A stretch of DNA of 64,000 nucleotides from Tetrahymena thermophila SB210 (taxonomy: Eukaryota > Ciliophora > Oligohymenophorea > Hymenostomatida > Tetrahymenidae), in NCBI RefSeq assembly GCF_000189635.1, contig NW_002475959.1, positions 248,001-312,000 on the forward strand, written 5' to 3'. Numbering within the stretch: position 1 is the first letter of the stretch; each line of letters starts with the position of its first letter. Position numbers and translations under genes: made by a program. Under the pieces are notes generated by a model. It searched no databases. It was not told where the DNA came from and saw nothing but the letters and a program-made list of their open reading frames with translations. Below are positions 1-64,000 of this stretch, piece after piece.

Positions 1-2798
1 TACCAACTCCTAAGATGCTGACTCTTTAGTCACTTCTTCTTTTAACAACATTGATCTCTCTTCATTATCAAGCTTGTTTGGTAATGCTGACACTTAGTAG
101 TATATTTAGGCATCTAAGACTCTTGCTACTTTGATGAATTTAAGCATTTAACATAACAAAGGATCTTTCAATTAACTTGGCAAAAACACCGAATTCAACA
201 AAGTTCAATTCGAAATTATTAATACAAAGAAGATCTTCAACAACCTTTTGAATTTAAAGTAATACGAAATCTGCAGAGAAATAGTTGAAGCTCTAAGCAG
301 AGGAAATTTACTTCACTCTCACACTTTCACTAGCAAATCTAGCGAGCAACAAAAGTATATTGACTACAAAGACCTAATTAAATTCTCTCTTGACTTCTAG
401 GTCTCTGTTAATTACTGGATTGATGTCATTGCAAAGAAAGTTGATTTTGAATCTTTCACTTAGCTATTTTCAAGCGCTATCCTCGAATTAAGAATGAATC
501 AAAATCCCCCAAAAGTATTCTCCATCGAACAAGTTTATGATTTCTTCTACAATATTTCAAACTACGGTAATTTTTAATTAAAACTTTATCAGAAAATTAT
601 ATTTTTATATAGATATTTATTAATAGCAATTTTATTTTTAAAATATTATTAAATTATTTAAACAAGTAATCTGATTTTTTTTATTGATTTTGAGCTTTAA
701 ACAAATCACTTTTTAATATAATTTAATAAATTAAAATATTGCTTAAAAAATTTAAGGATTGAACGTAAAAAAAAAATCATTTAAATATTTTAAAGATAAT
801 GCAAGTTATTTAAAATCAAAAGACATAATTATTTTATTTTTATGATTAAAAGCACATCAAATAAATCAAAAAAACTAAAAGAGAATAAATTTTATTTTTA
901 TGCTTGAAATTAACTTTTGCAATAAACAAATAAGACTTCAATTTATTTCTTAATTTTATTATTTGCTATTGAGACATTAAAATTGATAATTATTTATTTA
1001 AATTTTTTGAATTAAATTTTTAATTTTTAATTAAAGGTGCACTTAATCCAACTTAAGTTTATATCTTGATGGATATTTCTATTTACTTGAAGGAATATAA
1101 TTTGGCTATTGAACTCTTCACTCACCACTAAAAATATACTAATAGACGTAGAGATAATTTTGTTTATGAGAAGATGATTTAGGTTGTTAATTCAATCAAT
1201 TTAAGATAATAAGCTGGTAAGTCTAACAAGGACCACGTTCTTTAAGCTTACAGAAAACTCTACACTGAAGCTGAATAATAGACTGGAAAACCAATTGGAT
1301 TTTTGAATTCTAAGATTTACGAAATTAAGAGTTGCATCTTAGACTAAAATCACGATAGTGCTTATTCTATTTTCAATGATCGTTTCTTGAAGGAAAGTAT
1401 TGCTAACTACTAAGCTTTGAAGATGAAATACTTCTTATTGCTTTTACTTGAAAAGTAAGACGAAAGAGATTTGTAATATTCTGAAATTTCTATCAACAAG
1501 TTCATCAACGGATTAGCTCCTAAATAACTTATTCAAATTTGGAATGACGATAGAAACGATACTTATCTTGCTAAGTAACTTGCAAATAAAGAAAACGACT
1601 ACAATGAATTTGTTAAGCGTATTGAAGTTGAAAAGTACTACTCAATTATCAAGCGTGATATTAACAACGGCTTCTACACTATTGAAGATCGTAGACAAAA
1701 TATGGATGTAATGATGAATGAATATGAACGTTACGTTATCGATAACTTCGAAGTACTTGATCCTGAATATACTCTTGATGGTAAATTAAAGGGAGCAGTC
1801 CTTGACGGTATTCTCAAAATTAGAAAATATGAAGTAAAGCATGATTAAATATATATTTTTTGAATTAAATTAATAATAACTTGAAAATTAGGAAGTCCAC
1901 TTAAAGAAGGAAGAAAGAAGAAAAGAAAAACAAAGTAAGAAAGGAGAAAAAGAAAGTGACTCATAAACAAGCTAAGCTCTCATTCAACATTAAAAAGAAA
2001 TGGAAGATACTCAAATTGAAATTAATAAAATCCTCGGTAGACCAATTGATACTCCTGTTAATGTTCCTGAGTTATATAAAAAGTATGATACTGAAGACAA
2101 AATGAATAATAAATATATTGAAAGATACGTAAAAAATCTTTAACAAAATGAATTCAATAAAGAAGGAAGACTTTATAAAATGAAATTCATGAATCTTGAC
2201 CAATATAAGGAAGCTTCTCAATGCTATCCTGAGTTGGTTGAATAGGCCGAAATCCTTGCTAGACCTCAAATTCCATCTGATGTTAATTTAGTCTTTGAAC
2301 TCATGACTTGGGGTGCTGAAAACCAACAACCTCTCGGTAAATTTATTCAAATTAGATACTATGATATTTCATGATATTTTTATTTTAGCCATTCAATTGG
2401 GTGAAATTTATTGTGACTTAAACGGAATACCTGTTCCTAGCTCATTGGTTGAAAAGATTAACAAAGCAATCGATCCCTACAATGACAATCTCGGTAATTT
2501 TTAAAATATTAAAAGCATTTTATGTTACTTGAAAATTGATTAATTTTATAAAATAGATTTCATAAACCAAATCACTAGTGCCAAGAGATTAATCGGTGAT
2601 ATTAATAGAGAAAGAGTTTATCAAACTTATACTCACTTCTCTCAAAAGCCTAAGTTTGCTGAACAAGTCAACTAACTTGGTGAAGAAGATAAATACAGAG
2701 ACGAAGCTACTTATGTTTTGCAATAAGAATAAGCTGCTTCTAGACTTACTAAGTACGGAATTCCTAAAAAATATATTATGGAATAACTCAAGGCTTGA
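1..2798 (+). CDS. 3' part of an unrecognised helical-repeat-like protein gene
   Basis: The gene enters from the left edge; the reading frame starts at base 2 and 717 residues are visible before TGA at 2796-2798. Exons are 2-566, 1037-1833, 1892-2336, 2389-2493 and 2557-2798. All four introns are GT...AG and the phases close exactly. The product is soluble, with no signal peptide or membrane segment visible. It is rich in amphipathic helix-turn-helix stretches (for example around 1050-1130, VYILMDISIYLKEYNLAIEL), which loosely resemble PPR/TPR solenoid units. Codons ending in C or G (AAG, GAC, TTC) are commoner than in the downstream genes, as in well-expressed Tetrahymena genes. I do not recognise the family. 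A mitochondrial PPR-like or mitoribosomal protein is only a guess. Confidence 0.75.
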
Positions 2799-3703
2799 AA
2801 GGATTGCATTTATTTAAAATATAGTTAAAATAGATAGTAAGTAGTAGTTAGTTACTCAGCTTTTTTGTTATAATTAGAATATTCTTGATGGAATTTACAA
2901 TGATAAATCAATCACTCAATATACCAATTCAAATATTCAATTAAATAAATAATATATTTAAATACTATTTTTGTTCTATTATAACATTAAGCTATTGTTA
3001 GTAAAATTTATTTCTCATACCAACTTCTATTTATTTTACATTATTTTATTTTATTTATAAATTAATAAAAAAATAATCAATGCTTGTGGTTAAACCCTAT
3101 TATCAGTTTAGTGATTCCATACTCATTTTTGCAATCAATAGATTGTGTTGTGTTGTTTTGTTTTTTTTAAATTTATATTAAGAAGAAAATAAAACAATAT
3201 ACTATTGATGGGAGAAAAATAAATTAATCCATCTAAAATTCAAAAAAAGAATACCAACATGAAAGCTCAATGATCATTTAGAAAAAGGTTGAGCATAATT
3301 TATAACCCCCTGATTATTGTTATTATTATTATTTTATAATATTTAAGATTAAATTATAAATTAATATTGTTGAATTTGATAGTTATTTTTGAATCTAAGA
3401 TAATTTTATCTTTTCTGTAATTAATTAATTAATAAATGTAATATCTAAAATAAAGATTAAAAATGGTTTAAATACTCCTTATTTTTATAAAATGATAGGA
3501 TTTATGATTGTATTTTAATTAATCTTATATATATTTGTATGTACTAATAATGGATAAAAATATTTGTTACATTTTTATATTAAATTTTATAATTTAGTTA
3601 TTTTTATGTAAATTTATTAAATAAGTTGCTTCACTTATTATACTGTTTGTGAAAAGCTCTAGATTTTTGTTACAAGCAAGTTTTATGGCTAAAGTTAAAT
3701 CAA
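2799..3703. other. convergent intergenic spacer
   Basis: About 900 bases between two genes that end toward each other. It is strongly A+T rich with short homopolymers. No frame, RNA gene or repeat is supported. It should hold both 3' untranslated regions and polyadenylation sites, which are not resolvable by eye. Confidence 0.6.
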
Positions 3704-4436
3704 TCAACTTTACTGAATAACAAAATAGTAGATATAGACATAGAATATCCCAAAAAAAGAGGCTAATAAGAATGTAGACCACACTAGCCAAATGATATGT
3801 ATGTTTTTGTATTTAGGGAAATCCAAGTAAAAGTTCTTGAAGGTAGTATTATAAATCATAAATTTGTGGTTGTCTTGATTAGGTCTATTTTGGAGCTCTT
3901 GTATTATTTTTTCTTTGAATTTGTAGTTTTTCAAGTCTTTTTTTAAAAATAATTTTCTAAGTAAATTTCAAGATATAAATTATTAATTAATTACATGCTA
4001 TGCTTATGTCAAATGTGTAAAAATTTTTATTCATCAGTTCACATATTTCTGAAGAATAAATCATTCTAGCAAATGGATTGCTCACTTTTGCTTTATTATC
4101 CTTATACACATTATGCGCTTTAGAGTAAACAAAATAAGAATTCCAAAGTAAAAAGTAGAAAAAGAAGTTTATCAAGGGCAAAAAGAGTATAATAACTGTT
4201 AAAATTATTTTTCCTAAAGGTTTTTTTAAGATTGCAAAAATAAATTCATAAAAAAGAGTGCAGTTAGCTTATTCCAATTTATATTCACATTTATTGTATT
4301 CCAAATTATATTATTCTATCACTTAATTATATTGCGAAATAGGATTCTCAGGTATAGGATCTGACTGATAATGAGTAGCAATTTATGTTTCTTCCAATCT
4401 TTTATATGCCATAGACTACGACCCAGATTTGCTCAT
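3704..4436 (-). CDS. small membrane protein, two or more transmembrane segments
   Basis: Two exons, 4436-3995 and 3936-3704, flank a 58-base intron (GTAATT...AAAG). The phases close and give 224 residues with TGA at 3706-3704. The N-terminal ~75 residues are polar and Q/E rich. A long hydrophobic stretch follows at about residues 77-100, then a charged loop. A second aromatic-rich hydrophobic stretch lies near the C terminus (about 195-222). No family motif is recognised. Reading straight through the intron also stays open for 389 codons, but that frame is poorer in composition, so the spliced model is preferred. It is divergently arranged with LSm3, 557 bases away. Function unknown. Confidence 0.6.
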
Positions 4437-4993
4437 TCTCTGAAGGCAACGTTGTTACCAAAACTGTCTTTAGATGTAAATAAATTTAATAAATTATAAT
4501 AAATATAAATTAGATTATGAATATACTGTCAAATATTACTTTTTAATATTTTGATCGATTTGTTTGATTAAATTTTTGATCTTCAAATAGCTAATTAAAT
4601 AATAAAAGCTATTGAAAACTTCAATTCATAATTGTGTAAGTAATAGAGTAGTCTCTCTATCATAATTTATTCATACATAACTCATAAATTTAATATTAAA
4701 TGCAGTAAAAATTATTATAAATTTAAAAAAATTAGTATTTAACAATGATTTAAAAAGAAAATTAATTAACATACTGAAAACATTTTAATTAATTGTATAG
4801 TTAAAGAAATATTAGAATAACCTTTGAACAGAAATATAATTTGATAATTACACACATACATGTTTAGTATCTTTAATAAGCATATAAAAATTAAAATATT
4901 TGAACAAAGAATAGTAATTAAATAATTAATATATTTATTTATTGATTTATTGATTTGTGGTTAACAACTTATTAGAACTTGTAATAAATAGGA
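4437..4993. promoter_or_regulatory. divergent intergenic region (shared promoter space)
   Basis: 557 A+T-rich bases lie between a minus-strand gene starting at 4436 and LSm3 starting at 4994. Both 5' ends face this segment, so it must hold both promoters. No specific motif is recognisable. Confidence 0.4.
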
Positions 4994-5266
4994 ATGGAAA
5001 ATTTAAAGGAGCCTTTGGATTTGATTAAACATAGTCTTAACTAAATTATATAGATAAAGTGCAGACATTCCAGAGAGTTAAAAGGAAAATTATTAGCCTT
5101 TGACACTCACTTGAATATGCTTCTTGAGGATGTAGAAGAATCATTTGTTTAAGAAAATAAAAGTATAAATGCAGCTGCCTAAAAGTAAACTCGCTGTATT
5201 CCTATGCTTTACATGAGAGGTGATACAATAATAACAGTTACTCCTCTTACAAAAGCCTAAAAGTGA
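4994..5266 (+). CDS. LSM3: U6 snRNA-associated Sm-like protein LSm3
   Basis: A single exon of 90 residues, close to the ~100 residues usual for LSm3. The protein has the Sm fold signature in order: [10 protein letters not shown] for the N-terminal helix and first strand, [20 protein letters not shown] for the Sm1 motif, and [14 protein letters not shown] for the Sm2 motif with the conserved RGD. The DTHLNMLL core and the RGD...I..V.P ending match LSm3 better than other LSm subunits. In eukaryotes LSm3 is part of the LSm2-8 ring, which binds the U-tail of U6 snRNA in the nucleus, and of LSm1-7, which acts in cytoplasmic mRNA decay. The ATG at 4994 is the natural start. It ends 685 bases from the convergent zinc-finger gene. 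Confidence 0.9.
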
Positions 5267-5950
5267 AATACAAATACCATATTAATTAATGATTTAATTT
5301 CTTACTTATTTACTAACAAAACTATGAGATTTTATTGTTTGCTTGATCATTTATTTATAATACTATTTGTAAGCTCAATGAATGAAAGTTTTTATAATGA
5401 ATATGAAATAAAATTGAATTAAAATAATTTAAGCAATAAGTAATGCCTTTAGCTTTTAATTTGTGTTTTTAATTTAAGTTTTTAAAATATTTTTGATATA
5501 AAAACATTCATAAAAATGAATTTATATTATATGAGATTGTGCATATCATTTATATTTATATAAAGAGTGTCTAAATTAAAAATTTTTGTGTATTTTAAAC
5601 TTAAAACAACTCTATCTATAAAGATATGCTGCCTCACTTCTTAATTAATTAAGAATTTATTTTCACAAATTTAGATTTAAAACATTTTTTATTTTTTTGC
5701 TAATTAATTTATTTACTTTATAATTTTTATAATATTAATATTAAAGAAGTATTTTATTTTAACATAAAATTTTAATTTACTTTTTAAATATTAAAGTTAT
5801 ATATATTTTTTTAAATGAATGAATAATTGAACTAAATGAAATGGTGGTAGACATAAAAAGAAAGTTTTTTATAACATACAAAGTATTAAGTAATAAATAA
5901 TATATTGAAAAACTGGTTTATAGAAAGAATAAATTAATTTTTATGTTTCA
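5267..5950. other. convergent intergenic spacer
   Basis: A+T-rich DNA between the ends of LSm3 and the zinc-finger gene. Nothing coding or structured is seen. Confidence 0.6.
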
Positions 5951-7041
5951 TCAAATCGTCTTGGGATGCTTCAACTTTATGTGTTGATTTAAAGAACCCT
6001 CTGTACTAAAATTATTTTTTAAAATTAAATTTTATTTATTATTTGGCTGAAGTAATTTTAATACCCATAGGATTTCTTGCAGCTTTCATATGGGCAAATG
6101 TAGCTACGATCTATTAATTTGGCTTGTCTTCTTATTCTCTTTTTCTTTTCTTCTTCTATTTCTTCTTCATTTAATTCATCTTCGCTCAAATCTTCACTCC
6201 TTTTCTATTATTATAAATGTTAATTCCATTTTTAAAATTATAAATCTTACTTCCAACTTAATAAGCCTTATGGTGAGTTCGTTCTTCTCATAAACGAGCT
6301 CTTTCATCTATATTTTAAAAATATAAATTATTAATATATATTTTATTTGATTGCTTCTAGTTTCATTGTTCTAACTAAATTAATTGGATGAATATGAATA
6401 TTCCGCGAAAAAATATTAATTGATTAAAGAAAGCACGCTATATATTTAAGACTTCTTTTAAAATAGAATGATAAAGAAAAGCAAACATTTTAGCAAAATC
6501 AAAATTAATTATTCATGAGTTGAGAAAGAAGTTTACTTAATTTGTCAGAACTTGATTAGCTAAAAATAATCTGCAATATTCTTGATAGTAGCTCATATTT
6601 TCATCTGTAGTTTCTTTTTTATATCAAATATTTGTTTTCATTAAACTATAATTAACTTAGTATTTAAAATCTCACTTATACCAGCAACGACTTCCTTTCC
6701 TAATCCCTCTTTAAATAATAAAAAAATAATTGAAATTTCTGCTTAAATATATTAAATAAAGATAGATTACTAATTGCACTTTATTAGGCAGATGCTATCT
6801 AGCTTTCTTTATTTTCAAAAAAATATATTAGATAACTTAGCATCATTTCAAATAAAATAAATGATTGCTGCATTATTTGAAATGCTTCATATTTTTAGAA
6901 AGATAATTTGATTTACACCTTTTATTTTAATGAATATTTAAGTAAAATTAATGCAAAAACCTGTAAGTATGCAATATACATTATTTGTGAAGTCTAGTCA
7001 GGTTAATCTTCGCTTGGCTGTTGTGGTTTAACTTAACTCAT
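5951..7041 (-). CDS. small C2H2 zinc-finger protein, multi-exon
   Basis: The best model starts at ATG 7041 and ends at TGA 5953-5951, giving roughly 220-250 residues. The two 3'-most introns are clear (6250-6205, 46 bases; 6064-6006, 59 bases). Three further 5' introns are likely but less certain (one ends near 6480; one uses a GTGAG donor near 6690). The C terminus carries one C2H2 finger split by the last intron: CPYESCKKSYG, then TEGSLNQHIKLKHP. This gives C-x4-C-x12-H-x4-H, with the stop five codons beyond. Just before the finger is an acidic run and then a basic run (EEEIEEEKKKRIRRQ), plausible as a nuclear-localisation or nucleic-acid contact region. A single C-terminal finger suggests a nucleic-acid or protein-binding factor; the target is unknown. 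Confidence 0.6.
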
Positions 7042-8380
7042 TTTATGTTACTGATTTGCTTGATAAATGAATAACAATTTAACAAATAAATATCTAATCT
7101 ATTAATTAAAGTTAATTGTTAAATAATTAATATTATGTTATATCTTTGTAAAAATTACAAATTGCAAACAAAAATATAAAGAAAAATAGATAGATATATT
7201 GATATATAGATTTGTAAATAGATTTATTAGGAATATCTTAAAAACAATACTTTTTGAAAAGAAAGCTATTTTTATTTCTTAAATTTATTATTACTTATTT
7301 ACATTTTGATTTGATTGTTTTATTAAATTAAACGAATATATCTCCAAAATAACTGAACACTTAATAAAGGAGTAATAAAATTCTTATTAATTTAAAAAAG
7401 GCGATTCTTCCAATAAAAATTTGAAATATTGAATAGAAAACTAAGAATTATAATAAAGTTGCTTTAATTATCAAGTTTAAATCTATTTAAAATTAAAATT
7501 AGGCTTAGATAAAAAAGTAAAAATTTTATTAAAATATATTTTAATTTTTTGATTAGTTGATTTGATTTATGTTTAAAAAGCAAAATGATTGAAATAAATT
7601 AAAATAAATTTACTGTTCCAATATAATTTTGCATTTTATTTTATGGGGATAAATAAATGTTTTATTCAATTGACTTTAATAAATTTATTTAATTCTGAAA
7701 AATGAGCTCTAAATAAGTTTGTAATCTTTGCTTATATATGTATATTTTTATATATTAAAAAGCATAGCTGTTTTTACACAAAAGTGCTTTAATATTTGTT
7801 ACTTTTTTAAATAAAGTAAATTATAAAAATAGGTAAAGTAAAAAATAATTATCAGTAACTTTCTAAAGCAGCTTTTTATAGAACTAATTATTTAGTTAAA
7901 ATTTATTTGATTTACTCACAATAATAAACAAACTAAAGCTATACAGTAAATTTATTGTATTTTCATCAGCTTTAAAATTTCTTTAAACTGATTTATGAAT
8001 ATATTTTTAGATTTATTTATTTTAAAGATAGATTCCACGATATTTGAACAAATTACGCAATTTAAATAAACATTTAAGCAGCTTGATTATAAAACATATT
8101 ATGAATTTCAGAATGTTAATATTATTATAAAACATATGTGAAATTTATAGTTTAAACATTTATTAAAAATTAAAATTTTGAAATAATAGCCAAGGAGTTA
8201 AATATTGTTTAATTGTTTCATTTAATGGTCAAAACTCAAATAAAAAATTTTTTAAAATAAGATTAATTGCCTATTATTTAATATTTTTCAATTTATATTT
8301 AAGATTATTACAAAAATAGTAATAAGAATAAGTATTAAATTAAATAATTGCATATTAAATTAAAAAGTAAATCTACTTTT
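7042..8380. promoter_or_regulatory. divergent intergenic region
   Basis: 1.3 kb of A+T-rich DNA between the 5' ends of the zinc-finger gene (-) and the ZIP transporter (+). It must contain both promoters. No discrete motif, RNA gene or further coding frame is seen. Confidence 0.4.
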
Positions 8381-9835
8381 ATGTCTGGAGCTGTAGCTGC
8401 TGTAAAAATTGCATCTATGACAACAATGTTACTTTTAACATTGATCATGGGAAGCATTCCTCTCAGAAGTAAATCTTTTAAAGAGAATCAAATGGTTTTG
8501 TCTCTATCTTCTGCTTTTTCAGGTGGACTTTTTTTGGCTGTAGGTCTTCTTCATCTTCTACCTGACGCTACTGATAGTTTTGAAAGCTATTATACTTCTA
8601 CTACTACTTATACTTTAGCTAATTAAAATTCAGATACTACTGCTTCTACAGATTCAAGTTCAGACCAAAATACTGTTGATTGTGATACAGTTTAAAAACA
8701 TTTTCCCTTTCAAATGTTTATTACAGCTGTTAGCTTTAGCTTAATTCTTATGATTGAAAAAGTTATTGGAAGTAAATATCATGATGCACTTCATGCTGGT
8801 CATGAACATGATCATAACCATAACCATAATCATGATCATGGATAAAATGAGAAACAAGATATAGAATGCAACTAACATTAAAAGTAGGTAAATAGTGAGT
8901 AAAGTCAAAAAAGTTCTAAAGTTTCACCCTATAAAGATGTTGAAAAAGTTTAATTCGAAGAAGATAACACTTCTCCAATAATTAGTGTTTAAAGAAACTG
9001 TGATAAGTAAAACTCTTAAAGAAAAGATGAAACAATGCAAAATGAAACAATGAATAAAACATCGCTGCAATGTGATGTATCACCAACTACTTCAATGATG
9101 ATGGCACTAAAATTAAATTATGAAAACAGCGCAATCGTAACTGATAGAGTTAAGGATGAAATATCTTATGTAGAACCTAAAAAGGGAGTAGAATAATTAA
9201 TTGACTAAGTTACTAATAGGGCTTAGTAAAATAAAAATATTTAATAAGATAAATAAGAGCTTTCAATTAATCAAGTGGTTTAATAGATTCCAGAAAACCA
9301 AATCACTTCATCATAGTAAAGAAAAATTGAAGTTATCCGCCAAGTTTCTAAAGAATTAGATAAAATTCAAAAAACTAAAAAGGTTTCAATAACACCTTTT
9401 GTCATTTAGTTAGCTTTCGGAATACATGCAACCTTAGAAGGTCTTGCAATTGGTGTTTAATAAAATCTAGGTCTCTGCTTAACTATATCTTTAGCAGTTG
9501 TATGTCATAAGTGGGCAGAAGGGCTTGTCGTTGGTCTTAGTCTTAAAAAAGCAGGAGTCCCAGTTACTAGAGCTACTTTTATGATAGCACTCCAAGGTAT
9601 GATGAATCCTTTCGGTATTGGATTAGGTTGGGCCTTAAGTGATGCAGGAGATCTTGTAAGTGGAATTTTAGTGAGTATAAGTGCAGGAACCTTCCTCTAT
9701 ATTGCAACTGTAGAAGTTATTGTTGAAGAATTTAACCTTGAGAGATATAAAATAATTAAATTTTTACTTTTCTTAGTCGCTATTGGTTTTATTTCATCAC
9801 TTTGGGCTGTGGAATAAGCAACAGGAGCAAGTTGA
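8381..9835 (+). CDS. ZIP-family (SLC39) zinc/iron transporter
   Basis: A single intronless frame of 484 residues under the ciliate code. ATG 8381 is chosen because it is the first ATG and places the first membrane segment at the N terminus. TM1-TM3 occupy about residues 5-25, 38-62 (with HLLPDA, His58) and 104-128. A histidine-rich loop with H-D/N-H repeats follows (about 132-153), then a polar Q/E/S-rich cytosolic loop of nearly 200 residues. TM4 has HATLEGLAIG (His349, Glu353) and TM5 has HKWAEG (His376, Glu380). These are the paired metal-site signatures of ZIP proteins, which move Zn2+ or Fe2+ into the cytosol. TM6-TM8 complete the fold and the C terminus is short. The long TM3-TM4 loop is unusual for its size. 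The subfamily cannot be fixed by eye. Confidence 0.93.
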
Positions 9836-10663
9836 TTAAAATTAAATTTATTATAATTTTATTATTATAAATAGAAAATAAAGACAATAAAGTATATATT
9901 CCATCCATTTTTTTTATCTATCTCTGTAAAAACTCTAAAAACTTTCTTACTAATTTTCCTTATAAGTATGTACTTTAAATTATAGTAAACAGATTTAAAA
10001 TCATTTAACAAAAAAAATTAGTTAATTAATTAGTTTATTATTTACTTACTTTATACATGTGGAAAAAGATCAATAAATTTTATGTTATATTTTATTTAAT
10101 CTCTAGAATTTGTTTTAGAAAATTAATCAATCTAAGAATAGTGTGATAATCGAGAATTTTACTGTACTTAATTTAATTAACTTTTTTATAAAATTTTGCG
10201 TTATTACTGAATCTTGAACGGCTGGCCTTAAATAGTCAATGATTTAAGAATCACATAAAGCTTTATTTGCATACAAATACAAAAAAACTAATTGAAATAA
10301 AAAAGCACACATGCATGCAAAAAGGTATTAAAAATTACTTTTTGCTTTTGAAGTTAGTGTATTTTCACTTTGTTTTTTAGAATCTAAAAAATTAAAGGTA
10401 AAAAGTAGATCTAAAATTTTTAACTTTTTCTGTTTTATTATTTGCTTGCTTTTTCATTTTTTTAAAAGTTTTTGATGCTTTTTGTTAAATAAAAGCTTAT
10501 CATTATGAGTTATTGGTCTTAAAAAACTAGTTTTATTTGAAATGAAATTAAATTCACAATAAATTTTATAACAAAATTTATACACATATTATGTAAAATA
10601 TACAAATGCTTCTTGGAAAATTGCTATTTAATTAATATTATATTATCTGCCACAAAAATTTAT
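9836..10663. other. convergent intergenic spacer
   Basis: 828 A+T-rich bases between two convergent genes. No coding frame or RNA gene is visible. Confidence 0.6.
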
Positions 10664-11800
10664 TCAAAAAACTGAAAACTCAATCTTTTTTGCTTCCTCT
10701 TAAGCTCCTCCTTCTTTAACTTAATTTCTTTCTATTATCTTATGGGATATTAAAAGGATGAATATTAAGGTGAAAACTCCATATATTGTAGAATAAGCAA
10801 TATTATCTATGAAGTATGCTGTCCCGTTAATAGTTAGACATCCTAAAGTTATTGCAAACAAGATGTTCACAATAGATACAAATAAACCTACTTCTTCTTA
10901 AAGCTGCTTGTTCATTTATATATTAGGAATGATGTGACTTGATAATATTGTTAAAGCTGCGAAAGTTTGGCCGCATACTTTAAGACTGTGGTTTTGAAAA
11001 TCATCCACTGAATAAAATATTATGCCTGCAAACCCAATTACTAAATTTAACGCATAGTAAACTTCTAAGTCTCTATCAACTCTTGTTTCTTATAAAATAA
11101 AATGACTGAAAGCCCAGTCCACAGTAATAAAAAAAAAGGCGAGGAGGCCACAAAATACTATATCAGAGGGCTTTTAGCTGCAGAAAAAGGGAATGATTGA
11201 GCAAATTAAATTAGCTCCATAGATAGCATACAAAAGAATATCTAGAAGCTCATCATTAATTAAAACTAATATCACAAGTTTTAAAACACAGAGGATGACT
11301 AAAAAGACCAACAGTGCATTTGAAATTTTTGAAAATCCAACTTATTTCTAATAAAAATTATTAAAGACAATTCTTAAATCAATCAGTAATAAGTAAATAG
11401 AAATTTTTAAGAATCTTTCTTTTTCATGATTAGACTGAACCTATGTTAACTGAGGATAAAGTAGGACTATTTCAGTTATTGCATAAATTATAAAAACAGT
11501 TTCAAGACCAGCACAATTGAGCGATTAGAAACTCAAAATTAAGTAAAAAACAAAATTAGCAACAACTGTCATTACATGAATACCTTTTTTTATTTACTCA
11601 TCCTCGAATTCAAGGACCATCATCAAAATAAAAAATACTATTATTCCTATTAATCCTATAATAGAAAAAATCATAGTCTTGTAATTCTACGAGTCATCGC
11701 ACCAATGCTATTTGTAAACCTAGCTAGAAACTCCTATTAGTATGCTAAAAGTAACTAATCTGATAATACTAAAGAGAATAAGGCTCTACTTCAAAAGCAT
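10664..11800 (-). CDS. multi-pass membrane protein of unknown family
   Basis: One intronless frame runs from ATG 11800 to TGA 10666-10664, 378 residues. It contains about nine or ten hydrophobic stretches of membrane-spanning length, separated by short polar turns. A hydrophobic N-terminal stretch could be a signal anchor. The C terminus ends in a charged tail (K/E rich). Cysteines are scattered in the loops. No transporter, channel or receptor signature is recognised. The membrane topology is regular enough to support a real protein, but no function is proposed. Confidence 0.7.
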
Positions 11801-13480
11801 TCCTAAATTTAATCCTAATTTCTACCTATTTGTTTTTTTTATTATTTTAGCTTTGCCTTTATGAAAAGTAGTTTTTTAAATTTTGATTAGCTCTTCTATT
11901 GCTTTATTTACTTGCCAATTTATTTATTTTAAATAAAATTTAAGTTCTACGTATACCAATTTCTATTTATTTTTCTTAGTATAAATTCTCTTCTTGATTT
12001 TTTGCTATTTAAATTCCTATCAAAATTTGCAAATATTATTAAAATTTTTTAAATGAGTTTTTGTTTCATCATAATCTAACATTTGAATAAATAATTTAAA
12101 TATCTTTACTTAAAATCTTTAATTCTTTAAAAATCAATGAATGTATATATATAGGTTCTTAAAGTATTTAAAATTGATAAGGATAATAAAAGTAATAAGA
12201 GCAATTAGAATATATCCTTAATAATAGAAATGTTTTAGATGTATTTTTGGAATTCATCTTTTATGTTTTTCTCGAAATAAGGTAGTAAATAGAATAAATT
12301 TAATTAACATTTCAATAATTTGATTTCTCTAACTTTGAAACACTAGTCTGTACACAAACCATAATCAATAAATAATATTAATAATATTTCTAAAAAAAAA
12401 CGTATTCAGAGCTGAAATATTATTTTTAGCTTAAATAATTATTTCTATAAACCTACCAAAGTAAATGCTTTCTTTTGAAAGGAAGCAGAAAAAACCTTAA
12501 AACATTTTTTATGAATAATCAATAAGTAAAACTAAACTCATGACTTATATTGGCTAAAAGTATTATCTCTCAACTTATATGTATCTAAAAATTATATTGT
12601 CTATAAAGATAATTCCAAATAATTTTATTATTTAACAGTAATTTATTAAAAATTATATCTTAATAATAATATTTTTCTATAAAAATCATAAAAAATGAAT
12701 ATATAATTAAATGTTAAATCTTCATATAGATGAAAGAAATACTTTTATTATATGAAAGAATAAATAATTAGATCTTTCCTTTTAACTTTATTAATTAATT
12801 CAATTAATAGTAATATTAAAATAATATAAAATGAGAATTAATAGTAAACAAATATTAATAAAAGCTTTAAGAGTAAATTAATTTTAAAATAAATCTTAAA
12901 ATTAATTAAGGAAATAGCTTAAAAATAGTTGAACAGATACTTATTCTAGAATAAATTTAAAATTTACAATCTTTCTAAAGAAATATTTATTTAATTGTTT
13001 TATTTTTCTTTCATATAAATTTATCTTAATTGTTTTTTTTTTAATTCAAAAAAATTACAAAAATAATTCTATGAAATTTTTGCTATTATTTATTTATTTT
13101 TTTTTATATTTATACGATTTGAAATAATTTTATAATATGAAAAGGACTGGTAATATCTTTTATCTGAAATTTATTAAATTTTCAAAAAACAACTGATTGT
13201 TCCTATTTATTAATTTTTATAACTATTAAATTTTGAATATATTTTTGAGTCTTAATTATTATAAGTATATCTCTATTGCGAATAAAAAATATATTAAAAA
13301 TATCAACAAGCAATAGTTCAAACAAAATATACAAATAGTTAAATAGTTAGCTGTTTATTGATTTATAAATAGAACAAAGTTTAAAGGAAATTCTAAGTAT
13401 AAAAGTAGATAGATATTTTACTAAATAAAAACCTGACATTTATAAATACTGATCAATATATTTGAAGCAATTTGATTTAA
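11801..13480. promoter_or_regulatory. divergent intergenic region
   Basis: 1.7 kb between the start of a minus-strand membrane protein and the RCC1/TIG gene. Composition is almost wholly A and T with short tandem A/T runs. No gene is seen. It must contain the two promoters. Confidence 0.4.
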
Positions 13481-16400
13481 ATGATATCTGATATTACTAC
13501 TAAAAAACCATAGTTTGGAGAAATATTCATTACTAATGATGAAGTAGGAGGATCAATTGAATAATTAAAGCATTTTAGAGGCAAGCTTGTCACAAATATT
13601 AGCGGCGGATTTAAAAAACTTTTTGTAATTGAAGAAGGTCACTTCAATGAGGGATTAGTTAGCACTTTACATGCTCCGGAATATGATGACTATGATTATA
13701 CATTTACTGATGAAGCAAGAAGTGTTAAAAATTTAGAAGATATATTTTAAGGCTTCAATGACAAAGGTTAAATTAAAAAAATGGTATGTGGCAAAAAGCA
13801 CACTGTGTTCATTACAGGTAAATAAAACTCTTTCAAAAGCCTTAAACAAATTTTAGTTTATTTATAAAAGCTATTTTCGATAATATTAGTAAAGATTAAG
13901 AAAGAAGAAGTTTTAAGAATGGATAAAGCAATATTTGTTTTTATTATATAACATAAAAACTTTAGAAAATAAATAATTTTACTAACAGCAATAAATAGAT
14001 TATGTTTTTTAATTTAAAATAATTCATAAGATAAAAGCTGAAATCTATTTTTATATTTTTTTTAAGTTATATTTAATGAAATTAAAATTATAAAGAAAGA
14101 AACAATTCAGTGTATCTTTGAAAAGTAAATTTTAAATCCCAATATTAAAATGTTAACTGCATAATAATGGTATCTAGATTGATAGAAATTTTGACAGATA
14201 GATTGATAATATATTTATTTGGTTAATTTCGATTAGATTTTAAATAAAAATATTTATTTATTAATAAATTAAAATGAAAATTCACCTTAACTTTGAATTA
14301 AAAATAAAATTGATATGATTGAATGAGTTTTAATTAATTACAAAATCAATTTATTTTCCTATAAAAAATTTAGAGGATGGTAAAATATACACATATGGAA
14401 TTGGGGAGTATGGATCTTTAGGACATGGCGGTATTTTGCAGCTTGATATTCCTAAAAATATCTTAAAATTATAAGAGAAGAAGATCATTTAAGTAGCATG
14501 TGGTGAATTCCATACACTAGCACTAACTGGTAATTAAAAATTATTTTAAAAATTTAGTTTTGCTTTAGAATTAACTTTTTATATTTTAAATATTAAGAAA
14601 CATTTGATCTTTATTCTTGGGGCAGAGGATTTGAGGGATAATTAGGAACTGGAAAAGATTCTTCTTCAGTTCCATGCTATGTTAAATTCTTTTATGAGAA
14701 ATACGATATGAAAAATGGTGCTGATATTAAAAAGAGAATCAAATTCATTACATGTGGTGCTTATCACTCACTTGCTATTACAGATTCTGGATAACTTTAT
14801 TCATGGGGAGAAGCTCGTTTAGGATAAACAGGAACAGGCAAAAAGAAAAGTGAACCATATCCTGTTATAGTTAATCTTAATGCTCAGCCAAATTCAATGT
14901 TTGATAAGAGAGTCAACACTGAATAAAACTAAATGAGTGGTGTCAATAAAATTGAGCTCTAGCACAATCATGATGAACTTAAAATAAATCCTATCCCTTC
15001 TGGTAACTAAAACAATTAAAAGATCATTTGTGTTAGTGGTGGTTATGGTCACACTGTTGCTATTACCGAAGAGGGTGAGCTATATTCATGGGGTTTCAAT
15101 ACAAAAGGATAACTTGGAATGGAAGGAACAAAATCTCTTTATTACCCATAAAGAGTAAAAAAAGATATTTTAGGAAATGAATTGCCTCTTTTCGCCTCAG
15201 CCTATTGTGGTTATAACAATACATTTGCAATTGATGGTAATCATTTTATAATTTTTGAATTTTTTTGTAATTAATTGTTTATATAATTAACCAATCAATC
15301 AGTTTCAGGAAATTTATGGTCTTGGGGAGGAGGAAATTTAGGACAAAAAAATGTATTTAATTGTTCATCATTTAAATTAGACAAAAAAGTATTTTTATAA
15401 TTAATATAAAGGACCACTTTTAAGACTTGCCAAGAAAGATAACAGAAAATGTGTAAAACAGAAAATTCACTGAAATGTGCATCACAAGCAATTCAGGAGT
15501 GTTTTTTGCTCGTAAAATAAAATGCTTTTTACTAAAACAATTACTTAATAAGAAATTTTTTAATTATTAGCTATGAGAATAATGTCAGTAAGACCCAATT
15601 ACAGTCCTTCATGTGGTGGCACTTTAATTTCTTTGCTAGGTACTGGATTTGCTGAGACTGCTAAGCAGTCAATTAGATTTAAGTTTGGAAAATATTAGCT
15701 CGAAGTTGGACTTTAATATGATGGTTCAACTGAGAGTTTTTATTGCTAAACCCCTAAATTCGATGATGCAAGCGAAGACCACATTGAATGGCCTTTGCTT
15801 TGTACATTAGAAATAACTCTTGATGGCGTTATTTACACTTAATGTGAAGAAAGCTTTTTAATTTATTCTTCAAAAATCTAAATGACTTCTATTGAACCTA
15901 AATGCGCCAGTGTAGAGGGTGGAACAGAATTGACTCTTCATATTTAAATAGATGATTTAACAGCAAGTTATCTCAAGCACTTAACTGTTGGATTTTAATC
16001 AAGATCAAAGAAAGAAACTAAAAAGCCAGGAGATAGCAGTTTGACTAACTCAAAGAGAATCGGAGCAGCAACAGAGTAAACTCAAACAGTCAAAGTAATT
16101 AAATTCAATTTATTTCATTAAAGTTAAAATTACCTTTAAAAATTCAGCAAGATTATGACACTCCAATGAGCACAATAAATAGTAAGAATAGAAAAGGAAG
16201 TATTAACCAAGCTAATCAAAATTAAATGATAAATCCTCTTGATATTGAGCCTCAAGATCCAGAGCTAGAAAAAGAAAACTGGATATGTGTTGTTGGAAAA
16301 TACGATAAAGGTAAAATCACTTGCACAGTACCAACGTTAACAGAATTTAATAATGATTCACTTAATTTCAATGTCGATGTATCACTAAATGGACAGCAAT

Positions 16401-17667
16401 TCACTGGCTAACCTTCATCATTTAGGTGATTAATATATTCATTTATTAAAATATTTCCTTAAAAATTGTTTATTCAAAAATAATTAAATCTATCTTCAAA
16501 TTAAATTAGATTTTATGATGTGCATGTCAGCAAATTGGAGCCTAATAACGATGCATTAAGTGGTGGAGCTCATTGTAAACTAATGGGTGAAGGTTTCTTT
16601 GACACTCTGAGCAAGAGGATTATGTTTAAGAGTAAATACGGAGAAAGATTAATTGATATAAATTGGGATAAAAAGGAACGTTCCTTTACTTTCATTGCAC
16701 CTCCAATCAACTGGTAAAACATATGACTTTAGAAAGTTTAAAAATTTGATCATCTCAAAAATCTCAAAAGAAAAAAATAACTAAATCTATTAACCAACAT
16801 TTCTTGAGAAAAATTAATCAGATTACATACTTTTTATAAATATAAATTTTAAATTTTGTATTTTTATTTTAAATAAGGTTGTTAGGTGGTTAAGATCCAA
16901 CTCCAGAGCTTATCAAAGAAGTTTAATCAAACAAAATTGATGTTGCTTTGACTCTAAACGGAGTTTAGTGGATACATGTTGCAGACTTTTAATATGCAGA
17001 AGCTTAAATAACAAGAATAGGCTCAGTTCCAGAATGGGAAAAAACCTTAACGGAATAAGATATACAAGCTAAATGGAATGCAAGAGAACCAATCGTAGAT
17101 CCTTTATAAGGATTATCAGAAGGTAAATAAATATATAAATTAAAATTTTAAACTCAAAATAATGGCTATTTTTAACAAATATTTCAATTAAAACAGCTGA
17201 TTAAGTAAAGAAAAAAGAAGAATTAAGAAAGTAATTAGAATTAGAATTATATGATTTGCAGTATTTCTATAAGAAGACTGGGTAATATTTGTATATTCAT
17301 GGTGAAGATTTCATAGATTCTCCAGATATGATCATATCATTCGTATTTAATAATGCAAGCAAAATTGTAAAGGGAGTCTATAAAAACTCTTCTAAAATAG
17401 GAGTTATTATACCTGAACTCGATTAAGTACCCTCAGGTATTCATGATGTTACTATTGAGATTTCTTACAATGGATAATGCTTTAGTAATGCATAAAAATC
17501 CTTTAGATATTACAGTAATTTAATTTTTTATTTTTAATTAACATATCTAAACAATTTGTTTCATAATCTTCCTAGGCTTTAAAGATATCCCATTAGATCA
17601 AAGAGCTAAAATAGAAGATGCAGAATTAAAAAATTTAAAAAAGAATGCTCCTAAACCTCCTAAATGA
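13481..17667 (+). CDS. RCC1-like propeller fused to TIG/IPT Ig-like domains
   Basis: Eleven exons give 990 residues: 13481-13817, 14374-14529, 14598-15236, 15309-15388, 15412-15511, 15571-16094, 16148-16425, 16510-16713, 16878-17122, 17197-17514, 17576-17667. Residues ~1-430 contain RCC1-type blades, recognisable by repeated Y/W-S-W-G...LG motifs (for example YSWGRGFEGQLGTGK, YSWGFNTKGQLGM) and by CGxxHxLAIT turns. Residues ~438 onward hold several TIG/IPT-like units with the typical P...GG..L...GTGF pattern: near 442-458, 530-545, 720-740 and 870-960. RCC1 propellers act as exchange factors or interaction platforms, and TIG domains bind proteins or nucleic acids. No signal peptide or membrane anchor is seen, so a cytosolic or ciliary scaffold is possible. 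The join at 15389-15411 is odd: only 23 bases separate two good frames. Confidence 0.8.
15389..15411 (+). other. 23-base mini-intron or frameshift in the RCC1/TIG gene
   Basis: The segment starts GTATTT and ends AAAG, so it has splice-like ends, but it is far shorter than the other introns here. Its length is not a multiple of three. Without removal the frame leaves the RCC1/TIG reading and meets TGA downstream. It is either a genuine mini-intron or a frameshift or sequence error. Confidence 0.5.
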
Positions 17668-18039
17668 CACTAACTAATTATCATACTTTAAATAATAAAA
17701 TAAAAATAAATAAAATATAACTAAAATTTATCTTAAAGCTTGCTAATTTTTATCTTTGTTAATATCTATTTATATATTTACATTTTATTTTAAATTTAAA
17801 TGTAATTTTTAGGATAAGATTCCTTCTATTTTCATTTCAGATTTATTTTATTAAATTTTACAATAAAATTTTAACCATAAGCAACATTTAATTTTATTTT
17901 TATTTTGATTAAGTAAAAATACTTTAAAAAAATTGAAAATAAAGTAATTTAGAAGACTTATAAATTAATTTTTTTTGGTTCTATTGCAAATAAAATCAAA
18001 AAAAATAAACAAATATAAAATAAAAATGTGCTTCAATTT

Positions 18040-18300
18040 ATTATATATTTAATTAATCATAAGTTAATTTATTATTTTTTTAATTAATATAAATTTTGTT
18101 TATTTTATTTATCTAATTTAATTTATTTTATTTATCTATTTTTATTTTATATTTTTATTTATTTGTTTATTTTATTTAATTGTTTTATTTATTTTTTTAT
18201 TTTATTTAATTGTTTTATTTATTTTTTTATTTAATTAATATCAAAATATTATTTTCTATTTTTTTATTTATAAATTTATTAATTTTTATATCTATCAATA
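18040..18300. repeat. TTTA/TTTATT low-complexity tract
   Basis: A run dominated by imperfect TTTAT and TTTAATTG units, including a locally duplicated block (TTTTATTTAATTGTTTTATT appears twice around 18167-18220). Probably replication-slippage DNA with no coding meaning. Confidence 0.6.
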
Positions 18301-18332
18301 TATATTCTCTCTCTTTTTCTTCGTTCTCGTTC

Positions 18333-18680
18333 TCAAGCCGCCATACCTTCTATCTAAATTCTAAATCTGTTTTATATTGTTTTAATATATTAAATTTATT
18401 AGTTGGGAAAGGAGGATCGCGATATTTTTGAAAATTCCTCAAAAGCTTTATTTTATGCTTTTGTTGGTCTATTGACTTTTAATTGCTTTTCAGATAGTAA
18501 TTCAATAATTTTGTCTAATCGATCTATTAGGTTTAACATCATTTTCTCTAAGAAACCTTGCGGTTTTTTGTATTAATATTAAACAATAGCTAATAGTCGA
18601 AGACTTTAAAGATAAACTAATAAAATAGGATTTAGAGTTTGTTGTGATAAGGGATAAAAAACTTAAAATTATTGATTTAC
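18333..18680 (-). pseudogene. possible coding remnant (C-terminal fragment)
   Basis: A minus-strand frame free of TGA ends at 18335-18333 (ATGGCGGCTTGA). It encodes protein-like sequence with charged amphipathic helices (FLEKMMLNLIDRLDKIIELL) followed by a basic region. Local composition is less A+T extreme than the surroundings. There is no convincing start or splice partner. It could be the last exon of a small gene or a decayed fragment. The family is not recognised. Confidence 0.25.
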
Positions 18681-19122
18681 TTTTCTTTAAGCTTATTACT
18701 ACTTTAAATTTCTTTTTAATAATTATAATTTTTCCTCTTGCTTTGTCAAGATTTGAAGAAAAATCTTAGAGCAGATTTTAAATTTAAAATAAGAAATCTT
18801 TCATATTTTTAATTAAAATTTTCCCCTCCCAATAACAAAAGCCAGAAGATTAAAAAAGATTTGATCACTAAAAAGAAGGAAAAGAGGAAGAAGAAAAAAA
18901 ATTAAGAGATTAATAAATAATTAAAAATAAATAAAATTTTTTAATACATAAAAAAAGCGAAAAAGTGATGTTAAAATTTGTTGATTAGCCCACGAATCAT
19001 AAAAATGCTTACCTATCAAGAAAGTTTTTTAAATCCCAACTTTAAAATCAGTAAATTTGAAAGAAATAAATAGATGAATTATCGTTTGGCATTCGTGCAC
19101 AGCAACAAACGTTAACATTTAA

Positions 19123-19338
19123 TCAATTTATTTCTTAATGAAGACTTATTGATTTAACTATCTTGTAAGCTACAAAATTTTCATCATTAAAATATTCGCT
19201 TGAAAATTTTAAATCATTCCTTTGAGAATGTGGATATATCAAAACACTAATCTCTTCCCTACCAACTCCAATTTTTATTTAAAATAATCAATTTAGATTT
19301 TATTTTTTAGCATCGAAGATAATTTTTAAAGGCATCAT
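19123..19338 (-). pseudogene. possible coding remnant interrupted by TGA
   Basis: On the minus strand, ATG-ATG at 19338-19333 opens a frame that meets TGA at 19290-19288 and then continues for 54 good-looking codons (for example EEISVLIYPHSQRNDLKFSS) to TGA at 19125-19123. No splice signals remove the internal TGA. The composition looks coding, and an opposite-strand frame over the same bases is its shadow. A pseudogene or an exon of a gene joined with the fragment at 18333 are both possible. Confidence 0.25.
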
Positions 19339-20755
19339 TCTATATAAATTTTAGAGATAAAAAGAATAAAAAGAAAAATAAAAGATTGAAAATATTTTTG
19401 TAATAAAAAAGAAAGCATGAATAAAAATTAAGAAAGATTAAAAATTTTGAAATAAAATAAAAAGAATAAAAAAAGAAGAAATTAAAAAAAGCATATAAAA
19501 GCTAATAAACACATACAATTACTAAAAAAAAATTCGTTAGCACATAATAAAAATTTTTTATCTTTTATTTTATCAAAAAATTTAAAGAAGATGGTTGATA
19601 ATTCATTTATCATGGAAAATACAATTGAAGTTCCCTATATGCTTACCTTCTTGTTTTATTAAATTAAATTCATTTAATATTTTGCTTTATTTTTTTAAAT
19701 TATTTAGATATTTTATGAATTTATACATATTTATTCATTTTTTTCTAAAATTACTTTCTTGAAAATTTTCATTTTCAAAAGGATAAAAATCTAAATAAAT
19801 TTCATTTAAATTTTTTCTTTTTTTATAGATGGAATATGTTAATAAAATTTATAAAATAACTTTTTACTTTGCTTTTTCTATTTTATCTCACTTAAAATAT
19901 ATTACAGCTTTGCTTATATTCCTGAAAAATATAAATTAACTAAAATTTGTTTTTACTCTAATATCTTAATTTTTTTCTGTGTTTTGTTACAAGGAATTAC
20001 GAGTGTTTTATAATAATTGAACATATTACTATTATTAAAATAAAAAACTTTTTCGTAAAATTAATTTTAGATATAATTTATTTTTGTATTTTAATTAATA
20101 AAAATATTTAAAGAATTATGCTTAATATAAATGAATTTACAAAAAATAAATTAAAGCAATACATTCAGTAATATATATATATATATAATAGCTATGCTTT
20201 TATTATAAGAATAATTATTCTATGCTGATATTGACCAAATTTTTCAAAGTAAAACTTAATTTTAATGTTATTTTTAGAGATAAAGTTGATTTTAAATGAT
20301 CACATGTAGTAAATGGCAAGTAATATAAAATATATTTGTATAATATCTAAAAATCAATGATGTAGTAAGAAAATCTATTATTTATTACTTCAATAGAACT
20401 GAAAAGAAAAGCTTAAGCTAATTAATTAACTATCAAGAAGGAAACTTACTAGCTATTTAGATTTCACACATAATGCAAGCAAATATTTTATCAAATAAAT
20501 TCAAAATTAATATAGAATGAATGAAAATTATTTACAAATAACATTAAAGGTTTATTAATTATATAAATTTAATATCAAAAATATCAAAAACTAGCTAATT
20601 TAAAATAAATTTTTTACTCACAAATAGGTTGATTTTATAAGAGAAATAGCATTATTGTTGCTTATAAAATACCTCAACAAAAGGAACGAAGGAAGGAGTT
20701 AATAATAAAATAGATCAAGATTTTAAATTGCATTTACATAAATTTTTGAGTATAA

Positions 20756-23700
20756 ATGAACAAAGGTCGAAATGAAGGCAAACTAGTTTTGTAGGATAAG
20801 ATTAAACTAATAAGAAAGGAATATGATATATTTGCCTATTTCAAAACTACTGGATTTACTTGGAATTTATGGGTTTTTCTTCTAGACGTGTATTGTTTTA
20901 TAGTATATATGATTTGGATTGCTCTTTCGTAGTACCCGTAGGGAATATAAGGTGCAATTGAAATATTTATAGAGCTGACATATATAATTAACTTAATTCT
21001 AATTATTATGCTAAATTCTAAGTAGAACAATAAAGATTACTATTTTTTTTCTCAAATCAGCTTTAGAGAAGTTAATTCAGGTAAACAACCAACATTTAAA
21101 ATATTTAAAATGCTTTTAGCATCACTAGCTAACTAAGTCAAATTTGAAATTGCGGGAGTTTTGACATGCAAAATATTAATTTTTTCTATTTTTTACTATT
21201 GATTTGCCTTAACTGAAACTAATTATTAATATTTTTTTTGTAAATAATATAAAATATTAGCTATATCAGCTATTATAATGATTCTTTCTTCTCTTCCTAT
21301 CTAGTTTACTCTTTAGTTGATTCAAGGTAGTCAAGGTGTTGAATTTGATGACTATGATGATGACCAATAGTTGCTACCCACAATAGTTATTTTATTGTAT
21401 TTACTGAAGCTGCTTCGCTACTACAATATTCAAAGATTTTTGAATAAATTTGAGAATCTCATTAAATATCTTGATTTCAATAAACTTATTTTTTTTAGAA
21501 TAGCTAGAATATTTTTTTGGCTTTTAATTACAAATCATTTCTTAGCGTGCTATTTTGTTTTTTTTAATTATTACATAACAAAGGGGTATTTTAGTAAAAC
21601 TAGCTATGATGAGAGCAATGGTTTTATGAAATATTAAACTGGCTTGCAATGGGCGGTAGAAGCTATGATTGGTTCCTCATTTGGCGATGTTGCGCCAACT
21701 ACTGAATGGGAAATCATTTTTACTATTATAGCTATGGTTACAGGCAGTGTATTCTATTGTAAAATATTTTCTGATTTAGAAAGGAAAATTCAGATTAACC
21801 AGTAGTTCTCACTGGATGTCAAGTAAGTATTCGTTAATTTTTCATTATAATTTAAAAGAACATTTGTATTTTATACAAAAATAAAACTGAAAAATTTATA
21901 TATAACATTTCAAAAGAAGAATAAAATAAGCCTCATCTATAATATATGATTGAATAATTAGTAAATTAATAAAGTTTTACAAAAAAAAAATATGAAGTAG
22001 AAAAATTATGAATCTTAAATAAATATCTCAAACTTCTTTTAGATTCCGAATTACTTTTAAAAAAATTTAAAACTAATTAATTATTCAATGATTAATATAA
22101 TCTCTAAAATTATTATTAGGCTAATATTTTAAATACATAGATAAGTAAATTTAATTTATTTATTCATTTTGGAAAAGAAATAGTTTGATTGAGAACCATT
22201 TACGAAAAGAAAAAATATATTCATAAATAAATAAATTAAAAATTTTATATTTAGATTTTTAGAAGAAATTAATTTGCATGAAATATTTAATTATAAAATT
22301 ATTTTAACTGTAAAAGATAAAGATAAGAGTAAGTTTAATTGTATGCTAACTAAAGATAAATTCCTTATAGAATATGGAATAAAATGTAACAATTTTTCCA
22401 CAGTTTTTAAGACGGTCATAAGATTAGTAAAAATTTTTTTAAGATTTTTTTTTATCAAAGCAATAAATTAAATTTAACTTACCAACTAACTTTTTTTTTA
22501 TTAATTTATCAGAGCTATATTATGATATTTTATATGAGCTGCCTCATTAATTAGAAATAGAGGTTTCGTTAGATTATAATCAGCACTTGATATAAAGCGT
22601 TTAGATATTTAACTTAGGTTCTCCCTAATTTGTGCAAGGAATAATAAAAAAATTATATCCGAGAGTAGCAATTTAGTATGATTATTTAACTAGGCCAGGA
22701 GAACTTGCAGAAGAATTTTTTATAATTAGCAAGGGAAAGGTGGAAATAATAGCAACTGATAAAAAAACAATAATTGGTATATTAGAGGAAGGAGCTTATT
22801 TTGGGGAAGTTGGCATTCTCTTATCTAATTATAGATCCTGCTATGTAAGAGCCATGACAGATTGCATATTTATGTGCATTTCTAAAGATGATTTTCTTTC
22901 AATAATAAATGAGTTCCCAGATATGAAAAATTTTTTACTCAAAGTTGCATAATAGCGACTGAAAATATCTAAGCCTGAAGATGTAAGTTAAGGTCCACTT
23001 CCTTATAAGCCATATTAAGATGAAGACGAAAACATAGAATTCCAAAATCTTACATACAGTAATCAAACTATTACAAAATAAAATTTTTAATAAATTATTG
23101 GTTGTAAAGTAGCAAAAAATATTTTTGTATCTAGCTGACAAAAAAAATGATCAATTTTTAAATTTTTTAAATTGATTAACTTTTCATAATAAATTTTTAT
23201 ACTTAAATTCTAAAAATACATAAAAATTAATAGACTCTTTTTGAAAATAACCAATCAAATATGTAAAAAATTTCAACAATTAAATAAATAAATATGTAAT
23301 AGAGCAGACATAGTAAAAATCACTAATTTGATGATATATTTTTTAATTTTGGGATTAATTTAAATTTAATTTTTATAAAATGAACTTTGGTTTAATAAAT
23401 AAATGAATATTTAATCATAAACAGTCAGATAGAGTACTAGAGGATTGCTTGTTTAAAGGAGAAAGTCATTTAATTAGAATTGTGATAAAAACCAAAAAAT
23501 GAGCTTTAGTAGTATTAACTTAGTTGAGGATCAATAAAATGACAGTGACAATTATTTGTCTTAAGAGGATATAGACAACAAAGAGAGTTTAGAATCACCT
23601 TTTGACTATAATTTATTCATAAAAATATAAAAGCATAGATAAATTTATGGGTTTTAAATAATTTTTGCTAGTGAAAACGTAAATAAATTTGTTTAAAATA

Positions 23701-26700
23701 TTTACAAAAATCTTAGCAATTAATTTTTAAATTTTATGAAAAGATAATTCTAGTTTGGTGTTCAATATTGCTTTTTGCCATTTTTTATAATCTGTTTTAC
23801 TGCATTTTTACAATTTGTTTTTACACTGATTTAGATGGATGGTTCTTAATTTTTTTAGAAGTTTTGAGCTTTTTAATCTATTTAGCTGATTCATTCATTG
23901 TATCTAGACTATCTTCTTACAATAAAAGAACTCAAACATTTAACTAAGATATAGAAAACATATTTTTACAATATGTAAATAACCATCTGATGTTTGATAT
24001 ATTTTCTACAGTACCTTTTTCTGATATTTATGATTTAATTGTTAACGGAGAAAACACAACATACAGTAGAACATTCGTAAGAGCACTCAGATTACTCAAG
24101 CTCATAAAATTTTAGAGATTCTATTTTTACATCAACAAACTTAAAACAGAATACAACAAAGAGTATAAATATTTTACATTTTTATAGCTATTTTTCGGCT
24201 ATTTCTTCTTAAATCACTTAGCAGCAAGCATTATGTACAGTATTTGTAAATTCGAATATGAGACTTCTATTTACTATGATAATGAAGGTAATAAATAGTT
24301 TTCATTTAAAACTTTATTTTAGTAAATGGATCTAAATTCTATACCTTCAATGACACCACTTATTTCACAGGGCTTCTTTAGTCTATACGTTAACTTTTTA
24401 TACTGGTCTTTCTGCGTTAGTACTTAAGGTAAAATTATTTTTAATTTATATTTAGCTCATATAAAAATAATTTGAAAAAATCCATAATGAATAGTAAGTA
24501 AGTAGTTTATTTAAATAAAAGAAAAATAAACTCTGGAAAAAAAAAATTATTAATATTTAAAAATAAGATATAAAAGTTTTTTAATATAATAAAGAATGCT
24601 AAAAATATTATGTATGAGTTTTATTTTACATTAATTATGATTTATTTTATGAGAAATATAGAATAATCAAACCTCTTTCGATATAATAATTTAATCTTTT
24701 AAAGTGAAAATTCTTTTAAATTTTTGGTTTATTTTATTTATAGGAAGTTATGGTGATTTTTGGGCTGTAAGTCCTTTAGAGAAGACTTTCTAAAACTATA
24801 CAAATATTGGGTTTAAGATATTTATTTCATTTTTGTTTGCTCAAATCGCTCATTTAGGCTTGATAGAAAAAAATATGTTTGCAACACATATGGAAAAAAT
24901 AGAATCGTTCAAACATTGGTCTAAGTAAATAGGACTATCTAACGATTTAAAAAAGAGAATAAATAACTTCTACACTTATGAATGGATTAAGCTAAGAGGC
25001 ATTGAAGATGAAGATTTGTCTAACAGCTATCTACCTGAAACTATCAAAGATTAAATTCTGCTAAATGAAATGAGATTGTAATTAAAATTAACAAAATTTT
25101 TAATATATCAATGTTTTTCCTTAAATTTAGCAAATTAAAAAACAAAAAATTATCATTTTTATTTATTTATTATTGTCAATTTTATTATTTTTTGCTTAAT
25201 TAATTAAATAAATAGCATAATCAGTTTAGTGAATCCAAGATACAAAATTGAGTACGAGGGAGTTATAATATAATTCATTAAATAATTGACAAAGCTGCTA
25301 ATTCCGTGTGATGAATTTGTATTTTAGAAGGGAGATTTAGCTCAGGAAATGTATTTTGTAGCTGATGGAACAGCTTAGGTAATTATTCGTGATGTAAATG
25401 GATTGAAAGTTTTAGCTGAAATACATAAGAGCAGTTATTTTGGAGGTTTAGAGTTGCTCAAAGAATAACCTAGCATAAGATAAGCTTCAGTTAAGGCAAA
25501 AACAAATGTTTGTTTGTATGTTTTAACATTAAATGATTACTTAAATTTCAAAGAACACTATCCCGTTGTAAAAGAGTTTTTAGAAAATCTCTATCCTTAG
25601 AAAGCTAATGATACAAATGAAGTATTTATTTATTAAATTTAATTTATAATTTTTTTTTAAAAGAATTTTTATTCTGAAGGATTATTAGGATATTTATATT
25701 GAGAGAGACTAAATTTAAAAAACAAAGACTATGAAAATAGATTAAGATTAGGACTAGGGATTTAATAGATTCCATTCCTTGAATAATTTTAAGGGTGAAT
25801 ATGAAGATTATTAAAATGAGATTGAATTATCTGGTATAAAAAAGTTAGATGATAATGAGATTTTATCTATTTTTCCTTCAAATAAATAAATATTAATCAA
25901 CTAGTAGCTCATTAAATCTAATTCAATTTACAGAGAAGCTATCATGTCAATTATTTAAGTCAGATGCTCAAAGCAAGAAAATAATAAATAAAGCTAAAAT
26001 AATAATGCTTTTTACAAAGCTAACAACCAAATTGAATAACTTCCTCTTACTGAGTCTAATGAAGAAAAAAAAAGCTTCAGCTTTAAGAATATCTTTCTTA
26101 ACAAAAAAAATAACTCAAAAAATGATTAAATTAAGGACAGTGCAGATAAACTTAAAACAAAGAACAGCTAATAAATTTTATAACAAAATGACATGGAAAA
26201 CTATAATTTAAAAATAGATATACTAGAAAGCGAAACAAAAAATATCTAAAATTAGAAGATTTATCTAGCTTAAAATCATCTCTAAAATAGTAGTTAAAAT
26301 TAATTTTTAAAAGAAAACTAGTTTAACCTACAATAAAGTTTGTATATTTTCCCAGAATCTACTTCGAGCAATATTGATATAGCTTCCTTAAAAATTACAC
26401 CAAAAACAACATTAGAAAGATTCGATTTCGAAAACAAGCTACAAAATAAAGTTGTCACTCCATCAAGTATTACCAATAGATAGGAATTATTAACTAAGGA
26501 GCAATAGAAATAATTAGAAGAAGTCATGACTTTTTCTAATTAAATTATTTTCAATCAAGTAAACAATAACAATCTGTATTTTGAGTCTGAAATTGAAAAC
26601 AATTTTAATGTGGAAAACTTATCCTTTGATCCATCTGAGCTAAATATTCAAACAGAAAAAATTGAAATTAGTGAAGAAGATTTAAAAAAATATTTCGATA

Positions 26701-29700
26701 CTGGAAGTTTATCTTTAATAGATTCTGAATCAGAGAATAATGTTTATGAATAATAAGAAGCTAACATTGAATTCAATTAGATTCTTTGGCAACTTGATAA
26801 ATTAATTAACAATTCATAATTTATCTAGGAGGAAGAGGAATATAACAATGAAAGTTATTGTGATCCAAATATTTTAAAATTTAATCATGAAAATAATTTG
26901 GTGAAATTTGATGAGCAAGATGATAACTAAAATATTTAAATAGAAAAAGGAAATAAGATTGTAGATAGTGAAAACTTATAAAATGTAATTGCAATATCAA
27001 CAACTTAAGTTGAAAACTAGGAAAACGAGGGACAATAAAGCTTTATTCATATTCCAACTGAAGATAATTTAAAACCTGAAATTAATTATGATGAATTTCT
27101 TTATGATTATAACAGCTTTGATTTTAATATTGATTTGACTCAGCTTGATTTAGATTTATCTGAAGAAAAATCCTAACACAAAATTAAAAAAATGAATTAA
27201 ATAAACTTCTAAGAAAGTTACCTTGCATTCAAAAAATTCCTTACTCATTTCAAGAATTCTACGTTCTAAAATTTGAAGCGTTTTTATAATTCTTTTAAAA
27301 ATTTGGAGTATTAAGTATCTTTTGCATAGTACTATTACACAATTTTAATACCTTTGTATTTAGCCTATTCTGATATCACTTTTAGAAATCCTATTTTGAT
27401 TGCAATAGAAGCTCTCATCCTTATTATAGAATTAAGAAATCTTAATAAAAGTAGAATCACTTTAAATTAAATTTATGAGGAGCTTAAATTTTTAAAGCTT
27501 CCAGATGGTAATTTCAATAGATTTTTTATTAATTAAATTTTGAGAAAATAATTTTATTCATTAATCATTAACTAAAAAAGAAAAATTAGCAAATAAAAAT
27601 AATTAAATATTTATAAATGCTACTCAAATAATTTTTTAACAGCGATTGTAGCAAGCACCTTAACTTTCAACTATAATTTTAAATCCATATCCAAAAAGGT
27701 TGCAAATGAGATAATTATAAATTAATTTATTAATTAAACATTTATAAATAAAATAAATAATTTATCTTAAAAATGTTTAAATAATTTAGTAAATTATAAA
27801 TAATCATTTCATAAATATATTAATTTAATTTAATCTAATAAAATAAATAAATTAATAATCAATTAAATAAATAAATATTTAGATAGCGTTTTATAGAAAG
27901 GGTTTAGCTAATACGATAAAGAAGAAGATAAAATGAAAAGATAAAATCACTTAGAGAGTAGGGCTATTTATAGGAAATTGTTGATAGGGTATTAAATCGT
28001 ACAAGCTATTCCATTTTCATTGATATTTGATTTATGCCAACTAAAGGATAGGAGAACTGATTACTTTTTAATAATTATTTAAATGCTCAGATGTATTTCC
28101 TTTACAAGAATGTTTAATATTCTTTCGCCTATTAGGAAGAAAAATATTTATCTTACTAAAGTCATAGAGATTATATTAACATATATTTTTATGAATCATG
28201 TTTTCTGCTGTATTCTTATATTTTTAGGAAATATGGAGTCTGACTTTAATAATTCTTGGTTTGCAAAGATACCAGCTCCTTAGCCAGATTATCCTAACAA
28301 TTATGTAAATTTTTTAAATTTATTGATTAATTTACATATTTTTCTTAATTATTAAATAGAGAACCACCCTTAATATTTCTAATGTTTCTATTTATATACA
28401 TGCAACTTATTGGTCTTATGTGACATGCTCTCATGTTGGTGTAGGAGACGTTACAGGAGTAAATATAAGAGAAAGAGCTTACAGCATTATTATAATGTTC
28501 TTTACAACATTTTTGCATTTATATGTTTTCGGGAACATCGCTACAATCGCTAAAGATGCAACTTTCATATTAAAGAAAAACCTAGACGAGAAGTATCAGC
28601 AAGTCATGTTTACAGTTAAAAATATCGATCTTCATAGATTTTAGATATAAATAGAAGCATATTTCAATTTTATATGGAATGATTTTTTGGGTTTGGATGA
28701 AAATGAAGTCATTAAAAAGCTTCCATATATTCTAAAAGTCGAATTTTTTAAGAAAAAATACTCATAGAGCTTGAAATAGAGCAATTTATTCAAACTTAAT
28801 GGATGGTAAAGAGATTCTAATATAGAGAGCTAACTTCTCAGATTTATGCACACAAAAATATATCTTCCTAGTGATATAATTGCTTAAGCTGGATAAACAT
28901 ATTAGGACCTTTACATTCTCCTTCAAGGCAGAGTAGAAGCATTTTAATTTAATGGAATAAAGGCTTACGATTTTTAAATTGGAGATTACTTTGGAGGATC
29001 TATAGAAGGAAATTTACCTCTTTCTTGCTATTTATAAGCATAGTAAAAATTTGTTTATTTTGAAAAGTATTTTACAATTTTAGATTCATGAATTAATTAA
29101 ATAGTTTAATTTATATTCTTCTATCATAACGCTAAATAAAATACTTCAATTTTAAAAGCTAAATTTGAATAAATCCACACAAAAATACTAGAAAAAGCTA
29201 TTTTTAGAATATATTATTCAATACTCAATTTTAATAATTTATCATGGGTTAATTTTCTGTAATTTATTTGAATACCGTAATACCTTTTTAAAAAGATTTT
29301 TTAATTACTTTTAGGAAAGTAAATAAAAAATTGATCTTTCGTTAATACCTATCTTTTTAACCAAAAAAATATTTATCTTATAAAAGATTAGAGGTATTGA
29401 GGTATAAATTTGTAAATTTACATTTGTAAATGTGAATATTTTTGGAAAAAATAGTTTATTTTTCTAAGAGTTATCAAACTTTTTATATTTATAGAATCAT
29501 TTGCAACGTTGGAATAATTCCTAAAGAGTCACTGAAACACATCAAAGTAGTATTCCCTGACTGGTACTCTAAAATAATGAGCATACAAAAAAGAAATAAC
29601 TAGGAGTGGTTGTACAGTCTCAACTTTTTTTAAAAAAAACTTCCATAAGATCATATTCTATTAACAAGTGATAATAATTTTATAGATTATTAAGTAACTT

Positions 29701-32193
29701 CTGAATTACTAAATCACTATAAAGCTGTAGCAGCTAATTTTTTGGAGTTATAAGTTATAGAAAGAAAAAAAGAAACGAAAACTTAAAAAGATGCTAACAT
29801 GGACTTATTCAAAGACTTTAATTTAATTGATGATGATGAGGATGAAGAAAAAGATGAGAATTAAAAAAAAGAAAATGCTGATGATGATAATCAAAATAAC
29901 TAAAAATAAGAAAATAAAAACTTACAAAAGCAATCGAATTTGTTAAATTCATTGAGATAATAGGTTAGAAAGAATACATTTTACCAAAATTATATTGGAT
30001 ATGTAGAATAAGCTGAGGTAATTTAAATTTATTATTTATAGTCTTTATAAAATAAAAATTAACTAACAATTTGTAGATATTTTATAAATACAAATTCGGA
30101 TAAGCTTTCTAAATAAGTAGTAATAATTAATTATTAGAAAAATAATGAAAGAATTTTTATTTTAAAATATGTTGATTCTAGCTAGAATTTATTCTTATTT
30201 CAAAATAAAATTTAGTAACTAATAAACATAAACATTTATTCAATAGCTATTTTATAATAATTTATTTTCTAAAATATTTAAAAGGATAAATCTATTAAAT
30301 CTGAAAAATACAAAAATTTGTTTATTATATCAAATCCTTATGGATATGAGTAAGGAAATAAAATAAAAAAAATGAATATGATTATATTGAACTGGAAATA
30401 TGTATATAAAATATTTTTGCTCTTTGATTCTAAGTTTGACTACTTCCTCCACCCTACTTCAAATGCTTTTTATCAACTCTAATGGATGTCGATGATATTT
30501 AGTATTTATAGTATCATTTTTACCCCAATTTACATTTGCTATGAAATAGAGCTAAACAACTACATTTTCTTCTTTGAGGTATATTTATCTCTTTATTTAT
30601 TTATAATAGCATTAATATCAAAACACTTCTTTGTATGCAATAAAAATTATATTTTTTGCTTAGGTTTTAAGTGCTTTCCAATTAGTGGTGCAGCTCTATA
30701 TTGATATCAAAACACCCTTTTATATTTAAGGAACTCTTGTTACAGATACCAAAAAAATCATTGCTTATATGTGGAAATCAAAAAACCTGTTGTAAAGATT
30801 TATTCACTTGCTACCCCTTAATTTGATTTTATGGACGTATTCGTTAGATAATAAAGATAATTTAATATTATACTCTTTTTTGAGTTTAATTAGAGGTGTC
30901 AGATCAGTTTATCTCTTTGAAGTCAATAATATTTTGTAACGGATTTCATAACTAAATAAAACTCAATAAAAGCTTTTTGGTATTTTTTAAAGTGTTCTTT
31001 ATCTTGTCACTTGCTGGCATTACATCTCTTGCATTTGGTTTTGGTTTGTTTTAAACATATCTCAAAGGTTTGTGGTAATTAACTAATTAAATAATTTACG
31101 ACAACTATTATATTTCATAATTAACAAATATTTAAAAAATTATATGATATAAATTACAGCCTGATTCTAATTGGATAGTTGCTAATACTTTGTATGATGC
31201 TTAGCTAAATGAAAAAATTATAAATAGCATGTTTTTTGTGATGAGCATAGCTACAACATGTGGATATCCAAGTATGAAATCTAATAATGATTATGAAAGA
31301 GTGTTTTTTTTCTTAACAATTTACTTTGGTGATGCTTTTATTGCTTATGGTTTTGGTAAGCTGGCTTCTTAATCTGAGCTATTAGCTGAAGTCTAATTAG
31401 AAATTCACTCAAAAATAATGTAATTAATAAATAAATAAATCATTTAAATTTAACACTCTTTATTTCTAATAAAATTAATTTAGGTAATTTAGAATTCTGT
31501 TAAGCGATATATATGACAGTAAAAATAAAACACATGACTAAAGAAATAGGAGAATTGAACACTACTATTTATACAAATCAACTACTCAAGTTTCTGCAGA
31601 ATAAGATTTGTTACAGATTATGCCTTTAATTCCTTATACTTTGGTAAAATTCTATTATTATCTATTTATATTTTTGGAGAAAGCATTCAATTATGATTTT
31701 TTCTAATTTCTTTAATTTAAAATTTAAACTTTGTTTAATTTATAGCATTATTAATTTATTTTGATTTTTTAATCTAAAGTATGAGTAGCTAATGTTAACA
31801 AGTAAAATGAAATTCTTGTAAAATATACCTATATTATACAAATTGACAAAATCAGTTTATTATAAAGAAATAGCTCAATATATTGAGCGCAAAGTATTTT
31901 TACAAAATGACTATATAAACGTAAAGAATAGCACTGATTCTGACTTATATTTTATCAGTAAGGGAACTGTTAAAGTATTAAGCCCAAAAGAAGACTCGAT
32001 TTTACTAACACTAAAAGAAGGAGATGTTTTTAGCAGCATAACCATGAATAAAGATAACAAACTTAGGCTCTGTAATACATTTTCGAGTAATTTCACTGAA
32101 GTCGTTACTATTAAATTAGAGCACACTCAAAAGTTGTTTTAACTATTCCCAGAATTAAAAGTAGAAATAGTACAGCAAAGTAAATTGAAAGAT

Positions 32194-32245
<52 letters not shown>

Positions 32246-34038
32246 TTGTTTGTTTGTTTGTTTAAAAAAAAGCTACTAAGTAAGGTAAAAAAAAAGGATA
32301 CACTTTGAATTTGATTTCAAATTTAGTTAATTATACTGATACAAAGATTGGTTAGTTAGGTTTAAAGAGGGTTGAGTCTATCCTTAGCTGCTTTAAGCTT
32401 AAGTCGTAGTTAAAACCAGAATTAAGAATAGGATTGACAAATTTAAGAAGGCAAATGATTGCAGTTAATAGCAACAGTAGCAAGAGAAATAGTATTATTT
32501 CAAGGAATGATTCTTAAAAGGGAGGATACAGCTTAAATAACAGTTCTCAAACTCCTACACGCTAAAATATTAAATAAGATACTGAAAATTAGGATAGGAC
32601 CAATAATTCTCTAATACTTGAAGCTGATGATAATAATTTTCTTAGACCAAAAAACCATTAAGTTTAAAGAAAGAGTATTTTTTCAAAAACAAATAATGTG
32701 TTAAGTAATTTAAACCAACCAGAAAATTCAAATAACTCAAGTAATAAGGATAAAAATTCACCTCCTAGTAATCCATTTCAATAAAATAACCAAGATTTGT
32801 TAGAAAATCCTATTAGTCTTTCCAATAAGATAATTTTGTCTCCTTTGAAAGCAAGCTCATCTCATATCAGCAAATTTAAAAATATAATGTTGAAAAAGCA
32901 AGACACAGACCCCCAAAGCAAAAAATAAGAAGAAAATACCCCAGATCAGTTAAATACAAACTTAAACATATCATTAAAATATTCGCCTAAATTAGATAAT
33001 TAAAAAAATTAACAAGAAGATAACATGCTTAAGTCATAAGTTTTAAAACTTAGCTCGCCATAGCCTACAGGAGTTAGCAAGCTTAGAAACCTATTTTTGA
33101 AGAGAGAAATTATACCAGAAAATTAAAATACAGCTTTACAAAAAGAGAAAATCACTCAACAAATGATAAATTCAAAAAAGCAATCAAAGTTCTTTAAACT
33201 ATTAGAAAAAATTGATGAAAGAAGAAACGGAAAAAGTGAAATTTAATCACCTGATTTTGGTTTCCAAAATATTGAAAGCTTAAGCAATAAAAAATAATTA
33301 CTGGGTGATAGTGAAGTAGAAGAAGAAACTAAATCTTTGCTTGAAGAATCATTTTCATCATATTAGGGAAACTAAATCTACTATAGCACTGAGGGTTCTT
33401 AACAAAATATATCAAGCAATTCTGATAATGAGGAAAGCAATTAAGAAGATGAACTCAAGAATGCAATTGATAAAATAAAATTAAAAGGTATTTAAAAGCC
33501 TCTCAAGAAATTTAATTTCAGAAAAAAATATTTGCAAAAGTAAAAGAATATTTCGCCTATGAACAAATATGCACAATTATACAGTAAACTATCAAAAAAT
33601 AATCAGAAACAGCCCAAAGTGAAAAGCATCAAACAACAAAATAATGAAATTTTCAATAAGAAAAAAATATATTTATTATTCAGTAAAAATAAAAGTAAAT
33701 AAAAGTTTTTTTAAAATAAAATAATGATTAAATTAATTTTTCTTTTATAAATAGATTTTAAAATAGTTAAATTAAATAGTGATAAGGCAGATTCAAATGC
33801 TTTCTTATCAGACTCAGAAATAGTTCAAGAAAATGAAAACAACTTTAACATTCCCACATATGGTTCAAGAAGAATGGTGATAGGAAATCACAAGATTTAA
33901 AGAAGATATTCTAGAATTGGTTTAAGTAAAATGACTCAGCTCTCCTTACTCTCTAACTCAAGTTTAAGGTGGGGATCATAACTAATTAACCAAGCCTATG
34001 AATACAATACTAAGAGAATTAATAACTTTAATGATTGA
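20756..34038 (+). CDS. four-repeat cyclic-nucleotide-gated-type channel, copy 1
   Basis: Nineteen exons give a 3,302-residue chain whose phases all close. Repeat I (about residues 30-500) has S1-S2, S3-S5, pore SSFGD (21674-21688) and a binding domain with FGEVGILLSNYRS. Repeat II (590-1070) has an S4-like run RALRLLKLIKFQRF, pore QGSYGD (split by an intron at 24429-24743), a classic C-linker, and a binding domain with FGG. A 520-residue Q/N/D/E-rich linker follows. Repeat III (1600-2110) has pore HVGVGD (28432-28449) and a cassette reduced to FGGS. Repeat IV (2240-2735) has pore TTCGYP (31250-31267) and a strongly degenerate binding domain. A 570-residue S/N/K-rich tail ends at TGA 34036-34038. 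Inference: a plasma- or ciliary-membrane cation channel, one chain making the whole pore. Each repeat resembles EAG/HCN/CNG channels. It is the most diverged copy. Confidence 0.82.
20756..34038 (+). other. exon map of channel copy 1
   Basis: Exons: 20756-21080, 21261-21822, 22255-22385, 22513-23058, 23425-23670, 23754-24428, 24744-25077, 25216-25621, 25680-27507, 27883-28304, 28360-29042, 29495-30017, 30285-30578, 30664-31071, 31160-31419, 31484-31643, 31780-32179, 32273-33694, 33755-34038. Boundaries were placed by GT/AG, frame and alignment with copies 2-4. Summed length is 9,909 bases, divisible by three. Exon 9 (1,828 bases) carries the whole repeat II-III linker plus S1-S2 of repeat III. 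Copy 1 lacks the repeat III intron found in copies 2 and 3 (42264-42356, 54597-54649). Confidence 0.7.
32180..32272 (+). repeat. (TTTA)n/(GTTT)n microsatellite inside an intron of copy 1
   Basis: The intron between exons 17 and 18 is mostly a perfect TTTA tetranucleotide run (about 32196-32247) followed by four GTTT units. It is spliced out between GTAAAT and AAAG. Confidence 0.8.
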
Positions 34039-35013
34039 GTGAGATCTCTTAGCTTACTTCATATCACTTCATTCAAAATATCTAAAATTTACTAAACAAA
34101 ATAATAAATAAATAAATTGTTTTATTTTTTAAATGTTCAATGAAATTTTATTTATTTATTAGCCAATTTTCACAAAAAGGCAAACAAATAAAAAAAATAA
34201 TACTAAATGTTAATTAATTATTCTTTTCGAGACAAAATATTATGATGTAACGAAATAAATATTTAAGATATAAAATAATTATTTTAATAAATAAATAAAA
34301 AAATTTAATAACTAACTAAACGTTTACTTATATTTAAATTTATTTAATATATTTATTTGATTTAACTATGGTTTGAATGCTATTCATTTATTTATACTTT
34401 GTTAAATAAAGAAATGCTTAACACTTAAAAACTAGAACTAAAAAATTTAGTTTTTCTATTTCAGAAAAATAATTAATTTACAAGAAAATATCAAATTAAT
34501 TTTCTAATTCAATAAAAATCATATGATTATTTCTAATTTATCATGAATGAAATATAATCATAAAAAATAAAAGAATCTATAAAAAAAATAAAATCTAACT
34601 ATTAAATTTTGTATGATAGGCAAAGGTTCTACTTAAAAAAATAAGATCATTTTGAAGTTAAAAAGTAGAGGTTTAGGCATTTGACCCATTATTTTTAATT
34701 TTTAGTTATATATAGATGTTAAATATTTTTTACTGATTTATTTTCTTGAGATGTAATTAATTTGAGTAGTATTAGTAACTAAAAATTTTCTTTATTAATT
34801 GCTTATTTATTTATTGATATCTAATAATCTAATAAGTAATTTACAAAGATTAGTATATTAAATCCAATTAAAGATATTAAAAAGTAGAAATAAAAATAGG
34901 ATCTATAAAAGGCTAAGCAAGCAGCGCATTTCTAAAAGTTCAAACTTTTACTTCGAAACCAAATAAAATATACACACACATAATTAGCAAGCTGACCTTA
35001 AAAATAGTAGAAA
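34039..35013. promoter_or_regulatory. spacer between channel copies 1 and 2
   Basis: 975 A+T-rich bases with the 3' end of copy 1 and the promoter of copy 2. No coding frame is seen, and no clear similarity to the upstream block shared by copies 3 and 4. Confidence 0.4.
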
Positions 35014-38000
35014 ATGATGAATAATTAATCTGATTTATAAAATAACCTTATGAATCTAAAATAAAAAAATGAATATAATTCTTATTTGAAATCAACTAGT
35101 TTTTTATGGAATTTTTTTATTTTCTTTATAGATTTATACGTATTCGCAATATATCAGATATGGTTATCTCTCGATTTAAATCCTTTTAATATGTACATTA
35201 TAGTAGGCATATCAGTTGAATTCATTTATTTAGTAAACCTCGTTTTAATTATAGCTGTGAGAAATAAGCAAAATAACATGCATTACTATTTCTTTACCTA
35301 CCTCAAGTTCAATAATTTTTATTAAGGTAATTCATTAATTTATCTGTAAAAAAGTAGGATTTATATAAATGGAAATTAATTTAATCCTTAACTTTATTAT
35401 TTGGAATTTTTTTAAAGAAATCTAGTTAGCTTTAAAATTGTTTATATTTTTTTTTTTTGAGATGCCATTTAAAGAGTTAACTTAGAGTATTTATAAATAA
35501 TTATACTGGTGAGTGCATAAATTCAAACAAATATGCTATAATAATCTTAGATTGAATGCATTTTTATTGATAGTTATATTAATACAATTAGTTTTCTGAT
35601 TTTTTTTACATTTAAAATAGGATTTGTGTCATTAATCAATCTTATATCGCTTATTCCTACTCATTTCATAGTGATTGTATATTTAAAGTATAAATAAGAT
35701 CCTGGTGTTTCTTAACTGGAGATAGATATTCCAAAGGTAGTGAATTTGATTTTAGTAACTAAGCTATTAAGATATGTAAATATAAAAGAGTTTTTAGCTA
35801 AATTTGAGCATTTGATAAAGTTCCTAGATTTTAATAAGCTAACTTTCTTTAGAATATTTGTTACTTTACTCTAGCTTTTACAGATTATACATTTATTTGC
35901 TTGCTGTTTTGTATTTTACAATATTTATATAGGATCTGGGTACTTTTCTATTACTTAGTATGATGTTTCAGGTGATTATATAAAATACGTTATTGGCTTA
36001 GAATGGGCTGTAGAATCTATGATAGGATCTTGCTTTGGTGATGTTTATCCTCATACTGATGGAGAAATTTTTTTAACTTTCTTTTCCATGATAGCTGGAG
36101 CAGTTTTCTATTGCAAAATATTCTCTGATTTTAATAGCATAATCTAAATTAATTAGCAATTCACCTTAGAGCTGAGGTAAATATTTAAATAAACTAAAAA
36201 GCAAACAAAATAACAAATAAATAAATAAAATTTATATTAAATAAACTCATTTTAAATTTTAATAATCCACTTTTATTTAATTAATCTAATAAATATTTTA
36301 AAAACTTTTTCATATGAAAAAATTAAAAGATAAATCATATATTATTAATTAAAAATTTATTTTTTAAAATATTCTGATTATTAGATTTGTTAATTGATAT
36401 ATTTAATCTTTTAGTTCTACTTTTAAATAGATTATTTTATTAAAAATGAACAAATATAAAACCTTAATATATTTAATTTTTAATAGAGACAAAGAAAAAC
36501 AAGCTTACTTTATTGCTAACAACAAGCAAGTATCATAAAGAACATTTGAAAAAATACAGTATTTCTACAATAATTTTGAAGAAGGATAAAAAATTTGTAA
36601 ATATTAAATTTTATATAAATTAAAAACTAACAAATTTTTCATTTTTCAGTAATGTATTATAGCATAATTAAAGAACTCCCTTCTTAATTAAAGTAAGAAG
36701 TGCTATAGAAATTTCAATAAAGTTTGGTTCAAAAAGTGTAAATCTTTAATTTAGGGCAAACAGAATTTGTCAATAAAATGATTTAAAAAATGTATCCTCA
36801 AGTTGCTGTTAAAGATGATTTTGTATTAAAAATGGGAGAATCAGCATAAGACTTTTTTATATTAGCTAAAGGCAAGGTAGAAATTATAAATCGTGATAAA
36901 AAGAAGGTGATTAGAGTACTAGAACCAGGAGCTTATTTTGGAGAAATTGCTATTCTAATCAATTAACATAGAACATGCTTTGCAAAGGCATAAAATGATT
37001 GCATTTTTATGTGTATAAAAAAGGATGATTTTTTAGGTATTTTAAACCAGTTCCCTTAAATTAAGAACTTTCTTATAAAAGTTGCACAATAAAGAATGGG
37101 CACTATTAACTATGAAGAGAATAATTAAAATCGTATTATTGATAAAATTTAAACCAAGAAATTAAACTTTTATTCTAAAAGTAAATAAATTATTATTTTA
37201 TAAAAACAAGAATTTTCAATATTTTAACAGTAAATATCAATTTAAGAATAAATTGTGTAAAATTTTTTCTACCTAAAATTCAAAAAGAAAAAAAGTAGAT
37301 TGATTTTAAAAGAATAAATTAATTAGTTTATTTATTTATTTATTTATTTATTTTGTAAATTAAAAATTTGTTGTTAATTTTTGTTTTTTAGTAGTTAATC
37401 AAGACTCAAATGATTCTCTGGTTATGAGGAGAATGCAAATACTTACTACATAAAACAATAACTAGAGCCATGAGGATCTTTTTAGCTAAAAAACTATTTA
37501 AAATAATACATAGAATAACCAGCTATAAACTATTAATAATGAAGAGGAATCATTTATGGGTGATAGTATTTATACTTCTTTTAAAAATGAACATTTAAAC
37601 AGAAAAATTAAAAACCTAAAACAGTAAAAAAATTTAAAAGTTCTAATTCTTAATAGTCAGGTGAGTTTGTTTGATTTAATTATAAAAGATTTAATATATT
37701 ATTATTTTATTTAAAGGCTATGTTTTGCTGGGCTATGGTCTTACTTTTATGTTTAACTTACAATCTTTTTTACTCACTTTACAGTATTTTTTTTAGTGAC
37801 GATCTCTAAACTAAACCTTTGTTACTGATAGAAACGCTTAGTTTTTTTATCAACTTAATTGACTCTGTGATTTTCTCTAAACTCTCTACTTTTTCAAAAA
37901 AAAATAAAGATTTTATTTTGAATAACAAATAAATTCTTTTCAAATATTTAAATAAGGAATTTTTCTTCGATGTATTAGCCACAGTACCTTTCCCCAATAT

Positions 38001-41000
38001 ATATGAACTAGTTTGTGGTGAGAATGAATTTATGGATAATATGTTATTCATAAGACTATTTAGATTGCTAAGATTGATAAAATTCAGAAGATTATAGTAA
38101 TATATTTATATTTTACAAGAACAATACAAGACTAATTTTAAATATGGTACATTCTTTAAATTGGCTTATGTATACTTTTTCTTGAACCACCTTAATGCCT
38201 GCATTATGTACATTATATGCAAATTTGAATATGATAGAAATTTAGTAAACTCACTTGGTTTCTAAATGAATATAACTTCAATTCGTTAGGAGAGGCCCTT
38301 TATGTACACACACGTTTATATAAATTTCTTGTATTGGTCTTTTTGTGTCAGCACTCAGGGTAAAAAAAATTATTGAATTTTATATTTTACTAATTTAAAT
38401 TTTTTAATTTCTTTAGTTAAATTAAAACTTATTTAAAAATCCTTATTTGCAATGAAATGAATTTTAAAAAACTATCTCTTTTTAAAAAAATAAAAATAAA
38501 TTTTATAATTTACAAATCAGTATTTTAACATCTATTGATTTATTTATATTGATTGATTTGCTTATTTGTTCATTTTGAAAGATAATTAATAAGCATTTAA
38601 TATTTATAAAACTAAATTATAATTTATTTTAATTAGGAGCATATGGTGATATCTCAGCTATTAGTGCTATTGAAAAAACATACCAAAATATTGTTAATGT
38701 ATTTTTTAAAATATTTTTCTGTTACGTTTTTGCAAATCTAGCTTCTATAAACACAGTTTCAAAAAATATGCGTGAGTAATATTTAGAAGAATTAGATTCT
38801 TTTAAGTACTGGTCTAAATTAATAGGATTACCATCAGAAATAGAAAATAGAATTATTAAGATTTACAATTATAGGTGGAACCATTAGAAAGGAGTAGATG
38901 AAAAACAATTAGAAGAAAGTTTGCTGCCAGATAGCATAAAAAATAAAATGATGAACAAAAGAATGAAATTGTAATTTATTAAAAATATTATTTAAATATT
39001 TAACAATTTATTTATTATATTTAAGCATCATTTAGCTTGTAAATCCCCTTCAAAACTAAAAACTGATGAGTATCTAAATCTTATTTCTTAAAAGATTTGA
39101 AAAAGTTTTAATTACTTAAGGAGAATATGTTTTCAAAAAAGGGGATTTAGCTGAAGAAATTTACTTTATTGAAGAAGGAATAGTGTAAATAATAAACATT
39201 AAATGCAGTAATAATAATAAAAAAGAAGAAGAAATCTTAGCCGAGATAAGTTCATAAGGTTATTTTGGTGGAATAGAATTTATCAATGAAGTTCCAAGTC
39301 TCAGAAAAGTCTCTGCAAGAGCTAAGACAAATATATCTTTATTCTTACTAACTATGGAAAAGTATTCACAATTTATATCTGAGTATCCAGATGCTAAGTT
39401 ATTTATCAAGAATATTTATCGTCAAACCAGTTAAAACGTATATAAATTTAATATTTTATTTTTTTTTTAAGAACAATTATTTATATAGAAAAAAAAGAAA
39501 AAATAATTTGATGATTAAGAGCTTTAAAATAATATTTTTAGCTAAAATAAATAAAAAGAAATTAGTTAGAACTTTTTGAGTTTTGAAAGTATATAAATAA
39601 ATGATTTGAATGAAGATCATTATGATAATAACCAGACTAATCTCAATAAAGAAGTTAATAGCAAATTAAAAATATAACTAATTTAATAATAAGAGAAATA
39701 TATAAATTTAAATAAGTAAATAATTTATCGCGATGATGAAAATGAATAAACTAAATACTATAATGATTTAATAGGTTCTGTTATTTAAACATAGTTATTG
39801 GAATAAAAAGTCTAATTTTAAGTTTTATCTACTACTGAAAAAAAGTAAAATAAAAAGAATGCTTAAAATTCTTTACTTTTCGAATAAGAATTTGGTATTG
39901 AATAAAATAAGAATATTAAAGAAAATAATGAAGAAATGTAAAAAAATCTTTCCAATTTAACAAATTCAAATTAATCAAATCAAATTTAATAAAAAAAATA
40001 AAATAAAAGTTTATCTATAAATAAAATTGCACACAGTTAATTTGAAGAATAATAACAATAAAATACCTTAAAATATATAGAAGATTAAGGATAGACTTAA
40101 ATATAGGATTAAAAAAGGCTAAGTTTAATTTACTTTGATGATAGTAATGATTTTACAAATTATTAAAAATAACAAAACATAAATGTAAACATTCAGTCAC
40201 TAAATTCTCAAAGAAATCCTAGTCAAAACTAGATTATAGTAATAAATAGTAGTAGTATTAGTAGCAGCAGCAGTAGTAGTAGCTAACATAAATAACCATA
40301 AATTTAGTATAATTTTAATGGATTAGGTTAAACAAACAATAATAATTAAAGTATCTAAGTAGATAATTATTTTAAGCAGAAGGAGAAAACCGTTTCTCTG
40401 GAAGATATACTTTAATATAATAAATTTCAATCAAAAGAAGAAAATATTTTTACAGCTTCCAACACTTCATTTGTAGGGGAAAATTAGCAATTATTATTCT
40501 CTACAAAAAACAATTAAAAAAAATTTTAATTTGACTAATAAGGTTTAACCAATCAACTATAAAAGGCTACTGAATCCGAATAATTTAATATTGATTTTAA
40601 TTAAAATGATCTTTCGTTTTTAGGCATATAATTAGAAATTAGTGACAATGAAAAAGTTTAAAAATATTTTAATTAAAATTATGAATTTCAAGATTAGGCT
40701 GAAGGGATAAGCAAATTGACATAAAATTATGATATTTTATTTGAAGCAAATGAAATTGAATAAATTTTAGAAACAATTAACTTCCAAAGTGAATTTAGGG
40801 AATATAATTTTGATAGTGATTAAAATGAGTTTGAGTAAATTTAAAAAAATATTGATATTATTGAAACAGATTTAAATATAATTTCTAATCAGTAAAATGT
40901 ACTTGGTTTTAATAATAGTTATCAAACAATTAAATAGCTTGATAAAACTGTGTCTTACTCATAGCTAAGTATTAGCTTAGAAGAAACAATTATTCAAAAT

Positions 41001-44000
41001 AAATTTAATGAATTCAACGAAGAATAAAATATAATTTAAAAATAAGAAAAACTTACTTAAACAGGAAATAAACTATCCTGTCTCTTCATAAGAGCAGGTT
41101 AGATATTTTCAAAAATAGATTACTTGATTTCATTCAACTAGCTTTATTTTACTATTATAATTCCTCTCAATTTGGCATTTTAATATTTCTCATTTGCTAA
41201 TCCTATTTTAATTGCAATAGAAATTTTAGTCATAATAAACGAGCTCAGGTATTTCTTATAGCTAATTAACTCATATAAAAATGTTAAGGTGACAAATTCT
41301 AAGCTTAAAGCAACTAATTGTAAAATATTATCAATATTTTATTATTTATTTCAAAGATTTCTTTAGAATTAGGATGTATTATTAACTAAATTTGAATCCA
41401 AAATAAAAATTACAAAATTATTAATTTTTTTTAAAAAACAAATAAATTTTTTAATATTTAATTAATAAAAATAAATAAAAAATTAATAAATTTTCATAAT
41501 TAAAAGCTTAAAATCAGTAAAATTCATCAAGTGAATTCAAGGAGTAAAAATATTCTCTTAAAATCCTCAAAAAAAAATAAGATTAGGCTTGCTTGATGGT
41601 GATTTTAGAAGTTTTGTTACTTGTACCTTTTTCAGTTATTTTTGACTTAATTTAAATCGAAGAATTAAATTCTAGTTTTGAGATTACTTTCCTCAAGTTG
41701 ATTCGGATTATTCCCTATTTCAGAATATTTAATATTTTTTCCAAATTGAAAAAGAAAAATATTTATTTATACAAAGTTATCGAGACTCTTATTTTGTATA
41801 TTTTGCTATGCCATGTCCTTGGATGTATATTTATCCTACTTGGAAAAATAGAATCAGATTTTAATTCTTCTTGGATGATTAAAGTTCCTGCTCCCCAAAA
41901 AAATTTTCCTAAAAACATTGTAATTATTTTTAATTTTTAAATTAATTTAAATTTTTATCTTTTAAGAGAGCATAATTAAATATCAGTAATGAGAGCTTAT
42001 ATCTACATGCAATATATTGGGCATATGTAACTACATCTCATGTTGGGGTTGGAGATGTTACTGGAGTTAACTTAAGAGAAAAGGTTTTTAGTATATTAGT
42101 TATGTACATTTCAACATTTACCCATATCATCTTCTTTGGAAACTTAGCTTCTATGGCAAAGGAAGCTGCTTTTGTGCTCAAAATTAAGTTAGAATAAAAA
42201 TATGAAAAGATATTTCAAACAATAAGTCTTTTTAATCTTACTTCATTCAAAATATAACTTGATGTAATTGATTTATTATTAAATTCAAAATAAATTTAAT
42301 AACCACGAATAAAAAATTAAATTTTCATATTCTTATTTAAAATTAAAAAAATATAGACCTATATAAACTTTATTTGGAATGACTCATATGGCTTAGATGA
42401 AAACCAAATTTTGGAGAAGATACCTTTTTCTTTAAAGGTAGAAATCTTCAAAAATAGATACAAAAACTGTATTAATTAAACATTTATTTTCAAGTCTAAT
42501 TCCTGGTAAGTAGATATGGATATTGTTCATTCTATTCTCAGATTTATGAAAGTCAAAATTTTTTTATCAAATGACATAATAGCTGAAGCTGGTAAATCCT
42601 ATGAAGATTTATATATCTTTTTATAGGGTAAATATGTTGCATATCAATTAAACGGTAAAAAAGCTTTTGAAGCTTCAGTCGGAGATTTCTTTGGAGGATC
42701 TTAAACAGACTCACCTCTTACAATTTATTATCAAGCAAAGTAAAATAATTTAATTACAAGCTTTTTTTATTTATCAATTTTTAAAAGAACTATTTGTAAG
42801 GTAGGTGTTATTGATAAATAATATGTAAAGTATCTATAGCAAATCTTCCCTGACTGGTATGAAAAAATTATTGACAAATAAAAAAAAATTAATCAAAACT
42901 TTCTCTTTGATTTGAGCTTTTTCTAAGAAGATTATTACTATCATTAAGAGAAAACCTAAAATAGGTTTATAGTAAACAATAAAAATCAATTAATTGATTT
43001 TAGTTATAGTGTGAAACTATTAGATCACTACAAGTATGTTGCAACAAGCTTTTTTGAAGTGGAAGTAGCTGTGGATAATGATGAGGATAATAAAAATAAT
43101 TTACAAAATATATAAATTTTAAATTAAATTAATACAACAGAAGAAGATGACTCTGAAAGTGAAGGTCTTAACAAAGAATAAAATCCTAATGAAGTATCTA
43201 TAGGCATCAAAAAATCACTTTAATAAGCTAATCAAAATAATAATAATTGGGCAAAGAAGAATGAAGATAGAAAACGTAGCGTTCTTTTTGAATTTTAAAA
43301 CATCTCCATACACAAAAGCAATTTCTTTGATGTATTTAATTTATAATTTGGAATAAAAAATAAATCTTTTTTTAAATTAACAATATAGGATAGTTCTTAA
43401 AAAAGCGATTCTTATCATAGACCTTTTATTATCTGTCTACCATATAAGGCTTAAGCATCTTCTAAATCAACCTTAGCTAAAGATATGATTATTCTACACT
43501 TTAATTACATCTACAAACTAGCTTTTATTAAAGATTCTAAATATAACTACTTTCTACATCCTTACTCTTCAGCTTCTTATTATGTTTAACTCATTAATCT
43601 TCTCTTCACTATTTATAGTCTCATTTTTACTCCTATTTACGTCTGCTTTGAAGTTGAGCTATCTACATTACCATTAGTGTTTGAAGTATTTATTACAATT
43701 TAAAACTTCTTTAAAACTAAAAAAACTATTATAAAATAAAAGATATTTTTCTGCTCAATTGGCAAATAATATATTTTTAATGATACTTTCCTTATATTTT
43801 ATTGATTTTACTTATAGAAAATCATTAAAAAATCATTTTTAATTTTGCTGATACTAATTTTACAATTTAAATTTTTGAACTCTGACGATTATTTAAATTA
43901 ATTTTTATAAAATAAATATTTCAAGAAATTTTATTATTAAGTATATATATATATATTGAATTTATTTAAAAGCTTGTAAAACAAAAAATAAGCTAAATTT

Positions 44001-46575
44001 TTTAATAAATAAGGTGATCCATACTGTTTATCAATTTATTGAATTATTTATCGATTTGAGAACTCCATATTTTAAGTAAGGCTTATTAGTCACAAATAGC
44101 AAGAAAATTTTAAGTTATTTGTGGGAGAAGAGCAATTTTAAGCTAAGAATAGCTTGTCTCTTACCTTTAAATTTAATATTTTGGTAAGTAAGCTTAGATT
44201 ATTAAGAAAGGTCATTTGTGCTTAAACTTATCTTTCTTTTGCTAAGAGGCATAAGATTATTATAAATATTTAATTTAGATTCAATTCTTGTAAGGATTTA
44301 AACACATAATAAATCTAAGCAAAAAGCTCTTGGTATGTTAGTTGGTTTTTTACACGTGTTAATAATATGGCACTACTTTTCATCTCTATGGATTTGGTAT
44401 GTTTATAACATCTCAGCCCCTTAATTTGTAAATAAATTTCAAACAACTACATTAAATGTTTTCTATTTCACTAAAAATAAATAAATAAATAGCCTCAATC
44501 TAACTGGGTCGATGCGAACAATTTATAGAATGCCGATTTAATTAGTAAAATACTCAACGGGCTCTTTTTTGTAATGAGTATTGCTACAACATGTGGATAT
44601 CCAAATATGAAATCTTATAATGATATTGAGAGGATATTCTTTATATTTACTATTTACTTTGGAAATGCTATAATTGCTTACGATTTTGGTTTGATTGCTG
44701 CTTAATCGTTGCTTTTACCTGAAAAATATTAGGAAATTGACAAAAAAATCAAGTAATTACTAACAGATATACTTATTTATTAATTAAAATATTTTTAAAA
44801 ATAACAAATTAGATAGTTTAAAATTTTGCTAAATATCGGAAATGATAATAATAAGAATATCAACTTAACGAAGCTTCATAAAAAAATTGAGCTTTCGTAT
44901 CTTTATAAGCTATATTCAAATGTGTTTATAGAAGATTAACTAAAATAAATAAGACTGTTGATACCTTAAACACTTGTAATTTTTTAAGAATTATTATTTA
45001 AAAATAAAATAAAATTATTAAATAAAAGTATGACTAGCTCCTTTACAGTCATTAAGCTAAATACCTGTAAAAAATACCACTTTTACTTGAGCTTTCAAAA
45101 TTTTCTCAATTTAGAAATATTTAAAAGCATATTGAACTCAAAGTTTTCTTGCCTTATGATTATATAATAAAGAAAGATTCAAAAAATGGTAACCTATGCT
45201 TTGTTAGTAAAGGTAATGTCAATATCCTTTCTCCAAAAGAAGATGCAGTTATTCACACTTTATATGAAGGTGATTTTTTTAGCTCAGTAACTTTAACTAA
45301 ATACGGGAAAACTACTTCTTGTAGAATTTTTACTTCTAATATTGCAGAAATAGTGTAAATTAAACATAAAAATGTGAAATTAATGTTTGAGATTTTCCCT
45401 GAATTTTAAAACACGATTTATAAGCATGGTAAATAAAAAAAATTTTTAATATTTTATTCAATTTTCTTTAATTAAAAGCAAGGAGATAAATTTGTGTACC
45501 TATTGCATAAAATTAAGTAAGACTGAATCTACTTAGTGACTATTAGGAAGAAGCCTTCTCATAAATAAATACTATTCGTTCAAAAATGCACACTAAATTT
45601 ATTAACAAAGATTTCAATGATAATATTAATATTTTTTTTACTTAAGATTATGAGGAATAGCAAATTTTTAAAAATTTTATTAGCAGCAAGATTAATTTTT
45701 TAGATTAAAAGCAGTAATAAGTTTAATCTGAAATTTAGATAAGAAAGAAAAGTGAATTCTTTCATAGCAATATATCTGAAATATAATAATAATAATTCAA
45801 TGAAATTGATTAAGTGTAAATTTCTCAAATACCTTTTTCATAGGAGAGTATATTTAGTGATAATCCAGGTTTTCATATCAAAAGAAAAAATAATGTGAAT
45901 AAGAAGAAATAATTTTTACTTGAAGATGATGATGGTTGTTTTTAAGTAAATAATCCCTCCTATTAATAAACTGAATCTACTAAAAATGTGTCAGATAAAT
46001 AAATATGTATCGATCCATATTAAAGAAATAATTAACAATAAAATATAGCATTTTTTAGATCTAAATCTAGTAAAAATGTATCTAAAAAATACCATCCAAG
46101 CTATTTTAAGAAATAAAATTCTCAATTAAACTAACTTAAAGAAGATTTATTAATTAGTGAATTTGATTTAAACAATCAAAATCAAGGATAAGATTAACTC
46201 AATAATATACAAAAACTTAATTCTTTGTAATAGTCTTTAATTTTCAATGATGAAGCTTTTATAGATTATAAAGGTAAATATTAAAATTTAATTATTATTT
46301 TATTTAAAGTATTAAAAATAAATTTAATAGATTTAAAATAAACTGATGGAGATAACAATCAATAGTTAAATGAAGAAAAAATTGATGAAGCCTCGAATTT
46401 AAAAAATGATGATTAAAAATATAGAAGCAAAAAATAGCTGAATAATTATTAAAGGAAATTTTAGTTATATAAAAATATCTAAAATGAACATGAAAAAGAT
46501 TAACTTAATGTAAATAAAAATAGTAATCGTAAATTCAGTAGTTTTGAATTAACGAAGAATAATTAAGAATTTTGA
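35014..46575 (+). CDS. four-repeat cyclic-nucleotide-gated-type channel, copy 2
   Basis: Twenty exons give 3,069 residues from ATG 35014 (a second ATG follows at once) to TGA 46573-46575. Repeat I: S1-S2 in exon 1, pore GSCFGDVYP (about 36026-36052), binding domain with the intact cassette FGEIAILINQHRT. Repeat II: S4 RLFRLLRLIKFRR with basic residues every third position, pore QGAYGD immediately after an intron, C-linker HKxxE-type helices, binding domain with FGG. A linker of ~560 residues contains a polyserine run. Repeat III: S4 LIRIIPYFRIF, pore HVGVGD (42039-42056), binding domain with FGGS. Repeat IV: S4 LLRGIRLL, pore TTCGYP (about 44588-44605), degenerate binding domain. The tail of ~345 residues is Q/N/K rich. 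Exon lengths match copy 3 for most of the transmembrane exons. Inference: a single-chain asymmetric cation channel; ligand and ion unknown. Confidence 0.83.
35014..46575 (+). other. exon map of channel copy 2
   Basis: Exons: 35014-35326, 35621-36176, 36487-36596, 36650-37180, 37392-37660, 37717-38359, 38637-38970, 39026-39437, 39489-41319, 41507-41919, 41967-42263, 42357-42739, 42788-43331, 43389-43685, 44014-44427, 44493-44752, 44813-44975, 45029-45428, 45479-46273, 46331-46575. Total 9,210 bases, divisible by three. The start of exon 9 is the least certain boundary: an acceptor at 39488 keeps the frame, whereas a nearer one at 39470 does not. An acceptor three bases later is equally possible for exon 5. 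Confidence 0.7.
40246..40287 (+). repeat. AGT/AGC triplet run encoding polyserine
   Basis: Tandem AGT and AGC codons in the repeat II-III linker of copy 2 encode a serine-rich stretch with one isoleucine. The equivalent place in copy 3 (52600-52620) has only a few serines, so the run is specific to this copy. Confidence 0.7.
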
Positions 46576-47691
46576 ATTTGTTGAAATTTTTTAAGATTTG
46601 CAATTTATTTATAACCATAATTTTTAATAAACAGATGAATGATAATTAATTGTCTTGTTATCTTTTCAACTGTGTTATTATTTAAATAATTGTTATTTTT
46701 ATATTCAATTTATAATTAAATTAACAAAGCATAAAAAATTAATTGTTTTTAATAATTTTTAGTGTTTTAAGTTGTTCTTTATAACAAGTAGTTTAATTCT
46801 TTATTAAAAAGTTTAGAAAAAGAATAAAAAATGTTTTAATTTTAAGTTATATTATTTATTCTAAACTTTATAAATGTGATTATTAAATTTAATTTGCTTA
46901 TTTAATTTTAATTTGTGTAATCTTCTTAACTTTTAATAAATAAAATGACTTCTAAAATTAATTTATCCTTGATAATTATTTTATTTTTTTATTATAGTTA
47001 TATAATTTGAAATGAATTTCAAGTTAAATAATTACAAAAAATATTTTATAATTTCCTAAATTACTTTTTCTTAATTTAGAATTGATTTAAATATCTAATT
47101 ATTTAACAAAATTAAGCATTAATTGATACTGTGAATTCTTATTAATCAACACAACTTATTTTCTCAAAAATTTGGTTATGAATAAGATAAATTTTAAGAA
47201 AATAAATTCAAGATAATCATTTTAGATTCTCTAAAATATTATTGAATAAGGTATTTAGTTATATTTTCCTTCATAAATTAAAATAGTATTGTTTTAGTAA
47301 AGCTCATGCTAAATAAATAAATATTAACTAAAAAAACCTAAATTAATATTTTATAGTGATTTGGAACTATTTAAAAAAAAAAATTAATAATTTAGTTTGA
47401 TTGTTAGTGCGTATGATTACTTTATATTTTTTGGGGTAATTACAATTACAATATATGAAATGTATTAAAATCAAATAGATAAAGTGTAGAAGAACATAAA
47501 AACTTGATTAATAACTTCTATTATTAAATATTCAAAATCTAATAATTATCAAATAGTAATTAATTGTATTTTAATAAAAACACTGTAACAATCCTAGCAA
47601 GTAAAAGGATTTGCTATTTATAAAGCAGTATTGGCAGCAAAACTCACATATATTTATCTTATAATTAGTCCTTACTAAATAGAGCTAGAGG
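46576..47691. promoter_or_regulatory. spacer between channel copies 2 and 3
   Basis: A+T-rich. The right part (about 47240-47691) is similar to the DNA just upstream of copy 4. The left ~650 bases show nothing recognisable. Confidence 0.5.
47240..47691 (+). repeat. duplicated 5' flank of channel copy 3
   Basis: About 450 bases that align with 58850-59340 upstream of copy 4. Shared landmarks include TAGTTTGATTGTTAGTGCGT (near 47393), AGCTCATGCTAAA and TAGAGCTAGAGGATGA at the start codon. It is probably the promoter and 5' UTR carried along in the gene duplication. Confidence 0.7.
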
Positions 47692-50600
47692 ATGATTGCC
47701 AAATAAACAGTTTTATTAAATAGATTTAAAGATTTAAAATAAAAAAATGAGTATCATTCTTATCTGAAATCAACAAGCTTTCTATGGAATGTTTCTATAT
47801 TCTTTATTGATTTATATGTTGTATCTACATACCAGATATGGCTTGCTTTAAATTTAAATCCATACAGCATGTACATAATATTAGGCATATCACTTGAGTT
47901 CATTTATTTAGTAAATCTCATTTTAATTATTGCTATAAAAAATAAATCAAGCAATATGCGATATTACTTCTTTACTCATCTGAAATTCAACAGTATTTAT
48001 TCAAGTAAAAATTATTTTAACATAGAATTTATTTTTAACTCTTAACAAAGAAGCAAAATTGATTTAATATTTTTGTTGAAATAAATAAAAAAGGTTCTTT
48101 ATCGTTGATGAATCTTATATCTTTAATTCCTACTCATCTGATAATAATTGTGTATTTACAAAAATAAGGATATACTGATATTTAATAGGATATGAATTTT
48201 CCTAAAGCTCTCAACTTAGCTCTATTAACAAAGCTTCTAAGATTTTTAAATATAAAAGAATTCCTATATAAATTTGAGCACTTAGTCAAATTTCTAGATT
48301 TTAATAAACTCACTTTTTTTAGAATATTTGTTTCTTTTTTTCAGCTTTTGTAAATTACTCATTTATTTGCTTGTTGTTTTGTCTTCTATAATATATACAT
48401 AGAGTCTGGCTACTTTTCTGTGACTTCCTATGATATTTCGGGTAATTATATGAAATATGTAGTGGGATTATAATGGGCAGTTGAATCTATGATAGGTTCT
48501 AGCTTTGGTGATGTTTATCCTCCTACAGATGGTGAAATATTCTTGACATTTATTTCTATGATTGCTGGAGGTGTATTTTATTGTAAAATCTTTTCTGATT
48601 TTAGTAGTCTTCTTTAAATCAGTAAACAGTTTACTCTTGAACTAAGGTAAAATTAATTATTTTTAACTTGTGGCTTAACATATTTTTGAATAGTTTTATT
48701 CTATCTTTCAAGAATTAAATGAATATAAACTAATGTAATTTTAAAATAGTAATATCAAATTCTGATCAATTAAGCTAGCTTTTCAGTAATATTTAAATCG
48801 AAATAAAGATAGAATGAATATATTCAAGCATAATATCAAATTGTTTCTATTAAAAGCTAAATATATTTATTTTTTTTGTTATTAGACAGAAGTAAAAGTA
48901 GGCTTACTTACTTGCAAACAATAAATAAGTCTCTTAAAAAACATTTGACAAAATATAAAATTTTTATAACAACTTTGAAGAAGGATAAAAAATATGTAAA
49001 CATTCATAAATTAATTAACTGAAACCTTTAATTTCAAATTTATTAACAGAAACGTTTAATTTCAAATTAATCTAATTTAAATTATTTAATTTTACAGTAA
49101 TGTATTATAGCATAATAAAAGAACTTCCTTCTCAATTAAAGCATGAGGTGGAATTAAAATTTTAATAGAACTTAGTACAAAATGTGTAAATATTTAATTT
49201 GGGATAAACTGAGTTTGTAGCTAAAATTCTCAAAAAAATGTATCCTAAAGTAGCTTTAAAAGATGATTTTGTATTAAAAATGGGAGAATCAGCCTAAGAC
49301 TTTTACATTTTAGCGAAAGGCCGGGTAGAGATAGTGAATTAAGATAAAAAGTAGGTGATTAGAGTTTTAGAGCCAGGAGCTTACTTTGGAGAAATCGCTA
49401 TCCTGATAAGTTAATATAGAACATGTTATGTCAAAGCCCAGACTGATTGCATATTTATGTGCATAAAAAAAGATGACTTTTTAAAAATTTTAAACAAATT
49501 TCCAGAAATAAAGGACTTCATTCTAAGAGTTGGTTTACAAAGAATGGGTGGAACTAAAAACTATGAAGATATTTTTCATAATACTGATAAATGCTAAATA
49601 AATAAATTGTCTCTGCAGGAAATTAAAAGTAAATCTTTTAGATTTTAAAATAATGAATATTTTCATTGTACTATAAAACTATAAATCTTAATCAAATTTT
49701 TTTAAAGTTGTACTTTTATATTTTAATAATAATAAAACAAACTATGAGTTTCTAATTATTTAAATTCAATTAGAAAATGCTAATTAATATTATTTATAAT
49801 ATCTATAAGATACATAAAACTCTAACCATTCACATATCGAAAGAGGACATTTATAGGATACCATTTAAAATAATTATTTTACCAACGCAGATTATCTGAA
49901 CTCAAAAAGTCCTTAAAATAAATCATAAAAATAATATCTAATCAATGAACAAGCTAAATTTATAGGAGAAAGTATAAATATCTCTTTCGAAAATGAAAAT
50001 TTAAAGAGAAAAATACAAGGAATTCGAAAAAAAAAAGACTTAAAAGTCTTAGTCCTGAACTAGAAAGTAATTTAAATTTTTGTATTTAATCTATATATTA
50101 TTTTTATTACTTTTTTAAGGTGATGATGTACTGGGCTATGGTTTTGCTTTTAGTTTTAACTTACAATCTTTTTTACTCTCTTTACAGTGTTTTATTTAGT
50201 GAAGACTTTGCTGGGGATGTTCCTATAGTTCTAGAAGCACTAAGTTTTTTAATTAATTTTATTGACTCTCTTATATTCTCGTAACTTTCAACTTTTTCAA
50301 GAAAAGATAATGAATTTATTTTGAACAGAAATAAAATATTATTCAACTACTTAAATAAGGAGTTTTTCTTTGACGTATTAGCCACTGTACCTTTTTCTAA
50401 CATTTATCAATTAGTTTGCAGTGGGCAAGAGTTTGAAAATAGCTTAATTTATATCAGACTGTTTAGGCTATTAAGATTAATCAAATTTAGGAGATTTTAG
50501 TAATATATTTATATTTTGCAAGATCAGTACAAAATTAATTTTAAGTATGCAGCTTTAATTAAACTTGCATATGTATACTTTTTCCTCAATCACCTAAATG

Positions 50601-53600
50601 CTGGTATCATGTACATACTTTGTAAATATGAATATGATAATAATTTAAGCTACTCTTTAGGAGTTTAAATGGATGGTTAATCAATTGAATAAGAAAGACC
50701 CTTTATGATTAAAAATGTTTATGTAAATTTCCTGTATTGGTCTTTCTGCGTTAGTACTCAAGGTATAATTTACAATTTAACACTTTAAAATAATTTAAAA
50801 GTTCATATTTATATTTAGAGTAAAAAAATATTTTCGAAGCAAGTTATTAAAATAATTGATTTCTTTATTAATAGATTTTATTAACTTAAAATAAGAATTC
50901 ATATTTTATTTGTATTACATTTATATTTGATATAATCTTAGGAGCATATGGAGATATATGGGCTATGAGCTCATTAGAAAAGACATACTAAAATGTTACA
51001 AACTTACTTTTTAAGATATTTTTCTGTTTCTTGTTTGCAAATTTAGCTTCAGTTACAGCTGTATCGAAAAATAAACTTGAACAATACTTGGAGGAGGTAG
51101 ACTCTTTTAAATATTGGTCTAAATTGATAGGGCTCCCTACTGAAATTTAAAATAAAATTATACAATTTTACAATAACAAGTGGTATCATCAAAAAGGTAT
51201 CGAAGATAAAGAATTAGAAGAAACCTTACTACCGGATAACATTAAAGATAAAATTTTGCACCAGAAAATGAAATTGTAATTTAAAATAAAATGCTTCTTC
51301 AATATTTTTAATATTATTTATTTTAATAAAGTATCGTTAAATTAATAAATCCGCTTCAAAATTCATAATTAGATAGTATTTTAACACTATTTCTTAAAAA
51401 ATTTGAGAAAATTATCATCACATAAGGAGAATTTGTTTTCTAAAAAGGAGATTTGGCTCAAGAAATTTACTTTATCGAAGAAGGGTTAGTGTAAATAGTT
51501 AATACTAACAACAATGAAGAAGAAGTCTTAGCTGAAATAAGTGAATATGGTTATTTTGGAGGCTTAGAATTTATAAATATAGTTCCTTCTCTCAGAAAAG
51601 TTTCTGTAAGGGCTAAAACTAATACATCACTTTTTATGCTTGAACTTGATTAGTATTGTCAATTACTTGAAGAATATCCATTTGCTAAAATGTTTATACA
51701 AAACATCTATCCACAAAAACAGACAGAAGTATTTATTTCTCCTAATTTTTATAAAATTTAACTTTTGTTGAATTAAAATAATTAATAGAACAATAAATAA
51801 AAGATGTTTGAAGATAGAATCTTAAAATAAAATAGAAATAAAAACTTAATAGACTTAGTTGATTTTAAAAATTGCTATGTTGAGAATGAAGCTAACTTAA
51901 ATAATTAAGAGTTTAAGTAAATTCATTAAAAACAGAATGCCGCTGAGAATTGCAAAATGAAAATATAATTAATTAACCAAGAAAAATAAATCACAATTAA
52001 TTAATAAATTCTAAAGAATAAAAATGATAACTAAATTTTGTTATACAATGATCTGATTAGTTCTGTTTGTTAAACTAAGGTGTGCTCAGAGTAAAGCTAT
52101 TTTTATAATTAACCAAATACTCATAATCTTTAAGATTTATAATCTACACATCAATATTAGCAAAATCCATAACAAATTGAGTTGATGCGATTTGATAAAT
52201 AAGAATCAAGCTAAATAAAAGAAAGGACCTTTAACATTTAATAAGATAACTAAATAAATTTAAATACTGAATTGAATTAGAAACAAGAAAATAATGTAAC
52301 TCAATAATAATTATAAAAAATAAATTTTATTTAACTTTAATAAAACGATTAAATTTTAGAGAACATTAATAAAAGTTAATTAAAGTAATAAGAACCATAG
52401 TTAATAGCTATATAAAATTTTAAGTAACCAGAATAAATTAAAATTTAGTAGCTCAATTAATCAGAAAGGAGATTAAGTTTAATTTATTTTGATGATAGTA
52501 GTGATTTTTAAAATTATAAAAAACTATAAAATGTAAAAAATAATCAATTAAAATTGAACACTCATAGTAATCTAAGCTAAGCTTAGATTAGAGTAGAAAG
52601 TAATAGCAGTCTTAGTCAAGATAGTTAAAATAACTTTCCAAAAAAATATAGACAAAAACGATAGAAAAAACGTTTAAGCCAACTCAACTAATATAAAATT
52701 AATTATTTAAAGAAGAAGAAATAAAGCTTTTTATTCGAAGATTTACAACTGAATGATATTAATTAAAAACAAAATAATCATTTTTTATGCAATTCTTCGT
52801 TTGGAGATAATTCATAGAATACGAACTTACTAATATCTAAAAATAGTCTAACAAATTTCAATTTAGATTAATTAGAAATAATTCATAACATTAAGAAATT
52901 TGACTCTGATGAGTTTAATTTTAATTAAAATGATCTTTCATTTTTAGATTTAGAGATGGAATAAAACTAAAATTTTGAGAAAATACAAAGTTATTTTGAT
53001 AAAAATTTAGAATTTTAGGTTCTAGTCGATCGAATTTGTGACCAAACTAAATAGTATAATTCTTAGTTAACTGATTAGGAATTCTACGAATTTGAAGAAA
53101 TTATAGAAATAATTGGTATAACTTAAAATGAAATTTAAGAAGAGAGTTAACTAAATAATAAAATTAACTTAAGTGGAATGTATGAATAAGATATTCGTAA
53201 TTTACAGTAGAATCAAGATCAATCATAAATAATTTCTAATATAAATTCAAACTACTTAGATTACAGTACATTTAATGATAGCTATTACTAAATTAATGAA
53301 CTTGATAAAAGCATATCTTATTCTTAATTCAGTTTTGATTTAGAAGAACCTATTAAAGATGATGACTGTAAAGATGGATTGTCAAAGCAAATAAATTAAA
53401 GCTAACTTTTAAATTAAAAAAATTAAAAAACCAATAAGCTAAGAGAAGGATTTGTAAAATTTTTACTAAATGTATACATCACTTTTTCAAAAACAGAAAG
53501 TTTGATATCCTTAACTCAGCTTTATTTTACAATAATAATTCCTCTTTATCTTGCATTTAAAGAAATATCTTTCTAAAGTCCTATTCTTATTTCAGTTGAA

Positions 53601-56600
53601 ATTCTGATTATAATTAATGAGTTCATTTAACTTATAAAGCTTATAAAGTTATATAAAGGAACAATTGATAGCATATCTGAAATTTAATATGATAGATGTA
53701 AAAAATAAAATTAATATGAATTATTTTTTAATAAAAAATTATAAAATTTTTGCTTTTAATTATAAAATTAAAAATAGAATTTCTCTTAAATTAAAAAAAA
53801 TATTTAATTCACTATTTTTAAATTAAAAGCTTAACTTTAAGTGGCTGCTGCTAATAGATTCTCAGAAAATAAACACTCTTTAAAAATTTTCTAAAAAAGA
53901 AAAGAGAAAGTTTTTATAAAGATTCTTTTAGAAATTTTGATAATTATTCCTTTTTGTCTGATCTTCGATTTGCTTTAAATAGAAGGAATAAGAACGAGGT
54001 TTGAGCTCATATTTCTTTAGTTAATTAGAGTTATTCCATTTTGCAGAATATTCAATGTTCTTTCATCATTAAAAAAAAAAAATATCTATTTGTGTAGAGT
54101 TATTGAAACTCTTTTAGTATATGTTTTATTCTGTCATTTACTTGGAAGCCTATTTATAGTTTTAGGAAAAATAGAAACAGATTTTAACGCCTCTTGGATG
54201 ATTAAAGTTCCTGCTCCACAAGCTTAATTTCCAAATAATATAGTAATAATTTTCATTCATAAAAAATATAAATAAATAATTACATTTTAATTTTAAAAGA
54301 GAATTCAATTATCAATAAGCAATAGAAGTTTATACTTGCATGCTATATATTGGGCATATGTAACTACATCTCATGTGGGGGTTGGAGATGTAACTGGAGT
54401 TAATTTAAGAGAAAAGATTTTTAGTATTTTTGTTATGTACATATCAACCTTCACACATATCATAATATTTGGAAATCTTGCCTCTATGGCAAAAGAAGCT
54501 GCTTTCATGCTAAAGATTAAACTTGATTAAAAATATGAAAAAATATTTTAAACTGTTAGTCTTTTGAATGTTACTTCCTTTAATATATAAGTTGAAGTAA
54601 TTTTAATAAATAAAATATAAAATTTACTTTATTTCTTTAAAATATTTAGAGTTATATAAAGTTTATTTGGAATGACTCTTATGGCTTAGATGAAAATCAA
54701 ATTTTAGAGAAGTTGCCTTTTTATTTGAAAGTTGAAATCCTCAAAAAACGATACAAAAAATGTATAAATAAAGCATTTCTTTTCAAATCTAATTCCTGGT
54801 AAGTGGATATGAACATTGTTCACTCAATTCTGAGATTTATGAAAGTCAAAATATTCTTAACAAATGATATAATTGCAGAAGCAGGCAAGTCTTACCAAGA
54901 TTTGTACATCTTTTTACAAGGAAAATATGTTGCCTATCAATTAAATGGCAAAAAAGCATATGAGGCACACGCAGGAGGTTTTTTTGGAGGATCTTAAACT
55001 GATTTACCTCTAACATTATATTATCAAGCCAAGTAAATAACTAAATCTAAAAATTTTCTTAACGAAATTTTATTTAAATAGAAATATCTGCAAGGTAGGA
55101 GTTATAGACAAATAGTATGTGAAATATTTAAAACAAGTATTCCCCGATTGGTATGAAAAGATAATGGGCAAGTAAAAAAAAAACTATTAAAGCTATCTTC
55201 TAGATTTAAGTTATTTCTAGGATTGTTATGTATTTTCCTAACAATAAACCTAAAATAGATATATCATGAACAATAAAAATCATTTAATAGATTATCACTA
55301 CAGTGAAAAGCTTTTAGATCACTATAAATAAGTGGCATCTAACTTTTTTGAAGTAGAAGTGGCAAATAATTCACATGATAACAATAATAATTTACAAAGC
55401 ATTTAAATTTTAAATTAAATTAATACATCTGATGAAGATGATTTTGAAAACGCAGAATAAATGAAAAACTAAGAGGAATTTGATAGCAACATTAAATATT
55501 CTTAGAAAGAAATTGAAGGAATCAAATAATGGAAAAAAAGAATAGCTGAAAGAAACATAAGTATAGCGTGGGATATCTCAAATATTTCTGTTCATAAAAG
55601 CTAAAGCCAAATTGAAGTATGCTAAATATAAATTTATAATTATATAATTTATTAATTGATTTCTTTTACAAATTTAGAATAATGTATTGAAAAATGGATC
55701 TTTTGATAAACCCTATATTATTTGTCTGCCATATTAAAAAAGCTCAGATTAATCTTTTTAAAATAACAAAGACATGATTATTCTCCATTTTAATTACATA
55801 TACAAATTAGCCTTCATTAAAGATAATGAGTATAACTACTTCTTACATCCTTACTCTTCAGCTTCTTATTATGTCTAAATTATCAACCTTATTTTCACGA
55901 TTTATAGTCTTATTTTCACACCTATTTATGTCTTTTTCGGGCTTTAAATTTCTATTTTACCTTTAGTCTTTGAGGTATTTTTATTTACTTTTTTTATCAT
56001 AATTAAAGTATTAAGCAACATTACCTATTAAATAATATAATAAACTAGCTAAATATCAATTCATACACATAAAAAAAATTAACTTTTATTGGTATAACTT
56101 AAGAATTAATTCATACATTTTAGGATGAAACTTTAAAAGCTTTTAATTAATTTACAATTAATCATTAGCGTGTTTAGATCCAATATTTTAGCTGATTCAT
56201 AATTAATCGGTTAAACCAGTTATTCAAACAAAATTACATAGCATATTTTAATTATTTTAATGTTATATTTATTTTTAAAATATTTAATTTGATATATTTT
56301 ACTTATTAAAGATTATTCATACTATGTATTTGTTTGTTGAACTCTTTATAGATTTGAGAACGCCATACTTCAAACAAGGATTGTTGGTAGCAAATAGTAG
56401 AAAAATTTTTACTTATTTATGGGAAAAAAAGAACTTAAAACTAAGACTAACTTGTTTATTTCCTCTTAATATTATTCTTTGGTAAATAAGCTAAGATTAT
56501 CAAGAGAGATCTTTTACCTTAAAACTTGTTTTCGTTTTACTCAGAGGCATACGATTATTATAAATATTTAATTTAGATGCTATTCTTGTTAGAATTTAAA

Positions 56601-58133
56601 CGCATAATAAATCTAAACAAAAAGCACTAGGCATGCTTGTAGGTTTTTTGCATGTGTTAATTATGTGGCACTATTTTTCTTCACTATGGGTTTGGTATGC
56701 TTACAACATCTCAGTTCCTAATTTTGTAAATATTATCCATATTACACTTTTTTCAAATATTATGTCAAATAAATAAATTTATTAAAATTTTTTCTATGTG
56801 TATATAATTAGCCTGATTTAAATTGGGTCTTGGCAAATAATTTACAAGATGCTGATTTAATTAAAAAAATACTCAATGGGCTTTTTTTTGTTATGAGTAT
56901 TGCCACAACTTGTGGATATCCAACGATGAAATCTAATAATGACATAGAGAAAATATTCTTCATATTTGCTATTTATTTTGGAGATGCAATTATTGCCTAT
57001 GATTTTGGTTTGATTGCTACCCAGTCATTACTTTTACCATAGAAATACTAAGAGATAGACAAAAAAATTAAGTAATTTAACATACTGTAGATACTTAACA
57101 ATTAAGGCAGATATTTCATAAAAAACTTTTTTTGTGTTGTCATAATTAAAGTTAAATTTTAAGTTTTTAATTTTAAAATCAATCAACCTTAATTATTGAG
57201 AAGCTACAATATTTTTACTTTATAGGATAGTATTCAATTTTAATTAATTTAAAATAAATCTTAGGTAATTTAAAATATTGCTAAATATTGGTATTGATCA
57301 CAGTAAAAATAGCAGCATAATAAAACTTAACAAAAAAATTGAACTTTCATATCTATACAAACTATACTCAAATTTATATGTCGAATAATAGCTGAAATCG
57401 ATATAGTATTTGATACCTTAAACACTGGTGAATATAATTTAATTCATAATATTTATTTTAAATTGAATCTATTTTTTAATAAATAGTACGACCAATTATT
57501 TTAAAGTCATTAATCTAATTATCTACAAAAGATACCAATATTACTGGAGCTTTCTAAATCCATTCACTTTAGAAATATTTAAAAGCATATTGAACTTAAA
57601 GTTTTTTTACCATATGATTTTGTAACTAAGAAGGATTCTTAAAACAGTTATTTGTGTTTTGTAAGCAAAGGTAATGTGAATATTCTTTCTCCCAAAGAAA
57701 ATGCAGTTATCTAAGTATTAAATGAAGGTGACTTTTTTAGCTAAGTTACTTTAACTAAATATGGTAAAAGCTCTTCTTGTCCCATTTACACATCAAACAT
57801 TGCAGAGATAGTTTAAATTAAGCATAAAAACGTTAGGTTGATGTTTCAAATTTTCCCAGAGTTTAAAAACACAATTTATAAATATGGTAAAAAATTTTTT
57901 TAATTTAAATATTTTATTTAAATTTATTTCATTAATCAAAAGCAAGGAAATAAATTTGTGTGCCTGTTACATAAAATTAAATAAAGTTGAATCTGCTTAG
58001 TAATTATAAGGAATAAGCTTTATTGTAAGTAAATAAATATTATTCAGGTCATCTGAATAAAGGAAAAAGAGATTTAAATATGAACTCGAATATTTTTCTA
58101 CCCAAGTTTATGACTCAGAGTGATAAATATTGA
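47692..58133 (+). CDS. four-repeat cyclic-nucleotide-gated-type channel, copy 3
   Basis: Nineteen exons give 2,799 residues. ATG 47692 (ATGATTGCCAAA) is chosen because copy 4 has the matching ATGACTGCCAAA. The ATG 56 bases further on is out of frame. Repeat I (to about residue 500): pore SSFGDVYPP (48498-48524), cassette FGEIAILISQYRT intact. Repeat II (588-1046): S4 RLFRLLRLIKFRRF, pore QGAYGDIWA, C-linker, FGG cassette. A linker of ~570 residues, extremely Q/N/D/E rich, lies in one 1,909-base exon with no TGA. Repeat III (1620-2130): pore HVGVGD (54372-54389), FGGS cassette without the arginine. Repeat IV (2240-2736): pore TTCGYP (about 56905-56922), degenerate cassette. The tail after the last binding domain is only ~63 residues, against 345-570 in copies 1 and 2. 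Inference: a complete single-chain channel. Confidence 0.85.
47692..58133 (+). other. exon map of channel copy 3
   Basis: Exons: 47692-48004, 48094-48646, 48886-48995, 49098-49628, 49810-50066, 50120-50762, 50942-51275, 51332-51728, 51789-53697, 53830-54242, 54300-54596, 54650-55032, 55082-55616, 55678-55974, 56312-56725, 56812-57071, 57265-57427, 57487-57886, 57943-58133. Total 8,400 bases, divisible by three. Exons of 313, 110, 531, 643, 334, 413, 297, 383, 297, 414, 260, 163 and 400 bases are identical in length in copy 2. Confidence 0.75.
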
Positions 58134-59340
58134 AAATGTATGAGTAGCTTAAATAATTAATAACTTTATTCAATAATTAAATTAAATAATAAAAATTTTA
58201 ATGTAAATTTAATCATTCATTTTTAAATAACTAATAAATTTTTAATATTTTTTAAAAATGATTTTACTAAAATAACTTTAAAAAACTACTTTTAGAAAAA
58301 TAGACTTTCTAAAATCATATATTTGTTTTATTTATTGTTAATTATTTAGTCATCTAAGTAAAAATATAAAAATAAAATATAAAAATATAAAAAATTTTGT
58401 ATTAAATTGAGTTATAAAGATTAAAAAGAATATTTATTAGTATATTTTACTTGGTTATTTAGATTTTTTTCTAACAAAATTATTTTCTAGCTAGGTTTAA
58501 TCTACAAAAAAATACTTAATAGATTGCTAATAATGTATTTTTATAATTATTATTGATAAAATGCATTTTAAAAAAATTTCGTAATTCTTCAATCATATTT
58601 ATTAAACAAAATATTGATATATCTAATAAGTTAATTATTTAATTTTTGAAAGACTTTGTTTCGGAAATATATTAATTTACTTATCAAGAAGTAAATATTG
58701 CTATCCTTAAGAGTAATTGTTTTGAAGTAGAATTAGTAAAAATTATACCGTGTTTTGATAATTATAATCACTTCTTTCTTATTCAATTCAAATTTCTTCT
58801 CCTTGAAATATAGAAACCTTATCATTTAAGGTTGTATTAATTTTAAGACTCCAAAATTTTAGTGAATAAGGTAGTTAGTTTTTTACTCATTCATAAATTA
58901 AAAAAGTATGATTTGAGTAGAGCTCATGCTAAAAGAAATGAAGAGTAAACAAAAAAAAAATTCTATACTATTAAAAAAAACCTAAATTAAATATTTTTAT
59001 TGTGAGTTGGAACTATTTACATATAAAAACTTATTATTTAGTTTGATTGTTAGTGCGTGTAATCACTTTATATTTTTTGGATTAATTACGATGACAATAA
59101 ATGAAATATATTAGAATCAAAGACAAAGCTTGTAAGAATAAAAAAATTTGATCAATAACTTTTATTATTAAATATTCATAATCTAATAAATAATAAGCAA
59201 AAAGTAATTTATTGTATTTTATTAAAAACACTGCAACACTCCTAACACTGTAAAAGGATTTGTTATATATAAAGCAATATTTTTGCCAAAGCTCACATTA
59301 AATTATCTGATAATAACTCCATACTGAATAGAGCTAGAGG
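58134..59340. promoter_or_regulatory. spacer between channel copies 3 and 4
   Basis: A+T-rich. From about 58850 it matches the upstream flank of copy 3. The first ~700 bases show no gene and could hold the lost long C-terminal tail only as unrecognisable sequence. Confidence 0.5.
58850..59340 (+). repeat. duplicated 5' flank of channel copy 4
   Basis: Counterpart of 47240-47691, with the shared landmark TAGTTTGATTGTTAGTGCGT near 59039 and TAGAGCTAGAGGATGA across the start codon. It contains small insertions relative to the copy 3 flank. Confidence 0.7.
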
Positions 59341-62300
59341 ATGACTGCCAAATAAACAGTTTTATTAAATAGATTTTATGATTTAAAATAAAAAAATGAG
59401 AATCACTCTTATCTGAAATCAACAAACTTTCTATGGAATGTTTCTATATTCATTATTGATTTATATGTTGTTTCTATTTACCAGATATGGCTTGCTTTAG
59501 ATTTAAATCCGTGTAACATGTACATAATATTAGGCATATCACTGGAGTTCATTTATTTAGTAAATCTCATTTTAGTTATTGCTATAAAAAATAAATAAAG
59601 CAATATGCGCTATTACTTCTTTACTCATTTGAAATTCAACAGTATTTATTCAAGTAAAAATAATTTTAAAATTATTATAACATAGAATTTATTTTTAACT
59701 CTTAAACAATTTATAAATTAATCTAATTTCAAAATATTTTAATTTTTTATTGCATTTTAGATTAAAGAAATAACATAGATCCAATATTTTTGTTAAATAA
59801 ATAAAAAAGGTACAGTATCATTGATGAATCTTATATCTTTAATTCCTACTCATCTGATAATAGTTGTTTATTTAAAAAAATAAGGAAATACTGATATTTA
59901 TTAGGATGTGAATTTTCCTAAAGCTCTCAACTTAGCTTTATTAACAAAGCTCATAAGGTTTTTAAATATAAAAGAATTCCTCGATAAATTTGAGCACTTA
60001 GTCAAATTTCTAGATTTTAACAAGCTCACTTTTTTTAGAATATTTGTTTCTTTATTTTAGCTTTTATAAATTACTCATTTATTTGCTTGTTGTTTTGTCT
60101 TCTATAACATATACATATAGTCTGGCTACTTTTCTGTGACTCCATATGATATTTCAGGTAATTATATGAAGTATGTAGTGGGATTATAATGGGCAGTTGA
60201 ATCTATGATAGGTTCTAGCTTTGGTGATGTTTATCCTCCTACAGATGGTGAAATATTCTTGACATTTATTTCTATGGTTGCTGGAGGTGTATTTTATTGT
60301 AAAATCTTTTCTGATTTTAGTAGTCTTCTTTAAATTAGTGAACAATTTACTCTTGAACTAAGGTAAAATAATTTTTTATACTGTAGATTAACATATTTTG
60401 GAGTAGTTTTATTCTGTTTTTAAAGAATTAAATATAAAAAAGTCAAAGTAATTTTAAAATAGTAACATCAAATTCTGATCAAATAAGCTCTAGTTTTTGA
60501 GTAATTGTTAAATGGAAATAAAGATACAATGAATATAATCTAGCATATTATCAAATTTTTTCTATTAAATGCTAAACTTATTTATTTTTATATTATCAGG
60601 TAGAAATAAAAACAGGCTTACTTGCTCGCAAACAATAAATAAGTCTCTTAAAAAACATTTGACAAAATATAATATTTCTATAACAACTTTGAAGAAGGAT
60701 AAAAAATATGTAAACATTCATAAATTAATTAACTGAAAGCTTTAATTTCAAATTAATCTAATTTAAATTATTTAATTTTACAGTAATGTATTACAGCATA
60801 ATATAAGAACTTCCTTCTCAATTAAAGCATGAGGTGGTATTAAAATTCTAATAGAACTTAGTGCAAAATGTGTAAATCTTTAATTTGGGATAAGCCGAGT
60901 TTGTTGCTAAAATGCTCAAAAAAATGTATCCTCAAGTAGCTGTAAAAGATGATTTTGTATTAAAAATGGGAGAATCAGCCTAAGACTTTTACATTTTAGC
61001 GAAAGGCCGGGTAGAGATAGTGAATTAAGATAAAAAGTAGGTGATTAGAGTTTTAGAGCCAGGAGCTTACTTTGGAGAAGTTGCTATCCTGATAAATTAA
61101 TATAGAACATGTTATGTCAAAGCCCAGACTGATTGCATATTTATGTGCATAAAAAAAGATGACTTTTTAAAAATTTTAAATAAATTTCCAGAAATAAAGG
61201 ACTTCCTTCTAAGAGTTGGTTAACAAAGAATGGGTGGAACTAAAAATAATGAAGACATTTTCCATAATATTGATAAATGCTAAATAAATAAATTATCTCT
61301 ATAACCATTAGAAATTAAAAGTAAAATCTTTTTGGCTTTTAATATACTGAATATATTCTCTTATATTGTTACTATAAAACTATAAATCTTATTTAAATTT
61401 TCTTAAAATTTTAAAATAAAAATAATATGAGTTTCTAATTTTTTAAATTAAATTAAAATATGTTAATATTATTTATAATATCTATAAGATACATAAAATT
61501 CGAACCATTCACTTATAAAAAGAGGACACATATAGGATACCATATAAAATAATTATTTTGCTAAAGTAGATTAATTGAACTCAAAAAGTCCTTAAAATGA
61601 CACACAAAAGTGTTAATCACAATTTCTCAGCAATGAAGAAGCTAATTTTATAGGAGAAAGTATAAATATCTCTTTCGAAAATGAAAATTTAAAGAGAAAA
61701 ATACAAAGAGTTCGAGAATAAAAAGACTTAAAAGTCTTAGTCCTGAACTAGAAGGTAATATAAATTTGTACATTTAATCAAAATATTATTTTTATTATTT
61801 TATTTAAGGTGATGATTTACTGGGCTATGATTTTGCTTATAGTTTTAACTTACAATCTTTTTTACTCTCTTTACAGTATTTTATTTAGTGAAGACTTCGC
61901 TGGTGATGTTTCTATAGTTCTAGAAGCACTAAGTTTTTTAATTAATTTTATTGACTCTCTCATATTTTCAAGACTCTCAACTTTTTCAAGAAAAGATAAT
62001 GAATTTATTTTGAGCAGTAATAAAATATTATTCAATTACTTAAATAAGGAGTTTTTCTTTGACATGTTAGCTACTGTACCTTTCTCTAACATTTATCAAT
62101 TAGTTTGCAGTGAGCAAGAGTTTTAAAATAGCTTAATTTTTATCAGACTGTTTAGGCTATTAAGATTAATCAAATTTAGGAGATTTTAGTAATATATTTA
62201 TATATTGCAAGATCAGTACAAAATTAATTTTAAGTATGCAGCTTTAATTAAACTTGCATATGTATACTTTTTCCTCAATCACCTAAATGCTGGTATCATG

Positions 62301-64000
62301 TACATACTTTGTAAATATGAATATGATAATAATTTAAGCTACTCTTTAGGAGTTTAAATGGATGGTTAATCAATTGAATAAGAAAGGCCCTTTATGATTA
62401 AAAACTTTTATGTAAATTTTCTGTATTGGTCTTTCTGCGTTAGCACTCAAGGTATAATTTATAATTTAACAGTTTAAATTAATTTAAAAATTCATATTTA
62501 TATTTAGAGTAAAAAAATAATTTCGAAGCTAGTTATTAAAAATATTGATTTATTTTATTATTTTCATAGTTATTCATATTAAAATCTTTTTTATTGTCTT
62601 AAAATAAAAATCCATATTATTGCATTAATATTTGATATAATTTTAGGAGCATATGGAGATATATGGGCTATGAGTTCATTAGAAAAGACATACTAAAATG
62701 TGACAAACATATTTTTTAAGATATTTTTCTGTTTCTTGTTTGCAAATTTAGCTTCAGTTACAACTGTATCAAAAAATAAGCTTGAACAATACTTGGAGGA
62801 GGTAGACTCTTTTAAATATTGGTCTAAGTTGATAGGGCTTTCTTCTGAAATTCAAAATAGAATTATAAAAGTTTACAATTATAGGTGGTATCATCAAAAA
62901 GGTATCGAAGATAAAGAATTAGAAGAAACCTTGCTACCAGATAACATTAAAGATAAAATTTTACACCAGAGAATGAAATTGTAATTTAAAATAAAATGCT
63001 TCTTCTATATTTTTAATATTATTTATTTTAATAAAGCATCGTTAAATTAATAAATCCGCTTCAAAATTCATAATTAGATAGTATTTTAATGCTTTTTCTT
63101 AAAAGATTTGAGAAAATTATCATCACGTAAGGAGAATTTGTTTTCTAAAAAGGAGATTTGGCTCAAGAAATTTACTTTATCGAAGAAGGAGTAGTGTAAA
63201 TAGTTAATAATAACAATAATAATGAAGAAGTCTTAGCTGAAATAAGCTAATATGGTTATTTTGGTGGATTAGAATTCATAAATATAGTTCCTTCTCTCAG
63301 AAAAATTTCTATAAAGGCTAAAACTAATACATCACTTTTTATGCTTGAACTAGATTAGTATTATCAATTACTTGAAGAATATCCATTTGCTAAGATGTTT
63401 ATACAAAACATCTATCCACAAGAACAGTCAGAAGTATTTATTTCTCTTATCTTTCTAAGCTTTAAATATAAAATTTAATTTTTATTTAATTAAAATAATT
63501 AATAGAACAACAAATAAAAGATTTTTGAAGATAGAATCTAACATATTAAATAAAATAAAAATAAAAATTTAATAGATTTAGTTGATTTTGAAAATTACTA
63601 GGTAGATAATGAAGCTAATTTAAATAATTAAGAGTTTTAGTAGATTCATTAAAAACTGAATATTGATGAGAATTACAAAATGAGAATATAATTAATTAAC
63701 CAAGAAAAATAAATCACATTTAACCAATAAATTCTATACAATAATAATAATCATAGTAACTAAATTTTGTTATACAATGATCTGATTGGCTCTGTTTGTT
63801 AAACTAAGGTGTGCTCAGAGTAAAACTATTTTTATAATTAACCAAATACTCATAATCTTTAAGATTTATAAATTACACATAAATTGTAACAACATCCTTA
63901 ATAAATTGAGTTGATGCGGTTTGATAAATAAGAACCAAACTAAATAAAAGAAGCGATATTTAGCATTTAATAAGATTAATAAATAAATTTAAATGCTCAA
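59341..64000 (+). CDS. four-repeat cyclic-nucleotide-gated-type channel, copy 4 (5' part, cut by window edge)
   Basis: ATG 59341 opens a frame nearly identical to copy 3. Exons seen: 59341-59653, 59810-60362, 60600-60709, 60784-61320, 61489-61754, 61809-62451, 62647-62980, 63037-63433 and 63506 to beyond 64000. Seven of the first eight are within 0-6 bases of the copy 3 lengths; exon 5 is 9 longer. About 1,216 residues are visible. They include repeat I with pore SSFGDVYPP (about 60211-60237) and intact cassette (FGEVAILINQYRT), and repeat II with an S4 of regularly spaced arginines, pore QGAYGD and an FGG cassette. The start of the Q/N-rich linker is visible; repeats III and IV lie outside the window. 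No premature TGA is seen, so the copy appears functional as far as it can be read. Confidence 0.82.

Follow-up and report, generated by a model that had tools for sequence, protein, structure and literature searches.

Tandem Tetrahymena genes in which one spliced frame spans four dissimilar channel repeats: a predicted family of single-chain, asymmetric CNBD channels

A window of 64,000 nucleotides from Tetrahymena thermophila, by which we mean the whole stretch of DNA that was analysed, contains three complete four-repeat channel genes (A, B and C) and a fourth (D) truncated by the window edge. Each is a single GT-AG-spliced frame without TGA that carries four repeats, every repeat consisting of S1-S6, a C-linker and a cyclic-nucleotide-binding domain (CNBD). 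Related channels are usually built of four smaller proteins, each a chain of its own; here, the single-chain four-repeat architecture is very probable. Our preferred reading, to which we assign a probability of about 0.62, is that these genes encode an asymmetric pseudotetrameric cation channel gated through the CNBD of its first repeat (CNBD-I). The original prediction, made from the letters of the window, had proposed a ciliate family rather than a lone oddity, and the family proves bigger than the window: a fifth copy (E) lies downstream of D, beyond the window, making an array of five tandem genes, and a diverged sixth gene with the identical repeat order lies on another contig. The genes and repeats are placed as follows.

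20756..34038, + strand: gene A, 19 exons, 3,291 aa
20855-22961, 23744-25603, 27309-29594, 30441-32178, + strand: gene A, repeats I, II, III, IV
35014..46575, + strand: gene B, 19 exons, 3,099 aa
35101-37098, 37717-39419, 41121-42887, 43548-45427, + strand: gene B, repeats I, II, III, IV
47692..58133, + strand: gene C, 19 exons, 2,799 aa
47779-49549, 50120-51719, 53499-55181, 55837-57885, + strand: gene C, repeats I, II, III, IV
59341..64000, + strand: gene D, in-window part, running on past the window, with an end that is not firm
59428-61235, 61809-63424, + strand: gene D, repeats I and II, with the first part of the II-III linker also inside the window

The gene models come from spliced alignment between copies, each guiding the others; for that reason the five are not independent observations. 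Ab initio gene finding recovered gene A whole in one setting, but merged or split genes depending on the penalty settings: when gene starts were cheap, several copies were broken within repeat I or behind it, so that the finder is equivocal at the I-II junction, and dear gene starts fused neighbouring genes. Since these results depend upon the penalties, we relied on spliced alignment between copies together with selection tests. The same finder's product for a neighbouring gene matches a solved mitoribosomal protein across 693 residues. The introns of A, B, C and E are all GT-AG, their exon lengths add up to multiples of three and the spliced frame is open throughout. Thus the predicted unbroken frame over four repeats, with exon lengths divisible by three, is borne out in all three complete copies, none of which contains an internal TGA, and the model of gene C gives exactly the 2,799 residues that had been claimed for it. 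That gene would have 18 exons and 2,819 aa if the 60-base intron at 51729-51788 were kept unspliced. Its modelled C-tail is 63 residues long, against 255 in its near twin D.

Consistent splice phases had also been predicted. The first eight (1,2,1,1,0,1,2,0) are identical in all five array copies, and the later ones are alike in C, D and E as far as repeat IV extends; A follows the same pattern apart from one fused exon, but B departs from it, with phase 0 for 1 at one repeat III intron, and has no intron modelled at its III-IV junction. The claim that TGA-free exons of 1.8-1.9 kb join repeat II to repeat III needs amending: the exons are real in A to E, but they join the II-III linker, not repeat II itself, to repeat III. 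Between CNBD-II and the long exon lies an intron of 51-72 bases, in phase 0 in all five copies, which the ab initio finder also proposed in gene C. The exons at the three junctions are listed here.

25689..27507, + strand: II-III linker/repeat III exon, gene A, separated from CNBD-II by a 67-base intron
39489..41375, + strand: II-III linker/repeat III exon, gene B, after a 51-base intron from CNBD-II; frame open unspliced
51789..53697, + strand: II-III linker/repeat III exon, gene C, with a Q/N-rich linker, after the 60-base intron from CNBD-II
63506-65387, + strand: II-III linker/repeat III exon, gene D, after a 72-base intron that follows CNBD-II
75863-77801: II-III linker/repeat III exon, gene E, beyond the window
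49810..50066, + strand: I-II linker exon, gene C, 85 full codons, no in-frame ATG
23425-23678, + strand: I-II linker exon, gene A
37404-37660, + strand: I-II linker exon, gene B
61489-61754, + strand: I-II linker exon, gene D
55082..55616, + strand: end of CNBD-III and III-IV linker, gene C, followed by a 61-base intron and the repeat-IV exon (55678-55974)

The four repeats belong to the CNBD channel superfamily (6TM, C-linker and CNBD). In profile-profile comparison (hhalign) they match one another at 97.2-98.9% over the six pairs, and an HCN1 construct, LliK and single-repeat channels at 97.2-99.9%, against 0.2-0.4% for shuffled controls (n=3). By phmmer, repeat II matches the HCN1 construct at 2.8e-24 and repeat I matches PDB 5v4s, which we take to be LliK, at 2.7e-31. 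When only S5-P-S6 is compared, the match to single-repeat channels is 96.6-99.4%, and to HCN1 it is 61.5, 0.5, 4.6 and 66.7% for repeats I to IV, which for II and III is no match. The Pfam Ion_trans profile is above cut-off only in repeat III of gene C. Hydropathy counting with a single threshold found 16-20 segments in each chain instead of 24; it missed weak S-segments and was not used.

In the tree, which includes repeats I and II of the sixth gene as fragments only, every repeat class forms its own clade (100/98 or better), the single-repeat channels form a separate one (100/99), and the branching order of the six genes is the same in all four repeat-class clades. The single-repeat channels compared are 12 loci met as matches plus PDB 7w5z chain C, a small part of at least 151 CNBD matches; two further loci (L009 and L011), in which no channel was found, were left out. 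By AU test, a single origin of all 24 repeats has p=0.077 and a III+IV pairing p=0.032; the pairings I+III and II+IV are absent from the best tree (p 0.054 and 0.074). Neither a single origin nor these last two pairings is rejected.

The repeats differ from one another in filter, S4 and ligand contacts. A K+-type filter, T[VIT]G[YF]GD, is found in 0 of 24 repeats versus 13 of the 13 single-repeat channels compared, and neither GYG nor GFG occurs in any of the 24. Instead, repeat I has GSSFGD, GSCFGD or GNSTND; repeat II QGAYGD, QGSYGD or QGCFGT; repeat III HVGVGD or HTTTGD; and repeat IV [TS][CT]GYP. Within the array the filters are near-invariant per repeat class, and the GYP of repeat IV is present in the sixth gene as well. 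A dense S4 is seen in repeat II only, with 6-7 positives (five genes) versus 2-4 in the other repeats; repeats I and II were covered in the array genes. For gene C, the filters and the CNBD-I exon are located as follows.

48495..48512, + strand: repeat I filter, GSSFGD
50759..50955, + strand: repeat II filter, QGAYGD, interrupted by an intron
54372..54389, + strand: repeat III filter, HVGVGD
56908..56925, + strand: repeat IV filter, TCGYPT
49098..49628, + strand: CNBD-I exon, this CNBD class alone having both cassette contacts (E and R) in every gene of the six

The CNBDs also differ from one another. The E and R contacts occur together in CNBD-I of 6/6 genes, CNBD-II of 1/6, CNBD-III of 0/6 and CNBD-IV of 1/6. 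The five array genes have both in CNBD-I alone, III having neither and IV lacking E; the sixth gene has both in CNBD-I, II and IV, and one-site gating would therefore be a trait of the array only. In copy C the Pfam CNBD scores of I and II (71.8 and 50.6 bits) pass the cut-off of 27.5, and those of III and IV (14.4 and 21.0) fall below it. Against single-repeat channels, however, the CNBD classes match by profile at 97.1-98.8% (III 97.1, IV 98.4), which identifies III and IV as CNBDs at the level of profiles. Thus a binding domain after every repeat, as originally proposed, is present as a fold but not, in the array, as a set of binding residues. CNBD-I is the predicted intact ligand sensor of the array genes, and we infer cyclic-nucleotide gating from these residues. 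This asymmetry of filters, contacts and S4 was a point that the earlier account had missed.

It is important to ask whether each unit might instead comprise four short head-to-tail genes, encoding four proteins of a heterotetramer, in a cluster duplicated as a block. The linkers bear directly on this question. They are 112-123, 532-579 and 159-197 aa long, the II-III linker being shorter by 20 and 24 in C and D with the small intron, and they evolve as protein, under purifying selection: dN/dS is below 1 for every linker and pair where it is defined (0.21, 0.45 and 0.49 for C-D), in counts that, like those of pN/pS, include the 20 (C) and 24 (D) small-intron codons. The I-II linker exon has pN/pS of 0.38-0.74 in all five tested pairs (one-sided Fisher p 0.027 to 9e-9) and phase 1 in, 0 out, in every copy; the III-IV exon has pN/pS of 0.53 for C-D (p=0.056, non-significant by itself) and p=3.8e-9 for C-E. 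Three of the five I-II linker exons lack an in-frame ATG, and in B, C and D the stretch from CNBD-II to repeat III is free of TGA, spliced or unspliced (in C, with the 60-base intron retained, the open frame runs from 51144 to 54728). The alternative frames of the long exons contain 5-43 TGAs; at the noncoding rate, a run of 629-788 codons would be free of TGA with a probability of 3e-5 to 2.5e-4 (C and D counted with the small intron). In A and E, by contrast, the frame without the splice ends shortly past CNBD-II, only a few codons from the small-intron site, so that fusion of II to III there needs splicing; this favours separate genes, as do the ab initio splits at or near the I-II boundary, and block duplication would equally give identical gene orders in the four repeat clades. 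Nevertheless, the junction introns (168-366 and 53-65 bases around the I-II linker exon, 51-72 after CNBD-II, and 61-267 or none at III-IV) leave scant space for a terminator and a promoter, compared with intergenic gaps of 975-1,207 bases among A, B, C and D. We regard four separate genes as highly improbable.

If each gene does encode one chain, that chain might be a silent relative of channels, its fold kept as a membrane sensor of voltage and nucleotide, or the array might be partly decaying. All four filters lie off the K+ consensus, CNBDs III and IV of the array are degenerate and copy C has a shortened end. Yet repeat dN/dS is 0.07-0.26 wherever defined (five pairs), the unusual filters hardly vary within a class across the array, repeat IV keeping its GYP in the sixth gene as well, and vertebrate CNG channels have no GYG and still conduct. 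A silent chain or a decaying array is unlikely. Descent from CNGK, as a ciliary cGMP-gated K+ channel, is also quite unlikely, although the overall plan is the same and sea-urchin CNGK is likewise described as gated by a single CNBD, the third (PMC4749565). Against it stand the absence of GYG and GFG, the intact domain being I and not III, long and unequal linkers where those of CNGK are described as equally short (PMC6259924), repeats of gene C that are mutually just 16-19% identical, and a best tree that does not pair I with III and II with IV, as is reported for CNGK repeats, although the AU test does not reject these pairings. No CNGK was named among the best 60 matches listed per sequence search.

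The asymmetric channel gated through CNBD-I would work as follows. One chain would form one channel, its four repeats folding in fixed order around one pore with the four CNBDs beneath. Repeat I would supply the working cyclic-nucleotide sensor. The best charged of the voltage sensors would belong to repeat II, and the P-loops of all four would together make a mixed filter (GSSFGD, QGAYGD, HVGVGD, TCGYPx), one that has lost its match to a K+ pore. When cAMP or cGMP rises, CNBD-I would be filled, one ligand per channel, and the filled domain would pull on the C-linker ring and open a weakly selective cation pore, with voltage acting via repeat II. These particulars of gating and selectivity are tentative, and we put them at just short of even odds. 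On the doubtful side of possible is an independent ciliate invention of the four-domain CNBD channel, whose repeats then specialised as in Cav and Nav into one ligand sensor, one voltage sensor and four pore loops, with a selectivity novel with respect to CNG, HCN and CNGK.

A ciliate family whose repeats are strongly specialised would be another instance of the route to Cav and Nav, in an organism that permits gene tagging and knock-out. Binding sites seem to have disappeared one at a time, judging by the CNBDs with both contacts (three in the sixth gene versus one in each array gene), and for this reason the family would also make it possible to study the number of ligands that a CNG-type channel requires.

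Among known systems, CNGK, which occurs in sea urchin, fish, other animals and choanoflagellates, is the closest in plan. As far as their sequences go, the Tetrahymena genes share with it one chain of four 6TM-CNBD repeats, a CNBD fold after each repeat and, by prediction, a single working CNBD, although in the array this is the first and in sea urchin the third (PMC4749565). The pores are not CNGK-like, CNGK filters being given as GYG or GFG (PMC4749565), and CNGK, with its near-identical repeats, is described as having short, equal linkers and as lacking obvious specialisation between repeats (PMC6259924). The relevant passages of a survey (PMC7576140) place single-chain four-repeat CNBD channels in animals and choanoflagellates only and report no tandem channels in ciliates; nor did we find a ciliate four-repeat CNBD channel described in titles, abstracts or passages of the open-licence literature. 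CNGK had been cited as the established exception to tetramers of separate subunits. That contrast is indeed published, but the two-repeat tandem channels of dinoflagellates and oomycetes (PMC7576140) are a further exception; these, too, are fused 6TM-CNBD repeats in SAR protists, with dinoflagellate CNBDs partly reduced, but they have two repeats with TVGYG or close variants, rather than four per frame. Single-repeat CNBD channels of the same genome share the domain order and match by profile at 99.7-99.9%, but have one repeat, the K+-type filter in every channel compared and a clade of their own. Cav/Nav-type channels are, like the products predicted here, single chains of four diverged repeats with an asymmetric filter; the ciliate repeats differ in that all carry a C-linker and a CNBD, and match HCN- and LliK-type channels.

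To model the genes of the array, we trained a gene finder on the window sequence and then used spliced protein-to-genome alignment between copies. The models give five genes in a row, A to E, all on the same strand, each with four channel repeats (I to IV in chain order) that end in a cyclic-nucleotide-binding domain (CNBD-I to CNBD-IV); two further loci, L017-L018, are the source of E. Coordinates of the array and its flanks follow window numbering.

Genes of the array and its flanks
13481-17667, flanking gene; its protein combines RCC1 repeats with TIG/IPT domains
20756-34038, gene A, 3,291 residues
35014-46575, gene B, 3,099 residues
47692-58133, gene C, 2,799 residues (2,819 if a small intron is unspliced)
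from 59341, gene D, leaving the window, end not firm, about 2,989 residues (3,013 if a small intron is unspliced)
71690-82985, gene E, outside the window, 3,061 residues
84514-86504, beyond the window, downstream flank, aspartyl-protease-like (family by eye)

The genome, of 101 Mb, reads with TGA as its sole stop, and the window is C428:248001-312000. A, B, C and E each run from an ATG to a TGA with no internal TGA and with GT-AG introns only, and so the single spliced frame originally predicted for three complete copies is present in A, B and C. Splice phases 1 to 8 are identical in all five genes; past the eighth, C, D and E stay alike through the whole of repeat IV, A follows them except that one exon is fused, and B is off at one intron. 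The gene-finding and splicing procedure is tested by a neighbour of known product, the first gene of the window (73-2798, a gene part): residues 6-698 of its product match mS87 (PDB 6z1p chain BS, presumably from the T. thermophila mitoribosome) with 693 identical residues and no mismatch, the first five residues being a spurious first exon because the window edge cuts the gene. Past repeat IV, gene C has 63 residues left (58000-58133) and the model of its near twin D about 255; by eye, a basic C-terminal motif is similar in A, E and a sixth gene described below.

Whether these models describe one chain or four depends upon the junctions between repeats. The TGA-free exons (1,819-1,939 bases, A to E) that had been predicted to join repeat II to repeat III do unite the II-III linker with the start of repeat III, but a phase-0 intron of 67, 51, 60, 72 and 55 bases in A, B, C, D and E, respectively, separates them from CNBD-II. 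In B, C and D this intron is also open when unspliced (first TGA at 41534, 54728 and 65434), and therefore no stop falls between II and III, spliced or not; without splicing, the frames of A and E would stop at 25702 and 75837. The linkers are unequal in length, at 112-123 residues for I-II, 532-579 for II-III (532-569 with the small intron of C and D spliced) and 159-197 for III-IV, and they evolve as protein. Between C and D, dN/dS is 0.21, 0.45 and 0.49 for the three linkers in chain order, and 0.13-0.26 for the repeats. Taken by itself, the I-II linker exon gives pN/pS values of 0.38-0.74 in five gene pairs (one-sided Fisher p between 0.027 and 9e-9), and the III-IV exon gives 0.53 for C-D (p=0.056) and 0.52 for C-E (p=3.8e-9), the ratios for wider pairs being rough because silent sites are near saturation there. 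Introns beside the I-II linker exon measure 168-366 and 53-65 bases, those between III and IV 267 (A), 61 (C), 66 (D) and 85 (E), with none in B; the intergenic gaps measure 975 (A-B), 1,116 (B-C) and 1,207 (C-D). The I-II linker exon has no in-frame ATG in three of the five genes, and the ab initio score of the gene finder by itself leaves that junction undecided. To the limit of the sequence evidence, the four-repeat single-chain architecture is real.

The genome was also searched with repeats III, IV, II and I, and matches outside the array were compared across the four lists. C50 is the sole non-array contig in all four.

Diverged four-repeat place outside the array
C50:192747-205964, sixth gene (or gene row); the four repeat classes in array order and strand over 192747-204866

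Within 198885-206366 repeats III and IV lie in one predicted gene, and the sequence of I and II comes from fragments only; compared with gene C, repeats I to IV are 39, 29, 29 and 23% identical. Other contigs matched single repeat classes, some scoring above C50: in the repeat IV search C112, which carries single-repeat channels (L071, L073), reached 2.4e-14 versus 1.2e-10. Same-strand clusters of CNBD matches a few kb apart on C22, C112, C145, C174, C33 and C391 are probably arrays of single-repeat channels. One such channel, L071:1501-2916 (TVGYGD), matches PDB 7w5z chain C at 8.8e-57, a chain deposited as 'Cyclic nucleotide-binding domain protein'; the entry is presumably a respiratory complex of T. 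thermophila, an odd place for a channel-type protein. None of the 139 matches listed in a whole-genome PF00520 search (150 of 306 candidates scored) falls in the array at 20756-64000, and a plain Ion_trans search could therefore miss the four-repeat family.

We built a tree from 24 repeats, 12 single-repeat channels of the same genome, 7w5z chain C, an HCN1 construct and LliK (39 rows). In it every repeat class forms a separate clade at 100/98 or better, and the 13 single-repeat channels form another at 100/99. The branching order is alike in the four classes (sixth gene, A, E, B, then C+D), with two of these forks supported at 89/99 in class II. Since the same gene order recurs within every class, the four-part unit appears to predate the divergence between the sixth gene and the array. 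A single origin of all 24 repeats is absent from the tree and is not rejected (AU p=0.077), and the same holds for the pairings I+III (0.054) and II+IV (0.074), both known from CNGK, and I+II (0.107); III+IV gives 0.032, all read with the tool's warning of long branches, chiefly repeat IV of the sixth gene.

The filter hexamer is near-constant inside each repeat class and differs between classes.

Filter hexamers by repeat class
Repeat I: GSSFGD; GSCFGD in B; GNSTND in the sixth gene
Repeat II: QGAYGD; QGSYGD in A; QGCFGT in the sixth gene
Repeat III: HVGVGD; HTTTGD in the sixth gene
Repeat IV: TCGYP followed by T, S or N; STGYPQ in the sixth gene

The T[VIT]G[YF]GD filter occurs in 0 of these 24 repeats and in 13 of 13 single-repeat channels compared (exact TVGYGD in eight). 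Scoring the E and R of HCN FGE...RT as cassette contacts, we find both in CNBD-I of all six genes and neither in CNBD-III of any; CNBD-II has R in all six and E in the sixth gene only, and CNBD-IV has both in the sixth gene only, with R alone in A. Seven of the 13 single-repeat channels have both. S4 positives number 6-7 in II and 3-4 in I (array genes), 3-4 in III and 2-4 in IV (array and sixth gene), with 7 in HCN1 and 3 in LliK.

The simplest reading is that the four repeats of one chain would surround one pore as a pseudotetramer, with CNBD-I as the putative sole ligand site of each array gene and perhaps as many as three sites remaining in the sixth gene; the cassette residues do not distinguish cAMP from cGMP. 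Because the K+ signature is absent, our best guess is a weakly selective cation pore, perhaps for Ca2+ or Na+. The main rival is a silent sensor instead of a conducting channel.

In the literature searched, we met no description of a four-repeat CNBD channel from a ciliate, and the array genes very likely stand in the public annotation under general names. PMC6564038 lists CNBD as one of the top domains in species-specific genes of Tetrahymena. In the accessible text of PMC7576140, an analysis of 262 homologues, two-repeat tandem CNBD channels are described in dinoflagellates and oomycetes, and no tandem channel is identified in ciliates; a text count of that paper finds zero occurrences of Tetrahymena. 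The same text reports four-repeat CNGK in animals and choanoflagellates. CNGK is called pseudo-symmetric in PMC6259924, and for the sea-urchin protein PMC4749565 states that one cGMP at the third CNBD is enough, whereas in the array genes CNBD-I is the candidate sole site. The array thus resembles CNGK as a pseudotetrameric CNBD channel, a known kind, but differs from it in host, pore, linkers and the division of labour among repeats.
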